A stretch of 64,000 nt of DNA from Pontibacter kalidii (lineage in GTDB: Bacteria; Bacteroidota; Bacteroidia; Cytophagales; Hymenobacteraceae), in NCBI RefSeq assembly GCF_026278245.1, contig NZ_CP111079.1, forward strand, positions 1,490,501 through 1,554,500. Direction: 5' to 3'. The notes beneath the pieces were generated by a model. The model ran no database searches, had not been told where the DNA came from, and was given only the letters and a program-made list of their open reading frames with translations. Positions 1-64,000 of this stretch are shown here, one piece after another. Every line of letters starts with the position of its first letter. Position 1 is the stretch's first letter. The translations under genes were made by a program, and so were the position numbers.

Positions 1-2
1 TG

Positions 3-1208
3 ATGCCCGCTACCAAGGTACAGGCGCAGCAACCGGAGCAGCCCGATACGGTTTACTTTACCTCGAACCGTAGCAAGATTGTGTTGCCCTTCAAATTGGT
101 GCACAACCTCATCGTGCTTCCGGTGCGGATCAACAACTCCCGGCCCCTCAACTTCATCCTGGATTCCGGGGTGCGCAACACACTGATCACGCAGTTGTAT
201 TTTTCTGACTCCCTTGACCTGAACGAGTTCAACCGGATCAAGATCAGGGGCTTGGGGGAGGGCTACACCGTGGAGGCGCTGCACAGTACCGGCAACAACA
301 TGTACATGCCCGGGGTGAGGGGCGATAACCATACGGTGTATGTGCTGCTGGAGGATGTCTTTGACCTTTCCATGCGGATGGGGATGCCCGTGCACGGCAT
401 CATCGGCTACGATATCTTCAAGAACTTTATCGTGAAGATAAACTATAGCAGCGAGACCATAACCCTCTACAGGCCTGATGTTAAGTTAAAGAAGAAACGA
501 AGGGCGGAGGAATACCCCCTGCACATCGAGGATTCTAAACCCTACCTGTATGGCTCGGTGAGGCAGCACAATGGCGATTCGCTGGACGTGAAGCTGATCG
601 TGGATACTGGCGCCAGCCACAGCCTCTCGCTTTACCTGCCCACCAACGAGCGACTGACGCTACCCCCAAAGGTGATGCAGGCCTACCTGGGCAGGGGCCT
701 GGGGGGGGATATAAATGGTAAAATAGGGAGACTGGAGGGCTTCAGCCTGGGCAAGTATAAACTGGAGAACCTGACCGCCTCTTACCCTGACGAGGAGGCG
801 GTGAAGCTGGCACTCAACATTGCCGGCCGTAACGGAAACCTGGGGTCCGCCATCCTCAAACGCTTCACGGTCATCTTCGATTACCCGCACCAGCGCATCA
901 CACTCCTCCCTAACCGCAGGTTTAAGGAGCCCTTCAACTATAACATGGCAGGGTTTGAGATCAGCACGCCGCTGCCAGGGGCCAATTTTTACGTGGTTTC
1001 CAATGTGGTGGAGGACTCACCGGCTAAGATGGTGGGCATGCAGCCGGGCGACCAGATCCTACTCATAAACGGCAGAGACTGTCAGGAACTGCAGCTGCAG
1101 GAGCTGCTGAACATGCTCGACAGCAAGCCCGGGCGTAAGCTTAAGCTTCGGCTAAAGCGGGAGCAGCAGATCATAAATGTGGACTTTGTCCTGCAGAGCC
1201 GCATCTGA
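3..1208 (+). CDS. Retropepsin-like aspartyl protease with C-terminal PDZ domain (5' partial)
   Basis: This is a predicted envelope-associated aspartic protease of the clan AA type. Two protease half-sites are visible: FILDSG around residue 54 and LIVDTGASHS around residue 201. Each resembles the catalytic D-S/T-G motif, so the chain could form an intramolecular two-lobe enzyme. Residues about 315-400 form a PDZ domain, with SPAKMVGMQPGDQILLING as the usual PDZ core, probably for substrate or partner binding. The first in-frame ATG is at the window edge and is followed by ATKVQAQ, which looks like the end of a signal peptide. The true start is therefore probably upstream, outside the window. 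The gene is followed convergently, after 2 bases, by a small membrane protein. The fold assignment is secure; the substrate is unknown. Confidence 0.8.
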   Translation: MPATKVQAQQPEQPDTVYFTSNRSKIVLPFKLVHNLIVLPVRINNSRPLNFILDSGVRNTLITQLYFSDSLDLNEFNRIKIRGLGEGYTVEALHSTGNNMYMPGVRGDNHTVYVLLEDVFDLSMRMGMPVHGIIGYDIFKNFIVKINYSSETITLYRPDVKLKKKRRAEEYPLHIEDSKPYLYGSVRQHNGDSLDVKLIVDTGASHSLSLYLPTNERLTLPPKVMQAYLGRGLGGDINGKIGRLEGFSLGKYKLENLTASYPDEEAVKLALNIAGRNGNLGSAILKRFTVIFDYPHQRITLLPNRRFKEPFNYNMAGFEISTPLPGANFYVVSNVVEDSPAKMVGMQPGDQILLINGRDCQELQLQELLNMLDSKPGRKLKLRLKREQQIINVDFVLQSRI

Positions 1209-1210
1209 GT

Positions 1211-1507
1211 TTATAGCGCTGCGGCCGCTCCCGGCTGCTGGAGGTCCAGGAAGATCTGGAAGATAAGCAGCAGCACGGCAAATACGATGAGCAGGATGGC
1301 GGCATAGGTGCGCACCCTGGGGATTGGCTTCACATATTCGTTCCCCCGCTCATCCACACCGGTAAACCGGAGGTCCGAAAGTATAAGCCCGTTGCCAAAG
1401 CTCAACCAGATAGCCGCCATCAGCGCATCCCGGGTAAAGAACAGCGACACCAGGCCGATGGCCGAGAAGAGGATACCAATGATAACTCTGATAGAGAGGT
1501 TTTTCAT
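1211..1507 (-). CDS. Small hypothetical membrane protein
   Basis: The gene encodes 98 residues that I do not recognise as a named family. Residues about 7-24 (VIIGILFSAIGLVSLFF) and 70-90 (AAILLIVFAVLLLIFQIFL) are clear membrane segments, with a weaker hydrophobic stretch at 28-45. The polar segment between them contains ILSDLRFTGVDERGNEYVKPIPR. It probably sits in the inner membrane. It is convergent with the protease/PDZ gene, and its upstream side opens onto the long spacer before the arginine cluster. No function can be proposed. Confidence 0.6.
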   Translation of the reverse strand: MKNLSIRVIIGILFSAIGLVSLFFTRDALMAAIWLSFGNGLILSDLRFTGVDERGNEYVKPIPRVRTYAAILLIVFAVLLLIFQIFLDLQQPGAAAAL

Positions 1508-1775
1508 GCCAGCAACGTTTAAGTGCGTCTAACCCGCAGGGGCTATTGCGGCCGCAATTTACATTTTTTGCCTTAGAAGTATGGCGCCCGAACTTTAATA
1601 GCGTTCCGAATGTATAGAGGGAGCAGCTTTTAAAGTATAGGATTGTTGTTAATGTCTGCTGAAGTATAAATTTTTAAACAATCTTACGCCGTTAGTTGCA
1701 ATTGCCATTTCTATTACGAAACATTTGCATTGCTAATTAGGGTATAACAACGACCCACTATTCTCTAGAAACGAA

Positions 1776-1907
1776 ATGAAAAAAAAGGCGCTTTTATCAT
1801 CTGACATGATAAAACACTCTCCAGACACGGTGGGTGCGACTTTTTCTGCCTTTTCCGAAAGGGTAGTTTTGAGGGCTATCAATCCTGCGGTCCGCTACAG
1901 GCGGTAG
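1776..1907 (+). CDS. Possible 43-residue leader peptide rich in arginine at its C terminus
   Basis: The ORF starts at ATG 1776 (MKKKALLSS) and ends at TAG 1905-1907 with RVVLRAINPAVRYRR, so five of the last fifteen codons are arginine. It lies about 180 bases upstream of the first gene of the arginine cluster. One hairpin (1792-1814) lies inside it and a second (1894-1908) overlaps its stop codon. That arrangement is what a translation-dependent attenuator would look like. No ribosome binding site is obvious, and the frame stays open for a further 35 codons after the stop, so the ORF may be chance or part of an eroded repeat. Treat it as a hypothesis. Confidence 0.25.
   Translation: MKKKALLSSDMIKHSPDTVGATFSAFSERVVLRAINPAVRYRR
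1792..1814. repeat. Perfect 9-bp inverted repeat in the arginine leader
   Basis: TTTTATCAT and ATGATAAAA are exact complements separated by CTGAC. It may be an operator or an RNA hairpin. There is no T-run on either side that would make it a simple terminator. Confidence 0.6.
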
Positions 1908-2083
1908 CCTGCGTTTTTCCCGACTGCCTATGCGGTAGTCATCCATCCACAATTTTCCTGCATCACGTTTTATGGCTTTCCGGCTTTTGCCCGTTTTGCC
2001 GATGCATTTATTTAATTCCGGTTTAATTTTTTAAAGCTGAATGAGCTGTGCTCCCTGGCAGCATGGCTATAGTTTAGATAAGA

Positions 2084-2773
2084 ATGGATCAACCTGCATT
2101 CATCGTGACGGTTGCCCAAGGGCAACATATTATCCATGCGCTGCAAATCTGCACCGAGATGGAGTCTTCGGCTAAGGCGCGCGGCACCGGCATTGCCAAG
2201 CGCTCCCCGGATTACATTGCCCAGAAAATGCTGGAAGGAAAAGCCGTGATCGCGCTGCACCCCGATGGCAGCTGGGCCGGTTTCTGCTACATCGAAACCT
2301 GGGGCCACGGCAAGTATGTGGCCAACTCGGGCCTGATCGTGTCGCCGGAGCTGCGCAAGAGCGGGCTGGCGCGCCAGATCAAGAAGAAGATATTCGAGCT
2401 GTCGCGCACCAAGTATCCCGATGCCAAGATCTTCGGCCTGACCACGGCCCTGGCCGTGATGCGCATCAACTCCAGCCTCGGCTACACGCCTGTTACGTAT
2501 TCCGAGCTGACCGACGATGAGGAGTTCTGGAAGGGCTGCCGCAGCTGCGTAAACTTCGAGATCCTGCAGAGCAAGAACCGCACAAACTGCCTCTGCACCG
2601 CCATGCTCTATGATCCGACCAAAGAGAAGGATTTTATGGCCCTGCCGGTGGTGGAGAAAAAGCCCGCGCCCAAGCAAAGTAGTGTGAACGAGCGCTGGTT
2701 GCGCCACCGCCAGAAGCCAGGACAGCAGCAGTCGGGTCTTCATAACCCTGAAATGAGCACTCTAAAAGTATAA
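2084..2773 (+). CDS. GNAT acyltransferase, probable N-acylglutamate (N-succinylglutamate) synthase
   Basis: The 229-residue protein has a GNAT core. VANSGLIVSPELRKSGLA at about residues 78-97 contains the acyl-CoA pyrophosphate-binding loop R-K-S-G-L-A, and the next strand-helix is FGLTTALAVMRINSSLGY. A cysteine-bearing tail (GCRSCVNF and NRTNCLC) and a basic, proline-rich C terminus follow. In Bacteroidota an acyltransferase of this kind commonly heads the arginine cluster and supplies the first committed step, acylation of glutamate. Given the succinyl-type transcarbamylase downstream, succinyl-CoA is the likely donor. argG begins 31 bases downstream on the same strand. GNAT membership is clear; the reaction is inferred from context. 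Confidence 0.7.
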   Translation: MDQPAFIVTVAQGQHIIHALQICTEMESSAKARGTGIAKRSPDYIAQKMLEGKAVIALHPDGSWAGFCYIETWGHGKYVANSGLIVSPELRKSGLARQIKKKIFELSRTKYPDAKIFGLTTALAVMRINSSLGYTPVTYSELTDDEEFWKGCRSCVNFEILQSKNRTNCLCTAMLYDPTKEKDFMALPVVEKKPAPKQSSVNERWLRHRQKPGQQQSGLHNPEMSTLKV

Positions 2774-2804
2774 ATTCGCATCATCAGCAAGTATAAACAT
2801 AGAA

Positions 2805-4007
2805 ATGAAGAAAGTAGTTTTAGCCTTTAGCGGCGGCCTCGACACCTCCTACTGCGCCATTTACCTGGCACAGGAGCTCGGCCTGGAAGTATACTCAGCC
2901 ATTGTAGACACCGGCGGTTTCTCGGAAGAGGAGCTGAAAGAAATTGAGCGCAGGGCCTACGCGATGGGCGTAAAACAGCACACCCACCTCAACGAGACAG
3001 AGCACTTTTATAACAGCTGCATCCGCTTCCTGGTGTACGGCAACATCCTCAAGAACAACACCTACCCCTTGAGCGTGAGCGCCGAGCGCGTAACACAGGC
3101 CATCGCCATTGCCAACCATGCGAAAAGTATAGGAGCCGACTATGTGGCTCACGGCAGTACCGGTGCCGGCAACGACCAGGTGCGCTTCGACATGGTATTC
3201 CAAGCGCTGATTCCTGAGGTGGAGATCATCACCCCGATCCGCGATAAGCGACTCTCGCGCGAAGAGGAGATCACCTACCTGAAAGAGCATGGCGTGGAGA
3301 TGGACTTCCAGAAGGCGCAGTATTCGATCAACAAGGGCATCTGGGGAACATCCGTGGGAGGCAAGGAAACCCTGACCTCGCACCTGCCGCTGCCGGAGGA
3401 GGCCTATCCTACACAACTGAGCAAAACCGAGCCGGAGCGCGTGACCTTACACTTTGAGAAGGGCGAACTGAAAGGCGTTAATGATAAATCGTTTGAGCAC
3501 CCGGTACAGGCCATCCAGTACCTGCAGGAGCTGGCCGCGCCCTTTGCCATTGGCCGCGACATGCACGTAGGCGATACCATCATCGGCATTAAAGGCCGTG
3601 TGGGCTTTGAGGCGGCCGCCCCGATGGTCATCATCAAGGCGCACCACTTGCTGGAGAAGCATGTGCTTACCAAGTGGCAGCTCTACTGGAAAGACCAGCT
3701 GTCGGCCTGGTACGGCAACTGGCTACACGAGGGGCAGCTGCTCGACCCGACCATGCGCGACATCGAGGCTTTCCTGGAGAGCACCCAGCAAAACGTAACA
3801 GGAAAAGTGTTTGTGCAGCTAGCGCCTTACCACTTCCAGGTGCAGGGCATTGAGAGCGCACACGACCTGATGAGCGATAAGTTTGGCAGCTACGGCGAGA
3901 TGAACCGCGCCTGGACCTCCGACGACGTGAAAGGCTTTGCCAAGATCTTCGGCAACCAAACCAAAATGTACCACACAGTAAACAACACAGCGGAATGGGC
4001 GGATTAA
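2805..4007 (+). CDS. argG: Argininosuccinate synthase
   Basis: The enzyme condenses citrulline and aspartate with ATP to form argininosuccinate, the penultimate step of arginine synthesis. The N-terminal PP-loop AFSGGLDTSYC (residues 8-18) is the ATP-pyrophosphatase signature. AHGSTGAGNDQVRFD at about residues 115-129 is the aspartate/citrulline region, and YSINKGIWGTSVGG follows as expected. The length of 400 residues is typical. ATG 2805 gives the standard MKKVVLAFSGGLDTS start. The end of the gene overlaps argC by 13 bases, which implies translational coupling. Confidence 0.96.
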   Translation: MKKVVLAFSGGLDTSYCAIYLAQELGLEVYSAIVDTGGFSEEELKEIERRAYAMGVKQHTHLNETEHFYNSCIRFLVYGNILKNNTYPLSVSAERVTQAIAIANHAKSIGADYVAHGSTGAGNDQVRFDMVFQALIPEVEIITPIRDKRLSREEEITYLKEHGVEMDFQKAQYSINKGIWGTSVGGKETLTSHLPLPEEAYPTQLSKTEPERVTLHFEKGELKGVNDKSFEHPVQAIQYLQELAAPFAIGRDMHVGDTIIGIKGRVGFEAAAPMVIIKAHHLLEKHVLTKWQLYWKDQLSAWYGNWLHEGQLLDPTMRDIEAFLESTQQNVTGKVFVQLAPYHFQVQGIESAHDLMSDKFGSYGEMNRAWTSDDVKGFAKIFGNQTKMYHTVNNTAEWAD

Positions 4008-4999
4008 GTATAAAAGCAGGCATTGTAGGCGGCGCAGGCTATACCGGCGGCGAACTGCTGCGCCTGCTCCTCCACCACCCCAATGTAGAAATTGCCTTTG
4101 TGCACAGCAACAGCCAGGCCGGCAAGCCGGTATATGATACGCACCAAGACCTGTTCGGGGATACAGACTTATACTTTACTGACGAGTTGCAGCAGGGCGT
4201 GGATGTGCTGTTTTTGTGTGTAGGGCATGGGGCGGCAAAGCAGTTTTTAGAGGCTGCGCAATTGCCAGCAAGTGTAAAAATCATCGACCTGAGCCAGGAC
4301 TTCCGCTGGAATGAAAGCTTGAAGGAAGCGGTAGTAAGTGGCTGTGAGAGAGATTTTGTATATGGGCTGCCGGAACTGCAGCGCGAAAGTATAAAGCAGG
4401 CGCACAGCATCGCCAACCCCGGCTGCTTTGCCACCGCTATTCAACTGGCGCTGCTGCCGCTGGCGCAGCAAAACCTGCTGACCGAGGAAGTGCACGTAAG
4501 TGGCATCACGGGTAGTACCGGTGCTGGCCAGAGCCTGAGTGCCACCTCGCACTACAGCTGGCGCAGCGGCAACATCTCCAACTATAAAGTCCTCAACCAC
4601 CAGCACCTGCACGAGATCCGCCGTACCCTGCAGGGGATGCAAACCAATGCATTGCCAGGTATAAACTTTGTGCCGTACCGTGGCCCTTTTACCCGTGGCA
4701 TACTTTGCACCAGTTATACCCGCTGCGGGCTAAGCCAGGAAGAGGCAGAACAACTTTACCTTAGCTTTTACAGTACCCATCCGTTCGTGAGCATCAGCCA
4801 AAGCACCCCGGACCTGAAGCAGGTAGTGAACACAAACAAATGCCTGCTGCACCTGCAGAAGGAAGGCGATTACCTGGTCATCACCAGCCTGATCGATAAC
4901 CTGCTGAAAGGAGCCTCCGGCCAGGCCGTGCAGAACATGAACCTGCTGTTCGGGCTAAACGAGCAGGCGGGGCTAAGGCTGAAGGCATCGGCCTTTTAA
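3995..4999 (+). CDS. argC: N-acyl-gamma-glutamyl-phosphate reductase
   Basis: This NADPH-dependent reductase converts N-acylglutamyl phosphate to the semialdehyde. Residues 7-24 (AGIVGGAGYTGGELLRLL) form the Rossmann nucleotide-binding loop. SIANPGCFATAIQLAL at about residues 137-152 holds the catalytic cysteine that forms the thioacyl intermediate. HYSWRSGNISNYKVLNHQHLHE and GPFTRGILC are family regions. The length of 334 residues is normal for the Bacteroidota form. The chosen ATG overlaps the 3' end of argG by 13 bases. An acyl group larger than acetyl is likely, given the neighbouring succinylornithine-type transcarbamylase. Confidence 0.95.
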   Translation: MGGLSIKAGIVGGAGYTGGELLRLLLHHPNVEIAFVHSNSQAGKPVYDTHQDLFGDTDLYFTDELQQGVDVLFLCVGHGAAKQFLEAAQLPASVKIIDLSQDFRWNESLKEAVVSGCERDFVYGLPELQRESIKQAHSIANPGCFATAIQLALLPLAQQNLLTEEVHVSGITGSTGAGQSLSATSHYSWRSGNISNYKVLNHQHLHEIRRTLQGMQTNALPGINFVPYRGPFTRGILCTSYTRCGLSQEEAEQLYLSFYSTHPFVSISQSTPDLKQVVNTNKCLLHLQKEGDYLVITSLIDNLLKGASGQAVQNMNLLFGLNEQAGLRLKASAF

Positions 5000-5149
5000 G
5001 ATCGTTATGCGTTGCTCGTTATTAGTTATTCGATTCAGCTTATAGACCTGAACAACAGTTTAACAATACAACCATCAACAATTAAATATATGTACGTCGA
5101 GTATTTCCTTTATTGTTTAACCTCTTACCTCTAAATCATACTTCACAGC

Positions 5150-6304
5150 ATGAACGTATTTGATGTTTATCCGCTCTTCGATATCACGCCCGTTCGGGCA
5201 CAAGGCGCCTACGTCTGGGACGACAAAGGCACGCGTTACCTCGACCTATACGGCGGTCATGCCGTTATCTCCATCGGTCACAGCCATCCGCACTATGTAA
5301 AGCGCATCGCGCGCCAACTCTACGATATTGGTTTTTATTCTAACTCGGTGCAGATACCGATGCAACAGGAGTTGGCTGAGAAACTGGGCCAACTCAGCGG
5401 CTACGAAGATTACAGCCTTTTCCTGTGCAACTCAGGTGCCGAGGCCAATGAGAACGCCCTGAAGCTGGCCTCATTCCAGACAGGTCGTAAAAAAGTCATT
5501 TCTTTTAAAGGCGCTTTCCATGGCCGTACCTCTGCCGCCGTGGCCGCCACCGACGACGCCAAGATTCAGGCGCCGATCAACAAGACGGATAACATCATTT
5601 TTCTACCCCTGAACGATATTTCGGCCTTCTGTTCGGCTCTGCAGGAACATGGCCCCGAACTGGCCGCCGTGATTGTGGAGGGTATACAGGGTGTGGGTGG
5701 CGTGCAACTGCCGGAGCCGGCCTTCCTCAAAGCGCTTGCGGCAGGTTGTGAGAAAGTGGGCGCGCTGCTGATCCTGGACGAGGTGCAATCGGGCTACGGA
5801 CGCTCGGGCAAGTTCTTTGCCCACCAACACGCGGATATCAAGCCGCACCTGATCACGATGGCCAAAGGAATGGGCAATGGCTTCCCGGTGGCCGGTGTGT
5901 TGATTCACCCGGAAATTGAGGCCAAGCATGGGATGCTGGGCACTACGTTTGGCGGCAATTACCTGGCCTGTGCCGCAGCCCTGGCCGTAGTGGAAGTGAT
6001 AAAGGAGGAGAACCTGATGGAAAACGCGCAACACATTGGGCAGCGCCTGATGAACGAGCTGCGCCAGTTTTCAGGTGTTAAAGACGTGCGCGGCCAGGGA
6101 CTTATGATCGGTGTGGAACTCGACAAGCCATGCGCCCCTATCCGCAAGCAGCTGCTGGAGGAATACCAGATCTTCACTGGCTCCTCGTCTGATAAGAATA
6201 CGCTGCGCCTGTTGCCTCCGCTGGGCATTGGCCTGCGCGAAGTAGAGAAATTCCTGGAGGCTTTCGAGGCTATCCTTTATCAAACCGAACCACAATCCAT
6301 CTAA
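5150..6304 (+). CDS. argD: N-acylornithine aminotransferase (PLP-dependent)
   Basis: The 384-residue class III aminotransferase transfers an amino group from glutamate to N-acylglutamate semialdehyde, giving N-acylornithine. CNSGAEANENALKLA (about residues 94-108) is the PLP phosphate-binding region. LILDEVQSGYGRSGKFFA holds the aspartate that pairs with the pyridine nitrogen. ITMAKGMGNGFPVAGVL contains the Schiff-base lysine, and TTFGGNYLACAAALAV follows. It is separated from argC by about 150 AT-rich bases, and its stop overlaps the argF' start by one base. The substrate acyl group is probably succinyl here; the protein itself cannot show that. Confidence 0.94.
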   Translation: MNVFDVYPLFDITPVRAQGAYVWDDKGTRYLDLYGGHAVISIGHSHPHYVKRIARQLYDIGFYSNSVQIPMQQELAEKLGQLSGYEDYSLFLCNSGAEANENALKLASFQTGRKKVISFKGAFHGRTSAAVAATDDAKIQAPINKTDNIIFLPLNDISAFCSALQEHGPELAAVIVEGIQGVGGVQLPEPAFLKALAAGCEKVGALLILDEVQSGYGRSGKFFAHQHADIKPHLITMAKGMGNGFPVAGVLIHPEIEAKHGMLGTTFGGNYLACAAALAVVEVIKEENLMENAQHIGQRLMNELRQFSGVKDVRGQGLMIGVELDKPCAPIRKQLLEEYQIFTGSSSDKNTLRLLPPLGIGLREVEKFLEAFEAILYQTEPQSI

Positions 6305-7254
6305 TGAGAAAGTATACTTCTGTGCACGATGTGGCCGACCTGAACCAGCTGGTGGAGGAAGCGCAGCACCTGAAAGAAAACCCCTACAAGTATAAAGTCC
6401 TCGGCGAGAACAAGACGCTGGGCCTTATTTTCCTGAACCCAAGCCTGCGCACGCGCCTGAGCACGCAGAAAGCCGGCCAGAACCTGGGCATGAATGTGAT
6501 CGTGATGAACCTGGACAAGGAAGGTTGGGCGCTGGAGACGCGGGAGGGAGCCGTGATGAACGGCACCACGGTGGAGCACATCAAAGAAGCCGCCGCCGTG
6601 ATGGGTGCGTATTGCGACATCATCGGTATCCGCTCTTTCCCGAAACTGCAGAACCGCGATGAGGACTATAACGAAGAGCTACTGCAGCAGTTCATTAAGT
6701 ATAGCCAAAAGCCTATCGTGAGTTTAGAATCTGCCACCCGCCACCCACTGCAAAGCCTGGCCGACCTGCTGACCATCAAAGAAAATGCCGCTGCCGGCAA
6801 GCGCCCGAAAGTAGTGCTGAGCTGGGCACCGCATATCAAGCCAATCCCGCAGTGCGTGGCCAACTCATTTGCCGAGTGGATGGGGCAGGCCGACGTAGAC
6901 CTGGTGATCACGCACCCGGAAGGCTATGAGCTGGCTGAGGAGTTCACCCAAAACGCCACTGTGACGACCAACCAACAGGAGGCGCTGCAGGATGCCGATT
7001 TCGTGTACGTAAAGAACTGGTCGAGCTATTCTGAGTATGGGCAGGTGCTCACGGACGGCGAAGGCTGGATGCTGACGAACGAGAAGCTGCAGGCAACCAA
7101 CAATGCCAAAGTGATGCACTGCCTGCCGGTGCGCCGCAACGTGGAGCTGAGCGATGAGATTCTGGACGGGCCAAACTCGCTGGTACTCGAGCAGGCCAAT
7201 AACCGCACCTTCGCGGCCCAGGCCGTGCTCAAGCGCATGCTGGAAGCTTTATAA
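6304..7254 (+). CDS. argF': N-succinylornithine-type transcarbamylase
   Basis: The protein carbamoylates an N-acylated ornithine instead of free ornithine. FLNPSLRTRLSTQKA (residues 43-57) is the carbamoyl-phosphate loop, with the S-L-R-T-R variant of the family motif. WAPHIKPIPQCVANSFAEWM is the proline-rich loop characteristic of the acetyl/succinyl branch, and MHCLPVRRNVELSDE is the conserved C-terminal motif. The key specificity position, Glu92 in Xanthomonas acetylornithine transcarbamylase and Pro90 in Bacteroides fragilis succinylornithine transcarbamylase, is Val90 here (NGTTVEH). A small non-acidic residue at that site is known to favour N-succinylornithine. The length of 316 residues is typical. 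It is a one-base overlap partner of argD. Confidence 0.9.
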   Translation: MRKYTSVHDVADLNQLVEEAQHLKENPYKYKVLGENKTLGLIFLNPSLRTRLSTQKAGQNLGMNVIVMNLDKEGWALETREGAVMNGTTVEHIKEAAAVMGAYCDIIGIRSFPKLQNRDEDYNEELLQQFIKYSQKPIVSLESATRHPLQSLADLLTIKENAAAGKRPKVVLSWAPHIKPIPQCVANSFAEWMGQADVDLVITHPEGYELAEEFTQNATVTTNQQEALQDADFVYVKNWSSYSEYGQVLTDGEGWMLTNEKLQATNNAKVMHCLPVRRNVELSDEILDGPNSLVLEQANNRTFAAQAVLKRMLEAL

Positions 7255-7263
7255 GAGACAATA

Positions 7264-7364
7264 GACAAAGGAGTTTGTGACAAAAGACCAGTCAATCCTA
7301 TATGGCTGTCCTTTGTCATAATTTCTTTTATCATCTTTGTCCTTTGTCAAACAGTCTTTTGTCA
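7264..7364. repeat. Self-complementary spacer built from TTTGTC words
   Basis: Between argF' and argB the word TCCTTTGTC occurs at 7309-7317 and 7340-7348, with its complement GACAAAGGA at 7264-7272. TGACAAAAGAC at 7278-7288 pairs exactly with GTCTTTTGTCA at 7354-7364. The spacer can therefore fold into a long imperfect hairpin. It may modulate transcript stability or termination within the operon. Confidence 0.6.
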
Positions 7365-7370
7365 ATAATA

Positions 7371-8159
7371 ATGATCATAGTAAAGATAGGCGGCAACATC
7401 CTGGACAGCCCGGAGCGGCTGCAGTTGTTTCTGGCGGACTTCGCCGCTTTGCCGGGTCCAAAACTGCTGGTACATGGCGGTGGCAAAATTGCTTCTGCCT
7501 TTGGCCAGCGACTGGGCATTACGCCTAAAATGGTGGAAGGACGCCGCATTACGGATGCCGAAACGCTGGAGCTGGTAACGATGGTGTATGGCGGCTTGGT
7601 GAACAAGCAGGTGGTGGCCAAGCTGCAGGCACTTGGCTGCAACGCCATTGGCCTTACCGGCGCTGACGGCAACATTATTCCGGCACAAAAGCGGCCTGTT
7701 AAAACAATTGATTATGGTTTTGTAGGCGATGTGTCTGGCCCGGAAAGTATAAACGTGCCCGCGCTGGAGGCCATGATAGAGGCAGGGCTTACACCTGTCT
7801 TTGCCCCACTCACCCATGATACCCAGGGCAATATGCTCAACACGAACGCCGATACCATTGCCTCTGTGCTGGCTACGGCACTGGCGACGAAGTATAAAGT
7901 ACAACTGATGTACTGCTTCGAGAAAAAAGGCGTGCTGCAGAATGCCGAGGATGAGGAGTCTGTTATTCCGCACATCACTGCTGAAAAGTATAAAACGCTG
8001 AAAGAAGAGGGTGTGGTAAGTGCCGGTATGGTACCAAAACTCGATAATGCCTTTGCCGCGCTGGCACAGGGAGTACACGCGGTACAGATTGGCGACGCTG
8101 CAGCTATCGCGCAGATGGCAGCCGGAGGAGGACAGGCAGGAACATTGATTACGCTGTAG
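7371..8159 (+). CDS. argB: N-acylglutamate kinase
   Basis: The kinase phosphorylates the gamma-carboxylate of N-acylglutamate. MIIVKIGGNILDS is the standard start, so ATG 7371 was chosen over an upstream ATG at 7302 that would add 23 unrelated residues. LLVHGGGKIASAFGQRLG is the glycine-rich ATP/substrate loop, and GLTGADGNIIPAQ and MLNTNADTIASVLA are family motifs. The resulting 262 residues match the family. No N-terminal extension with an arginine-sensing helix is present, so feedback inhibition by arginine is less likely than in hexameric ArgB. The substrate is probably N-succinylglutamate, by inference from the cluster. Confidence 0.93.
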   Translation: MIIVKIGGNILDSPERLQLFLADFAALPGPKLLVHGGGKIASAFGQRLGITPKMVEGRRITDAETLELVTMVYGGLVNKQVVAKLQALGCNAIGLTGADGNIIPAQKRPVKTIDYGFVGDVSGPESINVPALEAMIEAGLTPVFAPLTHDTQGNMLNTNADTIASVLATALATKYKVQLMYCFEKKGVLQNAEDEESVIPHITAEKYKTLKEEGVVSAGMVPKLDNAFAALAQGVHAVQIGDAAAIAQMAAGGGQAGTLITL

Positions 8160-8253
8160 CTCAATTAGCTGTGTCACGCCGGGTTGCTACATGGCATGCT
8201 AAAATTGCTTATATTGCTATTATGGCAAAGTGCCCTTTTCTAAAACAGCAGCA

Positions 8254-9081
8254 ATGACAAGTAAATCGACAGAAAGCAAGAAAATAGCCATCATAGGCGG
8301 CGGCAACATGGGTGTGGCCCTGGCTAAGGGAATCGTTGCCTCTGGTCTGCACCAGGCAAGCGACATCACTCTTACCCGCCGCAACCTTCGCTCACTCGAA
8401 AGCCTGGCGCAGGAAGGTTACCAGGTAACCAGCCATAACGAGGCGGCAGTGGCGGCAGCCGATATCATCATACTGAGCATCCTGCCGCAACAGCTCAACG
8501 GTGTGCTCGATGCTATTGCCGCTGTAGTTGATCCGCAGCGCCACCTGTTCGTTTCCATTGTGACCGGGGTGAAGGTGGCCGATATTGTGCAGCGTGTGGG
8601 TAAAGAGGTACAGGTGATCCGAGCCATGCCCAACACGGCCATTGCCATCCGTGAGTCGATGACCTGTATTGCCGGAAGTCAGGCGACAGAGGAGAATCAG
8701 GCGCTGGTGCGGCAAATCTTCCAGGCCGTTGGGGAGACGGTGGAGATAGAGGAGGAGCTGATGACTTCTGCCACCGCGCTTTGTGCCTGCGGCATTGCTT
8801 TCTTCCTCCGCTCCATACGCGCGGCAACGCAGGGGGGCACCGAAATCGGCTTCCATGCCGGGGATGCGCTGCGCATGGCAGCACAAACGGCAAAAGGTGC
8901 AGCATCCTTGCTGCTTCATTTCCAGAGCCATCCCGAAAACGAGATCGACAAGGTTACTTCTCCGAAGGGATGCACCATTGCCGGACTCAACGAAATGGAG
9001 CACCACGGCTTTAGCTCTGCCATGATCAAGGGCATTAAAACATCCTCTCATAAAGCCGAGCAGCTTTATAAAAACGAATAA
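8254..9081 (+). CDS. proC: Pyrroline-5-carboxylate reductase
   Basis: The enzyme reduces 1-pyrroline-5-carboxylate to proline with NAD(P)H. KIAIIGGGNMGVALAKGIV is the Rossmann loop near the N terminus, and VIRAMPNTAIAIRESMTCI is the substrate-binding family motif. SPKGCTIAGLNEMEHHGF near the C terminus matches the highly conserved T-x-A-G-L-x-x-L-E region. ATG 8254 (MTSKSTESK) is preferred to an ATG at 8230 because the extra eight residues are not family-like. Its position inside the arginine cluster suggests that proline and arginine synthesis are expressed together. Confidence 0.92.
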   Translation: MTSKSTESKKIAIIGGGNMGVALAKGIVASGLHQASDITLTRRNLRSLESLAQEGYQVTSHNEAAVAAADIIILSILPQQLNGVLDAIAAVVDPQRHLFVSIVTGVKVADIVQRVGKEVQVIRAMPNTAIAIRESMTCIAGSQATEENQALVRQIFQAVGETVEIEEELMTSATALCACGIAFFLRSIRAATQGGTEIGFHAGDALRMAAQTAKGAASLLLHFQSHPENEIDKVTSPKGCTIAGLNEMEHHGFSSAMIKGIKTSSHKAEQLYKNE

Positions 9082-9096
9082 TTACAACACCAAAGC

Positions 9097-10164
9097 ATGA
9101 CTGACGGAAACCTCTACAACGAGGCTGTAGAACTTCTTAAATCATTGATTCAAACCCCTTCTCTTAGCCGGGAAGAAGACAAGACGGCTGCTCTGATTGA
9201 GCAGTTTCTGAAAAGGCATGGGGTAGCGAACGTACACCGCGAGCAGAACAACGTCTGGGCCTTTAACCGATATTATAACCCAGAGCTGCCCACGCTGCTC
9301 CTCAACTCGCACCACGATACGGTAAAGCCCAATGCCGGCTACACGCGCTATCCATTTGAGGCAAGTATAGAGAATGGAAAGCTTTATGGCCTGGGCAGTA
9401 ACGATGCCGGAGGCTGTCTGGTGTCGCTAGTAGCTGCGTTTTTATACTTCTACAACCGTAAGGATTTAACGTATAACCTAGCGCTGGCGGCCACGGCAGA
9501 AGAGGAGATCAGCGGGCGAAACGGCATCGAAAGCATACTTGCGCAACTTGGTCCCCTGGAGGCAGCTATTGTAGGAGAGCCCACCGAAATGCACCTGGCC
9601 GTCGCCGAGAAAGGACTGATGGTACTTGATTGCATTGCCCAGGGCAAAGCCGGGCACGCCGCCCGTGAGGAAGGTATCAACGCCATTTACGCAGCGCTTC
9701 CGGATATTCAGTGGTTTCAGAGCTATACGTTCCCGGAGGTATCGGAGCACCTGGGTCCGGTAAAGATGAGCGTAACGGTAGTACAGGCCGGTACGCAGCA
9801 TAACGTGGTGCCCGACACCTGCTCCTTTACCGTGGACGTGCGCCTGACGGACGCTTACACCCTGGAGGAAGTGCTTGAAACGATACAGCAAAATGTAAAA
9901 GCGGAGGTAAAGCCGCGCTCCATGCGCCTCAAGCCTTCCAGCATTCCGATGGAGCACCCACTGGTGCAAACGGGTATACAATTGGGCCGCAAAACCTACG
10001 GCTCACCCACCACCTCCGATCAGGCCCTGCTGCCGATTCCATCGCTCAAAATGGGTCCGGGCTTCTCCGGCCGTTCCCACATGGCCGATGAATTTATTTA
10101 CCTTCAGGAGATAGAGGAAGGTATAAATCTTTACATCGAGTTGCTGGAGAAAGTAATTTCTTAA
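9097..10164 (+). CDS. argE: M20-family N-acylornithine/N-acylcitrulline deacylase
   Basis: This zinc-dependent M20 peptidase-fold amidohydrolase removes the acyl group from the arginine intermediate. LLNSHHDTVKPNAGYT contains the first metal histidine, YGLGSNDAGGCLVS the bridging aspartate and ATAEEEISGRNG the general-base and ligand glutamates. VGEPTEMHLAVAEKGLM is the family motif ahead of the dimerisation lid. The length of 355 residues is typical of the short Bacteroidota form. It starts 15 bases after proC. With a transcarbamylase that acts on acylated ornithine, the physiological substrate is likely N-succinylcitrulline. The symbol denotes family role, not proven specificity. Confidence 0.88.
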   Translation: MTDGNLYNEAVELLKSLIQTPSLSREEDKTAALIEQFLKRHGVANVHREQNNVWAFNRYYNPELPTLLLNSHHDTVKPNAGYTRYPFEASIENGKLYGLGSNDAGGCLVSLVAAFLYFYNRKDLTYNLALAATAEEEISGRNGIESILAQLGPLEAAIVGEPTEMHLAVAEKGLMVLDCIAQGKAGHAAREEGINAIYAALPDIQWFQSYTFPEVSEHLGPVKMSVTVVQAGTQHNVVPDTCSFTVDVRLTDAYTLEEVLETIQQNVKAEVKPRSMRLKPSSIPMEHPLVQTGIQLGRKTYGSPTTSDQALLPIPSLKMGPGFSGRSHMADEFIYLQEIEEGINLYIELLEKVIS

Positions 10165-10290
10165 TGACGAGTGATTAATGAATAATTATTGATGCAGATA
10201 ATCTGAATAAGCCATACTTAAAGCTTTTATTCTTTCATCATTCATCCAATACTTATTAATTCACTCATCCACTCAATCACGCATTCAAAA
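10165..10290. repeat. AT-rich self-complementary spacer between argE and argH
   Basis: GAGTGATTAATGAATAATT at the left and ATTATTAATTCACTC-like sequence at the right are imperfect complements, so the spacer can form a long bulged hairpin. The word ATTCA/ATTAA recurs throughout (CATTCATCC, TCACTCATCC, CACTCAATC). No gene or clear promoter is visible in it. Confidence 0.5.
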
Positions 10291-10299
10291 TTGAAAAGT

Positions 10300-11634
10300 A
10301 TGAAGCTTTGGCAGAAAAACACGGCGGTAGCCGCTGAGATAGAGAAATTTACCGTTGGCCGCGATGCGGAGCTGGACATGGAGCTGGCGCGCTTCGATGT
10401 GCTGGGCTCGCTGGCGCACACGCAGATGCTGCAACGTATCGGCCTGCTCACGGCAGAGGAGCTACAGGTGCTGCAGGCAGAGCTGAAGAACATTTACAAA
10501 AGTATAGAAGCAGGTGAGTTTGCCATTGAGACCGGCGTGGAGGACATTCACTCGCAGGTAGAGCTGGAGTTGACCAGAAGAGTGGGTGAGGCGGGCAAAA
10601 AGATCCACAGCGGCCGCTCACGCAACGACCAGGTGCTGGTAGACCTTAAGCTGTACTTCCGCCACCAGCTACAGGAGGTGGTGCAGGAGGTACAGGCTTT
10701 GTTTGAGGTGCTGCAGGCCCAGAGCGAGAAGTATAAACACGTGCTGTTGCCGGGCTACACCCACCTGCAGGTGGCGATGCCCTCGTCCTTTGGCCTGTGG
10801 TTTGGCGCCTATGCCGAGAGCTTGGTGGACGACATGCAGCTGCTGCTGGCCGCTTATAAGATAGCCGACAAAAACCCGCTGGGCTCTGCGGCTGGCTACG
10901 GCTCCTCCTTCCCGCTCAACCGCCAACTGACCACCGATCTGCTGGGCTTTGAAAGTATGAACTATAACGTGGTGTACGCGCAGATGGGCCGTGGCAAAAC
11001 CGAACGCACGGTGGCGGTAGCCCTGGCAGCCGTGGCCGCCACTCTGGCCCGCATGAGCATGGACCTGTGCCTGTACATGAGCCAGAACTTCAGCTTTGTT
11101 ACGCTCCCTGACCACCTGACCACCGGCTCCAGCATCATGCCGCACAAAAAGAACCCGGACGTGTTCGAGCTGCTGCGCGGCAAATGCAACAAGCTGCAGG
11201 CCCTGCCCACCGACATCAGCATGTTGCTCATCAACCTGCCCTCAGGCTACCACCGCGAGATGCAGCTGCTGAAGGAGAGCCTGTTCCCGGCTTTCCAGGA
11301 GCTCAGGAGCTGTCTGCAGATGATGGCCTACATGGCCGAGCAGCTGCAGGTGCGGGACAATATCCTGCAGGACGAGAAGTATAAATACCTCTTCAGCGTG
11401 GATGCCGTGAACGAACTGGTGCTGCAGGGAATGCCTTTCCGGGATGCCTATAAAGCGGTGGGCGAGCAGATCGAGGCCGGCACTTTTGAGGCTCCGGCGG
11501 AGGCCACCCATACCCACGAAGGCAGCATCGGCAACTTGTGTAACGACCAGATAGCCGGGCAGATGCAGCAACTGGTAGAGGCCTTCAATTTTGCGCGCGT
11601 GCAGCAGGCCTACGAGAAGCTCACTGAGGAATAG
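10300..11634 (+). CDS. argH: Argininosuccinate lyase
   Basis: The last arginine enzyme splits argininosuccinate to arginine and fumarate. HSGRSRNDQV (about residues 104-113) and TGSSIMPHKKNPD (about residues 277-289) are the two signature regions of the fumarase/aspartase superfamily; the latter carries the catalytic serine loop. ATG 10300 gives MKLWQKN, the usual start in this phylum; a TTG nine bases upstream is in frame but unnecessary. The 444-residue length is typical. A strong bidirectional terminator follows 41 bases downstream, which marks the end of the cluster. Confidence 0.96.
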   Translation: MKLWQKNTAVAAEIEKFTVGRDAELDMELARFDVLGSLAHTQMLQRIGLLTAEELQVLQAELKNIYKSIEAGEFAIETGVEDIHSQVELELTRRVGEAGKKIHSGRSRNDQVLVDLKLYFRHQLQEVVQEVQALFEVLQAQSEKYKHVLLPGYTHLQVAMPSSFGLWFGAYAESLVDDMQLLLAAYKIADKNPLGSAAGYGSSFPLNRQLTTDLLGFESMNYNVVYAQMGRGKTERTVAVALAAVAATLARMSMDLCLYMSQNFSFVTLPDHLTTGSSIMPHKKNPDVFELLRGKCNKLQALPTDISMLLINLPSGYHREMQLLKESLFPAFQELRSCLQMMAYMAEQLQVRDNILQDEKYKYLFSVDAVNELVLQGMPFRDAYKAVGEQIEAGTFEAPAEATHTHEGSIGNLCNDQIAGQMQQLVEAFNFARVQQAYEKLTEE

Positions 11635-11675
11635 GATACTGGCTTTTAGCGCAGTATGCCAAACGAGTAAAGCCG

Positions 11676-11720
11676 GTGGCTGAGGAAATCCTAACAGATT
11701 CCCTCAGCCACTTGCTTTTT
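11676..11720. terminator. Bidirectional intrinsic terminator after argH
   Basis: GTGGCTGAGG at 11676-11685 pairs with CCTCAGCCAC at 11702-11711, and the stem continues imperfectly inward. On the plus strand it is followed by TTGCTTTTT. It separates argH from the convergent sensor gene. Confidence 0.8.
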
Positions 11721-12405
11721 AGTTCAGGTGGTATTTCTGCGGTTTTATGTTGTTGAGTTTGCGGGAGGACTGCAGCAGTGTGCCCACCAGTAAGGCAAGT
11801 ATAACGGCCAGTGCAATCACAAGGTAGGAGAGCACCTTTAGCGTTTTCATCTGGCGTTCGGCGTCTTCATACAGCTCCTGGCCCACCTGCTCCTGCAGCT
11901 GGCTGAGTGCATGCAGGGGCTGCAGCAGCTTCTGGAACGCCGCCATTCCCTCGTGCCGAAACAGGGCCATGGCCGCTGCTTTATCGCCGGTGTGGCTTTT
12001 TACAAGAATGGTTTGCTGGGTCTTCGCATAGTTTCTATCCGCCTCCAGGTAAGCCTGCAGGTCCTGGCTCTCCTGCGTGGTGAGGTAGGTGGCCTGGAAC
12101 TTGCGCAGCAGGGAGTCCAGCTCGGCCTCGTGTCGTTCTATTTCCGCCATAATGCGCTGCTCCTCCTCCGGCGAGGTGGCCAGCAGGTGCTCCTCCAGCA
12201 GCAGCCGGTTCTGGTAATAGCGCTCCTGCATCGCCGAGATATCCAGCGCCGGCACCAGCCTGTCGGCATAAACGGACTTAAACTGCCCGCTCACTTTGGT
12301 CATGCTGTAGCTCACAAACCAATTGGCCAGTAAAATGATCAGGAATACAATCCCCAAGGCAAGGGCAATACGGTTACGGTTGCCTATTCTGAAGCTCCAA
12401 CTCAT
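11719..12405 (-). CDS. Membrane protein with 4HB_MCP-like sensory domain and no output domain
   Basis: The 228-residue protein has one membrane helix at about residues 12-32 (ALALGIVFLIILLANWFV) and another at about 190-213 (VLSYLVIALAVILALLVGTLL). Between them lies a long all-helical extracytoplasmic region with the pattern of the four-helix-bundle ligand-binding domain of chemoreceptors (DRLVPALDISAMQERYYQNRLLLEEHL). There is no HAMP, methyl-accepting, kinase or cyclase domain after the second helix; the tail is only about 15 residues. It may be a stand-alone sensor or a partner of a separate signalling protein. It is divergent from the amidoligase operon, with 184 bases between them. Confidence 0.65.
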   Translation of the reverse strand: MSWSFRIGNRNRIALALGIVFLIILLANWFVSYSMTKVSGQFKSVYADRLVPALDISAMQERYYQNRLLLEEHLLATSPEEEQRIMAEIERHEAELDSLLRKFQATYLTTQESQDLQAYLEADRNYAKTQQTILVKSHTGDKAAAMALFRHEGMAAFQKLLQPLHALSQLQEQVGQELYEDAERQMKTLKVLSYLVIALAVILALLVGTLLQSSRKLNNIKPQKYHLN

Positions 12406-12589
12406 AGTATCAGACGCATTTTCACCTTAATATAAACTATCTATCGGGGAATGCCAATTTTCGGCCGCGTCTTTGTAGCAGGGCACCTTTGCTTTAACAC
12501 GTATTATCTTTAATATATTCAAAAACTTATGGTTGCTGCAGCGTATAAAAGACACATTGTTGTGCCATTTTTAAGCCAGAAGTTTTTAA

Positions 12590-13312
12590 GTGATCCCGAT
12601 AAAAATCCACACCCAACCCGACGACTCCACCTGCGGCCCCACAAGCCTGCACGCCGTGTACCGTTACTTTAAAGATCCGATCTCACTGGCCGATGTCATA
12701 AAGGAGGTGCCCTCGCTGGACGAGGGGGGCACGCTCGAAGTTTTGCTGGCTTGCCACGCGCTTAAGCGGGGATACCGCGTCCGCATTTATACTTACAACA
12801 TGTTCGTGTTCGATCCCTCCTGGATCGGGCTGAGCAACGAGGAAATCATACTTAAACTGGAGGAGCAGCTAAAGTATAAAAAGAGCCCGAAGCTGCACCG
12901 CGCCACGCAGGCTTACATCGAGTTTCTGCGGCTGGGCGGCGAGCTGCGCTGCCGCGACTTGAACAAGCAGTTGCTAAAAAGATACTTCGACGCAAACATC
13001 CCGCTCCTCACAGGACTAAGCGCCACTTACCTCTACCAAAGCGCCCGCGAGTTCGCCGATGAACAGGGAAACTCTATTTACGATGATGTGCAGGGTTACC
13101 CGATGGGGCATTTTGTGGTGCTGTGCGGCTTTGGGGAGGACCAGAAAAGCATTGTAGTGGCAGACCCTTACCGGGAGAACCCCTACTTTGGAGACAACTA
13201 CTACGAAGTGAAGGGTACGCACCTTGTCAACTCCATTATGCTGGGTATGGCCACCTACGATGCTAACCTGCTGGCTATACTTCCCGCGCACTATGAACCC
13301 CTCGAAGATTAA
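12590..13312 (+). CDS. C39-like cysteine peptidase/transglutaminase-fold protein of the amidoligase operon
   Basis: The 240-residue protein opens with a papain-fold active site, QPDDSTCGPTSLHAV, with Cys15 as nucleophile. GHFVVLCGFG supplies His174 and VVADPYRENPYF supplies Asp192, giving a complete Cys-His-Asp triad in the C39 order. There is no signal peptide or membrane segment, so it acts in the cytosol, unlike bacteriocin-exporter C39 domains. The start is a GTG, the only start that leaves the QPDDSTCGP motif near the N terminus. The ligase gene begins three bases after its stop. In comparative studies of amidoligase systems, peptidases of this kind are predicted to process or release the ligase product. 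The substrate is unknown. Confidence 0.8.
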   Translation: MIPIKIHTQPDDSTCGPTSLHAVYRYFKDPISLADVIKEVPSLDEGGTLEVLLACHALKRGYRVRIYTYNMFVFDPSWIGLSNEEIILKLEEQLKYKKSPKLHRATQAYIEFLRLGGELRCRDLNKQLLKRYFDANIPLLTGLSATYLYQSAREFADEQGNSIYDDVQGYPMGHFVVLCGFGEDQKSIVVADPYRENPYFGDNYYEVKGTHLVNSIMLGMATYDANLLAILPAHYEPLED

Positions 13313-13315
13313 ATC

Positions 13316-14791
13316 ATGCGAAAAATAATTATAGTCGACTATCCCAAGGACTGGGAGGAGGCGATAGAAGATACCGAGGTAGTCGATGCCCAGACCTACC
13401 TTACCAGTTCTACTTACACCGATATTCGCAGCGCGCGCATCTTTAACCTGTGCCGCTCGCACCGCTACCAGAGCGCCGGGTATTACGTGTCGCTGCTGGC
13501 CGAGGCGCGGGGCCACAAGCCCATCCCCAGTGTTACCACTATGCAGGACCTGAAAAGCCCCACCATTGTGCGCGCCATTACCGTGGAGATGGAGGACCTG
13601 ATCCAAAAGAGCCTCTCCGGGCTGCGCTCCGATAGCTTTACGCTGAGCATCTACTTCGGTCAGAACCTGGCCCAGAAGTATGAGAAGCTGTGCAAGGCCC
13701 TACACGACCACTTCCAGGCGCCGCTGCTGCGGGCGCAGTTTGTCTACAAGGATAACTGGGTGCTGCAGAGCATCTCGCAGGTGCCGATCAACGAGGTGCA
13801 GGAGGAGCACCGCAAATACCTGAAGAGCTACGCCAAGGCTTACTTTGCGCGCCAGCGTTTCTCCGGTGCCCGCATCAACCGCAAAGCCTATGATCTGGCT
13901 ATACTAATAGATCCACAGGAAAAAGCGCCGCCATCGAACGAGCGGGCCATTCAGCACTTCGTGGACGCCGCCGATAGCATGGGCTTTTACACCGAGCTGA
14001 TCACCAAGGACGATTACCGCCGCCTGCCGGAGTTCGACGCGCTCTTTATCCGGGAGACGACGGCTGTGAACCACCATACCTATCGCTTTGCCCGAAAAGC
14101 CTTCGCCGACGGGCTGGTGGTGATCGATGACCCGGTATCCATCCTGCGGTGCACCAACAAGGTATACCTGGCCGAGTTGCTGGCGAAGGCAAAAGTTCCT
14201 ATTCCAAAAACCATGATCATCCACAAGGATAACCGCAAGCAGGTAGAGGATGAGCTGGGGCTGCCCTGCGTGCTCAAACTGCCCGACAGCTCCTTCTCGC
14301 AGGGCGTGGTGAAGGCCAAGAATAAAGAGGAGCTGAAGGAGGAACTGAACAAGATGCTGGAGACCTCGGAGTTGATCATAGGGCAGGAGTACACGCCCAC
14401 CGACTTCGACTGGCGCATCGGGGTGCTGGACAAGCAGCCGCTTTATGCCTGCAAGTACTACATGGCCAAAGGGCACTGGCAGATCTACAACTGGAATGGC
14501 AAGAAGCAGGACGAGGAGGGCGACGGCGAGGTGATCCCCTTTGAGCAGGTGCCGTTTCATGTGCTGCACACGGCCCTGAAAGCGGCCAACCTGATCGGGA
14601 ACGGGCTTTACGGTGTGGATGTGAAAGAGATAGACGGCAAGGCCTACGTAATTGAGGTGAACGACAACCCTAGTATAGATGCCGGGGTAGAGGATAAGAT
14701 CCTGAAAAAGGAGCTTTATACCGCCATCATCAAATCAATAAAGCAACGCATAGACAACCACAAGAATGGAAACGGCAGAACCGAAGGATAG
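13316..14791 (+). CDS. RimK-type ATP-grasp amide ligase with RLAN-like N-terminal domain
   Basis: The 491-residue protein has two parts. Residues about 1-170 match the RimK-like ATP-grasp N-terminal (RLAN) domain (RKIIIVDYPKDWE, LCRSHRYQSAGYYVSLLAE, HKPIPSV). Residues about 200-480 form an ATP-grasp ligase, with PCVLKLPDSSFSQGVV as the nucleotide loop and KAYVIEVNDNPSIDAGVED as the metal-binding EVNDNP motif. Such enzymes join a carboxylate, activated as acyl phosphate, to an amine, often adding glutamate or other amino acids. The gene lies between the C39-like gene (3-base gap) and the GCS2-type ligase (26-base overlap), so co-translation is likely. The product of the pathway is not known. 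Confidence 0.88.
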   Translation: MRKIIIVDYPKDWEEAIEDTEVVDAQTYLTSSTYTDIRSARIFNLCRSHRYQSAGYYVSLLAEARGHKPIPSVTTMQDLKSPTIVRAITVEMEDLIQKSLSGLRSDSFTLSIYFGQNLAQKYEKLCKALHDHFQAPLLRAQFVYKDNWVLQSISQVPINEVQEEHRKYLKSYAKAYFARQRFSGARINRKAYDLAILIDPQEKAPPSNERAIQHFVDAADSMGFYTELITKDDYRRLPEFDALFIRETTAVNHHTYRFARKAFADGLVVIDDPVSILRCTNKVYLAELLAKAKVPIPKTMIIHKDNRKQVEDELGLPCVLKLPDSSFSQGVVKAKNKEELKEELNKMLETSELIIGQEYTPTDFDWRIGVLDKQPLYACKYYMAKGHWQIYNWNGKKQDEEGDGEVIPFEQVPFHVLHTALKAANLIGNGLYGVDVKEIDGKAYVIEVNDNPSIDAGVEDKILKKELYTAIIKSIKQRIDNHKNGNGRTEG

Positions 14792-16040
14792 CACCAAAAA
14801 GACACTGCACCTCTTCGAGGGATTCGGGGTGGAACTGGAGTACATGATCGTGCAGCAGGGCAGCCTGCAGGTGCTGCCCATTACGGATAAGCTGATTTAC
14901 GACGAGGTGGGCGAATACCTATCGGACGTGGAATTCGGCGATATTGCCTGGAGCAACGAGCTGGTGCTGCACGTGGTGGAACTGAAGACGCAGGGCCCCG
15001 TGCAAAGCCTGGCGCGGCTGCAGGAGAAGTTTCAGGCGCACGTGCACAAGATAAACCGGATGCTGGAGAAGTATGACGCTATGCTGCTGCCCACCGGTGC
15101 GCACCCGCTCATGAACCCCTACACCGACACCAAGCTGTGGCCGCACGAGCACAATGCCGTGTACGAAGCCTATAACCGTATCTTCGACTGTCGGGGCCAT
15201 GGCTGGGCCAACCTGCAAAGCACGCACCTGAACCTGCCTTTTTACGATGATGCCGAGTTTGAAAAACTGCATGCCGCTATCCGGGTGCTGCTGCCTATCA
15301 TGCCGGCGCTCAGCGCCTCCACGCCTATCCTGGATGCCGCAGTGACAGGGCTGGCCGACGCACGGCTGGAAGTATACCGACAGAACCAGCGGAAGTTGCC
15401 CCGCATCACAGGCAAAGTGATCCCGGAGGCTGTCTTCACGAAAGCTGACTACGAGGAGCAGGTGCTGCAGCCCATGTACCGCGAGGTGGCCCCGCACGAC
15501 CCGGAGGGCACGTTGCAGGAGGAGTTCCTCAACTCGCGGGGCGCCATCGCCCGCTTCGGGCGCAACACGATTGAGATCCGCCTGCTGGATATACAGGAGT
15601 GCCCGGTGGCGGACATGGCGGTGCTGCAGGCTGTGGTGACGGTGCTGCAGACGCTCATAGCCGAACGCTGGGTGCCGCTGCACGACCTGAAAGCCTGGCA
15701 CGAGGACCGGCTCTCCGCTATATTTTTAGAAGTGATTGCCAAAGGCCAGGAAGCCATACTGACTGATCCGGGTTACATCCGCCTGTTTGGCCTCGAATGT
15801 CAGGAGAGCTGCACTGTTGGGGAGCTCTGGAAGCACCTGGTGCAGGAGGTCCTGGTGTTGGAGGACCAGCCGGAGGTGGCCAATGCCTTACATGTTATTG
15901 TTTCCCGTGGCAACCTTTCCAAGCGGATACTGGACGCTGTAGGCGATGCGCCTTCAGAAGAAAAGATCCGGGAGGTGTACCGTCAGCTGGCGGAGTGCCT
16001 GCAGAAAGGGAGCGTTTTCTTACCTGATACACCATGCTAA
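14766..16040 (+). CDS. GCS2-type carboxylate-amine ligase (glutamate-cysteine ligase superfamily)
   Basis: The 424-residue protein has the glutamine-synthetase-like fold of the GCS2 family. FEGFGVELEYMIV near residues 17-29 carries the metal/glutamate-binding acidic residues, QSTHLNLPF is the substrate histidine motif, and ARFGRNTIEIRLLDIQECP is the C-terminal Arg/Glu nucleotide-binding segment. It probably forms an amide or gamma-glutamyl bond, but true glutathione synthesis is unlikely because no glutathione synthetase is adjacent and the partners are those of amidoligase systems. The start ATG lies inside the preceding gene (26-base overlap) and the stop overlaps the next gene by seven bases. 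Confidence 0.83.
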   Translation: METAEPKDSTKKTLHLFEGFGVELEYMIVQQGSLQVLPITDKLIYDEVGEYLSDVEFGDIAWSNELVLHVVELKTQGPVQSLARLQEKFQAHVHKINRMLEKYDAMLLPTGAHPLMNPYTDTKLWPHEHNAVYEAYNRIFDCRGHGWANLQSTHLNLPFYDDAEFEKLHAAIRVLLPIMPALSASTPILDAAVTGLADARLEVYRQNQRKLPRITGKVIPEAVFTKADYEEQVLQPMYREVAPHDPEGTLQEEFLNSRGAIARFGRNTIEIRLLDIQECPVADMAVLQAVVTVLQTLIAERWVPLHDLKAWHEDRLSAIFLEVIAKGQEAILTDPGYIRLFGLECQESCTVGELWKHLVQEVLVLEDQPEVANALHVIVSRGNLSKRILDAVGDAPSEEKIREVYRQLAECLQKGSVFLPDTPC

Positions 16041-16750
16041 AAGTTTTAATTACCTGCGAGCACGGCGGCAACGATATCCCGCCGGCTTATGCAGGACTTT
16101 TTACCGCAGAGCAGGAGCTACTGCAGTCGCACAGAGGATATGATAAGGGCGCGCTGCAACTCCTGGAAACCTTGAAAGTAGTAGCCGATAAAACGTTTCA
16201 CTCCACCACCTCGCGGCTGCTGGTGGAACTGAACCGCTCCCCGCACCACAAAAGCCTCTTCTCAGCTATCAGCCGGGGCCTTCCTCAGCGAGAGAAGGAG
16301 CAGATTCTGAAGGAGCACTACCAACCCTACCGCGAGCGGGTGGAGGAATTGATAGAAGACCTGACGATGGTAGGGCACCAGGTGCTGCATATTTCGGTGC
16401 ACAGCTTTACCCCGGTGCTGGACGGGGAGGAGCGGCAGGCAGACATCGGCTTGCTCTACGACCCGAGGCGCAGGCGCGAACGCGATTTTTGCCGCTCCTG
16501 GAAAAAAGCGCTGAAGGAGCAGGGACCGGAGCTTGTGGTGCGTTTCAACTATCCGTACCTTGGCATTGCCGATGGCTTCCCGACTTACCTGCGCCGCAGG
16601 TTCACGGAGGAGCAGTACGCGGGCGTGGAGCTGGAGGTAAACCAGAAGTTCCCGGAAAGGGGCGGCAGGCAGTGGGAGCAGGTGCAGCAAACGATCCTGC
16701 GCAGCCTGAAAAGTATAATCTCAGCGTATAAAGCTGAGGAGGGAGGATGA
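16034..16750 (+). CDS. N-formylglutamate amidohydrolase-like hydrolase
   Basis: The 238-residue protein begins LKVLITCEHGGNDIPPAYAG, the zinc-ligand CEHGG motif of the N-formylglutamate amidohydrolase family. DKGALQLLETL, LLVELNRSPHH and VLHISVHSFTPV are the other conserved stretches. Family enzymes hydrolyse N-acyl or N-formyl glutamate. There is no histidine-degradation gene nearby, so HutG function is unlikely. As the last gene of the amidoligase operon it probably cleaves an amide in the product or an acylated intermediate. It overlaps the GCS2-type gene by seven bases, and the operon seems to end here, with 124 bases to the next start. Confidence 0.82.
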   Translation: MLKVLITCEHGGNDIPPAYAGLFTAEQELLQSHRGYDKGALQLLETLKVVADKTFHSTTSRLLVELNRSPHHKSLFSAISRGLPQREKEQILKEHYQPYRERVEELIEDLTMVGHQVLHISVHSFTPVLDGEERQADIGLLYDPRRRRERDFCRSWKKALKEQGPELVVRFNYPYLGIADGFPTYLRRRFTEEQYAGVELEVNQKFPERGGRQWEQVQQTILRSLKSIISAYKAEEGG

Positions 16751-16874
16751 AAATCCAGTATAAGGAAAACAAAATATCTTCATTTGTAGTATTTAAAGTA
16801 TGATCAACCTTCCATGCTCCTGCACAAGAGGCTATTATACACATTTCGTAAATGTTTAACTTGAAAGAAAGACT

Positions 16875-17504
16875 ATGAGAATTAAGAATTTACTCCATTT
16901 GGTTGTGGTACTGGCATTAGGGCAATTCCTCTTTTCCTGTAGCTCAGCAGAATACTATAAGTTTTCACCGGGTAAGCCGGAGGCCTATAGCACGGTAAAA
17001 GAGAAGCCGGCCCCGGCTCCGGAGGTTGCCGAGGTGGAGCCCGTGGCCCCGTCTGTTGCTGAGATTGCCCTTGCCGCTGCCGAGGAGAAAGAGGCCGCCG
17101 CCGCTGAGCCAGTGCTGGAGGCCACCACCAAGCCAGCTCCTGCGGTTGCCCCACGCAAATCTGCAGCTGTGGTAGAGACCCCTGCCGCCAAAGAAGAGGT
17201 AAAACTGGAAGAGCGCGAGATGACCGTAGCAGAAGCCGAGGCGCTGGCCATGGCCAAAGAGCGCCTGGCCGACATGACCAAAGCGGAGAAAAAGGAACTG
17301 AAGAAGGAGGTGAAGGAAATGATGCGCCAAGGCGGGTCGCGCACCTCGGTAGTGGAGATTATACTTGCCATCATACTTCCGCCGCTGGCTGTGTTCCTGC
17401 ACGACGGTATCGGCACTTCGTTCTGGATCAACATTATCCTGACGCTGCTGTTCGTGCTCCCGGGTATCATTCACGCCCTGCTAGTGGTAACAGACACGAT
17501 CTAA
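16875..17504 (+). CDS. Lipoprotein with Ala/Pro/Glu-rich linker and C-terminal YqaE/Pmp3 domain
   Basis: The 209-residue protein starts with a signal peptide ending in LFSCSS, a lipobox with Cys22. Residues about 35-150 are low-complexity Ala/Glu/Pro/Lys sequence (PAPAPEVAEVEPVAP, KAEKKELKKEVKEMM), probably extended or coiled coil. Residues about 160-209 carry VEIILAIILPPLAVFLHDG and INIILTLLFVLPGIIHALL, the two-helix YqaE/Pmp3 proteolipid module known from small stress-related membrane proteins. The N-terminal lipid and the C-terminal membrane module would tether both ends of a flexible linker. Function is unknown; a role in envelope stress is a guess from the Pmp3 family. A strong terminator follows. 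Confidence 0.75.
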   Translation: MRIKNLLHLVVVLALGQFLFSCSSAEYYKFSPGKPEAYSTVKEKPAPAPEVAEVEPVAPSVAEIALAAAEEKEAAAAEPVLEATTKPAPAVAPRKSAAVVETPAAKEEVKLEEREMTVAEAEALAMAKERLADMTKAEKKELKKEVKEMMRQGGSRTSVVEIILAIILPPLAVFLHDGIGTSFWINIILTLLFVLPGIIHALLVVTDTI

Positions 17505-17527
17505 CGTACAAGCAATACCTAAACAGG

Positions 17528-17560
17528 AGAAGCACCATGCAAGTGGTGCTTCTTTTTTTT
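17528..17560 (+). terminator. Intrinsic terminator after the YqaE lipoprotein
   Basis: AGAAGCACCA (17528-17537) pairs perfectly with TGGTGCTTCT (17544-17553), with a six-base loop, followed by seven further T residues. It sits 23 bases after the stop codon. Confidence 0.93.
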
Positions 17561-17569
17561 GCTTATACT

Positions 17570-17671
17570 GCTGCACCAGGCCTTCAAACGAAAGCTGCAT
17601 GCAGGTTTTCAGCATGGTGAATGACTTCGAGAGCAGCTGCACCAGGCCTTCAAACGAAAGCTGCATGCAGG
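17570..17671. repeat. Two 36-bp direct repeats with a 30-bp spacer
   Basis: Bases 17570-17605 are repeated exactly at 17636-17671, giving a 66-base period. Each copy contains the 10-bp palindrome CTGCATGCAG and the 6-bp palindrome AGGCCT. The pair lies between the terminator and the 3' end of the histidine kinase gene. No third copy or cas gene is visible. A short antisense ORF that reads through both copies repeats MQLSFEGLVQ, but it is not considered a gene. Confidence 0.85.
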
Positions 17672-17718
17672 AGCTCTGGCAGGAAATCCATGGATTGGAC
17701 GCCTCTGAAGCCTTCGGC

Positions 17719-18825
17719 TTAGTCCTTCGGTAGTTCTATGTAGAAGGTAGTTCCCACATTTTCCTTGCTCTCAAACCAGATGCGGCCGTTGTGCCACCCC
17801 ACAATGGTTTTGATGATAGACATTCCCAGCCCTGTGGATGGTTCTCCCCGTAGCCCTTCCCGCCTGGCCTTGGTAAATTTATCGAACAACTCCCCATGGT
17901 AGCGTTCGGGGATGCCAATGCCGGTATCCTTTACCGTTATCAGTATAGTGGCTTCTTTCTCGCTCAGGTCGATGGAGATGACGCCGTTGTCGGGGGTAAA
18001 CTTAATGGCGTTGGAGAAGAGGTTGTTGATGACCTGCATAAACTTGTTTTCATCTATCAAGGCATAAAACCTGGTGCCCGAGTAGGTGAACCGGATGTCC
18101 TTCTGAATGTGCTTCTCACCTTCCTTGTACTGCTCGATGATGTTGTCTACTTTGGAAACGAGGTTTATCCTTTTCTTGAGCAGTCCGGAATGGGAGGACT
18201 CCAGGAATTCCTGCTGCACAAAGTCACGGATCAGGCGCACGCTTCGCTCGCTGCTTTCCCGGATGATGCGGATCACCTTGCTCACCTCCGCATTCTGATA
18301 CTGTCCTGTACTTTGCGCAAGCACGTCTGACAGGGCCTGGATATTGGCCAGCGGACCCGCCAGGTCGTGGGACAGGATCTCCAGGATTGAATTTTTCTTG
18401 GCCCCAAACTTCTCCAGGGTACCTATGTTATCCCGGGCTACCGTAACATCATCCAGAAAACCGGCTACATACTTTTTGCCATCCGCTAAAACCAGCAGCT
18501 CAGGGAACAACTGTAGCCATTTTATGGATTTATCGGGAAGTATGATTCTGAACTCCAGGTTATTCTTGATGATTCCCTGCAGCAGTTCGTGGTATTCCTG
18601 CACCAGGAATTCCCTGTCCTCCGGATGAACGAGGTTGAAGACAATACCCGGGTTGCTGTACACGCTTTCCGGGGTGCGCCGCCAAACGTAGCTGAATGCC
18701 TTGTTCAGGTACGTAATGGCACCCGCCTCCACATCATAAGAAAAAACGACTCTGTTTGTCTGGGAGATCAGCTTTTCAAATATTTCACCTTGAATCTTGT
18801 CGATCATGATAGATTGCGTTTGCAC
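17719..18825 (-). CDS. PAS-domain sensor histidine kinase
   Basis: The 368-residue soluble kinase has a PAS fold at about residues 15-130 (RVVFSYDVEAGAITYLNKAFSYVW, FLDDVTVARD). The dimerisation/phosphoacceptor helix contains EILSHDLAGPLANIQALSDVL, with the phosphorylatable His in S-H-D-L. The HATPase domain shows NLFSNAIKFTPDNG (N box), DTGIGIP (G1), STGLGMSIIKTIV (G2) and a terminal GTTFYIELP. No membrane segment or receiver domain is present, and no response regulator is adjacent, so it is an orphan cytosolic kinase. Signal and partner are unknown. Confidence 0.88.
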   Translation of the reverse strand: MQTQSIMIDKIQGEIFEKLISQTNRVVFSYDVEAGAITYLNKAFSYVWRRTPESVYSNPGIVFNLVHPEDREFLVQEYHELLQGIIKNNLEFRIILPDKSIKWLQLFPELLVLADGKKYVAGFLDDVTVARDNIGTLEKFGAKKNSILEILSHDLAGPLANIQALSDVLAQSTGQYQNAEVSKVIRIIRESSERSVRLIRDFVQQEFLESSHSGLLKKRINLVSKVDNIIEQYKEGEKHIQKDIRFTYSGTRFYALIDENKFMQVINNLFSNAIKFTPDNGVISIDLSEKEATILITVKDTGIGIPERYHGELFDKFTKARREGLRGEPSTGLGMSIIKTIVGWHNGRIWFESKENVGTTFYIELPKD

Positions 18826-19012
18826 CTCTTTACTAGGTTTAGAGGTATAACGTTTTATGTATCAATCGTAAGGGATGGGTGCCACATCACCTGTGTTGAT
18901 ACCCATGAACATACAACTGCAGTGAGCTACGCAGGTTTATACTTCCTCCCATTGGCACAGGAAGAACTACCTGCAGCACAGATGACGTATGATATAGAAA
19001 CCGTTGAGTAAA

Positions 19013-19939
19013 ATGGAATACAAGGACTACTATAAGATTCTGGGCGTACAGAAAAATGCACCGCAGGCAGATATAAAGAAGGCCTATCGTGCGCTGGCCA
19101 AGAAGTATCACCCTGACAAGAACAAGGACAATCCGCAGGCTGAGGAGCGGTTCAAAGACATTAGTGAGGCGTATGAAGTGCTGGGCGACGAGGAGAAGCG
19201 GAAGCAGTACGACCAGCTGGGCGCCAACTGGCGGCAGTTCCAGCAGGGTGGGCCCGCCGGGCAGCCCTATGGCGGACGGCCTGGTGGCGGCTTCCGGGGC
19301 GGTGACTTCAGCGATATGTTCGGAGGCGGTGGAGGAGGAGGTGGCTTCTCGGACTTCTTTGAGCAGTTTTTCGGCGGCGGTGCGCGCGGCGGCTTTGGTG
19401 GCGGCCAGCGAGCCCGGAAAGGCCAGGATTACCAGGCCGACATGGAAATTACGCTGCAGGAGGCCTTTACCGGCACCAGCCGCCTCCTGAATGTGAACGA
19501 GCAGCAGCTCCGGATAACTACCAAGCCCGGCGTGGCCGATGGGCAGGTGCTGCGCATCAAGGGGAAAGGGGCGCCCGGCCCGGCAGGAGGAGATCCCGGC
19601 GATTTATATATTAACGTACATGTGCTGCCTGACCGCCGCTTTGAGCGTAACGGGGATGACCTAACCGTATCGCTACCCGTGGATATGTATACCGCTATAC
19701 TTGGCGGCGAGGCCCAGGTAAACACCATGAGCGGTACCCTGAAGCTGAAGATCCCGGCGGGGACCCAAAGCAGCAAAACGCTGCGGCTGCGGGGCAAGGG
19801 CATGCCGCGCTACGGGCACGCCAGCCAACACGGGGATCTTTACGTAAGAATAGAGGTAACGCTGCCTACCAGCCTGAGCGCCGAGGAGCGCGACCTGCTG
19901 GAGCGCCTCCGCGACCTGCGGAAAGCCAAGGCAGCGTAG
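19013..19939 (+). CDS. cbpA: DnaJ/CbpA-type co-chaperone
   Basis: The 308-residue protein has a J domain at residues 1-70 ([19 protein letters not shown] with the HPD motif that stimulates DnaK). A Gly/Phe-rich linker at about 80-135 follows, and then two beta-sandwich client-binding domains ([45 protein letters not shown]). The cysteine-rich zinc domain of DnaJ proper is absent, so this is the CbpA class. ATG 19013 (MEYKDYY) is preferred to an in-frame TTG nine bases upstream. A small gene follows 35 bases later where a CbpM modulator is often found. Confidence 0.92.
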
Positions 19940-19974
19940 TGTTGTTGCGTACCATCTTATAGCCATACTTAGCT

Positions 19975-20331
19975 ATGTTAGTGACCATTGAACAAACCCG
20001 GACCTACACGCCGCTGGAGAATTTCCTGGATAGCCTTGCCGATAAGGAACTGACCTGCTATGCCACAGACCTGTTGCAGCAGCACGGTTGCGGAAGTATG
20101 GATGAACTGAGCCATGCCGTAAGGCGCGCCACGGAAGTATGTACCAGCATGCATTTGCCCCTCAACGAGAATTTCAAGCCGGTGTATCGCTCCCAAAATG
20201 GGGAGGTGGTGCAGGACTGGCGCCTCTCGCCGATGGCCTACATGCTGACGGTGCTGAATGCTGATTCCAAAAGCGACCTGGTGGCCCGTACGCAGATAGA
20301 GATGGTGCGCCGCTTTCTTAACACTCCGTAA
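19975..20331 (+). CDS. Small hypothetical protein next to cbpA, DinD-like C-terminal motif
   Basis: The 118-residue protein is not confidently assignable. Its C-terminal half (VYRSQNGEVVQDWRLSPMAY, then MLTVLNADSK) resembles the D-W-x-L-S-x-x-A-Y-x-L-x-x-x-N-A-D pattern of the DNA-damage-inducible DinD/BRO-type domain. The N-terminal half is helical, with an ordinary composition. Its position after cbpA is where some bacteria carry the CbpM modulator, but the MerR-like CbpM fold is not evident. It is convergent with truC, overlapping by 14 bases. Function remains open. Confidence 0.5.
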   Translation: MLVTIEQTRTYTPLENFLDSLADKELTCYATDLLQQHGCGSMDELSHAVRRATEVCTSMHLPLNENFKPVYRSQNGEVVQDWRLSPMAYMLTVLNADSKSDLVARTQIEMVRRFLNTP

Positions 20332-21097
20332 ACTGTGGCAGCGGCTGCGGCAGTGCTTGCTGCGCTGCCAGCACCTGGCTCCAGCCAAACTGCTGGCAGA
20401 GGCGTAGCGTGTTGTGCGGCAGCTGCGCTTTTATACTTACCGCCTCGCCCGTGAAGGGGTGCTTAAAGTATAGCTCTGCGGCGTGCAGCAGCATGTACGG
20501 GCTTTGTAACTCCTCCAAAAACATTTTGTTATGCCGCCAGTCGCCATGGCGCTTATCGCCCACAATGTAGTGCCGGATGTGCGCAAAATGCTTGCGAATC
20601 TGGTGCATACGGCCAGTTTCAGGCTTTATTCTTACCAAACTATAACGAGAGGTCTGGTAGCGGCCAACCGGTATCGGCAACTCTACGGTAGCCAGTCGCT
20701 CGTAATGCGTCACGGCATCCTGCGGCGCTTTGTGCTTATGGTCTTTATCGGGGCGGATGGGGTTGTCGATGGTGGCGGCCTCGGGTGTGTAGCCGCGCAC
20801 GATGGCAAAGTAGGTCTTATCGGGCTCGCGGGCCTCAAAGGCCTGCACCACCGGCGTTGCCGCCTCCGGTGCTTTGGCAAAGAGCAACACGCCGGAGGTC
20901 CCTCGGTCGAGGCGGTGCACCGGGTACAGGTGATAGCCTAGTTGGTCGCGCAGCAGCTGCAGGGCAAACGCCTTCTGTTCTTCGGCTATGCGCGTGCGGT
21001 GCACCAGCAAACCATTCGGCTTGTTAATAGCCACATAATGCGCATCCTCATAAATTATCTCTAACACAGTATCCTTGTTTTCTGCAAAGATAGGCAA
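20318..21097 (-). CDS. truC: RluA-family pseudouridine synthase, TruC-like
   Basis: The 259-residue enzyme isomerises a uridine to pseudouridine in RNA; the closest family is TruC, which modifies U65 of tRNA. YPVHRLDRGTSGVLLFAK contains the catalytic aspartate in H-R-L-D-R. VAINKPNGLLVHRTRI near the N terminus and RIKPETGRMHQIRKHFAHIRHYIVGD are the conserved RluA motifs. No S4 domain is present, which fits TruC rather than RluC/D. The 3' end overlaps the convergent small gene by 14 bases. Assignment as TruC rather than another RluA member rests on the N-K-P-x-G-x-L-V-H-R and G-D-x-x-H-G-D context. Confidence 0.85.
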   Translation of the reverse strand: MPIFAENKDTVLEIIYEDAHYVAINKPNGLLVHRTRIAEEQKAFALQLLRDQLGYHLYPVHRLDRGTSGVLLFAKAPEAATPVVQAFEAREPDKTYFAIVRGYTPEAATIDNPIRPDKDHKHKAPQDAVTHYERLATVELPIPVGRYQTSRYSLVRIKPETGRMHQIRKHFAHIRHYIVGDKRHGDWRHNKMFLEELQSPYMLLHAAELYFKHPFTGEAVSIKAQLPHNTLRLCQQFGWSQVLAAQQALPQPLPQFTEC

Positions 21098-21206
21098 ACC
21101 ATACGTTATGGCGGCTGTAGGGCGGCTTCGGCTATACGTTAAAGTATAAAGTGGCAGCGGGAGCCGTTTATTTTGGTGCCGGTAAGGGATTTGCTGGCGC
21201 GGCTCG

Positions 21207-21214
21207 TATCTTTG
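21207..21214 (+). promoter_or_regulatory. Candidate Bacteroidota -7 box before the 66-residue gene
   Basis: TATCTTTG matches TAnnTTTG and lies 31 bases before the ATG. A TTTG at 21190-21193 is only 13 bases upstream instead of about 19, so the -33 box is doubtful. Confidence 0.4.
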
Positions 21215-21245
21215 CCGACATTACTATCCGCAGAAACAGCAGCAC

Positions 21246-21446
21246 ATGGCCATTTCCATAGACAATCTCCGCAGGGGCAAGAAGTACAGGCTAACGAACT
21301 ACGGGGAAACTTTTGAGTTCCAGGTGGTGGACATGCCGGAGGAGAACGAGTACCGTGTAAAAGACCTGCTGACCCTGGAGAAATACCTGCTCAACGACCT
21401 GCTCAAGTATGGCAAGGGCAGGGACTTTGACCTGGAGGAGCTGTAG
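21246..21446 (+). CDS. Small hypothetical protein
   Basis: The 66-residue protein (MAISIDNLRRGKKYRLTNYG...) is acidic and has no signal peptide or membrane segment. The sequence alternates predicted strands (KYRLTNYG, EFQVVDM, YRVKDLL) and ends in a charged GRDFDLEEL, consistent with a small beta-barrel or SH3-like fold. I do not recognise a family. A TATCTTTG box lies just upstream, supporting expression. It is convergent with the next small gene, four bases away. Confidence 0.6.
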   Translation: MAISIDNLRRGKKYRLTNYGETFEFQVVDMPEENEYRVKDLLTLEKYLLNDLLKYGKGRDFDLEEL

Positions 21447-21449
21447 CCC

Positions 21450-21710
21450 TCAGCTGCGGCTTACGCTCCCTTTCTTCTCCCAGTGGCTTTTCAGGATGAT
21501 GTTGCCCTGCGGCTGCCGCACAATCCTGCGCACGTAGCGCTCCCCGGCTATACTTCCGTCCTCATTGCGCCTGCCGATAAACAGCGTGACCGGCTCCCCC
21601 AGCTCATTGGTGATGTAAGTGATATCCTTTCCTGCATAGTGCTGGTCGTAGCGCTGCCTTGGCTCATATACTTTCTCTAAGATCTTCTCCAGCTTTGGAT
21701 TGAGGGCCAT
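21450..21710 (-). CDS. Small hypothetical protein
   Basis: The 86-residue protein (MALNPKLEKILEKVYEPRQRYD...) is basic and soluble. It has a short N-terminal helix followed by strands around YITNELGEPVTLFIGRRN and ERYVRRIVRQPQGNIILKSHWEKKG. I recognise no family. It lies directly downstream of the SpoIIAA-like gene on the same strand, with 16 bases between them, so the two are probably co-transcribed. Confidence 0.6.
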   Translation of the reverse strand: MALNPKLEKILEKVYEPRQRYDQHYAGKDITYITNELGEPVTLFIGRRNEDGSIAGERYVRRIVRQPQGNIILKSHWEKKGSVSRS

Positions 21711-21726
21711 ACGTCGTTTCCATTAT

Positions 21727-22143
21727 TTAAGCGCGCTGCTGCGCTCCGTTCAACAACCATTTATAGGCTTCGTCTTTGCTATAAAACACCCGAAACTCCA
21801 GCTGGTTCTGTTTTAGCTGGTTGATGCATTCGTACATCTTATAGGATACGACCTCCTGGAAGGCATCGGGCGGTACTACGCGGGCGTAGCGCTCTATCTT
21901 AAGGTTTTCAATGATGCCGGAAGCATAGGCCGATACCCAGTGCTGCATGGCCATCACCAGGTTTACCCCAGCCGAGTTATCCGAAAGGAAATAACGCAGC
22001 TCCTCTTGCAGAGCAGTTTGCAGGCTCAGCGAATAAGCTTCCTTAAATTCCTCGTCGGTGGTCTGGCGGTGCCATGTTACCTCTAGCAGGCTCCCTTCCC
22101 GGTAAACAGTCACTGTTGCAAAGTCCCTTCTCAGAATATCCAT
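21727..22143 (-). CDS. Hypothetical protein, SpoIIAA/STAS-like fold suspected
   Basis: The chosen start is the ATG at 22143 (MDILRRDFATVTVY); an upstream ATG would add ten residues that read through the spacer. The 138 residues show alternating strands and helices: VTVYREGSLLEVTWHRQ, EFKEAYSLSLQTALQ, LRYFLSDNSAGVNL, IERYARVVPPDAFQEV and LEFRVFYSKDEAYKWLL. This pattern, including the terminal F-x-s-x-x-E-A-x-x-W-L, resembles the SpoIIAA-like family of Bacteroidota that is often labelled STAS/SEC14-like. The role is unknown. Confidence 0.6.
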   Translation of the reverse strand: MDILRRDFATVTVYREGSLLEVTWHRQTTDEEFKEAYSLSLQTALQEELRYFLSDNSAGVNLVMAMQHWVSAYASGIIENLKIERYARVVPPDAFQEVVSYKMYECINQLKQNQLEFRVFYSKDEAYKWLLNGAQQRA

Positions 22144-22310
22144 AGGCGAAAAGAATGCACCCAAGGGTAGCATAAACTTATACTTACGGGAGGATCGGAA
22201 AACGGGTGCCGCTTATAAGATATCCCCCAAATCAGCGTTAGTAATTTTTAGGCAGAAAAGGCTGCTCCGGCATCAACGCCGCCGCCAGCGCACCGTATAT
22301 TTAGAACGAA

Positions 22311-22317
22311 AAGGAGG
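22311..22317 (+). promoter_or_regulatory. Strong Shine-Dalgarno sequence
   Basis: AAGGAGG lies seven bases before the ATG at 22325. A near-perfect ribosome binding site is unusual here, because most genes in this window show none, as is common in Bacteroidota. Confidence 0.6.
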
Positions 22318-22324
22318 TACAGTT

Positions 22325-22624
22325 ATGCAAGCACAGGAGCCACATTACTTTGTATACATATTTGGCGATCAACCGCGCGCGAATGTTGAAATAGGCGTAG
22401 CAGGAGACCTGCAAAAGCTCTCGCTTGCCAAGGCTGCGCCTGCTCCTGACGCAAGCCCCACGCTCCAGCCGGCCAAGCTGGTGTATTACGAGCACTACCA
22501 GGTAGAGGACGAGGCTCTGAGCAGGGAGCAGCAGCTAAAGGGGGAGAGCAAAGACGCGACCATTTACCTGATCGAGTCGATGAACCCGAACTGGCTGGAC
22601 CTGAGCGACACGCTGGACGATTAA
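22325..22624 (+). CDS. Degenerate GIY-YIG domain protein
   Basis: The 99-residue protein aligns with YhbQ-like GIY-YIG nucleases. YFVYIF corresponds to the GIY strand, VEIGVAGDL to the YIG strand and following helix, and ALSREQQLKG plus LIESMNPNWLDLSD to the C-terminal signature. The YIG tyrosine is Glu22 and the catalytic arginine position after D-L reads Q-K-L, while the Glu and the Asn-Pro-x-Trp remain. It is therefore probably catalytically inactive and may keep DNA-binding or structural roles. It is preceded by an unusually strong ribosome binding site. Confidence 0.7.
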   Translation: MQAQEPHYFVYIFGDQPRANVEIGVAGDLQKLSLAKAAPAPDASPTLQPAKLVYYEHYQVEDEALSREQQLKGESKDATIYLIESMNPNWLDLSDTLDD

Positions 22625-22799
22625 CGTACATTTTAGCGCAGTGCCTTTGCCGCTACTTGGAGGAGTAACGGCTGCTGAATGCTTTTGCCGTTTTTAAAGT
22701 ATAAATCCAGCCAATAGGCATTGGCGCCCTATATTCGTACCTTTACAGCAGCCCCGGCTTTCGGGGTTCAAGCTTCCCTGACAAAAAGTAAGCGCACTT

Positions 22800-23798
22800 T
22801 TGAGAAAAAAAATCCATAGCCTGGGCGAGAACATACGGCTGCAGTTGTTTGTGGTGCTGGTGGGAGTGGTGCTGCTGGCTGCTAAGTTCCTGGCGTTTAT
22901 CCTAACCAACTCCAACGCCATCCTGACCGATGCGCTGGAGTCGATCATCAACGTGGTGGCAGGCGCTTTCTCACTTTACAGTCTGGTACTTTCCGCCCGC
23001 CCGCGCGACGAAAACCACCCCTACGGCCACGGCAAGATCGAGTTTGTGGCCGCCACGCTGGAGGGGGCACTTATCCTGGTGGCCGGTGGCGCCATCATCG
23101 TTAAATCCATTCTTAATTTGATTAAGCCGATCCCGCTGCACCAGCTCGACATCGGTATCCTGCTGATAGCAGCCTCTGGCGTGGTAAACTATGCGGTGGG
23201 CTACATCACAGAGCGAAAGGGCCTGCAAAACAACTCGCTGGTGCTGGCCGCGGGCGGCAAACACCTGAAAACCGATGCCTACTCCACGGCGGGTATACTG
23301 ATCGGACTGCTGCTCATTTACCTCACCGGCATGGTGTGGCTCGATAGTGCAGTGGCGATTCTCTTTGGATTGATGATCGGGTACACCGGCTACCGCATTT
23401 TGCGTTCCTCCATCGCCGGCATTATGGATGAGGCCGATTATGAGCTGCTGCAGCGCATTGTGCAGGTGCTGAACCAGAATCGCCGCCCCAACTGGATAGA
23501 CATCCACAACTTGCGCGTCATCAAGTATGGTTCTACCCTCCACATCGACTGCCATCTCACGCTGCCCTGGTACCTGAACGTGCAGGAGGCGCACGACGAG
23601 GTAGAGGCAGTGGCCGACGTGGTACGCGAAAAGATAGATCCCAGCATCGAGCTTTTTATTCATACCGACCCTTGTATTGAGACCTCCTGCGCCATTTGCA
23701 CCAAAGATGGATGCAACGTGCGCCGTCAGCAGTTCCAGGAGCGGGTGGAGTGGGATTTCGAGAAAGTGATAGCAGACCGTAAGCACGGGTTAGAATAA
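22800..23798 (+). CDS. Cation diffusion facilitator (CDF) family metal transporter
   Basis: The 332-residue protein is a proton-coupled divalent-metal exporter of the CDF family. There are about six membrane helices; TM2 contains NAILTDALESIIN and TM5 KTDAYSTAGILIG, which supply the transport-site Asp residues. HPYGHGKIEFVAA is the histidine loop. After GIMDEADYELL comes a cytosolic ferredoxin-like domain ending in HTDPC. The terminal CIETSCAICTKDGCNVRRQQF is a cysteine-rich tail that could bind metal. The start is a TTG at 22800 because no ATG or GTG lies upstream in frame near the family start. The metal cannot be told from sequence. Confidence 0.87.
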   Translation: MRKKIHSLGENIRLQLFVVLVGVVLLAAKFLAFILTNSNAILTDALESIINVVAGAFSLYSLVLSARPRDENHPYGHGKIEFVAATLEGALILVAGGAIIVKSILNLIKPIPLHQLDIGILLIAASGVVNYAVGYITERKGLQNNSLVLAAGGKHLKTDAYSTAGILIGLLLIYLTGMVWLDSAVAILFGLMIGYTGYRILRSSIAGIMDEADYELLQRIVQVLNQNRRPNWIDIHNLRVIKYGSTLHIDCHLTLPWYLNVQEAHDEVEAVADVVREKIDPSIELFIHTDPCIETSCAICTKDGCNVRRQQFQERVEWDFEKVIADRKHGLE

Positions 23799-23806
23799 TA
23801 AAGACT

Positions 23807-24733
23807 ATGGAAAAGTATAAAATAGCCGTTGTCGGCATAGGCGGTGTAGGAGGCTACTATGGTGGCAAGTTTGCACAGCGCTTTGCCGGCGATGAAAAGT
23901 ATGAAATCAGCTTTATAGCCCGCGGAGCGCATAAAGAGAAGCTGGAGCAGGAAGGCCTGCGGTTGGAGCTGGATGAAGAGGTGCAGACGGTGCATCCTGA
24001 CCGGGTAACTGCTGATCCATCGAGCCTTGGGAAGCTTGACCTTATACTTTTCTGCGTCAAAAGCTACGGGCTGGCACAGGTGGCCGAGCAGCTAGCTGAA
24101 ACTATAGGTCCTGATACGGTTATACTTCCTTTGCTCAACGGCGTGGAAAGTATAGCATACCTGCAGCAACGGTTTCCGGAGGCGCAGGTGCTGTGGGGCT
24201 GCGTATACATCATCTCAAGTATAAAAGAACCTGGCGTGGTACAGGTGCAGGGCAAATATAACCGCCTGATCTGGGGGAATCCGAGGCTTCCACAGCAAAA
24301 GCTGCAGCAGGTGAAGCGCCTGTTTGATGAAGCCGGCATCAACCACGAGCACTACGAACAGGAAGTGGAAGAGAAAGTATGGGAGAAGTTCTCTTTCATC
24401 TCGCCGGTAGCCAGCCTCACGTCGCTTACGCACCAGCCGATGGGGCAGATCGTGGAGCAGCCTGCCCTGAGAGCGCAGTTTCAGGAACTGACGCTCGAGC
24501 TAATGGAGGTCGCCAGAGCCAAAGGTGTGATTCTGCCAGCTGAACTGGTGAAGCAAAATCTGGCGGTGGTGGAGCGTATGCAGCAGCATGTCACCTCCTC
24601 GATGGAGCGCGATTTTGCACAGGGTAAAGAGACAGAACTGGAAAACCTGACCGGCTATGTAGTGCGGGAGGCAGCGAAGTATGGCGTGCCTGTGCCACAG
24701 TATGAGCAGGTATACCGGGAGCTGAAAGGGTGA
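23807..24733 (+). CDS. Ketopantoate reductase (PanE/ApbA) family protein
   Basis: The 308-residue NADPH-binding reductase begins YKIAVVGIGGVGGYYGGKFA, a Rossmann loop typical of PanE. VKSYGLAQVAEQL and LPLLNGVESI form the family core, and KVWEKFSFISPVASLTSL and NLTGYVVREAAKYGVPVP are the conserved C-terminal catalytic/binding regions. Family members reduce 2-dehydropantoate to pantoate in coenzyme A synthesis, but several paralogues act on other 2-keto acids. No pan genes are adjacent. It follows the CDF gene by eight bases, so the two may be co-transcribed. Confidence 0.85.
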   Translation: MEKYKIAVVGIGGVGGYYGGKFAQRFAGDEKYEISFIARGAHKEKLEQEGLRLELDEEVQTVHPDRVTADPSSLGKLDLILFCVKSYGLAQVAEQLAETIGPDTVILPLLNGVESIAYLQQRFPEAQVLWGCVYIISSIKEPGVVQVQGKYNRLIWGNPRLPQQKLQQVKRLFDEAGINHEHYEQEVEEKVWEKFSFISPVASLTSLTHQPMGQIVEQPALRAQFQELTLELMEVARAKGVILPAELVKQNLAVVERMQQHVTSSMERDFAQGKETELENLTGYVVREAAKYGVPVPQYEQVYRELKG

Positions 24734-24836
24734 TTGATGAATAAATAGTTAAGTGGCTGAATTGACCGAACACGATTTGAGCCGGCGCAACCTGTCCTTC
24801 CTCAGATGCTCACAACTCAAATAACGAGTAACTAAA

Positions 24837-25958
24837 TCAGAGCAGCATAAACCGCTTGCCCGGCAACGCTTTCACCATTCCTTTAAACTCCAGTCCTAAA
24901 AGGACCGAGGCTAAAAGACTAACCGGCACCTGCGCTTTCCAGCTCAGGTTATCCATGTGCTCCTCACGGGTTTGCTGCAGTACCTGCAGCACTTTCAACT
25001 CATCGGTATTAAATTCAGCGGGGTCAAAAGCAGGAGCGGAGACTTTCTTTTTTTGTGCAGCTTCGTCTTCCAGGTCCCAGTTCAATAGTTCCACCAGGTC
25101 CTGCACCGAGGTATAGGCCACGGCTTTCAGGGACTTTATCAGGTGGTTGGTGCCTTCTGAGACAGGGGAGGTGATGTTACCGGGCACCGCCATGACTTCC
25201 TTGTCGTAGCTGTGGGCAATGTCAGCGGTGATGAGCGTGCCGCTTCTCATGGCGGCCTCCACCACGATGGTGCAGTCGCTCATACCGGCAATGATACGGT
25301 TACGGGCCGGAAAGCGCGGAGCGTCAGGCTTGGTGCCAAAAGGGTTCTCAGTAAGCAAGCCTCCCTGCGAGAGCATGCGCTCGGCATACTTGCGGTGCAC
25401 GGCCGGGTAAACGGTTTCGGGCCCGCTGGCCATCACCCCAACAGTGGGCAGACCGGCCTGCAGCGCGGCCCGGTGCGCCACCACATCCACCCCATAGGCC
25501 AGTCCGCTCACGATCATGACGTTAAAAGGCTTCAGTTCTTCCACAATCCGCTCGGTTACCGCTTGGCCATAACTGGTTATCTGCCTGGTGCCTACCATGC
25601 TGATGATGCGGTGCTGGTTGAGGTTGGCATTGCCCCGGAAGTATAAAAGTGTGGGCGCGTCCGGGATCTGCTTGAGCCGGTCCGGGAACCTGGGCGAAGT
25701 ATAGAACAGCAGTTGCACCTCCTCTGCCTCGGCCCGTTTTACCCATTCCTCCGCCTGCAGCAAGGTGCCTCTGGCGTTCTCCTTTATACTTTGGATGAGT
25801 TTCGGGCCAACGCCCGGAATCTTCTGCAACCTAACCGGGGGAGCCTCAAAAACAGCTTTGGGCGATCCGCAGTAGCTCACCAGCTGCCGCGTCAGCTGCG
25901 CCCCTACGCCGGGCAGGCGGGTGATGGCAAGCTCGTAAATATTCTGTTCCTCTACCAT
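24837..25958 (-). CDS. dprA: DNA-processing protein DprA
   Basis: DprA loads RecA on incoming single-stranded DNA during natural transformation. The 373-residue protein has N-terminal helix-hairpin-helix segments (ITRLPGVGAQLTRQLV, LQKIPGVGPKLIQSI), a Rossmann core (MVGTRQITSYGQ, VSGLAYGVDVVAHRAAL, FPARNRIIAGMSDCTIVVEA, SGTLITADIA, VMAVPGNI) and a winged-helix C terminus (QTREEHMDNLSWKAQVPVSLLASVLLGLEFKGMVKALPG). It is complete. Its presence supports a capacity to take up DNA, which matters for the AAGTATA word discussed in the findings. The MerR gene lies just upstream. Confidence 0.94.
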   Translation of the reverse strand: MVEEQNIYELAITRLPGVGAQLTRQLVSYCGSPKAVFEAPPVRLQKIPGVGPKLIQSIKENARGTLLQAEEWVKRAEAEEVQLLFYTSPRFPDRLKQIPDAPTLLYFRGNANLNQHRIISMVGTRQITSYGQAVTERIVEELKPFNVMIVSGLAYGVDVVAHRAALQAGLPTVGVMASGPETVYPAVHRKYAERMLSQGGLLTENPFGTKPDAPRFPARNRIIAGMSDCTIVVEAAMRSGTLITADIAHSYDKEVMAVPGNITSPVSEGTNHLIKSLKAVAYTSVQDLVELLNWDLEDEAAQKKKVSAPAFDPAEFNTDELKVLQVLQQTREEHMDNLSWKAQVPVSLLASVLLGLEFKGMVKALPGKRFMLL

Positions 25959-25979
25959 AGGTAAAGAACTACGCAGCTT

Positions 25980-26327
25980 TTAGGCTTTGGTGTTCAGTTG
26001 TTCCTTGATGCCTTGCAAAAACGCCTTCACCTTCTCCAGGGATTCCACGATCTCCATCTTGTCCTTGGCCTGTACCGGCTTGTTTTTCATCACCTCGCGG
26101 GCGCCCTGTATGGTATAGCCGCGCTCCTTTACCAGGTGGTACACGGTGCGCAGCGTCTCAATGTCCTTCTGCGTGTACTGGCGGTTGCCTTTCTTATTCT
26201 TTTTGGGCTTCAGCTGCTCAAACTCGGTTTCCCAGAAACGAATCAGCGAGGGGGCAACGTCGAACATGGCGGCCACCTCCCCGATGGTATAATACTGCTT
26301 CTCTATCTCTTTTTCCTTGTATGGCAT
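25980..26327 (-). CDS. MerR-family transcriptional regulator
   Basis: The 115-residue protein has a MerR-type winged helix: YYTIGEVAAMFDVAPSLIRFWETEFEQLKPKKNKKGNRQYTQ in overlapping segments, with the wing K-G-N-R-Y/Q. The next helices (IETLRTVYHLVKERGYTIQGAREVM) match the second part of the domain. A short C-terminal helix (EKVKAFLQGIKEQL) replaces a ligand-binding domain, so no effector is evident. It reads divergently from alaS and lies 21 bases upstream of dprA on the same strand. Regulation of dprA is possible but unproven. Confidence 0.87.
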   Translation of the reverse strand: MPYKEKEIEKQYYTIGEVAAMFDVAPSLIRFWETEFEQLKPKKNKKGNRQYTQKDIETLRTVYHLVKERGYTIQGAREVMKNKPVQAKDKMEIVESLEKVKAFLQGIKEQLNTKA

Positions 26328-26399
26328 AATCCTGTATGGTTAATCGGGCAAAGCAGGCGTAATTTTTGTGCAATAGTTCCTGATTACGGCTAAATATGC

Positions 26400-26407
26400 T
26401 ACTTTTG
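26400..26407 (+). promoter_or_regulatory. Candidate -7 box of alaS
   Basis: TACTTTTG matches TAnnTTTG exactly and lies 121 bases upstream of the alaS ATG in the divergent spacer. No TTTG at the expected spacing was found, so the call is tentative. Confidence 0.4.
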
Positions 26408-26528
26408 CCCTTATTGTGCTTGTTGGTAACCGCTGTTAAAGAGGTATTACCGTTTGGCAAAAATTAGATATTTTTCGCTCTTAAACAACAAGTATAGCAC
26501 TAAGTATCTAAAGGCTTAACAATCATAC

Positions 26529-29165
26529 ATGAACTCAGCTGAGATTAGACAAAAGTTCCTGGACTTCTTCGCTTCCAAACAGCACCAGATCGTGCCTTCT
26601 GCGCCTATCGTGGTAAAGGATGACCCCACCCTGATGTTTATCAACTCGGGCATGGCGCCTTTTAAAGACTATTTTCTGGGCAACAAGCCCGCACCCTCTA
26701 AGCGTGTGGCCGATACGCAGAAGTGCCTTCGGGTGAGTGGTAAGCACAACGACCTGGAAGAGGTAGGCTACGACACCTACCACCACACCATGTTCGAAAT
26801 GCTGGGCAACTGGTCGTTTGGTGACTACTTCAAAAAAGAGGGGCTCGAGTGGTCGTGGGAGTTACTGACGGAAGTATACAAGCTGCCAAAGGACAGGCTA
26901 TACGTTTCCGTGTTTCAGGGCGACGCGTCGGAGAACCTGCCGATGGACCAGGAGGCCTATGACATCTGGAAGACCATGATCGCAGAAGACCGCATCCTGA
27001 TGGGCAACAAAAAGGACAACTTCTGGGAGATGGGCGATACCGGCCCCTGCGGTCCCTGCTCGGAAATCCACATCGATCTGCGTTCTGATGAGGAACGCGC
27101 GAGCGTAGACGGCAAAACACTGGTCAACGCAGACCATCCGCAGGTGGTGGAGATCTGGAACAACGTATTCATGGAGTTCAATCGCCTGGCTGATGGCACG
27201 CTGGTTAAACTGCCTGCCCAGCACGTAGATACCGGCATGGGCTTTGAGCGCCTGTGCATGGCCATCCAGGGCAAGCGCTCCAACTACGATACGGACGTAT
27301 TCCAGCCGCTGATCCAGTTTATTGCCAAAGAAGCCGACGTAACGTATGGCCAGGACGAGAAGACAGACGTTGCCATCCGCGTAATTGCCGACCACATCCG
27401 GGCTATTTCTTTCACGATTGCCGACGGGCAGCTGCCGTCTAACAACAAGGCTGGTTATGTGATCCGCCGTATTCTGCGTCGTGCGGTGCGCTACGGTTTC
27501 ACTTTCCTGGATTTCAAGAAGCCATTTTTATACAAGCTGACTGAGGTGCTGGCCGAGCAGACCGCGCACGTGTTCCCGGAACTCAAGCAGCAGCTGGGCT
27601 TTGTGCAGCGCGTGATTGAAGAAGAGGAGAATGCGTTCCTCCGCACGCTGGAGAACGGCCTGAAGCGTCTCGATGCACTGGAGGAGACTTTCAAGCAGCA
27701 CAACAACACCATCGACGGCAAAACCGCCTTTGAACTATACGACACCTTCGGCTTCCCGCTGGACCTGACCGCTTTGATCGCCCGCGAGAAGGGGTTGAAA
27801 GTAGATGAGCAAGGCTTTGGCAAAGAGATGGAGCAGCAGAAAAATCGCTCCCGCAACGCCTCCGCCACCGAGCAAAGCGACTGGGTGATTCTGCAGCCGG
27901 ACGTAGTCAACGAGTTCGTGGGCTACGACTGCGACACGACAGACTCCCACATTGTGCGTTACCGCCAGGTGAAAGCCAAGAACAAGAGCGAGTTCCACCT
28001 GGTGCTGGACAAGACGCCTTTCTATGCTGAAAGCGGCGGACAGGTAGGCGACGTGGGTTACCTGCTAGCGGACGGCGAACGCGTGGAGGTACTCGACACG
28101 AAGAAAGAGAACGACCTTATCCTGCATATCACCAGCAAACTACCCCAAAATTTGGTGGCTGGCTTTAGAGCGGAGATCGATGCGGAGCGCCGCAATATGA
28201 TCCGTAAAAACCACTCGGCTACGCACTTGCTGCATGCTGCCTTAAGAAAAGTTTTAGGCGACCACGTGCAGCAGCGCGGCTCGCTGGTAAACGAGAAAAT
28301 ACTACGTTTCGACTTCTCGCACTTTGCGAAGGTAGAGGAGGCAGAGCTTCGTGAAATCGAGCACATCGTGAACGAGCGCGTGCGCCAATCTATTCCGTTG
28401 GATGAGCGTCGCAACGTGCCGATTGACGAAGCCAAAAACATGGGCGCCACCGCTTTGTTCGGAGAGAAGTATGGCGACTTTGTTCGTGTGATTACCTTCG
28501 GCAGCGATTACTCTGTAGAGCTTTGCGGCGGCACGCACGTGCACAACACCGGCAACATTGGTTACTTTAAGATCATTTCGGAAAGCTCTGTGGCCGCGGG
28601 CGTGCGCCGTATAGAGGCCACTACAGCCGAGGCAGCGGAAGAATACATGCAGCAGCAACTGAACGAGCTGAATGCGGTGCGCGAGGTGCTGAATACGCAG
28701 AGCAACGTATCGGGTGCGGTACAGAAGATGCAGGACGACCTAAAAGCCATGCAAAAGCAGCTGGAGGCCTTTGAGTTGAAGCAACTGAGCGGACTGAAGG
28801 AAACACTGGCGCAGAAAGCGCAGCAGCTGGATGGAATTAACCTGATCACCGAGCGCGTGGACCTGAGCTCTGCCGACTACCTCAAAAAGCTGGCTTTCGA
28901 CATGCGCCAGGTCGTGGAGAACCTCGTGCTTATACTTGCCGCCGAAATCGATGGCAAGCCTCAGATCGCGGTGATGCTATCGGATAACCTGGTGCAGGAC
29001 AGGAATCTGAACGCGAGCCAGCTGGTGCGCGAACTGGCCAAGGAAATTAAGGGCGGCGGCGGCGGACAACCCTTCTATGCCACAGCGGGAGGTAAAGATG
29101 CCGCTGGCCTGAGTGCCGTGCCTGCTAAAGCGGTTGAACTTATAAAAACAATGATTAATGGTTAA
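26529..29165 (+). CDS. alaS: Alanyl-tRNA synthetase
   Basis: The 878-residue class II synthetase charges tRNA-Ala. The N-terminal catalytic core shows [15 protein letters not shown] (motif 1/2 region), [25 protein letters not shown] and [17 protein letters not shown] (motif 3). The editing domain has the metal ligands [13 protein letters not shown] and [13 protein letters not shown]. The C-terminal C-Ala domain ends with [16 protein letters not shown]. The length and domain order are complete. It stands alone after a divergent MerR gene and is followed by an AT-rich self-complementary spacer before gatB. Confidence 0.97.
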
Positions 29166-29222
29166 TTAATAATGAATAATGGAGAGTGATAAATTAGTCA
29201 TTCTTCATTCTTCATTAATCAT
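29164..29222. repeat. Self-complementary AT-rich spacer between alaS and gatB
   Basis: ATTAATAATGAATAATGGA on the left is an imperfect complement of TCATTCTTCATTCTTCATTA on the right. The spacer can form a bulged hairpin of more than 20 pairs. The word ATTCTTC is repeated in tandem. Confidence 0.6.
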
Positions 29223-29231
29223 TATAAAGAA

Positions 29232-30689
29232 ATGGATAAAGCGATAAGAGATAAGTATCAAGCCATTATAGGTTTAGAAGTACACGCGCAGCTGTTAACC
29301 GATAGCAAAGCCTATTCCTCCGACTCGACAGAATACGGCATGCTGCCCAACACCAACCTGAGCGAGATCACGCTGGGCCACCCGGGCACCCTGCCGCGCG
29401 TGAACAAGCGCGTGGTGGAGATGGCCGTGAAAATGGGTTTGGCTACGAATTGCGAGATCACGAAGTATAACGTGTACGCCCGCAAAAACTATTTCTATCC
29501 GGACCTTCCGAAGGGCTACCAGATCACGCAGGACAAAACCCCGATTTGTACCCACGGCCACCTCTTGATTAAAGATGCTGCCGGCGAAGAGAAAAAGATC
29601 GGCATTACCCGCATCCACATGGAGGAAGACGCCGGTAAGTCGATGCACCTGCCGGGTGAGGTGGAGACGCTGGTGGACTTTAACCGCGCCGGCGTGCCGC
29701 TCATCGAGATCGTGTCGGAGCCGGATATCCGTGATTCGGAGGAAGCCTATAATTACCTGATCGAGATCAAGCGCCTGGTTCGTTACCTGGATATCTGCGA
29801 CGGCAACATGGAGGAAGGCTCGCTTCGCTGCGACGCTAACATCTCGGTAATGCTGAAGGACTCACCGCTTTGGGGAACCAAGGTGGAGGTGAAGAACATG
29901 AACTCCTTCCGCAACGTGCAGCGTGCCATCGAGCACGAGATCGAGCGCCAGATCATGGTGCTGGAGAACGGCGGTAAGGTAGACGGCGAAACGCGTAACT
30001 TCGATGCCAACACCGGTTCCACCACGGCCATGCGCTCCAAGGAAACGCTGAACGATTACCGCTACTTCCCGGAGCCGGACCTTCCGCCGCTGGTGATTGA
30101 GCAGGAGTGGCTGGAGTCTGTGAAGGCGGCGATGCCAAGCCTGCCGCAGGAGTTGTATAAGCGTTTTGTGTCCGAGTTCGGCCTGCCGGAGTACGATGCC
30201 GCCGTGCTGACTGACGCCAAGGAGATCGCTTTATACTTTGAGCAACTGGCCAAGCACACCAAAAACTATAAAGCGGCTTCTAACTGGGTGATGGGCCCTA
30301 TAAAGTCATACCTGAACGAGCTGCAGCTGCACATCAGGGACTTCCCGCTGAAGCCGGAACAAATCGCGGAGCTTATTGCTTTAGTAGATGAGAACAAGGT
30401 AAGTCACTCGGTGGCAGCCAAGAAAGTATTCCCTTTCATGCTGGAGCACCCGGAGTATTCAGCGCAACGTGTAGCCGAGGAGCAGAACCTGTTGCAGGAA
30501 TCCGATACTGACGAGCTGGCACAGATTGTGCAGCAGGTGCTGACTGAGAACCCCGCCAAAGTGGAGGAGTACAAAGCCGGCAAGCAGTCGCTGATCGGGA
30601 TGTTTATGGGGGAGATCATGAAGAAGACCAAGGGAAAGGCCGACCCGAAAGTGACAAACCAATTGTTAAGAGAGAAACTGAACGCCTAA
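29232..30689 (+). CDS. gatB: Aspartyl/glutamyl-tRNA amidotransferase subunit B
   Basis: GatB transfers ammonia to activated Glu-tRNA-Gln or Asp-tRNA-Asn in the GatCAB complex. The 485-residue protein starts with YQAIIGLEVHAQLLTDSKAYS and shows RKNYFYPDLPKGYQITQ, VDFNRAGVPLIEIVSEPD and MEEGSLRCDANIS, all hallmark kinase-domain motifs. The C-terminal helical YqeY-like domain (LIGMFMGEIMKKTKGKADPK) is complete. The sub-units GatA and GatC are not in the window, so the complex is encoded at dispersed loci. A TlpA-like lipoprotein follows after 11 bases. Confidence 0.97.
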   Translation: MDKAIRDKYQAIIGLEVHAQLLTDSKAYSSDSTEYGMLPNTNLSEITLGHPGTLPRVNKRVVEMAVKMGLATNCEITKYNVYARKNYFYPDLPKGYQITQDKTPICTHGHLLIKDAAGEEKKIGITRIHMEEDAGKSMHLPGEVETLVDFNRAGVPLIEIVSEPDIRDSEEAYNYLIEIKRLVRYLDICDGNMEEGSLRCDANISVMLKDSPLWGTKVEVKNMNSFRNVQRAIEHEIERQIMVLENGGKVDGETRNFDANTGSTTAMRSKETLNDYRYFPEPDLPPLVIEQEWLESVKAAMPSLPQELYKRFVSEFGLPEYDAAVLTDAKEIALYFEQLAKHTKNYKAASNWVMGPIKSYLNELQLHIRDFPLKPEQIAELIALVDENKVSHSVAAKKVFPFMLEHPEYSAQRVAEEQNLLQESDTDELAQIVQQVLTENPAKVEEYKAGKQSLIGMFMGEIMKKTKGKADPKVTNQLLREKLNA

Positions 30690-30700
30690 AATAGCTAACC

Positions 30701-31825
30701 ATGAAGTTAAAGAACATGTTGGCAGTAGCTTCCGCTGCTGTTATACTTGCCAGTTGCCAGGGAAACAAGCCTGCCACAAACGGCGAAGGCAGTTATACCA
30801 TACAGGGCAAGCTCAACAACGCCACACCCGGGCAGATATACCTTTTTGAGCTGGGGGAGCAGAGCTTTGAGCCACGCGACACCGCCGAACTGAGCGACGA
30901 GGGGACCTTTACCTTCTCGGGTAAGGTGGAGGAGCCGACGTTCTACCGCATAGCACTGGACCAGCAGAACGGCTTGATGCTGGTGCTGGAGGAAGGCAAG
31001 ATCGCCGTAGAGGCCGACGCCAAAGACCTTAACGGAACGGCAAAAGTGGAAGGGTCTGAGGAGTCGAAGCTGTTTATGGAGCTGAACCAACTGGTGAACG
31101 ATACGCGCAAGCAGCAATCAGAACTGGAGCAGCAATTTGCCAAGGCCATGCAGGAAGGCAACACGGAAGAAGCGGAGCGCCTGCGTGCCGAGTACTTCAG
31201 GCAGCAAAACAGTATTAAGGACTTCATCGCGCAGCATCCCCAGTCTATAGTGTCAGCTTTTGGTACGGCCAGCCTGATAGACCCTGTTAATGATTTCGCC
31301 TTTGCCGATAGTATGGCCACGCTTTACAACCAGCACATCCCGAACTCTAAGTATACCGCGTTGGTGAACGAGCGCCTGAAGCCTCACCGCAGCACGGCTA
31401 TCGGCCAGCTCGCGCCGGATATCACGCTCCCCAGCCCGGATGGCAGTACAAAGTCGCTCTCATCGCTGCGCGGAAAGTATGTGCTGATCGACTTTTGGGC
31501 CAGCTGGTGCGGTCCTTGCCGCCAGGAGAACCCGAACGTGGTGCGCATGTACAACAAGTTGAAAAACGAAGGCAAAGGCTTTGAGATCTTTGGCGTTTCG
31601 CTGGACCAGTCGGAGGAGAAGTGGCTGGCCGCCATTGAGAAAGATAAGCTTACATGGCCGCAGGTGTCTGACCTGAAAGGGTGGGAGAGCACTGCCGCAC
31701 AACTTTACAACGTGACGGCTATCCCGCAGACAGTGCTGCTTGATCCGGAAGGAAAGATTGTTGCCAAAGGTTTGAGGGGAGAGGCACTCGAGCAGAAACT
31801 GGAGGAACTCCTGACGCAAAACTAG
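30701..31825 (+). CDS. TlpA-like thioredoxin lipoprotein with DUF4369-type N-terminal domain
   Basis: The 374-residue protein has a lipoprotein signal peptide ending LASCQ (Cys19). Residues about 30-125 form a beta-rich DUF4369-like domain (SYTIQGKLNNATPGQIYLFE, GTFTFSGKVEEP). A helical linker follows. Residues about 235-374 form a TlpA/AhpC-TSA thioredoxin fold with FWASWCGPCRQENPNV, where Cys270 and Cys273 make the redox pair. Such proteins keep envelope thiols reduced or support cytochrome maturation. It follows gatB by 11 bases and ends before a strong terminator, so it is probably in the same transcript as gatB. Confidence 0.9.
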   Translation: MKLKNMLAVASAAVILASCQGNKPATNGEGSYTIQGKLNNATPGQIYLFELGEQSFEPRDTAELSDEGTFTFSGKVEEPTFYRIALDQQNGLMLVLEEGKIAVEADAKDLNGTAKVEGSEESKLFMELNQLVNDTRKQQSELEQQFAKAMQEGNTEEAERLRAEYFRQQNSIKDFIAQHPQSIVSAFGTASLIDPVNDFAFADSMATLYNQHIPNSKYTALVNERLKPHRSTAIGQLAPDITLPSPDGSTKSLSSLRGKYVLIDFWASWCGPCRQENPNVVRMYNKLKNEGKGFEIFGVSLDQSEEKWLAAIEKDKLTWPQVSDLKGWESTAAQLYNVTAIPQTVLLDPEGKIVAKGLRGEALEQKLEELLTQN

Positions 31826-31867
31826 AAATCTCCGTGACGAGGAAGATTCCTCATTTCCTGACCATTC

Positions 31868-31911
31868 AAAAAAGGGCGGCCTTCCATACTTTGGAAGGCC
31901 GCCCTTTTTTT
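31868..31911. terminator. Strong bidirectional terminator after the TlpA-like gene
   Basis: GGGCGGCCTTCCA (31874-31886) pairs with TGGAAGGCCGCCC (31892-31904), with A6 before and T7 after. It serves the plus-strand gene and the convergent minus-strand operon. Confidence 0.95.
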
Positions 31912-31963
31912 ATACTTCATACCTAAAAGTATGAATCCTGGAGTATACTTCCCTCTTAGGAGG

Positions 31964-32602
31964 TTATAGGTTAAAGGTCTTCTGCAGCGCCCCCCACAGC
32001 AGCTTTTTGTGCTCCAAATTGTGCTCTAGTAGGCTGAGTGCCTGTGAGAAAACCACGGGCACCTTGCCTACGGTTACCGGGCTGTACAGCGTGAACTTCT
32101 CGTGCGGCAGCGCCGTTTCGATGCGGCTGGCAAAGCTGATGATATAGTTTACCGGCAGCTCCCGCTGCAGTTCCTCGAACAGCGCCAATTCCCCGGATAT
32201 GTTATTCACGTAAGCCACATCCGCAGGCTTCAGACCAATGGCCGAGAGAATCTTTTGCAGAAACTGCAGCTGCGGCAGCTGGGCGAATTCGACATCCGGT
32301 ATCGTAACCAGAATGACCACCCCTTTTTGGTTTTGCCCGCTTATTTTATACTTCTGTTGCTGCGGTGCGGCCTCCTTTTTGGGGATTTTTGGCAACTCAT
32401 GTACCACCTGGTTGGCAGGTACAGGGGCAGCTATAGTAGCCGGTGAGGTGGCCTCAACCTCTATGGCGTTGGTCTCCTGTACCTCCACCGGTTCGGGTGC
32501 CACGGGGGCAGACACAGCACTTTCGCCCTCTACCAAATAAATAGTTTCGGGGATGAAGCTTTTGAGAAACTCACTGCTGATAGCTGCCTGTAGACCTGCC
32601 AT
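31964..32602 (-). CDS. Hypothetical protein
   Basis: The 212-residue protein is soluble, with no signal peptide. It has an N-terminal helix (GLQAAISSEFLKSFIPETIYLVEG), a low-complexity Ala/Pro/Val linker at about 28-75, and a compact C-terminal alpha/beta domain (KGVVILVTIPDVEFAQLPQL, LQFLQKILSAIGLKPADVAY, VNYIISFASRIETAL, GKVPVVFSQALSLLEHN). I do not recognise a family; the alternating pattern recalls the DNA polymerase III psi subunit, but this is a weak impression. It lies six bases downstream of the thioesterase gene and ends the pcm-thioesterase-hypothetical operon. Confidence 0.6.
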   Translation of the reverse strand: MAGLQAAISSEFLKSFIPETIYLVEGESAVSAPVAPEPVEVQETNAIEVEATSPATIAAPVPANQVVHELPKIPKKEAAPQQQKYKISGQNQKGVVILVTIPDVEFAQLPQLQFLQKILSAIGLKPADVAYVNNISGELALFEELQRELPVNYIISFASRIETALPHEKFTLYSPVTVGKVPVVFSQALSLLEHNLEHKKLLWGALQKTFNL

Positions 32603-32608
32603 GTATAC

Positions 32609-33142
32609 TTAGTCGTTCGTGTCTTCTTTGATGTTGAAAATGGAGCGCAGTTCTGTTGCCTCGCTTGGCTTCATGCGTCCGGCCAGTACCAGGCGCAGCT
32701 GGCGGCGGCGCAGGGCTTCGTTGTAAAGCCTAACCTCCTCCTCTGTCTCAGGAATGGCCTCCGGCACATCGATCGGGTTGCCCAGCTGATCTACCGCCAC
32801 AAAGGTGAAGAACGCCTGGTTCGACATTACTTTCCTGCCGCTTGGGATGTCCTCGGCATACACTACGATGTGCACTTCCATGGAGGAGTTGAAGGCGCGG
32901 GTCACCTTGGCCTCCAGCGTGACCACATTGCCAAGCCGTATACTTTCGGAGAAGGATACATTATCCACCGAAGCTGTTACCACGATGCGGTTGGAGTGCT
33001 TCTGCGCTGCAATAGCCGACACAATGTCCATCCAGTGCATCATTCTGCCGCCCATCAGGTTGTGAAGGGTATTGGTGTCGTTGGGTAACACCAGCTCCGT
33101 CATGATGACGTATGAATCAGATACTTTTTTTTGTTTACGCAT
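32609..33142 (-). CDS. Acyl-CoA thioesterase (hotdog fold, YciA-like)
   Basis: The 177-residue protein hydrolyses acyl-CoA esters. LHNLMGGRMMHWMDIVSAIAA is the hotdog helix with the H-N-x-x-G-G motif, and VTASVDNVSFSESIRLGNVV followed by EVHIVVYAEDIPSGRKVMSNQAFFTFVA completes the fold. The start was set at ATG 33142 (MRKQKKVSD) because the 15 extra residues upstream (PYLCPYKQQ) are not family-like. A positively charged tail (LRRRQLRLVLAGRMKPSEA) extends the usual core. It is flanked by pcm upstream and a hypothetical gene six bases downstream. Confidence 0.85.
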   Translation of the reverse strand: MRKQKKVSDSYVIMTELVLPNDTNTLHNLMGGRMMHWMDIVSAIAAQKHSNRIVVTASVDNVSFSESIRLGNVVTLEAKVTRAFNSSMEVHIVVYAEDIPSGRKVMSNQAFFTFVAVDQLGNPIDVPEAIPETEEEVRLYNEALRRRQLRLVLAGRMKPSEATELRSIFNIKEDTND

Positions 33143-33233
33143 TCCAGATTGTTGTTTGTACGGGCAAAGATAAGGCGCCGGCGCCAAACGATAAAATCTA
33201 CTTCAGGGGCTACACAAAGTATAAGTAGTCCTG

Positions 33234-33893
33234 CTATTCGCCTCCGCTCCAGCCGGAGCGACCCAGCAGCGGCACAAACTTAAAGTCACTGAAAGCTTCC
33301 TTCGTGAACTCATTTTCCTCCACCCGCGTGATGCGCAGCATCTTTTGTGACTTTTCATCTCCCACAGGTATAACTAGAATGCCGCCTACATTCAGCTGGC
33401 GCAGCAGCTCTTTGGGCACCACGGGTGCACCGGCCGTCACGATGATCTTATCGAAAGGCGCCTGGGAAGGAAGGCCAAGGGAGCCGTCGCCATGGAAGGT
33501 ATGGGGCTGGAGGCCGTGCTTACGGAAGAACAGGCGGGCCTTTTCGTACAGCGGCCTGTTATACTCGATGGTGTAGACGTTTGGCGTGAGTTGCAGGAGG
33601 ATGGTGCACTGGTAACCGGAGCCGGTGCCAATCTCCAGCACCTTATCGGTAGGTTTTAGCCGCAGCAGCTCGCTCTGAAACGCCACCGTATACGGCTGCG
33701 AGATGGTCTGGCCTTCTCCGATGGGGAAGGCCTTGTCCTGGTAGGCCTGCTCCAGAAATGCTTTGTCGAAGAAGAAGTGACGCGGTACAGACTCGATGGC
33801 AGCCAGCACGCGCTCATCACGGATGCCTTTTTCGCGAAGCAGTTTTACCAGAGCCCGGCGCATGCCTTTGTGCCTGTACGAGTCGGTTTGCAT
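33234..33893 (-). CDS. pcm: Protein-L-isoaspartate O-methyltransferase
   Basis: The enzyme methylates isoaspartyl residues in damaged proteins with S-adenosylmethionine, which starts their repair. The 219-residue protein shows GEGQTISQPYTVAFQSELLRL, the substrate-side motif, and KVLEIGTGSGYQCTILLQL, the SAM-binding glycine loop. APFDKIIVTAGAPVVPKELL is motif III, and GGILVIPVGDEKSQ follows. No signal peptide is seen, so it is cytosolic. It heads the minus-strand operon with the thioesterase. Confidence 0.93.
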   Translation of the reverse strand: MQTDSYRHKGMRRALVKLLREKGIRDERVLAAIESVPRHFFFDKAFLEQAYQDKAFPIGEGQTISQPYTVAFQSELLRLKPTDKVLEIGTGSGYQCTILLQLTPNVYTIEYNRPLYEKARLFFRKHGLQPHTFHGDGSLGLPSQAPFDKIIVTAGAPVVPKELLRQLNVGGILVIPVGDEKSQKMLRITRVEENEFTKEAFSDFKFVPLLGRSGWSGGE

Positions 33894-34044
33894 GTTTTAG
33901 TAGTCTAGTGTTCTTTAATGTAGCTTTACTGCCCCCGGTAGAGGCTTGTTTGCGAAAATAAGCATCTAAGGCCAATAAAGCTCGCTTAAAGGCCCTTTTC
34001 CTTTTTTTATTTTGAAATGCCGCGGCACCACGGCTTAATCGTAT

Positions 34045-34052
34045 TACTTTTG
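34045..34052 (+). promoter_or_regulatory. Candidate -7 box of riboflavin synthase
   Basis: TACTTTTG matches TAnnTTTG and lies 66 bases before the chosen ATG. A TTTG at 34011-34014 is too far upstream (about 30 bases) to be a standard -33 box. No FMN riboswitch signature is visible between this box and the gene. Confidence 0.4.
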
Positions 34053-34118
34053 GTAAACATTTTTTGCGGCAGCCGGATTTATACTTACGGCAACCAAACG
34101 AACTTCAAATTCTACGCT

Positions 34119-34706
34119 ATGTTTACCGGAATAATAGAGGCCCTGGGCCGCGTAACTGCCATAGAGGACGAGCAAACCAACAAACACTTCACACTCACGT
34201 CACCTTTCATCAACGAGTTGAAGATAGACCAAAGCGTGGCGCACAACGGCGTGTGCCTGACGGTGGTACGCATAAACGGGGAGGAGTACACAGTGACGGC
34301 TATTGACGAGACGCTGCGCAAAACGAACCTGCACAGCCTGAAAGTGGGCGATCCGGTGAACCTGGAGCGCTGCATGCAGGCCAACGGCCGTTTCGACGGG
34401 CATGTGGTGCAGGGGCACGTGGACCAGACCGGGGTTTGCGAGGAAGTAAAGGACGAGAACGGCAGCTGGGTCTTTACCTTCAGCTACGATACCAGCCAGG
34501 GCAATGTGACTGTGGAGAAAGGCTCCATCTGCGTAAACGGCATCAGCCTGACGGTGGTAAACTCGCGGGAGGACCGGTTTTCAGTGGCCATCATTCCGTA
34601 TACTTTTGAGCACACCAACCTGCACACGGTAAAGCCCGGCGACACTGTTAACCTGGAGTTCGACATCATCGGAAAGTATGTGGCCAGGCTGCTGGGGAAA
34701 AGTTAG
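34119..34706 (+). CDS. ribE: Riboflavin synthase alpha subunit
   Basis: The enzyme makes riboflavin by dismutation of two 6,7-dimethyl-8-ribityllumazine molecules. MFTGIIEALGRV is the invariant N terminus, so ATG 34119 was chosen over an upstream ATG that adds 34 unrelated residues. The protein has the two internal lumazine-binding repeats: first VAHNGVCLTVV with ETLRKTNLHSLKVGD, then GSICVNGISLTVV with YTFEHTNLHTVKPGD. The resulting 195 residues are typical. It is a single-gene unit, with no other rib gene nearby. The common annotation symbol ribC is also used for this enzyme. Confidence 0.95.
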   Translation: MFTGIIEALGRVTAIEDEQTNKHFTLTSPFINELKIDQSVAHNGVCLTVVRINGEEYTVTAIDETLRKTNLHSLKVGDPVNLERCMQANGRFDGHVVQGHVDQTGVCEEVKDENGSWVFTFSYDTSQGNVTVEKGSICVNGISLTVVNSREDRFSVAIIPYTFEHTNLHTVKPGDTVNLEFDIIGKYVARLLGKS

Positions 34707-34805
34707 TTATTAGTTGCTGGATATTAGTTGTTAGATATTATTTATTAGTTGATAGAATTCAATTTCTCAAACTCCTACTTCTCTAACTCTCTAACTTTTT
34801 AACTT
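34707..34805. repeat. Self-complementary AT-rich spacer after ribE
   Basis: Left words such as TTAGTTATTAGTTG are imperfect complements of right words such as CTAACTCTCTAACTTTTTAA, roughly centred on GAATTC at 34755-34760. The spacer separates two convergent genes and may act as a loose terminator. Confidence 0.55.
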
Positions 34806-35270
34806 TCAAAATTTCCGCTCCTGGTTCGCCATACTTCGGTCGATGCTGAGCTTGCCGGCGCCCCCAACTGCCAGGGCCCATGCCATACCGATGACCAGTA
34901 AGTGGTATTCATAGCCTTCGCCCGGCTGGTTACCGCCCCAGTTCATAAAGAACCCGTAGGGAAGGTGTAGGGCAAGTATGATTCCGACAAAAAGGCCGAT
35001 AAAAGCCAGACCCCACAGGCGCACCCAAAAGCCCAGGATCAGGCAGATAGCGCCTACAAACTCGATGATGATCACCAGCCAGCCCAGCCAACCGGGCATC
35101 CCGGAGACTTTTTCGAAGGACGCCATAAAAGCGGCAGGCCCATACCCGCCAAACCAGCCAAACAGCTTCTGAGCCCCGTGCGGCCACATCACAAGCCCTA
35201 ACATTACCCGCACAATCGTCAGGCCCCAGGTGTCGTGCGTTGCCAGTATTCTGTCTTTGAAAAAAGCCAT
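34806..35270 (-). CDS. DoxX-family membrane protein
   Basis: The 154-residue integral membrane protein has four hydrophobic helices: TIVRVMLGLVMWPHGAQKLFGWF, LGWLVIIIEFVGAICLILGF, GLAFIGLFVGIILALHL and YHLLVIGMAWALAVGG. The P-H-G-x-x-K-L motif and the G-x-F-V-E-F/E-F-V-G pattern are typical of DoxX. Family members are linked to thiosulfate oxidation or oxidative stress, but most are uncharacterised. The start at 35270 (MAFFKDRILATHD) is preferred because the upstream 32 residues are not family-like. It sits just downstream of an interrupted TonB receptor on the same strand. Confidence 0.83.
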   Translation of the reverse strand: MAFFKDRILATHDTWGLTIVRVMLGLVMWPHGAQKLFGWFGGYGPAAFMASFEKVSGMPGWLGWLVIIIEFVGAICLILGFWVRLWGLAFIGLFVGIILALHLPYGFFMNWGGNQPGEGYEYHLLVIGMAWALAVGGAGKLSIDRSMANQERKF

Positions 35271-35375
35271 ACCTATACCAATGGTTATAATCCATAGGCT
35301 TACGGAATTTATACATTTTGGATAAGAGAAGCCGACACCTTGCTTTCCTGCTTCGGCTAATAGCACTTTGGCAGC

Positions 35376-37652
35376 TTAAAGCAGACCGAAGCGGAGCCCA
35401 AAGAACAAGGTGCGCGGCCGTGCCGGGCCATACACATAGTTGCTATCGCGGTAAGGCCCGGTGTCAAAATCCTTCTGGTAGGCATTTAGGATATTTTGCA
35501 CGCCGGCATGTAACTGCAGGTCCTGTTTTATACTTTTAATTGTGAAGCGATAAGCCAGTTTCAGGTTGTTTTCTACGAACGTGGGCGAAGTATGCAGCTT
35601 GTCTTCCACCACTCCGGGGGCTCCAGCAAAGTGCGGCACCAGCATCGGGCCCGTCAGTACACCCGAGAAAGTGGCGTTGAAGCGGCTTTGCGGCAGAAGC
35701 GTGAGCACATAATAGCCATACAAGTCTGGCGTGCGGGTGTATTTTCGCGTTCCGGCTATCTCCGACGACCAGGCAACCGGCGCATCGTACCGGGAGCGTT
35801 GTACCGTCAGGCCCGTCTCCACCTGGAACCGCTGGTCATAGTTCAGGCGGCCCTCCAGCGTCATCCCTTTTACGGTGGAGGGGCTACCGTTCGTGCGCAG
35901 CAGCTGCTGATTACCCTGTTCATCCATACCTATCTCCTCCAGCACGAAGGCATGGTAGAGGCGGGTGTAGAACGCATCTACCGTGAAGCCATAGATCATG
36001 CGCTCGCTGGGTTTATTGAAATCCAATGAAGCGTTTAAGGCATCGGAGGTTTCCTCCCTCAGCTCCGGGTCAAGCTGAATAAGGGAGATGCCTCCGCCGG
36101 CGAAGGCTATGTGCAGGTCGGTTTCAAATGCCTGCGGTGCCCTGAAGCCACGCGCATAGGAGCCGCGCAGCTGGGTGGTGGTGCCAAGCTTGTAAAGCAT
36201 GTTTAGCCGCGGCGTCAGCATCAGCTTTTCCACCTTATCGTGCTTGCTGGCCCGCACGCCGGCAAGGATGGTAAAGGTAGGGGATACATTCCAGTCGCTT
36301 TGCAGGAATAGGCCGGCCAGGTTGTTTTTCTGGTCTATCAGGTAGTTATAGGCGGCTATTTCATCAAATGTATTGTCATACAAGTGCTCCGCGCCCATGG
36401 TAAAGGTATTGCTGCCGCCCAGGAAATTGCTTACGTTGTGGTTGTACTGAAAGCCACCCTGTAGGGTATGGCTCCTGGTCCGGCCCCATCCATCCGACTG
36501 GTTTATACCTGTATAGTGCGTCCGTTTGGTGTTTTGGCCTGATCCGTAGAGGCTGAACGATGAGTTGCTGTTTTCGAGCTGATGGTCCCAGTTAAAGCTG
36601 CCTACCAGAATGTTGTGCAGCCGGTACTCTGACTGGTCGGCGCGGTCGGCAGGTAGATCCAGCTTATTGCCGCCTTTGCGCTCCTCGTAAATGCTTCAGC
36701 CATTCACCTCTACTTTATCGCGATCGGTCGGCTTAAAAAAGGTGTTGAAGCCAAAGGAGTTGTTGTGGAGCTGCGTGAGCTCTGAAAAGCCGTCACCGTT
36801 GGCGTCAAAGGCTTCCCTGTTGCGGTGCGAGGCGAAGAAGGAGAAACCGGCATGCTGTTCCTCGTTCACCGTGTTCACATTCGCGTTCAGGATATGGTCC
36901 CAGGCAGCACCATCTATCACAGCGGAGTTGGTAGAGAGGGTGTAAGTGCTTTCCGTCGGCTCTTTGGTAATGATGTTCACCGTGCCGGCAATGGCGCTTG
37001 AGCCGTAGAGCACAGAGCCGCCGCCGCGGACTACCTCCACGCGCTCCACCATATTGGCTGGAAGCTGCTCCAGCCCATAGAGGCTCATGAGCGAAATAAA
37101 GATAGGACGGCTGTTCACGAGCACCTGCGAGTAGGAGCCACCCAGCCCGTTTATGCGCAGCTGCGTGTAATTGCAGGTCTGGCAGTCGGTTTCCATGCGC
37201 AGGCCCGGCTGAAAGCAAAGCCCTTCGCTCAGCGTGTTGGACTGTGTAAAGCCGAAGGTGCGGCTGTCGAGTACATTTACGGCTACGGGGCTTTCCAGCC
37301 TGCGTCGCTCGGTGCGGGTGCCGGTTACCACCACCTCATGTAGTGTGGCATGGCTCTCCTGAAGTATAAAGTCCATCGTGACCAGCGTGTCTGCCGCTAC
37401 CTGCACCGTTTGCTGCGCCCGTTTGTAGCCAATGGCTTTTACCTGTACTTCATACTTGCCTGCCGGAAGATCCCCGAGGGCATAGTTTCCCCCCAGGTCA
37501 GTAGTAGTGCCCCACGGCGTCCCCTCTAGCAGAACAGTGGCGAAAGGGACAGGTTTGCCTGTTTCAGACATTACCAGCCCCAGGATGCTGGCCTCCTGCG
37601 CTGAGGCGGTTATAGTGACAAAGGAAAAAAGGAGTAAAAGTGAGTTTCTCAT
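35376..37652 (-). pseudogene. TonB-dependent outer-membrane receptor interrupted by an in-frame TGA
   Basis: One reading frame encodes a receptor of about 757 residues, but codon 36696-36698 reads TGA. Upstream are a signal peptide (LLLLFSFVTITASAQ), a carboxypeptidase-regulatory-like domain and the plug (TQLRINGLGGSYSQVLVNSR, VERVEVVRGGGSVLYGSSAI). The frame breaks after DKVEVNG. Downstream, without a shift, it continues SIYEERKGGNKLDLP, a typical strand-turn of this receptor class, through the full barrel and ends FFGLRFGLL. The stop could derive from TGG or CGA by one change. Either the gene is a recent pseudogene or the read contains an error. A tRNA-type rescue is not indicated. DoxX lies just downstream on the same strand. 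Confidence 0.85.
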
Positions 37653-37781
37653 AGTTTTAGGATTTTCATGTTTATCTATTAGAAACGCAAAAGTATAAAT
37701 TTAGATTAATCTAAACACTGATTTCATATAGTTTAATATCCTTTGCATAAGTCGTTAGGGGGCGGTTAGTCTAGGCACAAT

Positions 37782-37813
37782 AAAAAAGCCCTGGCAGTTT
37801 TACCTGCAGGGCT
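37782..37813 (-). terminator. Terminator downstream of the sirtuin gene
   Basis: AGCCCTG (37787-37793) pairs with CAGGGCT (37807-37813) and is preceded on the plus strand by AAAAAA, which gives a T-run on the minus strand. It lies between the sirtuin stop and the start of the receptor. Confidence 0.75.
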
Positions 37814-37837
37814 GACAGACCTCTTGTTCTTTTTGGG

Positions 37838-38542
37838 TTATTTATACTTCTCCCGAAGCAGCTTCGCCACCTTTTCCATGCCAGTGCTGGCTTTTTCTTC
37901 GTAGCGGTGCAAATTTGGCCGCACTCGTATACTTGGAAGGTTGGGGTCTACCACAAAAATCGGTACCTCATGGTCTACATAATCCACCAGGCCAGCGGCG
38001 GGATATACTACCAGCGAGGTGCCCACCACCAAAAAGATATCTGCCTGTAGTGTTTCCGCAATGGCAACCTCCATCATGGGTACGGCTTCTCCAAACCATA
38101 CGATGTTGGGGCGCAGCTGCGATCCGCGCTCACATTTATCCCCTTTCTTCAGCTCCCAACCCTCAATGGGGTACACCAGACTAGGGTCCAGGGTGCTCCG
38201 GCTCTCGAACAGCTTGCCGTGCAGGTGGATGACGTTAGTGGAGCCGGCACGCTCGTGCAGGTCGTCCACATTCTGGGTGATGATCCGCACGTCAAAGTCC
38301 TTCTCCAGATCGGCCAGAGCCTCGTGGGCAGCGTTCGGCTTTACGGTATGGGCGTTTTTGCGGCGCTGGTTATAGAAATCGAGCACCAGCTCCGGGTTCT
38401 TTTGCCATCCCTGCGGAGAGGCAACCTCCATCACGTCATGGCCTTCCCACAGCCCGTTTGCATCCCGGAAAGTGGCGATGCCGCTTTCGGCACTTATGCC
38501 GGCACCTGTCAGCACCACCAGCTTTTTCTTCTGAGCATCCAT
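37838..38542 (-). CDS. Sir2-family class III NAD-dependent protein deacylase
   Basis: The 234-residue protein removes acyl groups from lysine using NAD. LTGAGISAESGIATFRD is the NAD loop, TQNVDDLHERAG the ribose-binding motif and VIHLHGKLF the catalytic-His region (His108). FYNQRRKNA gives Tyr57 and Arg60, the class III pair that in CobB/SIRT5 types accommodates succinyl and malonyl groups. SQLRPNIVWFGEAVP is the class III core. The zinc module, normally four cysteines, is nearly lost: Cys137 is the only cysteine in the region 110-145. A minus-strand terminator follows. Confidence 0.9.
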   Translation of the reverse strand: MDAQKKKLVVLTGAGISAESGIATFRDANGLWEGHDVMEVASPQGWQKNPELVLDFYNQRRKNAHTVKPNAAHEALADLEKDFDVRIITQNVDDLHERAGSTNVIHLHGKLFESRSTLDPSLVYPIEGWELKKGDKCERGSQLRPNIVWFGEAVPMMEVAIAETLQADIFLVVGTSLVVYPAAGLVDYVDHEVPIFVVDPNLPSIRVRPNLHRYEEKASTGMEKVAKLLREKYK

Positions 38543-38660
38543 TTATACTTTGTTATAGTGATCTTCTTTATATGCTTTACTAGCCTTAAAGTTACAGTTT
38601 CAGCACTTGCTTACAACCTAAGCCGGTCTGCACTCTTATACTTTGTAAAACATCAGGATT

Positions 38661-39104
38661 ATGCAAGCCATTATCTTTTGCGGCATACAAGCCAGCGGCA
38701 AGTCAACTTTTTACAGGGAACGCTTCTTTAACAGCCATGTGCGCATCAGCCTGGATTTGCTCCGCACCCGCCACCGTGAACTGCTTTTCCTGGAGACTTG
38801 CCTGAAGAGCCAGACGCGCTATGTGGTGGATAATACCAACCCCACCAGAGCAGAACGTGCAAAGTATATAGGTATGGCAAAAGCTGCCAAGTATGAGGTG
38901 GTGGGTTACTACTTTGAGACCAGTTCTGAGGAGGCGGTGAGGCGGAACAGCCAGCGGGCAGGGAGGTTCTTGATACCTGTTAAAGGAATTTACGGCACCC
39001 GTAAACGGCTGGAAGTGCCGGGTTTGAGCGAAGGCTATGACAAGCTCTATCTGGTGCGGCTAAGGCCTTGGGGGGAGTATGAAGTGCGGCAGGTAGCGGA
39101 GTAG
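38661..39104 (+). CDS. Small P-loop kinase-like ATPase
   Basis: The 147-residue protein has a Walker A motif at its N terminus (IFCGIQASGKSTFYRE, residues 5-20), followed by VDNTNPTRAERAKYI, the typical second acidic motif of polynucleotide-kinase or zeta-toxin-like P-loop folds, and a lid arginine region (VRRNSQRAGR). It is shorter than polynucleotide kinase and carries no phosphatase domain. It probably phosphorylates a small substrate or nucleic acid end, but this cannot be settled. It reads divergently from the sirtuin, with AAGTATA-rich sequence between them. Confidence 0.75.
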   Translation: MQAIIFCGIQASGKSTFYRERFFNSHVRISLDLLRTRHRELLFLETCLKSQTRYVVDNTNPTRAERAKYIGMAKAAKYEVVGYYFETSSEEAVRRNSQRAGRFLIPVKGIYGTRKRLEVPGLSEGYDKLYLVRLRPWGEYEVRQVAE

Positions 39105-39190
39105 GAAAGAGGTAACTGCTTGTTAAATAAAATCATGTGAGGAAGGGGTGGAAATCATTAAGGGTGCTATCTTGGCTAAATTTTAGTAAT

Positions 39191-40423
39191 ATGATCAAAA
39201 GCAGCAAGCGCCTCCACCATGTATCGTATGCCCTGCGAGGGCCTCTGTATGAGCGGGCAAACGAACTTGAACTGGCGGGGCAGCGCATTACAAAACTTAA
39301 CATCGGTAATCCGGCCCCTTTTGGGTTTGAGGCCCCTGAGGAGGTGGTGCAGCACATCATCCGCAATCTGGGGAATGCACAGGGATACTCTGACCACAAA
39401 GGACTGCTAAGTGCACGGGAGGCCGTTAAGCGTTACTACGATGCGAAAGGTGTTGTCAACATCAGCACCGATGATATCTTCCTGGGCAACGGCCTGAGTG
39501 AGTTGATTATGCACGCCGTGGAGGCACTGCTGGATGAGGGGGACGAGGTGCTGGTGCCATCGCCGGACTATCCGCTCTGGACGGCTTCCGTGCGCTTTGC
39601 CGGTGGCAAGGCTGTACATTACCGTTGCGATGAAGAGGCTGACTGGTTTCCGGACGTGCAGGATATCCGGAGCAAGCTCACGAGCCGCACCCGCGCGCTG
39701 GTGCTCATCAACCCAAACAATCCTACAGGGGCCGTATACTCCAGGGAGCTGCTGCAGGAACTGGTGCAACTTGCGGAGGAGCACAACCTGCTTATCTTTT
39801 CGGATGAGATCTATGACAAGATTCTGTACGACGAAGTGGCGTTTACTTCCGCTGCCTCCTTGTCGGATGAGGTGGTGTTTGTAACCCTCAGCGGACTTTC
39901 CAAGAACTACCTGGCTGCCGGCTTCCGAGCAGGGTGGTTGCTGGTGAGCGGTGCCAGGCACAAAGCGCAGGAATACGTGAACGGACTAAACACCCTGGCC
40001 AGCCTGCGGGTGTGCAGCAACGTACCAGCACAGTTTGCCATTGAGGCGGCGCTACAGGGCCAGCAAAGCATGCACACCCTTACCAGCCCAAACGGAAGGC
40101 TGGGGCTGCAACGTGCCATCTGCTACGAGAAACTAACGGCTATTCCTGGCGTTACCTGCGTTAAGCCTAAAGGGGCATTTTACATGTTCCCGAAGCTGGA
40201 CCTGAAGCAGTTTACTGTTTTAGATGACCAGGAATTTGCCCTGAACCTGCTCACAGAGCAGCATGTGCTGCTGGTACCCGGCACAGGCTTTAACTATACG
40301 CACCCCGACCATTTCAGGGTAGTGTACCTGCCGGAACCGATAGAACTGTCCCAAACCTTGGAAAGGTTGGCGGACTTTCTGCAGGTGCATCAGGTAACGA
40401 AGCTGGAGAAACTAGGGGTTTAG
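39191..40423 (+). CDS. PLP-dependent aminotransferase, AlaA-like
   Basis: The class I aminotransferase of 410 residues closely fits the AlaA alanine-transaminase family. SKRLHHVSYALRGPLYERANELE at the N terminus, in overlapping segments, is family-typical. LINPNNPTGAVYS, FSDEIYDKILYD and LSGLSKNYLAAGFRAGW are the cofactor-binding motifs, the last holding the Schiff-base lysine. ATG 39191 was chosen because the upstream in-frame GTG would add an unrelated basic segment. It probably makes alanine from pyruvate and glutamate. A clean terminator follows 26 bases after the stop. Confidence 0.88.
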   Translation: MIKSSKRLHHVSYALRGPLYERANELELAGQRITKLNIGNPAPFGFEAPEEVVQHIIRNLGNAQGYSDHKGLLSAREAVKRYYDAKGVVNISTDDIFLGNGLSELIMHAVEALLDEGDEVLVPSPDYPLWTASVRFAGGKAVHYRCDEEADWFPDVQDIRSKLTSRTRALVLINPNNPTGAVYSRELLQELVQLAEEHNLLIFSDEIYDKILYDEVAFTSAASLSDEVVFVTLSGLSKNYLAAGFRAGWLLVSGARHKAQEYVNGLNTLASLRVCSNVPAQFAIEAALQGQQSMHTLTSPNGRLGLQRAICYEKLTAIPGVTCVKPKGAFYMFPKLDLKQFTVLDDQEFALNLLTEQHVLLVPGTGFNYTHPDHFRVVYLPEPIELSQTLERLADFLQVHQVTKLEKLGV

Positions 40424-40449
40424 GATTCAAAAAAGATAGAAAGTAAAGA

Positions 40450-40481
40450 GCCTCAGCAGGAACACCTGCTGAGGCTTTTTA
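40450..40481 (+). terminator. Intrinsic terminator after the aminotransferase
   Basis: AGCCTCAGCAGG (40450-40461) pairs perfectly with CCTGCTGAGGCT (40466-40477), with the four-base loop AACA, followed by TTTT. Confidence 0.95.
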
Positions 40482-40533
40482 GGTGGAGTGGTTATCTTTT
40501 ATTTCTTATCTCCTGAATTCTCTACCTCTTAAA

Positions 40534-42363
40534 CTACAAAGTATATTTTCTGCCTTTGTTCTGCTCTTTCAGGTAGTCCATCAGCGGCTGGAAGTAATCT
40601 ACCATAGCGCGGGCGCTCAGCTCTTCGCCGGTTTTCTCCTTGAGCATCTGGCGCCAGTCAGCTGAGGCGCCCGGGTACATGATGTCGCGCAGGAAGTTGC
40701 CTACTTCTTTGCTGCCATAGTAGTTGGTGGCGTGCGGGTCTTGCTTCAGGATGTTTTTAGCGATGTGGTCGTGCAGCTGGAAAAGGATTACATAGCTCAT
40801 GGCATAATCATAGTATTGCGCCGCATCGTCGTTAATGTGTGTTTTGGTGGCTGCATCCAGGTAATTCTCGCCTCGGTCTGCCGGAGGCACAATGCCTTGA
40901 TACTTCTTCGTCAGCTCCCACCAACGCTTGTTCAGCTGGTCTGCCGGCAGGTTTTTGGCATAGAAATCATGCTCCCACTCGCTCATCACCCCGGAAGAGA
41001 AAGGAATGAAGACCACATAGTTCAGCGCCTCTTTGAGCAGTGTCTGCACCTCGTCCGTCTGCACATCCTTATCTATCAGGTTCAGCTCCGCCAGGAAAGG
41101 CTTCTGCATGGCCGCCAGGCCAAGTAATGACCCGACAGCCTCGTGGTAGGCACGGTTGGCGCCCTCACGCAGTAGCACCGGCACATCCGGGTTGGTATAG
41201 GTCATGTAATAATAGATGTGGCCCAGCTCGTGGTGGGTGGTCTCATACCACTCTGCGTTCGGCTCCACGCTCATCAGGCAGCGCACGTCCTGATTCAGGT
41301 CCATGTGCCAGGCAGAGGCGTGGTTATTTTTCTTATAACCGGCGTTTGGTGGCAGCGGGTACAGGCTCGATTTCGTGTAAAACGACTGTGGCAGTTCCGG
41401 AAAACCCATGCTGGTGTAGAAACGCTCCGCCTGCTTTACTTGCCACTCGGCGCCTTTCGGCTTCAGGGCGGCGTCCAGGTCAATGCCTTCTACCTCTACC
41501 ATCGAGCTCCAGTCCTGTCCCCAGCGGTTAGGCACCCAGTGAGCGGGGAGGTAGTCCGGCACTTCCTTCACACCATACTTCTTTGCCAGCTCATAGCGTG
41601 CATAGGTATGCAGTTCGCGGTAGAGCGGGCGCAGCTCCTCATTTATCTGCCGCATCAAATCCATCATCTCCTCCCGCGACATACCATAGTCAGAGGCCTG
41701 ATAGCTGAAGTAGTCGTCGTAGCCGAGGCTCTGCACTGTTTTATTGCGGAGCTGGCGCAGGTTCAGTAGGCCCTCCTTCAAATTAGGTCCCACTGCCTTG
41801 CTGGCGTTCCAGGCATCGAGGCGTTTCTTCAGGTCTGATTCCGTTTTCAGGATGTTATCAATCTCGTTGGTGCTGACCGACTTTTCATAGATGCGGTAAT
41901 CGAAGCCGTAGAGCTTCTCTGTCTGCTCCGTCTCGGCTTTGATGCGGGCTTTGACCACATCCGGAATGATTTGCGGGTTGTTGGCACCTGCATAGAGTAT
42001 GGCCTCGTACTGTTTTACCTGCAGGGGCGTCAGCTGGTCTTTTTTCTCCAGCATAGTGCGGGCCATCTGAATGTTCTCGGCGCTTCCGGTAAAGGCGGCA
42101 AAAGCTTCGTTGGCGCGGCGGGTGGCGGCTGCATTCGTCGTATCGCCCTCTACGATTTTGGTGTTCGAAGCCCATTCTGCCTCAGCAGAGCGGGTATACA
42201 GTTCCTGGTATCTTGTAGAGTACTGGTCCAGAAAGGCCTGTGCCTCCTGCTGCACTTCGGTTATTTCTGCGGTTTGCTCTGTGCCTGCCGTCTCTGTTTT
42301 CTGGCTGGAGCAGGCGGAGAGAAGTGCTGCGGCGGTGAGGCCGGTAAAGATTAGTTTTTTCAT
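40534..42363 (-). CDS. M2-family dipeptidyl carboxypeptidase (ACE-like) lipoprotein
   Basis: The 609-residue protein has a lipobox LLSACSS (Cys18) and so is probably anchored in the envelope. The zinc site is HHELGHIYYYMTY, with His378, Glu379 and His382, and the third ligand is Glu408 in GANRAYHEAVG. This arrangement is the hallmark of peptidase family M2 (angiotensin-converting enzyme type), which removes C-terminal dipeptides. The length matches bacterial single-domain M2 enzymes. It lies convergent with the aminotransferase, and its 5' side faces a 433-base AT-rich spacer. The peptide substrate is unknown. Confidence 0.92.
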   Translation of the reverse strand: MKKLIFTGLTAAALLSACSSQKTETAGTEQTAEITEVQQEAQAFLDQYSTRYQELYTRSAEAEWASNTKIVEGDTTNAAATRRANEAFAAFTGSAENIQMARTMLEKKDQLTPLQVKQYEAILYAGANNPQIIPDVVKARIKAETEQTEKLYGFDYRIYEKSVSTNEIDNILKTESDLKKRLDAWNASKAVGPNLKEGLLNLRQLRNKTVQSLGYDDYFSYQASDYGMSREEMMDLMRQINEELRPLYRELHTYARYELAKKYGVKEVPDYLPAHWVPNRWGQDWSSMVEVEGIDLDAALKPKGAEWQVKQAERFYTSMGFPELPQSFYTKSSLYPLPPNAGYKKNNHASAWHMDLNQDVRCLMSVEPNAEWYETTHHELGHIYYYMTYTNPDVPVLLREGANRAYHEAVGSLLGLAAMQKPFLAELNLIDKDVQTDEVQTLLKEALNYVVFIPFSSGVMSEWEHDFYAKNLPADQLNKRWWELTKKYQGIVPPADRGENYLDAATKTHINDDAAQYYDYAMSYVILFQLHDHIAKNILKQDPHATNYYGSKEVGNFLRDIMYPGASADWRQMLKEKTGEELSARAMVDYFQPLMDYLKEQNKGRKYTL

Positions 42364-42796
42364 GGGCTAATTGTGTCTTTGTTTTATCCCTCCAAGCAGC
42401 TGTTGAAGGAAAGAATAAATATAAGCAATGGAGCGTAATTTATTGCCTTTTGCCGTTTTTGTAATACTAAATTAATCTTAGATATAAATGTATCTATATT
42501 ATAATATATACGTATATTTGTTATATTCATACTTATAATTGAAGTATGTCTACAAGAGTGGCATTCCTTTCTATTACATCACAAATTTCTTTTCGGGATT
42601 AAGACCTTTTAAAAGCTGGTTAGAGTTTAAGGCCTTTAGTTTTCACCTACTGCAGTGTGGCGCTACTGCTGGTTACGTGTGGACTGTCGACTAAAGCTCA
42701 CCGCGTGTGGTGTGTGGCCTTAGGATTGGCGCTGTTTTGCTTGCTTCTGATTTATCTAATAATGTAGAATCATTCACCTAACCCCTTATAAACTAT
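42364..42796. other. AT-rich divergent spacer
   Basis: The 433 bases separate the M2 peptidase from a plus-strand lipoprotein gene. The left half is extremely AT-rich (TATAATATATACG) and contains CATACTT and AAGTATG at 42528-42534 and 42542-42548, a perfect inverted pair around a 7-base loop. The right half is nearer average composition and may be a 5' leader. I found no convincing TAnnTTTG promoter and no gene. Confidence 0.5.
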
Positions 42797-43687
42797 ATGA
42801 AAAAGTTATTCCGCAGTTCAGTTTTAGTTTCGGCCATGCTAGCCTCCACGTTCCTGATTACAGGTTGCGAAAAGGAAATGGATAGTGCCGAGCTGATGAG
42901 CAGTTCCTCGAGTGCAGCCAAGGCCGCTGCCGTAACTGCTCAGTCTATCATGGTAGACATTAATGTTAACGCCCCAGCTATTGATGCAGAGGGCACTTGG
43001 GTATTTGACAATGTTGCTGCAGCAGCATACTTTTCTGGAGGTACTGCGAACAATAGAAATACGGCTGCGCAGAGACAGAAGTGTGTTTTCTTTAATGGTG
43101 GTACATTGGAAGGGGTAAAAATTGGGCAAAACCAGATTACGCCTGTGACAACCAACCCTCTTGCCGCTAAAACAGCCTGGACTCTTGTTTCTGCTGGAAA
43201 TGGCGTTACAAACTCAGAAGTTACAGTTGATATAGCTATCGCAGGCCAATCTGTAGTCGTAAACAAGGGCAGAGCCAAGTACTCCTTTACCTTACTCGAC
43301 GAAGAAGGCAATGCCCGCATCAGCGACCTGAAAGTAATGGTTAACGGCCAGGAGGATGTAATTGATCCGGCCTACACTGTTGAAGTCGGCGACGAAACCA
43401 ACAACTGCTTGGCTGATGTCTTCTATACAGCAAACGCAGGCACATTTGGCCGAGCTACCTATGCCTTGTTAACAGACATGACCATGGGAGAGATTATAAG
43501 CCAGAATGCCTTCAGTAGCACCTCTGCCTGTGGCAATGCCTCCGTCGCTAAACTTGACCAGCTGAACTATAGCTTACCGGCCGGTACCTATACCATTACG
43601 GTAACAGGTACAGTAAAAGGTAACGCTGGCATGGCCTCGACCCCTTTTGAAGTGACACAGACAGTTACCGTTGGGGATTGCAACTAA
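42797..43687 (+). CDS. Hypothetical secreted lipoprotein
   Basis: The 296-residue protein has a signal peptide with lipobox LITGCEK (Cys24), a Ser/Ala linker, and a beta-rich body (YSFTLLDEEGNARISDLKVMV, LPAGTYTITVTGTVKG). Four further cysteines (QKCVFF, NNCLAD, SACGNA, GDCN) are spread over the chain and could form disulfides outside the cell. Codon use and GC appear lower than in neighbours. No family is recognised; the end PAGTYTITVTG recalls an Ig-like module. A long terminator follows. Confidence 0.6.
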   Translation: MKKLFRSSVLVSAMLASTFLITGCEKEMDSAELMSSSSSAAKAAAVTAQSIMVDINVNAPAIDAEGTWVFDNVAAAAYFSGGTANNRNTAAQRQKCVFFNGGTLEGVKIGQNQITPVTTNPLAAKTAWTLVSAGNGVTNSEVTVDIAIAGQSVVVNKGRAKYSFTLLDEEGNARISDLKVMVNGQEDVIDPAYTVEVGDETNNCLADVFYTANAGTFGRATYALLTDMTMGEIISQNAFSSTSACGNASVAKLDQLNYSLPAGTYTITVTGTVKGNAGMASTPFEVTQTVTVGDCN

Positions 43688-43705
43688 GCGTACAGCAAGT
43701 ATACC

Positions 43706-43754
43706 AGCAAAAAAAGAGGGGCACCATACTGTATGGCGCCCCTCTTTTTTTGCT
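43706..43754. terminator. Long bidirectional terminator between convergent lipoprotein genes
   Basis: The stem starts AGCAAAAAAAGAGGGGC (43706-43722) and closes with GCCCCTCTTTTTTTGCT at 43738-43754, with CCATAC/GTATGG inside. A-run and T-run flank it, so it works in both directions. Confidence 0.95.
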
Positions 43755-43760
43755 GGCCTG

Positions 43761-44264
43761 CTATTTCTTCTCCAATTGGCCTATCTTCTCCCAGGTCGGA
43801 TCAATATCAAGCGTCACAGCAATAAAGATATCACTGTCTTTCTTTTGGGAGTTTACTGCAGTCTGGCGTCCCAACTGCGCAATCACCTGGTCTGGCGAAA
43901 GTTTATACATACTTCCAGTGGCAGCGTCTACGATTATACCTATCAGGCCACCAATCAGGATGTTACCAAGAAACCAGCCATTGAACTCGCGCTTCACCTT
44001 TACCTCGTAAGGGTAATAGCCATCCAGCTCTATTTTAACGTCATAGAAACCACGTCCCGAAGGGGTGCCCGGGAAATTGGCGTTTCGCTTCAACCTTACC
44101 TGCGTAGGGGTGGTTCCGTAGGCAGCGCCGTTTATACTTACCTTAGCGCCCGTAGGCTGGCTGCTGAAGTCTACCGTTTGCCTGGAACCATTGACAATGG
44201 TGGCACAGCTCATGCACGTGAGTGCTAAGGCTAGCATGGAGACCTGTGTAAATTTTCTGATCAT
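43761..44264 (-). CDS. PEGA-domain lipoprotein
   Basis: The start is set at ATG 44264 (MIRKFTQVSMLALALTCMSC), giving a lipobox MSCAT with Cys20. The 167-residue protein continues VDFSSQPTGAKVSINGAAYGTTPTQVRL in overlapping segments, a PEGA domain built around P-x-G-A-x-V-x-I-N-G. A small membrane-like hydrophobic patch follows (FLGNILIGGLIGIIVDAATG). PEGA domains bind envelope or surface polymers. The function here is unknown. It lies downstream of rmuC with a 236-base gap and ends at a shared terminator. Confidence 0.75.
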   Translation of the reverse strand: MIRKFTQVSMLALALTCMSCATIVNGSRQTVDFSSQPTGAKVSINGAAYGTTPTQVRLKRNANFPGTPSGRGFYDVKIELDGYYPYEVKVKREFNGWFLGNILIGGLIGIIVDAATGSMYKLSPDQVIAQLGRQTAVNSQKKDSDIFIAVTLDIDPTWEKIGQLEKK

Positions 44265-44500
44265 AAAAGGTATATTAAGTTGTTTTATAGCTATTGTGCT
44301 GCGCATGAACCCCAAGAGAAAAGGCATTGAGCAAGGTTGTGTAAATATAGGAATATATTAATACAACTTACAATAAAAGGAATTTTTATGCAGCCGTAGA
44401 GGCTTTTACTCTATTGGTGCCCTTGTGCCTTTTAACATAGGGTAACTTTATGCCGATTATGAAGACGTATAGACAAAGCTCTTGGGTAATGGGGTTACCT

Positions 44501-45826
44501 TTAGCTAGCTTCCTCCGGTAGCTGCGCCTCCTGCAGTAGGTTGTCGTCCAAAGTTTTACTTGTTTTAGCGCCTAACTCCCGCAGAATTTCCACTCTCCGG
44601 ACCAGGTTGCCCTTGCCTTCGGTAAGCTTGTTCATGGCGGCGTTATAGGAGCTTTGGCTGTGCTCCAGGTGCTTACCTATTGTCTTCAGATCATCCACAA
44701 AACCCACAAACTTGTCGTACAGCTTGCCGCTTTCCTCAGCTATTTTCAGGACGTTGCGTTTCTGGTCTTCCTGGCGCCATACGCCGGCTACTGTTCTTAA
44801 AGTGGCCAGAAGGGTAGAGGTGGTTACCAAGACAATGTTCTTATCGAAGGCATCGGTGAACAGGTCGTGGTCGTGCTGCACAGCCAGGTTAAAGGCCGGC
44901 TCTATTGGGATATACATCAGCACAAAATCCGGGGAGTTGATGCCGTTGAGACGGTGGTAACTTTTGCGGCCCAGGTCGGAGAAGTGGGTGCGTACGGAAT
45001 TGATATGGCCGCGCAGGTATACTTCCTGCTGGTGCTCATCCTCGCAACTGCAGAAGGCCTCATAGGCAACCAACGACATCTTGGAATCGATAATGAGGTG
45101 CTTGCCGTCCGGCAGCCGCACGATCACGTCGGGGCGGTATACTTGCTTTTCGTCGTTCTGCCGTACCTCCTCGCGCTCATAATGTACGCCCTTACGGAGC
45201 CCCGATTTCTCCAGCAGACTCTCCAGCAGGTACTCACCCCAGTTACCCTGCGTTTTGCTCTCGCCTTTCAGAGCCCTGGTGAGGTTCACGGCATCCTGGC
45301 TCATCTGCTGGTTAAGAGAGGCCAGCTGGGTGATCTGCTCTTTCAGGGAGATGCTGTCTTTTAAGGTTTTCTCGTAGGTCTGCTCTACCTTTACTTCAAA
45401 CTCTTTGATACGTTCCTTGAGCGGGGAGAGGATGCGCTCCAGATTCTCGGAAGAAGCCTTATTGAAGTGCTCGGCATTGGTCATCAGCACCTGGTTGGAG
45501 ATACTCTGGAACTGCTGCAGGAATTTCTCGCGGAGTTGCTCCAGCTCTCGGCCTTGTTCCTGGAGGCGGGCTTTAAGGTGCTCATAGTCTGTCTCGGTTT
45601 TGGTGAGGGCGTTGGTCAGGTCCAGCGTTTCAGACTGGGCCTCGCGTAGCAGTACCTTTAGCTGCTCCAGTTCCGCGGCCTTTTGCTGCGCCTGCCCCTC
45701 CAGTACGCCCTGCGCCACGGCTGCCTGATTTGCCGTTTGCTGCAGCGCGCTCATTTTCCCCTTCAGTGCCAGGAACGCCACCACCAACCCCGCTAAAAAT
45801 GCCGCTATACCTACGATGATCTCCAT
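44501..45826 (-). CDS. rmuC: DNA recombination protein RmuC
   Basis: The 441-residue protein has an N-terminal membrane helix (IIVGIAAFLAGLVVAFLALKG), a long coiled coil at about residues 25-195 (AAELEQLKVLLREAQSE, ARLQEQGRELEQLREKF), and a nuclease-like core: GNWGEYLLESLLEKSGL, RPDVIVRLPDGKHLIIDSKMSL and DFVLMYIPIEPAFNLAVQHD. RmuC limits inversion at short inverted repeats. That is suggestive because it lies beside the palindrome-rich island, but proximity proves nothing. The length is typical. Confidence 0.94.
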   Translation of the reverse strand: MEIIVGIAAFLAGLVVAFLALKGKMSALQQTANQAAVAQGVLEGQAQQKAAELEQLKVLLREAQSETLDLTNALTKTETDYEHLKARLQEQGRELEQLREKFLQQFQSISNQVLMTNAEHFNKASSENLERILSPLKERIKEFEVKVEQTYEKTLKDSISLKEQITQLASLNQQMSQDAVNLTRALKGESKTQGNWGEYLLESLLEKSGLRKGVHYEREEVRQNDEKQVYRPDVIVRLPDGKHLIIDSKMSLVAYEAFCSCEDEHQQEVYLRGHINSVRTHFSDLGRKSYHRLNGINSPDFVLMYIPIEPAFNLAVQHDHDLFTDAFDKNIVLVTTSTLLATLRTVAGVWRQEDQKRNVLKIAEESGKLYDKFVGFVDDLKTIGKHLEHSQSSYNAAMNKLTEGKGNLVRRVEILRELGAKTSKTLDDNLLQEAQLPEEAS

Positions 45827-46161
45827 AGGGTAAAGGTAAAGTATTTTAGTATCGAAGCAAATGCTTTTGCTAATGAAATTAGCTTAAGAGAGTTTGAGAA
45901 ATCGGACTTTAGAAAAATGTGGAGTTAATGAAACTCCTCCTGGAGGCAAAGCCGTTGCAATCTGCTTAAAACAAGCCCTTATTAAATTGTTTTCTTGTCA
46001 AGGAACCTATAGGAAATAGAGGGCCACTTTCTAGAGATTATAAGCTACATCAATTGGCCTACAAGAATCACGCAACAAGTTCAGGATCCGAGACTTGATT
46101 AAAGAGAGGAATCTGCTGTTGCTTCTCATGAAGTATAAGTTTCGTAGCCGCTGATGAAGCG

Positions 46162-46183
46162 CGGACAGGTCGCGACCTGTCCG
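46162..46183. repeat. Perfect 22-bp palindrome
   Basis: The left half CGGACAGGTCG is followed directly by its exact complement, with no loop. It is the first of the palindromes in the island. Confidence 0.9.
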
Positions 46184-46207
46184 TGCAAAGTATAAACCCA
46201 CCCCTGG

Positions 46208-46263
46208 CCCCTCCGAGGAGGGGAGTTATACCTCACCCCAACCCTCTCCTAAAAACAGGAGAG
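46208..46263. repeat. Two adjacent hairpins
   Basis: CCCCTCC at 46208-46214 pairs with GGAGGGG at 46217-46223, and CTCTCCT at 46244-46250 pairs with AGGAGAG at 46257-46263. They share a CCCCTCC/CTCTCCT theme and may be related copies. Confidence 0.7.
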
Positions 46264-46287
46264 GGAGTTTATACTTGCTCCTTTCCC

Positions 46288-46391
46288 TGTCATCTCGAGT
46301 ACTCTTGAGGCGGGAGCCGAAGAGAGCCAGCGTAGCTGTGAGAGATCTATCCGGAATTCTAAAGAGATCTCTCCCAAAGGTCGAGATGACA
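46288..46391. mobile_element. 104-bp element with 11-bp perfect terminal inverted repeats
   Basis: It begins TGTCATCTCGA and ends TCGAGATGACA, exact complements. Internally AGAGATCT and AGATCTCT form a second inverted pair around GGAATTC. This outline resembles the short interspersed TGTCATTTCGA-type palindromic repeats common in Bacteroidota intergenic regions. It encodes nothing and would depend on a transposase elsewhere, if it is mobile at all. Confidence 0.6.
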
Positions 46392-46708
46392 AATAGCAAC
46401 GGCTATCGAACTGATCCCAGCCTTTGGGTTGAGCGCCTTCTATTGATGCGGTGCTGAGCTTGCTCAGCAGCCCGGAGCGCCAGCGAGGAGCAGCTTCAAT
46501 AGGCCGCGCGATGCCAAAGGACGAGCCCTCCCGGGCTGGAGGGAGCCAAAGCCAGGAATGAAACGAGCAGGATTCAAGGCCGTGGATGAAGCCGCAGCTA
46601 ACAAGTATAACTTGGTTCAGTTGGCAGGAAGCGGTGGCAGGTAAAGGCTTAAGCCGACGCTTGCGCCAGAGAAGTATAAGGTTTGGCCGAAGTATAAATG
46701 TGGCTTTC

Positions 46709-46756
46709 GCGGACTACAAATCCGCTGCTTCATACTTTCGGATTACAATTCCGAAA
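46709..46756. repeat. Pair of GGATTACAATCC-type palindromes
   Basis: GCGGA/TCCGC (46709-46725, loop CTACAAA) is followed by TTTCGGA/TTCCGAAA around TTACAA. The loops share TACAA, suggesting two diverged copies of one REP-like unit. Confidence 0.65.
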
Positions 46757-46802
46757 GAGCGGGAGATTTGCGCCAGTAAGGTAGGCAAGTATAAAAGTAC
46801 AA

Positions 46803-46832
46803 CCTACTGCGGATCTGGAAATCCGCAGTAGG
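46803..46832. repeat. Hairpin with 12-bp perfect stem
   Basis: CCTACTGCGGAT (46803-46814) pairs with ATCCGCAGTAGG (46821-46832), with a six-base loop. No T-run follows, so it is not a classic terminator. Confidence 0.8.
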
Positions 46833-46855
46833 TGCGGGTAGGGGCCCTCTTTAAG

Positions 46856-46879
46856 GTTCCGGACAAAGGTGTCCGGAAC
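46856..46879. repeat. Hairpin with 10-bp perfect stem
   Basis: GTTCCGGACA (46856-46865) pairs with TGTCCGGAAC (46870-46879), with loop AAGG. It lies just downstream of dbpA on the minus strand and could contribute to its termination. Confidence 0.8.
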
Positions 46880-46910
46880 AGCAATACTTTTAAGCGGAGC
46901 GACTATGTAA

Positions 46911-48287
46911 TTACCTTACAAAACTCACTTTATACTTTTTGCCTTTGATTCGTGCTTCGTTTAGTTTCTGTACGGCGCGTTTGGCGGCGGTGTCCGGAAT
47001 AGCCACGAAGCTGTGATGGTCTTGTATCTCTATCTTCCCGATCTCTGCAGCATTCAGGCCTACCTCTGCAATAAGGGCACCCACGATGTCACGGGGGCTG
47101 AGCTTGTCTTTCCGGCCACCGCTGATGTGTAGCGTGGTGCGGGAAGGTGCTTCAGCAGGAACTGAGTCTTTAGCAGAGGCAAGCTGTTTTAGTTCCAGCC
47201 ACTCGTTTACCTGAACCTCCGGCCACTGCTCCAGCTTCTGTACCTCGCGCGCACTCAGTAAAGAATATACCGTGCCTGACTTTCCGGCCCTGCCGGTGCG
47301 ACCGCTGCGGTGCAGGTAAGCATCCTGGTGCTGGGGCAATTCGTAGTGGATGATCTGTCGCACCACGTCCATGTCCAGGCCGCGGGCAGCCAGATCGGTG
47401 GCGACAAGTATGGAAGCGGTGCCGTTACGGAAGAGCGTCATGGTCTTGTCGCGCTCGCGCTGCTCCAGTTTACCGTGCAGGGCCCGTGCCGAGAAGCCTT
47501 GCTCCTGCAGGCGCTGTGCCACTTCCTCTGTGCTCAGGCGCGCGTTCACGAACACCACGGTACCCGCAGAATTTATACTTTGCAGGAGCTGTAGCAGCGC
47601 CTCCGGCTTCTGCACGTCCTGCACCTTCAGGCCATAGTATAGAATGCGGTCGGGCACGGCAGTGGTGGTGGCCTGAACAAATCGGGGATCCTGCAGCGAG
47701 TTGGCAATCAGTTCCTTCACGTCTTCTTCCATGGTGGCGGAGAAAAGGATGGTCTGGCGCTGGCGGGGCAAGGCATTCAGCAGCTTATCCAACTCTTCTT
47801 CAAAGCCCATTTCCAGCAGTTTATCAGCCTCATCCAAAACAACTTTGCTGGCTTTGCTTATATTCAAGGTTCTGCGGCTGAGATGATCAATGAGACGGCC
47901 GGGCGTGCCCACCAGTACCTGCGGCGGGTGCGCCAGCGAGTCCTCCTCCTGCTTAAAGGAGTGGCCGCCGTAAAAGGCGCTGATCTTGAGATTAGGGATA
48001 AAGCGGGCATACTGCTTCAGCTCCTGGCGCACCTGCACCGCCAGCTCGCGGGTGGGCACCACCACGAGCGCCTGCACCTGCTGCAGCTCCGGGTTTATAC
48101 TTTGCAGCAACGGTAACCCGAACGCCGCCGTTTTCCCGCTGCCTGTCTCGGCCTGCCCGGCCACATCGTACCCCTGCAGCAGCAAGGGAATGGCCTGCTC
48201 CTGAATAGGGGTGGGCGAAGTATACTGCAGTTCCTGCAGCCCCTGTAGCAGGGCGTTGTTCAGTTTCAGTTGCTCAAAAGTAGCCAT
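46911..48287 (-). CDS. dbpA: DEAD-box ATP-dependent RNA helicase DbpA-like
   Basis: The 458-residue helicase has all core motifs: Q motif region PIPIQEQAIPLLLQG, motif I AETGSGKTAA, Ia PTRELAVQV, motif II VLDEADKLLEMG (DEAD), motif III LFSATM, and motif VI YLHRSGRTGRAGKSG. The C-terminal 75 residues (KLSPRDIVGALIAEVGLNAAEIGKIEI) form a DbpA-type RNA-binding domain that recognises 23S rRNA hairpin 92. It is therefore probably a large-subunit ribosome assembly factor. Hairpins lie immediately downstream. Confidence 0.93.
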   Translation of the reverse strand: MATFEQLKLNNALLQGLQELQYTSPTPIQEQAIPLLLQGYDVAGQAETGSGKTAAFGLPLLQSINPELQQVQALVVVPTRELAVQVRQELKQYARFIPNLKISAFYGGHSFKQEEDSLAHPPQVLVGTPGRLIDHLSRRTLNISKASKVVLDEADKLLEMGFEEELDKLLNALPRQRQTILFSATMEEDVKELIANSLQDPRFVQATTTAVPDRILYYGLKVQDVQKPEALLQLLQSINSAGTVVFVNARLSTEEVAQRLQEQGFSARALHGKLEQRERDKTMTLFRNGTASILVATDLAARGLDMDVVRQIIHYELPQHQDAYLHRSGRTGRAGKSGTVYSLLSAREVQKLEQWPEVQVNEWLELKQLASAKDSVPAEAPSRTTLHISGGRKDKLSPRDIVGALIAEVGLNAAEIGKIEIQDHHSFVAIPDTAAKRAVQKLNEARIKGKKYKVSFVR

Positions 48288-48415
48288 GGTATGCTTGTAC
48301 GTAAGCGGTAAAGGTACGGCAATTCTTGTTCTCTACTCGTTTTAATCATCCACTGAAGTATGGGCAGTGCTTAAATTTTTATAACAAATCGGGGCCTGAC
48401 AGCAGTAGTAAGGGT

Positions 48416-49531
48416 ATGGAGAAAAATCCCGGATGGCGGCTGCGGCAAAATACCTTTACGCTTCTCTTCGGCATCTTGCTGGTGTATGTGCTGGTGGAGA
48501 CGCGGGAATTTTTGTACCCCATTTTCATGGCGGTGCTTTTTGCCTACCTGCTGTACCCTGTGGGTAAGTGGCTGGAGAAAAGGGGGCTGCCGCGCATACT
48601 GGCCAACTTTATCACGGTTGTGTTGGCCATGGCTTTGTTTATCGGGGGGCTGATTCTGCTCTACAAGCAGCTGATCGTTTTTCTGGGCGACTTCCCGGCG
48701 CTGCAGGAGCAGGCCCTGGAGAATATAGACCGCCTGCAGGAAAGCATAGACAAGCGCTTTGGTGCGTCGGAGCCGGATAACGAGCATTGGCTGCAGCTGC
48801 AGGTGAAAAATACTCTGGAGCTTAGTGGCGGCTTCTTAAGTGACTTTGTGAGTGCAACAACCGGCACGCTGGCCAAGTTCGGTCTGATGCCGGTGTATAT
48901 CTTCCTGTTTCTGTATTACCGGAACAAGTTCGAACGCTTTGTCTACCGCCGGGTATCTCCTCCTAACCTCCCCAGAATTAAGCTGATCATCTATCAGATA
49001 TCGAACGTGACCAAGCACTACATGGCCGGGGTGGTGATCGTTATACTTATACTTTGTGTCCTCAACTCCCTGGGACTGTTCCTGATCGGGGTGGAGTATT
49101 GGCTGCTGCTGGGCATCATCTCGGCCTTCATCAACTTCATTCCATACTTTGGCACCCTGATTGGCGGCGCCATACCGCTGCTTTATACCCTACTTGTGCA
49201 GGGCGACCCGCACAAGGCGCTGATGGTGACGCTGTTTTTCCTGGTAGTGCAGTTCACAGAGAACAACATCCTCACGCCTAACATCACAGGCAGCAAGGTG
49301 AACATCAACCCCTTGTTTACGATCCTCAGTATTATTGTGGGAGGGATGATCTGGGGACTGCCCGGCATGTTCCTGGCGGTGCCTTACCTGGGCATGTTCA
49401 AAATATACTGCGACCATACCGAGGAGCTGTCTGCCTGGTCGTTTATGCTGGGCACAGAAGGAACGGAAGAGCACGCCCTAACCCTGGAGAAGATCAGGCG
49501 GTTCTTTAGCAGGAATAACAATGCAGGGTGA
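48416..49531 (+). CDS. AI-2E/PerM family transporter
   Basis: The 371-residue integral membrane protein has about eight helices, for example NTFTLLFGILLVYVLVETREF, NFITVVLAMALFIGGLILLY and AGVVIVILILCVLNSLGLFL. The region PYFGTLIGGAIPLLYTLL and the C-terminal GGMIWGLPGMFLAVPYLGMFKI are the family signatures. Members have been proposed as autoinducer-2 exporters or Na+/H+ antiporters. ATG 48416 (MEKNPGWRLRQN) was chosen over a TTG at 48326 that adds a non-family N terminus. It converges on the LytTR gene two bases downstream. Confidence 0.88.
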   Translation: MEKNPGWRLRQNTFTLLFGILLVYVLVETREFLYPIFMAVLFAYLLYPVGKWLEKRGLPRILANFITVVLAMALFIGGLILLYKQLIVFLGDFPALQEQALENIDRLQESIDKRFGASEPDNEHWLQLQVKNTLELSGGFLSDFVSATTGTLAKFGLMPVYIFLFLYYRNKFERFVYRRVSPPNLPRIKLIIYQISNVTKHYMAGVVIVILILCVLNSLGLFLIGVEYWLLLGIISAFINFIPYFGTLIGGAIPLLYTLLVQGDPHKALMVTLFFLVVQFTENNILTPNITGSKVNINPLFTILSIIVGGMIWGLPGMFLAVPYLGMFKIYCDHTEELSAWSFMLGTEGTEEHALTLEKIRRFFSRNNNAG

Positions 49532-49533
49532 TG

Positions 49534-50295
49534 CTACAGCGTATGCTTTTCGCGGATCCTCTTCAGAAAGCTCTCCCGGTAAGTCTCCCCGATCGGAATG
49601 GCTGTGTCGTTGATGTAGATCATATTGCCATCTACCATGTTTACTTTATCTATGGAGATGATGTAGGACCGGTGCACGCGGTAAAATGGAGGCTGCGGCA
49701 GCTGCTCTGCCAGGTCTGTGAGCGATTGATAGGTAACGAGCCGCTGCCCTGGCAGGTACAGGGACACGTAGTTCTTAAGCCCTTCCACATACAGAATATC
49801 GCCGTAGGCTACCTTCAGGAACTTGTTCTTGCTCTCGCCTTTCACAAACATATACTCGGGAGCGGAGGCAGCCGCAGGAGCTGGCTCTGCTGCTGGTTGC
49901 CCGGGTGCCACGGCAAGCGTTGACGGGCTTGCTCGCTTTGCTTGCAGCAGCGTTTGTGCCTTGTGCACTGCCTTAAAGAAACGGTCGAAGGGGATGGGCT
50001 TGAGCAAGTAGTCCACCACATCGTGCTCGTAGCCTTCCAAGGCATATTCGGGGTAGGCGGTGGTAAGTATAACTTTGCACTTGCTGCCGCAGATCTTCAG
50101 AAACTGAATCCCTGTTAGTTCCGGCATCTGAATATCCAGAAAAACTAGGTCTACTTTGCCTTCCTGCACCCAATTAATGGCTTCGATGGGGTTGGTGGTT
50201 TTACCCACCAACTCCAGGAAAGGCACTTTACTGATGTAGTCGGCTATAATATTGGCAGCGTAGGCTTCGTCGTCAACGGCAATGCAGCGGATCAT
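49534..50295 (-). CDS. LytTR-family response regulator
   Basis: The 253-residue regulator has a receiver domain with acidic VDDE at residues 7-10, phospho-acceptor Asp54 in VFLDIQMPE and the Lys in YLLKPIPFDRF. Residues about 150-250 form a LytTR DNA-binding domain (MFVKGESKNKFLKVAYGDILYVEGLKNYVSLYL in segments, then FYRVHRSYIISIDKVNMVDGN). LytTR proteins bind direct repeats about two helical turns apart. The cognate kinase lies 151 bases upstream on the same strand. A candidate site occurs in the divergent promoter 1.3 kb away. Confidence 0.94.
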   Translation of the reverse strand: MIRCIAVDDEAYAANIIADYISKVPFLELVGKTTNPIEAINWVQEGKVDLVFLDIQMPELTGIQFLKICGSKCKVILTTAYPEYALEGYEHDVVDYLLKPIPFDRFFKAVHKAQTLLQAKRASPSTLAVAPGQPAAEPAPAAASAPEYMFVKGESKNKFLKVAYGDILYVEGLKNYVSLYLPGQRLVTYQSLTDLAEQLPQPPFYRVHRSYIISIDKVNMVDGNMIYINDTAIPIGETYRESFLKRIREKHTL

Positions 50296-50446
50296 ATTAA
50301 GTTTGGGAGTTAGCGTGTTTGGGAGTTTAGGAGTGCTGCCTAAATCAGGGCTTAATATACTCTAGTTAGGGGTAACATTCCTGAAGATTTTTAGAAATTC
50401 TGTAAGCCGTGAATCCTGTTTAGGCTAAAATACTGAAAAACCTGAC

Positions 50447-51460
50447 TCAGACTTCCTGCAGCCCCAGCACCGTCTTAAACTGCTTCCCATCGTCATGCAC
50501 GTTCAGGTTATACTTGCCGGGATAAATCAGTTCGAGCCTGCGCCGGATGTTGGGCAGGCCGATGCCGGTAGTTTGGTCTTTCTGGCTTTTGTTGATGCGG
50601 TTGCTCACGGCAAAGTATAAGCTGTTGCTTTCCAGCTGCAGGGTGATCGTAACAGGCGCTGATGCATCATCCACTACCCCGTGCTTCAAAGCGTTTTCAA
50701 CGAAAGGGATCAGCACCAGCGATGGCACCCGCTGTCCGTTTACATGGCCTTGAATGTTTAACTTCACAAAGAATTTGTCCTCGAAGCGCAGGCGGTAGAT
50801 GTCGAGGTAGCTGTGCAGGTAATCCACCTCTTTCTGTAGCTCCACTTTGCCATCCTTGCTCTCGTGCAGCATGTAGCGCATCAGGTCAGACAGCTTGATG
50901 ATCGCACCGGCCAGTTTGTCAGATACAGGATAAGCCAGCGAGTATAAGTAGTTTAGGGAGTTGTACAGGAAGTGAGGGTTGATCTGCGTTTTTAGAAAGG
51001 CCAGCTCCGCCTGAGCCTTCTCTTGCTTTAAGCTGCGGTTCTCGCGTTCTTTTTGCAAGGTTGCCTCCAGCGCCCATGCCACTGCCCCCAAGAAGATGCC
51101 CGGCATGGCCCAGTAAAGGTTATCGAAGAAATAATAAGAGAGCGTAATGCTGGTATAGTTACTGAACCCAAATACAGACAGAAAGAAAACTTCTTCTATC
51201 GTATAGCGCAGGCCTATGTACGTACCCATGACAACCACAATACCCAGCACCAGCACCCACCAGTGCTTATGCTTCATCCAGAGCGGGAAAACCAAGAAAT
51301 AGCAGAGATAGAACTCCACCAGATGCAGCACGTGCTGCGACATGGTGAGCAGCAGCACTTCGAACCGCCAGTTGTAGAGGAAGTAGCCCAAAAAACTATA
51401 ACCGATGTAGAGCGTCCATCCCAGCAGGTGCAGGCCTATCTTTTTATGTAGCGCATTCAT
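50447..51460 (-). CDS. LytS-like sensor histidine kinase
   Basis: The 337-residue kinase has four N-terminal membrane helices (LLGWTLYIGYSFLGYFLY, FYLCYFLVFPLW, WVLVLGIVVVMGTYIGL, LYWAMPGIFLGAVAWALEA), a coiled coil, and a His_kinase-type domain with KTQINPHFLYNSLNYLY, where the His in NPHFLYN is the phosphoacceptor. PSLVLIPFVENALKHGV and GIGLPNIRRRLEL are the ATP-binding N and G boxes. It is the partner of the adjacent LytTR regulator. The sensed signal is unknown. It reads divergently from the barrel gene. Confidence 0.93.
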   Translation of the reverse strand: MNALHKKIGLHLLGWTLYIGYSFLGYFLYNWRFEVLLLTMSQHVLHLVEFYLCYFLVFPLWMKHKHWWVLVLGIVVVMGTYIGLRYTIEEVFFLSVFGFSNYTSITLSYYFFDNLYWAMPGIFLGAVAWALEATLQKERENRSLKQEKAQAELAFLKTQINPHFLYNSLNYLYSLAYPVSDKLAGAIIKLSDLMRYMLHESKDGKVELQKEVDYLHSYLDIYRLRFEDKFFVKLNIQGHVNGQRVPSLVLIPFVENALKHGVVDDASAPVTITLQLESNSLYFAVSNRINKSQKDQTTGIGLPNIRRRLELIYPGKYNLNVHDDGKQFKTVLGLQEV

Positions 51461-51574
51461 GTTCTAAAGCTATGCATAAGCGGGTTCAGCTGCACTTTTA
51501 TTATCCCAATCCGGTGGTTTAGTATACAAATCACCTTTTTTCTGATTTTAAACCGGCTGGTACAGGCTTTTCCG

Positions 51575-51607
51575 GCTTCGGATAATGTTTCGGGTGCTTC
51601 GGATAAT
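51575..51607. promoter_or_regulatory. 12-bp direct repeat with 21-bp period, candidate LytTR operator
   Basis: GCTTCGGATAAT occurs exactly at 51575-51586 and 51596-51607. The period of 21 bp is two helical turns, as expected for a LytTR dimer. The repeat ends five bases before a candidate -33 box of the barrel gene. Confidence 0.6.
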
Positions 51608-51611
51608 ATAC

Positions 51612-51642
51612 TTTACGAAGTATAGGCCATGCTGCATCTTTG
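51612..51642 (+). promoter_or_regulatory. Candidate promoter of the outer-membrane barrel gene
   Basis: TTTA at 51612-51615 and CATCTTTG at 51635-51642 are 19 bases apart, the usual Bacteroidota spacing, with one mismatch in each box. The ATG at 51673 follows 30 bases later. Confidence 0.5.
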
Positions 51643-51672
51643 GCTCAACATCAACGAAAAGATTCCTGAGCC

Positions 51673-54132
51673 ATGAAAGAAACAGCTACCACCATTACCG
51701 CGACCAAAGAAAAAGGGAAGATGACGCTTAGGGGCATAGCACTGGCGCTGGTGCTGGGCTTTGTGGCGGTAACAGCCGGGGCACAATCATCTGCAACAGT
51801 GAAAGGAGCTATAACTAACGCTGCCACGCAAAAGCCGCTGGATTATGTGTCGGTGGTGCTGCTGCAGTTGCCTGATTCGGCTGTAGTGGCCTCTGAGATG
51901 ACGGATGCCGCAGGTGCTTATACTTTTGGGCAGGTGAAGTCTGGAAAGTATGCTGTAAAAGCCCTGATGGTTGGTTTTGCCCCCGCCACAAGTATAGCCT
52001 TTGAGGTAGAGCAGCAACAGGTGCAGGTGCCCGGTATAGCGTTGCAGGAGAAAACCAATGCGCTGCAGGAGGTAGTGGTAAAAGGGCAGAAGCCGCTGCT
52101 GGAACAGGAGGCAGACCGCGTAGTCATGAACGTGGAGCAGCTGAACACGGCAGGCGAAAATGCGCTGGAAGTATTAAAGTATGCCCCAGGCGTACGGCTG
52201 GATAAGGACGACAACATCATCTACAGGGGAAGCGGCAGCGTGAACGTGATGATCAACGGCAAAATGACCTACATGTCGGGGGCCGAGCTGCAGAGCTACC
52301 TCAAGTCGCTGCCTGCCTCGGCGGTGAGCAAGGTAGAACTGATCGCTAATCCGCCTGCTGCCTTTGATGCGGCAGGCACAGCCGGTATTATCAACATCCG
52401 CCTGAAAAGAGATGAGACTTTGGGCTTGAACGGCACCGTGAACTTTGGGGCGGGCTACGGTAAGTATGAGAAATTATGGGGAAGCCTGAACCTGAACTAC
52501 AACACCGAGAAAGTAAGCCTTTACTCCCGTCTGAATACCGGTCACTACAACTCCTTTAACCGCCTGATCTTAAAGCGTCACATCAACGATAGCCTCTACA
52601 ATCAGGTAAACTACTGGCACCCGATCACCAACAGCTATAACCTCACGGCCGGTGCCGACTACTTCATCAGCAAAAAGCATACGGTAGGTATTATGGCCAA
52701 GGGCTACGCTTCGCCGGAAAACACGCTTACCACCAGCAACTCCACCAACTTTGATGCTGGCGGCAAGGCCTTCGGAAGTATGAGCATGCACAACCCCAAA
52801 GACTCCGGCACCGACAACTATAGCCTGAACCTGAACTATAAATTCGACATTGACAGCACCGGCCGCAGCTTATCGTTTGACGCCGATTATGTAACCTACA
52901 GCACCGATGCAGATGAGCACTTTACGAACAACTTTTTTGACACATCCGGTGAGGCGACCCAGGCTCCATCGCAGCTCCGCAGCTTTAGTAAGGCAGCGGC
53001 AAGTATAAAATCACTCAAAGTGGACTACACGCACCCGTTCGGGGAGGGCTACAAAGCAGAGGCCGGTTTAAAAACCAGCAGGGTTAGCAACGACAGCGAT
53101 ATAAAGTTTGAGCAGCAGCAGGAGCAGGGTTGGGTAAACGACGCCAGCCGCACCAACAGTTTTGCCTACGCCGAAACCATTCATGCGGCCTACCTGAGCC
53201 TGAGCCGCAAGTTCAGTGACAAACTGAGTATGAAAGCCGGACTTAGGGCAGAACATACTATTGCCGACGGCCACTCCGCCAACACAGTCGATGCGGTGGA
53301 CCTGGATTACCTGAAGTTTTTTCCGAGCTTGTTCCTGAGCTACAGCGCCAGCGACAACAACCAGTTTTCGGTTTCCTACAGCCGCCGCATCAGCCGCCCT
53401 TCGTACCGCAGCTTAAACCCTTTTACCTTTTATTCTGATCCCTACACGGCCCTACAGGGTAATCCTTTTCTGGAGGCCTCTTATGCTAACTCTTTGCAGT
53501 TCAATTACAATTACAAGAGCTTACAGTTGCTGAGCCTGAGCTATATCGAGTCTAATAACTTCGTGACGGATGTCATCAGGCAGAACGATGAGACCAAGAT
53601 GAGTATCAGCAGACCCGAAAACTTGAGCAAAGCCACCTACCTGAGCGCCAGCAGCGGCGGCTCGATTCCCGTAAAAGAATGGTGGACAAGTACCTTACAA
53701 CTCGAAGGGTCTTATAATACAATTTCCTCCCCACTGCAGGGAACAGCTTATAACAGCTCCCGCTTCAGCTGGTCGGCCAGTGCTGACGAAACCTTTAACC
53801 TGCCCAAGGACTATAAACTGCAGCTTTCCGGCTATTATATGTCGCCGTCGGTGCAGGGTTTGTTCCACACAAAAGCTAACTACCAGATTGACCTGGGCGC
53901 CCAGAAGACGTTGCTGAACGGCAAAGCCAGCCTGAGCCTGAAGCTACGCGATGTGTTTAACTCCAGCCGCTCAAGGGCTACTTTGGCGTACAACAACGTA
54001 GACATGTACTGGCAAAACCAGTGGGAGAGCCGCCGCCTGAACCTCACGTTCAACTATAAGTTTGGCAACAACAAAGTAAAAGCAGCCCGCAACCGCAGAA
54101 CCGGCACCGGCGAGGAGGAGGGAAGGCTGTAA
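51673..54132 (+). CDS. Outer-membrane beta-barrel receptor with carboxypeptidase-regulatory-like domain
   Basis: The 819-residue protein begins with a cytosolic stretch and a signal helix (GIALALVLGFVAVTAGAQ); ATG 51721 is an alternative start. Residues about 40-125 form the carboxypeptidase-regulatory-like domain (ATVKGAITNAATQKPLDYVSV, TDAAGAYTFGQVKSGKY in segments). A plug-like region follows (VMNVEQLNTAGENALEVLKYAPGV, VNVMINGKMTYMSG). The barrel of roughly 550 residues ends RRLNLTFNYKFG. It resembles TonB-receptor-like barrels of Bacteroidota; no SusD is adjacent. It reads divergently from the LytS/LytTR pair, and a candidate LytTR site lies in its promoter. Confidence 0.87.
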   Translation: MKETATTITATKEKGKMTLRGIALALVLGFVAVTAGAQSSATVKGAITNAATQKPLDYVSVVLLQLPDSAVVASEMTDAAGAYTFGQVKSGKYAVKALMVGFAPATSIAFEVEQQQVQVPGIALQEKTNALQEVVVKGQKPLLEQEADRVVMNVEQLNTAGENALEVLKYAPGVRLDKDDNIIYRGSGSVNVMINGKMTYMSGAELQSYLKSLPASAVSKVELIANPPAAFDAAGTAGIINIRLKRDETLGLNGTVNFGAGYGKYEKLWGSLNLNYNTEKVSLYSRLNTGHYNSFNRLILKRHINDSLYNQVNYWHPITNSYNLTAGADYFISKKHTVGIMAKGYASPENTLTTSNSTNFDAGGKAFGSMSMHNPKDSGTDNYSLNLNYKFDIDSTGRSLSFDADYVTYSTDADEHFTNNFFDTSGEATQAPSQLRSFSKAAASIKSLKVDYTHPFGEGYKAEAGLKTSRVSNDSDIKFEQQQEQGWVNDASRTNSFAYAETIHAAYLSLSRKFSDKLSMKAGLRAEHTIADGHSANTVDAVDLDYLKFFPSLFLSYSASDNNQFSVSYSRRISRPSYRSLNPFTFYSDPYTALQGNPFLEASYANSLQFNYNYKSLQLLSLSYIESNNFVTDVIRQNDETKMSISRPENLSKATYLSASSGGSIPVKEWWTSTLQLEGSYNTISSPLQGTAYNSSRFSWSASADETFNLPKDYKLQLSGYYMSPSVQGLFHTKANYQIDLGAQKTLLNGKASLSLKLRDVFNSSRSRATLAYNNVDMYWQNQWESRRLNLTFNYKFGNNKVKAARNRRTGTGEEEGRL

Positions 54133-54212
54133 GGCTGACAGTGGTTAAATCTGAGGCTGGGAAAGTATAACAAGCAGCATTTATACTTACATTAGCACCG
54201 ATTTTTACTGCT

Positions 54213-55106
54213 ATGAAAAAGCCGAACCCAGAGCCGCTTCCCATACAAGAGCTGCTGCAGACGCAACAGCTGGCCGTGCTGCCCCTGCAGGACTTTGCCA
54301 GTGAGCTTTCGGCCATCCCGCACCGGCACAATGCCTATCAGCTCATCTATGTGCAAGAGACGAAGGGCGGCGATAACCAGATTGATTTCAGGCGGTACGA
54401 GATGCTGGCGGGGCGCGTCTTTTTCCTGGGGCCAGGCCAGGCGCACCAGCGGGAGGCCAGGCAGGAGCTTGGCAGGATCGTGGCTTTCCAGGAGAGTTTG
54501 CTCCAGGCCACCGGCCTTTCCGCCCACGATGTGCTGGTGCTTTTCGGGGCGGCCTACCATCATCCCTACCTCGATATTCCTCCTCAGCTGCAACGTACGT
54601 TTGAGCAGCTCGTGCAACTCATGGAGCAGGAGCTGGAGGAGCCTGTTCCGGATTATACCATCCTATCGCGCCTGCTCTACACCTTGCTCCGCTATCTGCT
54701 ACGGGAGTCGCACCAGCAGATCGCGCGCCTCACACCGGCCAGGTACAGCGAACGGATCTTCCAGCTGAGTACACTGGTAGAGCAGCATTTTCAGGAGCAC
54801 CTGCCTGTTTCTTATTACGCTGAAGTGCTGGGGATTACATCGAAGCACCTCAACAATATCTGCAGGGGATGCCTGGGTATTACGGTGGCCGATATGCTAC
54901 ACAACAGGCTCCTGATTGAAAGCAAGCGGCTGCTATACTTCAGCACCCTGTCCGTGAAGGAGATTGCCTACAGGCTGGGCTTTGAGGATGCCTCCTACTT
55001 TGTGCGTTTCTTCCGGAGGCTGACCGGGGCCACACCCATGCAGCTGCGGCGGGAGCTCAGTGGTTCCAAAAGTACCATAGACGAGGCTGATAATGCCATG
55101 ACCTGA
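54213..55106 (+). CDS. AraC-family transcriptional regulator
   Basis: The 297-residue regulator has a cupin-like sensing domain at about residues 20-125 (IPHRHNAYQLIYVQE, MLAGRVFFLGPGQAHQ) and a C-terminal AraC/XylS domain: VSYYAEVLGITSKHLNNICR as the first helix-turn-helix and VKEIAYRLGFEDASYFVRFFRRLTGATPMQLR in segments as the second, including the G-F-x-D-x-S-Y-F signature. The next gene, an efflux-type transporter, begins 34 bases after its stop and carries its own -7 box within the gap. Regulation of that gene is a reasonable inference. Confidence 0.92.
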   Translation: MKKPNPEPLPIQELLQTQQLAVLPLQDFASELSAIPHRHNAYQLIYVQETKGGDNQIDFRRYEMLAGRVFFLGPGQAHQREARQELGRIVAFQESLLQATGLSAHDVLVLFGAAYHHPYLDIPPQLQRTFEQLVQLMEQELEEPVPDYTILSRLLYTLLRYLLRESHQQIARLTPARYSERIFQLSTLVEQHFQEHLPVSYYAEVLGITSKHLNNICRGCLGITVADMLHNRLLIESKRLLYFSTLSVKEIAYRLGFEDASYFVRFFRRLTGATPMQLRRELSGSKSTIDEADNAMT

Positions 55107-55120
55107 CCCGGGCCGGGCCG

Positions 55121-55128
55121 TACATTTG
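55121..55128 (+). promoter_or_regulatory. Candidate -7 box of the efflux gene
   Basis: TACATTTG matches TAnnTTTG and lies 13 bases before the first ATG at 55141 (22 before the second). The upstream DNA is the 3' end of the araC-type gene and holds no clear -33 box. A start site here would give a very short leader. Confidence 0.45.
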
Positions 55129-55140
55129 CAGATTCAGGAA

Positions 55141-56121
55141 ATGACGGCTATGAACCCGAACAACAATTTAAAAGCCATTGCGATCGGCTCGCTGGCCTGT
55201 GTTTTTTTCAGCGCTACCTACACGGTAAACAGCTTTATATCGGCCGGCGGTGGCCACTGGGCTTGGACGGTAGGGCTTCGGACCACCTTTCTGGTGTTGC
55301 TGTTGCTGCCGCTGCTAATCTTTCAGCGTCGGCTACGCCCTTTGCTGCAGGCGCTGCGCCAACACCCGGGCGTATGGTTTGGCTGGGGCAGTCTGGCCTT
55401 CGGGATCGTGTATATCTTTCTTACCTCCGCAGCCTTCTTCGGCCCGGGGTGGCTGGTGGCCGGGGTGTTCCAGTTCACCATTGTAGCCGGTATCCTGCTC
55501 TCTCCGCTGATCTACAAGGACGAACGCGGCCGCATCCCCGTGCGGGCATTGCTGCTCTCGATTCTTATACTGGTTGGCATTGCCCTGATGCAGTGGAGCC
55601 AGCGCAACGGCAACTACACCCAGCAGGACCTATGGCTTTGCGTGGTGTTGGTACTGATCGGGGCTTCCCTGTGGCCGCTTGCCAACCGCAAGGTGCTGTT
55701 GCACACCGCGGAGAAAACACAGGGCCTGAATGCCATGCAGCGCGTAGCGGGTATGGCCATCGGTAGCTTGCCGGTGCAGCTTTACCTTATGCTGTATGGC
55801 TATAGTGAGGCTGGCTTGCCTGGTAGCGCCCAAATCCTGGGCACCCTTGTCATTGCCCTGAGCTCGGGTGTCATCGGCGGCATCCTGTTTTTCGTGGCCA
55901 TGAACATGGTACGCCACAATTCCGCCGCGCTTGCCGCCGTGGAGGCCACCCAATCTATCGAGATTATTGCAACACTGCTGGGTGAAATTATACTGTTGGG
56001 CATCGTTTGGCCGGGCCCTTTGGCCAATATTGGCATGCTGCTGGTGATGGGCGGGCTGGTGCTCTACAGCATCCCAGCACGGCAAAAAGCCTTTCGGATG
56101 CCAAAAGTAAAGTGGCGGTAA
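55141..56121 (+). CDS. DMT-superfamily multidrug-resistance-efflux-type transporter
   Basis: The 326-residue protein has ten membrane helices, for example AIAIGSLACVFFSATYTVN, TVGLRTTFLVLLLLPLLIF, WLVAGVFQFTIVAGILLSPL and LWLCVVLVLIGASLWPLAN, arranged as two five-helix halves. The N-terminal S-x-x-Y-T-V-N and G-G-x-W-x-W-T match the multidrug resistance efflux branch of the DMT superfamily. ATG 55141 is the first ATG; ATG 55150 (MNPNNNLKA) is equally possible. It is downstream of an AraC-type regulator, suggesting inducible efflux of a toxic compound. The substrate is not known. Confidence 0.83.
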   Translation: MTAMNPNNNLKAIAIGSLACVFFSATYTVNSFISAGGGHWAWTVGLRTTFLVLLLLPLLIFQRRLRPLLQALRQHPGVWFGWGSLAFGIVYIFLTSAAFFGPGWLVAGVFQFTIVAGILLSPLIYKDERGRIPVRALLLSILILVGIALMQWSQRNGNYTQQDLWLCVVLVLIGASLWPLANRKVLLHTAEKTQGLNAMQRVAGMAIGSLPVQLYLMLYGYSEAGLPGSAQILGTLVIALSSGVIGGILFFVAMNMVRHNSAALAAVEATQSIEIIATLLGEIILLGIVWPGPLANIGMLLVMGGLVLYSIPARQKAFRMPKVKWR

Positions 56122-56122
56122 G

Positions 56123-57307
56123 TTATACTTTGTTGCCCGCGACTGCTACCTGCTTATGCGCAAGGGCAGCCGTAGGTGCCGTGTTGCCTGCCTTATGCCG
56201 CGGCTTCAACCCAAAAGGAACCCGTAGCCAGTTAAAGGGCATGATCAGGTAGCGCACCAGTATAAAACAAAGTATAAACGTGGCCAGGCTGATGAAGGTG
56301 AACTTGGTGCCGATGCTCCAGTTAAGATCGCGCATGTAAAAGCCGAGGGCAACGATTAGGGTCTGGTGCAGGATGTAAAAGGGGTAGACCATTTCGTTTG
56401 CCCTTGCCAGGTGCTTGCTTTTGAAATGGAGGTGCTGCAGGGCAAAACCAAGTATAACCATGAGCCAAAACCAGCGGTTACTTTGCTTCAGCACGTGGTA
56501 AACTGCCAGATCTGCGCCTGCCAGGTTGGTATCCTGGAACCAGTAGAACGTATAAAGGATCGTCACCGTGGTCAGTGCGGCTATTATACTATACCAGCGT
56601 ATGCTTCTGATCCTTTCCTGCAACTCTGGCATTTTCATCAACAGAAAACCGATTAAAAAGACAGAAATGTAGAGGAAGTGGTTCGCCCAGTCGTCGATAA
56701 GGGCGTTGGTGGCCGGGAAGCGCTCGTTTAAAAGTACACCGCCTATACTTAGCCATAGTGCCGGCACTGCCAGCAGCACCCAGCCTTTTATATGTTCCTG
56801 TTTTATATTTGCCTTGCGGATGTACACAAGCAGCGGCAACAGCAACAGGCTATAACAGAAGATATAGGCCAGGTACCAGAGGTGATGCCAGCTGAAATTA
56901 CCCTCCGGGTAAGGCTCAAACGCAAATATGGTGGGGTAGAAGCTGAGGTAGTCGGTGGCGGACCCTTGCACCACGCGCTCAAAGTATACCTGGGGCGGCA
57001 CCACCAGCAGCATGCCCACCAGCAGCGGTACCAAGATCCGCTTCAGCCGGTCCTTGGCGAAGGTGCCGGCGCTGCGGTAGCCCATCGCAAAGTATACGCC
57101 CACGCCCGATATCAGGAAGATGAGCGACATGCGCCACTGGCTCATAAAGAGCATGGGCCGCTCCAGCGTTTCGCTGATTGCCGCGTTCTTGATATGCCAC
57201 TCCCAGCTCACGAAGAACATGCCGGTGTGGTAAAAGATGAGCAGCGAAAAGGCCAGCACCCGCAGCCAGTCGAACTCATAACGTCTGATTTTAATTTCTT
57301 TTTCCAT
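56123..57307 (-). CDS. Acyltransferase-3 family membrane protein (OpgC-like)
   Basis: The 394-residue integral membrane protein has about ten helices. EFDWLRVLAFSLLIFYHTGMFF at the N terminus contains the catalytic-type His of the acyltransferase-3 family in an F-Y-H-T-G context, and QWRMSLIFLISGVGVYFAMGYRS is the next conserved arginine-bearing segment. It resembles the glucan succinylation protein OpgC/MdoC group. It may acylate a surface glycan. The start at 57307 (MEKEIKIRRYEFDW) fits the family; the longer ORF adds 17 residues. It converges on the efflux gene, one base apart. Confidence 0.84.
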   Translation of the reverse strand: MEKEIKIRRYEFDWLRVLAFSLLIFYHTGMFFVSWEWHIKNAAISETLERPMLFMSQWRMSLIFLISGVGVYFAMGYRSAGTFAKDRLKRILVPLLVGMLLVVPPQVYFERVVQGSATDYLSFYPTIFAFEPYPEGNFSWHHLWYLAYIFCYSLLLLPLLVYIRKANIKQEHIKGWVLLAVPALWLSIGGVLLNERFPATNALIDDWANHFLYISVFLIGFLLMKMPELQERIRSIRWYSIIAALTTVTILYTFYWFQDTNLAGADLAVYHVLKQSNRWFWLMVILGFALQHLHFKSKHLARANEMVYPFYILHQTLIVALGFYMRDLNWSIGTKFTFISLATFILCFILVRYLIMPFNWLRVPFGLKPRHKAGNTAPTAALAHKQVAVAGNKV

Positions 57308-57402
57308 AGCGATTCGTTTTGATGCAAACCTACTGATGGAAGTATGGAAAGGAAGCATGTGCCGGTAAGTGCGAGGTGCTACTTTATCGGGAAGTACTAA
57401 AA

Positions 57403-58551
57403 CTAGCCCAAAATGGCCTTTTTACGGTACTCGCCCGGTGTCTGCCCGGTCTGTTTTTTAAAGGCGGCGCTAAAGGCTGACTTCGACAGGTAGCCCACCT
57501 GCTCAGCCACTTCCTCCACCTTGAGGTGCTGCTGCGCCGGGTCGGCAAGTATGGCTTTGGCCTCTTGAATCCGCAGCCCGGCCAGGTACTCGAAAAAGCT
57601 CTTGCCCAGCCGCTCGTTCAGGCTCTGCGAAAGGTAGTGCGGCGAGGTGTGCAGTTGCCTGGCCAGCGCGGGCAGGGAGGCCGAGGGTTGGGTATAGAAC
57701 TTAGCGTCTTCTGCCACCTTTAGCTTCTGCAGCAGGTCTTGCTTGGCCTCCTCGCTCAGGGCTGATTTCTCATACTTTACCTGCACCACCGGCTGAAAGA
57801 AGGCGGAGTCGGTAATGATCTTATAGCTGGCAAAAAAAAGCTGCAGCACCAGGAAGGTGGCCAGGATATGGTCACCCAAATCGTGCTCGTAGTTCAGTTT
57901 GGTTATGAGGATCACTAAAAGGGAGGCAATGAAAAAAAGCAGCAGGAACCTGGCCCAGGTGTAGAAGTATGGATTAGGGGAGTCGGAGGCTTTTCGGGTT
58001 TTCAGGAGCCAAAAGCAGAGGCCTATGTAGAGCAGGATGTGCAGTATCGTGAGCTCGTTTACGTACTTAGTTAAGTGCAGCGGGTCCCAGTAGAGTTTTA
58101 TGGTAACCGACAATTGCTCCATCTCCGGAAAATAGGCCCCCAGGTAGGCGTTATACTTTATTTCCTCGGGCTGTATGTAAAACAGGGTGTGGTAAAGAAA
58201 GTATACTCCAAATGGAATGAAGTGGAGCCATTGCCTGCGTGCCCAGCTGTTGCCGTTCAGGCTTCGGAAAAGTAGGTAAGTCAGCGGGCCCACAGCAAAG
58301 TTGGCCGGCTCGGAGAAGTCCACCAGGGGCAGCACCCGGAACATCAGGCCGCTGTAGCAGAGGAAGACTTCCAACACCAAAACGGCGAACGTGAACACAA
58401 GGGCAGCCAGCAGCAGGTGGTGGTAGGGCTGCCGGTGCGGCCTGCGGGCCAGGAACAACAAACCCAGGAAAAAGCCCTGCACCACCCCCACCAACAGTAT
58501 GGCGGCATACCAATCGAAGCGGAAGAAGGTTTCTGTTAGCGGCATCGGCAA
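57403..58551 (-). CDS. Membrane-anchored AraC-family regulator
   Basis: The 382-residue protein joins seven or eight membrane helices at residues about 12-250 (YAAILLVGVVQGFFLGLLFLA, LLAALVFTFAVLVLEVFLCY, FLLLFFIASLLVILI) to a cytosolic AraC domain (LPALARQLHTSPHYLSQSLNERLGKSFFEYL in segments; VEEVAEQVGYLSKSAFSAAFKKQTGQTPGEYR in segments). This one-component design is common in Bacteroidota, where the membrane domain senses an envelope signal. It lies upstream of the acyltransferase on the same strand, with 95 bases between, and could control it or the receptor on its other side. Confidence 0.9.
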   Translation of the reverse strand: MPMPLTETFFRFDWYAAILLVGVVQGFFLGLLFLARRPHRQPYHHLLLAALVFTFAVLVLEVFLCYSGLMFRVLPLVDFSEPANFAVGPLTYLLFRSLNGNSWARRQWLHFIPFGVYFLYHTLFYIQPEEIKYNAYLGAYFPEMEQLSVTIKLYWDPLHLTKYVNELTILHILLYIGLCFWLLKTRKASDSPNPYFYTWARFLLLFFIASLLVILITKLNYEHDLGDHILATFLVLQLFFASYKIITDSAFFQPVVQVKYEKSALSEEAKQDLLQKLKVAEDAKFYTQPSASLPALARQLHTSPHYLSQSLNERLGKSFFEYLAGLRIQEAKAILADPAQQHLKVEEVAEQVGYLSKSAFSAAFKKQTGQTPGEYRKKAILG

Positions 58552-58634
58552 GTATATGTGGAAGCTTATACTGAATAAGGTGCAGGCACTCTACAATTTT
58601 ACTTATTTCCTGCCACACTTGTAGCTTACGGCAA

Positions 58635-58663
58635 CAAAAAAGCCCGGACCACTGGCCCGGGCT
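58635..58663 (-). terminator. Terminator downstream of the large outer-membrane receptor
   Basis: AGCCCGG (58641-58647) pairs with CCGGGCT (58657-58663), with AAAAAA just before on the plus strand, giving a T-run on the minus strand. It lies 30 bases beyond the receptor stop. Confidence 0.8.
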
Positions 58664-58692
58664 CTCACCTTAATCAAACAATGGCATGCTCA

Positions 58693-61461
58693 TTATGGTC
58701 TGCCGCCCCAGTTACCCCGGCGCTCCTGGTTCATCTCTGTGGCCTCGCCGCTGATGAACTTGCGCAGGTTATAGGTAAAGGTCAGCATGAAGTAGCGCTG
58801 CAGTACCGACGACTGCACATCTTCCACGTAGTCGGCGGCGATATTACGCTGAATGCTCACGTTCTGCTTCAGCAAATCGTTCACGCTCAGACTGATCTCG
58901 CCCTGCTGGTTCCTAAACACCTTCTTTCCTAGGCTCATGTTCCAGAGCAGGTAGCTGTCGTCCACGCCTGCGGATAGTCCGGTGTTATATTGGTGGTTGA
59001 GCTCTGTGCGGTACACAATGCCTTTCCAGATGATGGTGTTCAGGCGCAGGTTCGTGCTGTGGTTGTAGAAGTTGTTGTTCTGGTTGGTGCGCAGCGTGTT
59101 CTCTACCAGGTTGTAGCTACCGGTGGTGGAGAGGTTAAAGTCCACGTTCTCGCTGATGTTGCTGCTCAGGCTCAGGCCTGCCCTGAAGTTGGTGTTGTTA
59201 GCATAGTTGATCTCCTCATCGATCATACCCGGGGTTCTGGAGTATCCCACCGAGCCGTTCAGGTTCAGGTTAGAGCTGATGAAGTTGACCGGCTGGCCGT
59301 AGTTAAAGAACGACCGAACGCTCCAGTAGCCATCCAGGTTCTCGGGGCGTGAAAAACGTGCGCCCGGGCGGTACGTGTAATTCTCTGGCAGCTCAAACGG
59401 CACATCACGGGTGTAAATACTGTTGGCGATGTATTTCTGTGTCATCGTACCGAATATGCCCATAAAGAACACCTTGTTGGTCTCGGCGTTGAAGTTACGG
59501 AAGCGCATGAACAGCCTGTTCTGGTACTCCTGGTCCAGGTTCGGGTTACCGATGCGTGGCTGCAGGGGGTTCGAGATGTCCAGCACGTTCTGCAGCTGCT
59601 CCACGGACGGTTCGTTTGTCGAGGTGCTGTAATTGATCCTCAGGTTCGTGGACTTCGAGAACTTGTATTCATACTCGGCAGAAGGCAGTACGTTAGTGAA
59701 GTCTCTCTTCAGGCGGTACTGCTCCGGGAACTGGCTCTCGCCGCGCAGGGTGGCATACTGGTAGCGGGCATTCAGCTGGAAAGTGGTTTTTTCTGTTCTG
59801 TACTGGTAGCTCGGCCCAAATCGCTGTGCTACATAATCGCTCTGGAAAGTATTGCTCAGCGGGGTGTTAAAGTTGTTGTAGGCCCCATCATTCTCTACAT
59901 AGTCATAGGTTCTGCGGTCGGAGTCGTTGTTGCGGTTGCTGATGTTGTACTCCAGCTGCAGGCGTGAGTTCTCACCCAGGCGCTGGGAGTAATCCAGGTT
60001 ACCCGACCAGGAAAAGTTGCTTCTGCTCAGGTTGATGTACTGGTTACGCGTCACGTCGCGCTCCGGATCCATAAAGTTGGAGGTATTCTCCAATTGGTAT
60101 GTATCACCGTCCGTGTCCGTATACCTGGTGTCGATGTCCACGGTCAGGATTCTCCCGGAGTCGCCGAAGCGGTGGGAGTAGAGTATGTTGTTGCCGATGT
60201 TCAGGCTGGTGTTGTCCGCGTTGTCGGAGTTAATGGAGTTTGTCAGCTCCTCGCCGTTAGCAATGGTGCTGGCGTTACGGCCCGTAAACGACTGGTTTCG
60301 CTGAATAGAGATATTCGGCCTCACCAACAGCCTGTTGTTCTCGTTGATGTTGTACTGCAACCTGAAATTGAAGCGGTGGCTGTCAGAGATATCCTGGTTC
60401 TGGCTGTTTTCAGTATAGGTGGTGTCGCTGTTCACAAAGTCACGGAAGCGGTACTGGTTGTTGATTACATCACGGTTTGTGTAGTTGTAGTTGCCGCCTA
60501 CCTCGATCTTCTTGCCCCACTTGTCGTTGTAGTTCAGCCCGAAGTTGTCTGTGTTGATGATACCATTCGGAGAGCCGCCGCCCCAGCCTCTGCGGCCACG
60601 CATGCCGCCACCCGGTGTTTCACCGATCGAGAAATCGAACATGTTGATGTTATTGGTAAGGCCCGTGGCCGTGATGCGGCGGTCGCCATTGAAGTAGTTG
60701 ACGGTAGCACCCACCATATAGCGCTCGTCGGTGCCATACCCAGCCGAGGCCTTGCCCACGTAGCCATGGCGCTTGTCCTTTTTAGTAACGAAGTTGAGCG
60801 TTTTGATGCGGTTGCCATCGTCGAAGCCACTGAAGGCGGCGCGGTCGCTCTGGCCGTCAAACACCTGCACGCTCTCGATCATGTCGGCAGAGAGGTTGCG
60901 TACGGCAGAGTTTACGTCTTCGCCGGTGTAGCGCTTGCCGTCTATCATCACCTGCTGCACATCCTCGCCCTGCGCCTGTATCTTGCCGTCCTGCACGGTT
61001 ACGCCCGGCATTTTGGTGACCAGGTCCTCGGCGCTGGCATCCGGGGCGGTTTTAAAGGCCTTGGCGTTAAACTGGGAAGTATCGCCTTTCTGCTCGCCAA
61101 GCGGCGCGCGTCCAATCACCTGTACTTCCTGCAGGCCGGTGGCCCCGTCGCGCAGCAGCAACTGGCCCAGGTTTACGGGTGTACCTGCTACCTGGAAAGT
61201 TCGGGTAAACTTTTCAAAGCCAATGTAGTTGATTTCCAGCGTGTATTGGCCCTGCGCCACGCGCTCAAACCGGAAGCGGCCCTCGCCGTCAGTAGCCGTG
61301 ACGGTCTTGGTGGCGTCGGCGGTGCGCGTCAGCACCACGTTGGCTCCCGGGAGCGCCGACTTATCGCCGGAACTCTGCACCGTGCCCGACACGGAGGTGG
61401 TTTGTGCGAATGCCTGCAGCACGGCTACAAACATCAGTAAAGTAGTTAAAACCCTTTTCAT
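58693..61461 (-). CDS. Large outer-membrane beta-barrel receptor (TonB-receptor-like)
   Basis: The 922-residue protein has a signal peptide (LLMFVAVLQAFAQ), a carboxypeptidase-regulatory-like domain at about 20-110 (TSVSGTVQSSGDKSALPGAN, EGRFRFERVAQGQYTLEI), and a plug-like domain (PDASAEDLVTKMPGVTVQDG, GEDVQQVMIDGKRYTGEDVN, VQVFDGQSDRAAFSGFDDGN). The rest is a barrel rich in Asn and aromatic residues, ending in a Gly/Arg-rich tail (NQERRGNWGGRP). A glycine-rich loop (GGGMRGRRGWGGGSPNG) is inserted after the plug. No SusD partner is adjacent, so the ligand is unknown; the plug is of the type found in OmpA-less TonB-like receptors. Confidence 0.86.
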   Translation of the reverse strand: MKRVLTTLLMFVAVLQAFAQTTSVSGTVQSSGDKSALPGANVVLTRTADATKTVTATDGEGRFRFERVAQGQYTLEINYIGFEKFTRTFQVAGTPVNLGQLLLRDGATGLQEVQVIGRAPLGEQKGDTSQFNAKAFKTAPDASAEDLVTKMPGVTVQDGKIQAQGEDVQQVMIDGKRYTGEDVNSAVRNLSADMIESVQVFDGQSDRAAFSGFDDGNRIKTLNFVTKKDKRHGYVGKASAGYGTDERYMVGATVNYFNGDRRITATGLTNNINMFDFSIGETPGGGMRGRRGWGGGSPNGIINTDNFGLNYNDKWGKKIEVGGNYNYTNRDVINNQYRFRDFVNSDTTYTENSQNQDISDSHRFNFRLQYNINENNRLLVRPNISIQRNQSFTGRNASTIANGEELTNSINSDNADNTSLNIGNNILYSHRFGDSGRILTVDIDTRYTDTDGDTYQLENTSNFMDPERDVTRNQYINLSRSNFSWSGNLDYSQRLGENSRLQLEYNISNRNNDSDRRTYDYVENDGAYNNFNTPLSNTFQSDYVAQRFGPSYQYRTEKTTFQLNARYQYATLRGESQFPEQYRLKRDFTNVLPSAEYEYKFSKSTNLRINYSTSTNEPSVEQLQNVLDISNPLQPRIGNPNLDQEYQNRLFMRFRNFNAETNKVFFMGIFGTMTQKYIANSIYTRDVPFELPENYTYRPGARFSRPENLDGYWSVRSFFNYGQPVNFISSNLNLNGSVGYSRTPGMIDEEINYANNTNFRAGLSLSSNISENVDFNLSTTGSYNLVENTLRTNQNNNFYNHSTNLRLNTIIWKGIVYRTELNHQYNTGLSAGVDDSYLLWNMSLGKKVFRNQQGEISLSVNDLLKQNVSIQRNIAADYVEDVQSSVLQRYFMLTFTYNLRKFISGEATEMNQERRGNWGGRP

Positions 61462-61758
61462 GAATGATATGAATGTGATAGTAAGTCTTCGTGTTTAGAC
61501 AGAGGTATCACAGCTTGGTTTAACCTGTCCATGAAATATTCTTAATATTAAGTAGAGGGGGGCGGTTGGTATTGCCTGGATGTTATTTTGCAGGGAGAAA
61601 TACATAAAACAAATAGCTGCCGGACAGGTTACTTTTATGCCCGCAAGCGTATAAAAAGCAGCTGCAGAAGATCTGCCTGCGTTAGCCTCTCCCGGCTATA
61701 CCAAACCACCTGCTTTTCCCGTCTGCAGCAGCACCTATACTTTTTAAAACTACCCCCC

Positions 61759-62283
61759 GTGGCCACGAACAGTGTCATATCCGATTTTCTGAGACGAAGG
61801 CTGGTGCAGCCGGTCTCTAACCTGCTGCGACAGGGCATGACGCCGCGCAGCCTGGCGGCTACAGTGTCGGCGGGCTGTGTCATTGGCGTAGTGCCCGCCA
61901 TTGGCGTGGCAACGATACTGGCTACTGCCGTGGCAGCCCGTTTTCGGCTGAACATTGCGGCCACGGTGCTCGTGAGCTATCTGGTGCAGCCTTTACAGCT
62001 GTTACTGGCTATTCCGTTTATCCGGCTGGGTATTTCTTTTTTCGGGCTGGGCGAACTACGGCTTACGCTGAGCGAGATGCAGGCCATGTTCCAGGCCGAC
62101 TGGCTGGATGCGATCGGTAAACTCTGGATGGCGAACCTGGCGGGCATTGCTGCCTGGGCTCTACTTTCTGTTCCGGTGGGGGTAGCCTTATACTTCATCC
62201 TTCAGCCGGTTCTGCAGCGGGTGCTGCCGAAACCTTCGCCCTTGGTTGTGGTGGAGGGGGAAGGCGCGACGCTGGAAGTGTAG
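61759..62283 (+). CDS. DUF2062 membrane protein
   Basis: The 174-residue protein matches the DUF2062 type: SDFLRRRLVQPVSNLLRQGMTPRSLAATVSAGCVIGVVPAIG in segments, with the L-x-x-G-x-x-P-x-x-x-A pattern, then TILATAVAARFRLNIAATVLVSYLVQPLQLLLAIPFIRLG in segments. About three membrane helices are visible. GTG 61759 (MATNSVISDFL) is chosen because a TTG at 61588 would add 57 residues rich in Cys/Arg/Ser that look untranslated. Members are often linked to glycosyltransferase loci, but no such gene is adjacent. It converges on the H-NOX gene, seven bases apart. Confidence 0.75.
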   Translation: MATNSVISDFLRRRLVQPVSNLLRQGMTPRSLAATVSAGCVIGVVPAIGVATILATAVAARFRLNIAATVLVSYLVQPLQLLLAIPFIRLGISFFGLGELRLTLSEMQAMFQADWLDAIGKLWMANLAGIAAWALLSVPVGVALYFILQPVLQRVLPKPSPLVVVEGEGATLEV

Positions 62284-62290
62284 CGTTCTC

Positions 62291-62875
62291 TTAAGCAGGG
62301 ATTACCTGGTCGAATTCCACTCTGATCTGCACCCTCTCGGCAAGTAATTCTGTGGCAGGCATCACGTTCACCCGGTCCGCTTCCTGGAAATATCTCGCGA
62401 GTCCTTTCACTATACCAATAGCAAATCCGGCCATCCTGCGCTTGGAGTGGTAATCGATAATGAGCGTGTTTTTGCCCACTTTGGTGACATACAACGGAGG
62501 TGGGTTGGTGTCGGCATTCTCCAGCTTTATGCTGCCATGCATGTGGGAGCCGATGTACTGCAGCATGTCGTAGGTTTTCCAGGAGGGATTCACGAATTTT
62601 TTAAAGACCAGCAACAGGTCAGGCACCAGGAATTCGCCAAAGTCTTGCTGAAATTCCGGGTAGGGAATCCCTTCCAGCAGTGCACCTTTCGCCATGATAG
62701 TATAGAGCTCCGAGACGGGGTAGGTCCCGTGCATCTGATAAGGCGCTGCCACCCGGTCTATGCCTTCTTCTTCCAGTATTCTGATCCAGGTGCTGTAATC
62801 GTGCCTGCTTTCCAGGTAACGCTTCAGAAAGAGGAAGATGGACCCGTGCATGAGGTCGTTCTTTATTCCGTGCAT
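62291..62875 (-). CDS. H-NOX (haem nitric oxide/oxygen-binding) protein
   Basis: The 194-residue protein carries the H-NOX haem-pocket residues at family spacing. Relative to Thermoanaerobacter H-NOX (His102, Pro115, Tyr131-x-Ser-x-Arg135), this protein has His113, Pro126 and Tyr142-His-Ser-Lys-Arg146, all with the same offsets. MHGIKNDLMHG and YSTWIRILEEEGID at the N terminus also fit. His113 would be the proximal haem ligand, and Y-x-S-x-R would bind the haem propionates. There is no fused cyclase, kinase or chemoreceptor domain, and no obvious partner next to it, so the output pathway is unknown. It is cytosolic. Confidence 0.85.
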   Translation of the reverse strand: MHGIKNDLMHGSIFLFLKRYLESRHDYSTWIRILEEEGIDRVAAPYQMHGTYPVSELYTIMAKGALLEGIPYPEFQQDFGEFLVPDLLLVFKKFVNPSWKTYDMLQYIGSHMHGSIKLENADTNPPPLYVTKVGKNTLIIDYHSKRRMAGFAIGIVKGLARYFQEADRVNVMPATELLAERVQIRVEFDQVIPA

Positions 62876-63062
62876 CGGCTAAAAGGTTGAAAAGGTGTTG
62901 AGTGTTGGTACGTATAAAGGTAACTGTCGCTGCAGCGACATAGGTATTACGGGAGAAAGCCGTGAAAGTAGAGGTACTAAATCCCTGCGAACTATCCTTA
63001 TCCAAAGATTCTTGCGTGCTCATCGCCCCGTCTCCGTTAAAGTATAAAATATTGATGAAAGC

Positions 63063-63094
63063 AAAACAGCCAGCCCCATTTCGGGAGCTGGCTG
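63063..63094 (-). terminator. Terminator downstream of the OmpA lipoprotein
   Basis: CAGCCAGC (63067-63074) pairs with GCTGGCTG (63087-63094), extended by an imperfect inner stem, and AAAA at 63063-63066 becomes a T-run on the minus strand. Confidence 0.75.
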
Positions 63095-63125
63095 CTTTAC
63101 TTTATACTTACACACGCTGCACTTC

Positions 63126-64000
63126 CTAGGTCGTCTCCAGGATCTTGAACAGCTCGTCGAGTTTCGGTGTCAGGATGATCTCGGTGCGGCGGTTCTTCTG
63201 GCGGGCCTCCTTTGTCTTGGCCTCGTCCAGCGGAACGTACTTCGAGCGGCCTGATGGTGTTACGCGGGTAGGATCTACGCCGGCGTTGGCCAGGATGCGG
63301 GTGATCTCCGTGGCGCGGAGCACACTTAGGTCCCAGTTGTCCTGCATGCCCACGGTGCCCCTGGCAATAGGCACATCATCCGTGTGGCCTTCTACCAGCA
63401 CGTTTACGTCCTGCTGCTCCTTCAGCACAGAAGCCAGCTTGCGCAGGGCGTCCACACCTTTGGGGTCTACCTTGGTGGAGCCGGAGTTGAACAGCAGCTG
63501 CTCTGCCAGCGATACGTATACTTTGCCGTTGCGCACGTCAATGGTCAGGTCTTTGTCGTTGAAGCCAAGCAGGGCCTTGCTCACGCGGTTGCGGAGGTTG
63601 GTTACGGCAGCATCTTTCTCATCCAGGATGCGCTGCAGTTCCGCCAGCCTCGCCTCACGGGCTTTCAGGTCGGCGTTCAGGCGGTCGATCTGCGATTTGC
63701 TCATGTTCAGGCTCTCGCCCAGGGTTTTTCCTTCTTTCAGGGCTTTGGCCAGGCTTTCCTCGTATTCGCGTTTCTGCTGCTCCAGTTTCGCGCGCTCTTC
63801 CTCCAGATTGGCTTTTGCTGCTTCCAGGTCAGCTTTCTGCTGCTCCAGGGTTGACTTCTCCTGCTGCAGTCCGGCCTTATCTACCTCCAGGGAGTTTTTG
63901 CGGGCCATCAGGTCATCGTATTTCTTCTTGGAAACCACGCACGACGAAAGCGACATGCTACCAGCCAGCAGTAGGATAGAGGCTTTGAATAGATGTTTTC
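63126..64000 (-). CDS. OmpA-family peptidoglycan-associated lipoprotein (5' partial)
   Basis: The visible chain of about 290 residues starts outside the window. Reading back from the edge, the frame continues KHLFKASILLLAGS into MSLSSC, a lipoprotein signal peptide with lipobox LSSC, so the ATG at 63956 is internal. A long coiled coil follows (about 100 residues of Lys/Glu/Gln heptads, such as LEQQKADLEAAKANLEEERA). The C-terminal OmpA domain contains LFNSGSTKVDP, VLVEGHTDDVPI and LSVLRATEITRIL, the peptidoglycan-binding motifs, and NRRTEIILTP at its end. It probably tethers the outer membrane to the cell wall, with a coiled-coil spacer. A terminator lies 32 bases downstream. Confidence 0.88.
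   Translation of the reverse strand, partial: KHLFKASILLLAGSMSLSSCVVSKKKYDDLMARKNSLEVDKAGLQQEKSTLEQQKADLEAAKANLEEERAKLEQQKREYEESLAKALKEGKTLGESLNMSKSQIDRLNADLKAREARLAELQRILDEKDAAVTNLRNRVSKALLGFNDKDLTIDVRNGKVYVSLAEQLLFNSGSTKVDPKGVDALRKLASVLKEQQDVNVLVEGHTDDVPIARGTVGMQDNWDLSVLRATEITRILANAGVDPTRVTPSGRSKYVPLDEAKTKEARQKNRRTEIILTPKLDELFKILETT

Follow-up and report, generated by a model that had tools for sequence, protein, structure and literature searches.

The window, which is the whole 64-kb stretch of Pontibacter DNA analysed here (GC content 53.6%), contains a complete dprA gene, as the first-pass annotation had recognised, within a set of eight syntenic genes, and the heptamer AAGTATA recurs along it in exact copies at a density of approximately one per 570 bases (Table 1).

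Table 1. Features of the window and their positions
Feature	Position	Strand	Remarks
AAGTATA copies	1..64000	both	113 (62 +, 51 -) in the window; 8,861 in the genome
Two overlapping copies forming the dyad AAGTATACTT	6310..6319		copies at 6310 (+) and 6313 (-)
dprA, complete, competence gene	24837..25958	-	373 aa; broken in two of the 41 genomes of the genus
Eight syntenic genes (dprA, alaS, gatB, a thioredoxin-fold protein and four others)	24837..34706		used for the species tree and the word-site comparison
Four-copy cluster in one orientation	46603..46793	+	copies at 46603, 46672, 46690 and 46787

Occurrence of AAGTATA in the window and the genome

The first-pass annotation had estimated about 110 copies of AAGTATA where about six would be expected by chance. 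Dinucleotide shuffling of the window yields a mean of 4.46 copies and a maximum of 13, and none of 100 shuffles reaches the observed 113, which bears out that estimate. Its description of the word as lying in both orientations and in every frame likewise holds, in that all six frames are used, frequently with the less common codon ATA, and the longer core that it had suspected is present as the extended form AAGTATAAA, with 45 copies. Flank information amounts to 0.15 bits at position -1, 0.58 bits at +7 and 0.21 bits at +8 and does not exceed 0.08 bits elsewhere within 30 bases, that is, it ends two bases out. The core can thus be written as A-A-G-T-A-T-A/g with A-A preferred thereafter; the base that follows AAGTATA is A in 72 of the 113 copies, and in 19 it is C, the base compatible with a palindrome. 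A weaker variant, AAGTATG, is also present, at 51 copies in the window.

The 56 open reading frames of the window (simple caller, at least 100 aa) hold 79 copies, against 11.0 (sd 2.8, maximum 21) in 300 within-gene synonymous-codon shuffles. An order-5 Markov model, proposed earlier as a check, predicts 98 copies and would appear to account for the word, but only since the 6-mers on which it draws consist of the word. When the AAGTATA copies are masked, AGTATA drops from 139 to 22 (20.8 expected) and AAGTAT from 178 to 65 (23.1 expected), the remainder of the latter being mainly AAGTATG. Markov and codon explanations are ruled out by this masking together with the synonymous shuffling.

The excess extends to the rest of the genome, a point on which the earlier reading had been made to depend: the 5,054,860 bases contain 8,861 copies (4451 and 4410 by strand), against 356 (170 and 186) for the reversed word, an excess of approximately 25-fold. 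A genome-wide excess on both strands, as in a DNA uptake sequence, is therefore present. In 444 kb, 390 copies are on the leading and 340 on the lagging strand (53% leading, p 0.07), with no clear skew. The copies are clustered, with 16% of gaps shorter than 50 bases compared with 8% expected, and an excess of inverted pairs is not seen among pairs 14–60 bases apart (52 tandem, 39 inverted); 13 overlapping-copy dyads AAGTATACTT are present in 444 kb of sequence from the genome. On a second contig of 73.8 kb, which is likely a conjugative plasmid, the word is scarcer: its initial 20 kb hold 11 copies where 2.6 are expected, as opposed to 113 and 4.5 in the window.

Word dialects in Pontibacter

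A comparison of 41 Pontibacter genomes reveals that 18 carry AAGTATA (class A), ten AGGTATA (class C) and three AACTATA (class B); two have AAGTATA and AACTATA mixed, two have weak words and six have no word. In the 16 class A genomes counted whole, AAGTATA outnumbers its reversed control 8.8- to 38.5-fold; the other two (G060 and G061) were assigned to the class from 20 kb only. The corresponding whole-genome ratios are 17.7 to 38.4 for AGGTATA in the ten class C genomes and 15 to 21 for AACTATA in the three class B genomes, and in the two mixed genomes AACTATA is at 11.4 and 7.3 and AAGTATA at 17.6 and 16.3 times the control. In 22 genomes of other families the AAGTATA excess is absent (0.4 to 1.8 times the control); Rhabdobacter, also of the Cytophagales, has a word of its own, AGGTACTT.

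On a species tree built from the eight syntenic genes the dialects require nine changes, compared with 20.4 in shuffles, none of 200 being as low, and the word has changed at least twice within the genus. Such congruence of dialects with phylogeny is a property of the Neisserial DUS. Genome size averages 4.63 Mb in the 33 genomes with a word and 5.65 Mb in the eight with a weak word or none, and phylogenetic regression associates presence of the word with a difference of -1.16 Mb (se 0.26).

Word sites compared between genomes

Sites taken from the syntenic genes were compared between genomes, with G007 and G036 left out. Conservation of copies at orthologous sites, suggested in the first-pass annotation as a check, is evident within the dialect: of 3418 comparisons with other class A genomes, 57.3% show the class A site retained, whereas random 7-mers are retained in 20.1%. 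In the six no-word genomes the same sites are retained in 9.5% of 1166 comparisons (random 7-mers, 13.7%), and in the ten class C genomes AGGTATA stands in place at class A sites in 17.9% of 1961 comparisons. The differences from the no-word genomes fall on all seven positions, at 0.18 to 0.37 each, rather than on the one fixed position of a Vsr-type process, and in 65% of these comparisons more than one position is altered. One-step neighbours of AAGTATA show no depletion, at 0.95 to 1.41 times their expected number, and the coding and intergenic excesses are alike, with density ratios of 3.36 for AAGTATA and 3.08 for words made up of its letters.

Competence genes

The genes comEC, dprA, comF and a comEA-like gene are present in all 41 genomes and are constrained as a unit, as would be anticipated for a DNA uptake sequence. 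Exactly two genomes, G021 and G009, have a broken dprA and a broken comF, both of which are open in the other 39. These two genomes also have a broken comEC, a gene that in G018 carries a frameshift near residue 540 of 701; in G021 the comEA-like gene is broken as well. In none of the 41 genomes does alaS or the AddB-like gene contain a stop within the match.

The word does not keep step with these genes across the 41 genomes. All four are open in the six no-word genomes, which indicates that the word is not simply a matter of competence and that its loss was not caused by absence of comEC, dprA, comF or comEA, while G009 and G021 combine a word with broken genes. G021 has the lowest word excess among the class A genomes, and its old word sites show the lowest retention, 1.62 times the control; this is hardly different from the 1.66 times of G012, so that erosion of the word in G021 is only hinted at by site retention. 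G009 has the word at full strength (9,303 copies of AGGTATA), and G018 has 13,109 copies of AACTATA, which requires in both cases a recent loss of the gene or genes, or sequence errors, as both are draft assemblies.

Searches for a pilus and a receptor

The PF00437 profile detected no type IV pilus ATPase in the 41 genomes. Its matches are only P-loop stretches of approximately 38–66 of the 370 positions in frames of 280–800 aa, and two genomes barely exceed the cut-off of 24.9, at 25.0 and 25.9 bits. Judged by this profile, the type IV pilus, with a word-binding pilin such as ComP, that accompanies DNA uptake sequences was not detected in the set, and there is thus no sign of a ComP-type pilin in Pontibacter. 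In 20 genomes none of the genes around comEC follows the word, and no receptor emerged; a fast-changing open reading frame near comEC, considered as a receptor, looks spurious, being shorter than 100 aa in 12 of the 20. The DUF5689 domain, known from an uptake gene of Riemerella (PMC8459023), occurs in 18 of the 41 genomes, out of step with the word, and at four of the five loci examined (of 18) its neighbour looks by eye like a SusC or SusD nutrient-uptake gene, so the domain was set aside as a Riemerella-type uptake protein.

Among the literature matches listed, none reports uptake, transformation or competence in Pontibacter, those for the bare word AAGTATA look unrelated by title, and those on uptake words in Bacteroidetes or on Pontibacter competence include none on a Pontibacter word, closed-licence papers lying outside the scope of the search.

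Interpretation of the word

Among the several options that the first-pass annotation had raised, a role in DNA uptake is the best supported, because the dialects follow the tree, one word replaces another in place, dprA, comF and comEC are broken together, and mixed-dialect genomes exist; the dprA gene to which that annotation had pointed proves nothing alone, being present in 41 of 41 genomes. From sequence comparison, we consider that AAGTATA is probably (a probability of roughly 0.57) a dialect-forming DNA-uptake word comparable to those of the Neisseriaceae, read by a putative receptor of a pilus-free uptake machine. Pontibacter would be naturally competent through ComEC, the ComEA-like protein, ComF and DprA without a type IV pilus, and a surface or periplasmic receptor would prefer DNA that carries the word. 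DNA from kin would then be taken up and recombined more often, word-bearing alleles would spread, and through this uptake bias the word would accumulate on both strands, within and between genes. A shift in the preference of the receptor would let one dialect drift into another, in part through point substitutions at the former sites, with two dialects coexisting for a time during the change, and a loss of specificity would let the word erode.

Pasteurellaceae USS are likewise iterated non-palindromic words of naturally competent genomes; their flanks are long and AT-rich and they go with a type IV pilus, whereas the flank information of the Pontibacter word extends no more than two bases outward. 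A close parallel is offered by the DUS dialects of the Neisseriaceae (Frye and others 2013, PMC3630211), which resemble the Pontibacter words in numbering thousands of copies, both inside genes and between them, in forming several core-sharing dialects along the phylogeny, and in the existence of a genome that carries two dialects and of relatives with no word. The Neisserial core, however, contains CTG, whereas the Pontibacter core is ARSTATA in a shorter word and another phylum, without the excess of inverted pairs, at terminators, typical of Neisserial words and without a detected type IV pilus ATPase. Transformation without pilus homologues has a precedent within the Bacteroidota in Riemerella anatipestifer, which shares ComEC, DprA, ComF and a helix-hairpin-helix protein (PMC8459023). 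The term "uptake sequence" is absent from the main text of that paper, however, homologues of the extra genes are placed there chiefly in the Flavobacteriaceae, and in Pontibacter DUF5689 does not fit the pattern.

A Chi-like recombination word, at which an AddAB/RecBCD-type enzyme would pause and switch to recombination, with each clade having its own word, appears unlikely. Chi words are over-represented and species-specific (PMC4390886, PMC3630211), as is the Pontibacter word in its lineages, and an AddB-like nuclease gene of approximately 970–1015 aa is present in all 41 genomes. Nevertheless, six of these genomes have that gene and no comparable word, the leading-strand skew of Chi sites is not clearly seen here, and the word is AT-rich, whereas Chi sites are described as GC-rich (PMC4390886). 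The density of the word also argues against this explanation. An excess of approximately 25-fold is very large for a Chi word.

A rather improbable explanation is a methylation word of the HIP1 kind: a methyltransferase, either orphan or linked to restriction, would modify one strand of the word, the modification would have a function in the cell, and dialects would reflect changes of specificity. The recognition domains of methyltransferases change quickly, which would suit the dialects, and restriction sites are usually avoided rather than iterated, which would not suit the word. HIP1 of cyanobacteria is also a short word iterated genome-wide, includes sites recognised by two orphan methyltransferases, and is replaced by other words in some genomes (Elhai 2015, PMC4390886). 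HIP words are, however, palindromic, mostly GC-rich and tied to orphan methyltransferases (PMC4390886), whereas AAGTATA, in its 113 window copies, is a contiguous non-palindromic 7- to 9-mer that changes between clades, so that the likeness to HIP1 drawn in the first-pass annotation is less apt.

The site of a nucleoid or chromosome-organising protein, or a self-marker that spares the cell's own DNA from a defence nuclease, would agree with the high density on both strands, the lower density on the likely plasmid and the clustering of copies, but we regard it as a doubtful candidate, as six related genomes live without the word and it has changed at least twice in one genus; we know of no candidate protein. 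A mutation or Vsr-like repair bias acting on one base, mismatch-repair bias having also been listed earlier, or a codon-pair bias, in either case with no selection on the word, is highly improbable: the frequent use of ATA is in its favour, and the change at all seven positions, the undepleted one-step neighbours, the similar coding and intergenic excess and the synonymous shuffling are against it.

Significance

Uptake words with dialects accompany pilus-based DNA uptake in the Pasteurellaceae. In the Neisseriaceae, such words are documented together with uptake of DNA by pili (PMC3630211). It is about an even chance that the Bacteroidota hold a further, independent case of sequence-specific natural transformation, one that is pilus-free and in which a putative receptor reads 8–9 bp ARSTATAR words, with a preference that changed at least twice and was lost at least twice in a single genus. 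Related species would then no longer share a DNA password, the kind of word by which some other bacteria tell DNA of their own kind during uptake, loss of the password would go with larger genomes, and further cases would include other Cytophagales, Rhabdobacter with AGGTACTT among them. A second phylum with dialects, mixed genomes and losses in one environmental genus would mean that DNA passwords evolve repeatedly; Pontibacter would offer natural comparisons for why they do so, and the pilus-free receptor would be findable as a gene that changes with the dialect.

Abundance and shape of the word

The window contains 113 copies of AAGTATA, 62 and 51 by strand, compared with 4.46 (sd 2.34) in dinucleotide shuffles, which bears out the heavy iteration in both orientations claimed by the first-pass annotation. 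The excess holds outside the window as well: the whole genome (5,054,860 bases, two contigs) contains 4451 + 4410 copies, 8,861 in all, compared with 170 + 186 of the reversed word. The copies occupy all six reading frames, as also claimed earlier, in a 444-kb sample of the genome made up of the window and 19 stretches, each of 20 kb. The suggested extension to a longer core takes the form of a preferred flanking A (0.58 bits at +7, 0.21 at +8 and 0.15 at -1) beside the seven core bases, with at most 0.08 bits at any other position within 30 bases. AAGTATG is a weaker second form, which occurs 51 times in the window and 341 times, compared with 759 for AAGTATA, in a pooled sample of 18 genomes of the AAGTATA dialect (A genomes).

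In the 444-kb sample, with ORFs taken from a simple caller, 448 copies lie in ORFs, 267 between them and 15 on edges. The word is denser between genes by a ratio of 3.36, and the ratio is 3.08 for 104 permutations of the same letters, some of which overlap AAGTATA itself; the higher intergenic density is that of any word with these letters. When replication arms are assigned from the sign of the GC skew, 390 copies are leading and 340 lagging (p 0.07), with no clear tie of orientation to replication, and orientation varies somewhat between stretches (chi-square 36.5, 20 df, p 0.013). The copies are clustered, as gaps shorter than 50 bases make up 16% of 720 gaps (a set that includes a plasmid stretch) compared with 8% expected; tandem arrangements are slightly commoner than inverted ones among close pairs. 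Part of the second contig (73,841 bases), a stretch that bears conjugation genes, matches a P. actiniarum plasmid at 95%, and the alaS protein encoded in the window has 84% identity with that of Pontibacter silvestris and 83% with that of P. pamirensis.

Other features of the window
Feature	Window position	Observation
argG, argC, argD, N-acetylornithine carbamoyltransferase, argB, ArgE/DapE-like deacylase, argH	2805-11634	arginine genes
CTGCAG	1-64000	214 copies vs 107 by second-order model, ~2x

Null models and mutational origin

An order-5 Markov model, named earlier as a possible explanation of the count, does predict 98 copies in the window, but this is because its 6-mers consist of AAGTATA itself: masking the copies leaves 22 of 139 AGTATA, with 20.8 expected, and 65 of 178 AAGTAT, with 23.1 expected, most of the remaining AAGTAT belonging to AAGTATG. 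Shuffling of synonymous codons within 56 window ORFs yields 11.0 copies (sd 2.8, maximum 21 in 300 shuffles), compared with 79 observed. An origin of the word in a repair or mutation process acting on a single base is disfavoured, because the differences between A-genome sites and the no-word genomes fall on all seven positions, and 65% of the comparisons involve two or more. One-step neighbours of AAGTATA show no depletion.

Dialects in the genus

A blind word search of the 20 kb around alaS from 40 Pontibacter genomes (14.3 kb in one), together with the present genome, reveals that AAGTATA is the word of 18 of the 41 and that other words occupy further ones. AGGTATA, usually followed by G, is found in ten (C genomes), AACTATA, followed mostly by G or A, in three (B genomes), and both AAGTATA and AACTATA in two mixed genomes (G026 and G032); all three words share the frame A-R-S-TATA. 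AAGTATA is weak in G007, and G036 has a weak, loose GGTAT[AG] word. A comparable word is absent from 34 to 40 kb of each of six genomes (G002, G023, G024, G025, G027 and G033). Whole-genome counts agree with these classes: 4,114 to 11,818 AAGTATA in 16 A genomes (G060 and G061 left out), 5,748 to 9,303 AGGTATA in the ten C genomes, and 12,640 to 13,168 AACTATA in the B genomes, the two mixed genomes having 8,118 and 6,094.

Faint signals occur within the no-word class. In G002, AACTATA occurs 23 times compared with 4.6 in 40 kb (alaS and comEC loci L149 and L261), and 1,655 times compared with 943 for the control genome-wide. GGTAGAG, which resembles the AGGTATAG dialect, is faintly enriched in G027 and G023 (22 vs 2.5 and 21 vs 4.4 in 40 kb; alaS and comEC loci L148, L266, L127 and L263); this excess may be unrelated to the dialect word, because GTAGAG is mildly enriched in the window too (54 vs 17.9).

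In a quick tree without bootstrap, built from eight syntenic proteins over 2,925 columns and 45 rows (Hymenobacter and Solirubrum supply four of the rows as outgroup), the ten C genomes form one clade, whose sister G006 carries AAGTATA; a second clade unites the three B genomes with the two mixed ones. The presence of AAGTATA in several separate lineages suggests that it may be the oldest dialect. The no-word genomes are spread over three positions in the tree, of which that of G025 and G027 is basal.

The fate of individual sites was followed in 9,339 aligned coding columns, with G007 and G036 excluded as outside all groups, by pairwise comparisons that are not independent. Conservation at orthologous sites, another check proposed earlier, is evident: a site of one A genome is again a word in 57.3% of 3,418 comparisons with other A genomes, compared with 20.1% of 112,060 for random 7-mers. 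In no-word genomes, 9.5% of 1,166 are kept, compared with 13.7% of 37,667 random 7-mers. In C genomes, AGGTATA stands in place at 17.9% of 1,961 sites and AAGTATA remains at 8.4%; in B genomes, AAGTATA remains at 36.9% of 609 and AACTATA stands in place at 2.8%, so B words stand mostly at new sites.

Words in other Bacteroidota

In other families of the order, AAGTATA shows no excess (0.4 to 1.8 times control in 22 genomes). In a blind scan of 80 Bacteroidota-type alaS loci, two of them from Pontibacter without a word, Rhabdobacter roseus (L023, 22.7 kb) shows GGTACTT 72 times compared with 8.4 expected, plus 44 copies of a second form, GGTACCT; this further Cytophagales lineage has its own, independent iterated word. 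CGGTTTT is enriched in Larkinella rosea (L022; 64 vs 18.3 expected) and the palindrome CCTAGG in Solirubrum puertoriconensis (L002; 50 vs 6.9 expected). TCAGGGCT in Cognataquiflexum nitidum (L011) and GGTTTAG in Saprospiraceae DHS20C18 (L065) are enriched too, and are more probably dispersed or local repeats than iterated words, because copies share flanks in the former and 20 of 21 lie on one strand in the latter.

Competence genes and interpretation

Genes for comEC, dprA, comF (all matches under the model's curated cut-off) and a comEA-like protein (~315 aa) are present in 41 of 41 genomes. Both dprA and comF are broken by stops in exactly two, G021 and G009, and open in 39; in these two, the comEC match also contains a stop, and of the comEA-like genes that of G021 alone is broken. 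The comEC of G018 (L256) has a short frame of 561 aa, compared with at least 702 in the rest, because the frame shifts at about residue 540 of 701. The alaS and AddB-like genes have a stop inside the match in 0 of 41 genomes. Over three syntenic regions, one compared across 41 genomes and two across 10, the genes that are conspicuously broken in G021 are dprA and comEA; several other ORFs have stops in many genomes, most of these ORFs being overcalled or extended at their ends. The joint breakage indicates that the competence genes are one unit, kept by most of the genus, and the plain reading of this gene content is that Pontibacter would be naturally competent. G021 is probably P. korlensis (5.46 Mb), for which PMC4460873 gives 114 transposase and integrase genes, three other strains having 5 to 28.

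The most likely reading, with a probability of roughly 0.57, is that the word marks a pilus-free, sequence-preferring uptake system, because its dialects behave like the Neisserial ones and a pilus ATPase was not found in Pontibacter. The Neisserial uptake words, as described in PMC3630211, show the same pattern, including one two-dialect genome; the difference is the machine, as a search for the pilus ATPase family in Pontibacter returned short P-loop matches only. In Riemerella, pilus homologues were likewise not detected, according to PMC8459023. AAGTATA may work like a DUS and is not counted as a member of that class, because recognition through a pilus is not found here. A Chi-like word comes second and is unlikely; a methylation word, ranked after it, is improbable, and a nucleoid or self-marker role equally so.

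Several observations weigh against an uptake role. All four competence genes are open in the six no-word genomes, so word loss is not competence loss and would have to be a loss of specificity. G009 has lost its competence genes and the comEC of G018 is frameshifted, yet each carries a full word. Among A genomes the excess is lowest in G021 (8.8 times whole-genome, 6.1 times in the sample), but the 21 of 43 old sites that it retains, 1.62 times control, put it barely below G012 at 1.66, with the others at 1.71 to 2.38. These patterns fit recent losses of the competence genes, which proves nothing.

The eight genomes whose word is weak or absent, which represent just three tree lineages, are larger (mean 5.65 Mb) than the 33 that have a word (mean 4.63 Mb; Mann-Whitney p 7e-5; phylogenetic regression -1.16 Mb, se 0.26). 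The smaller genomes of the word-bearing lineages would be in keeping with the idea that foreign DNA is purged by transformation among kin.
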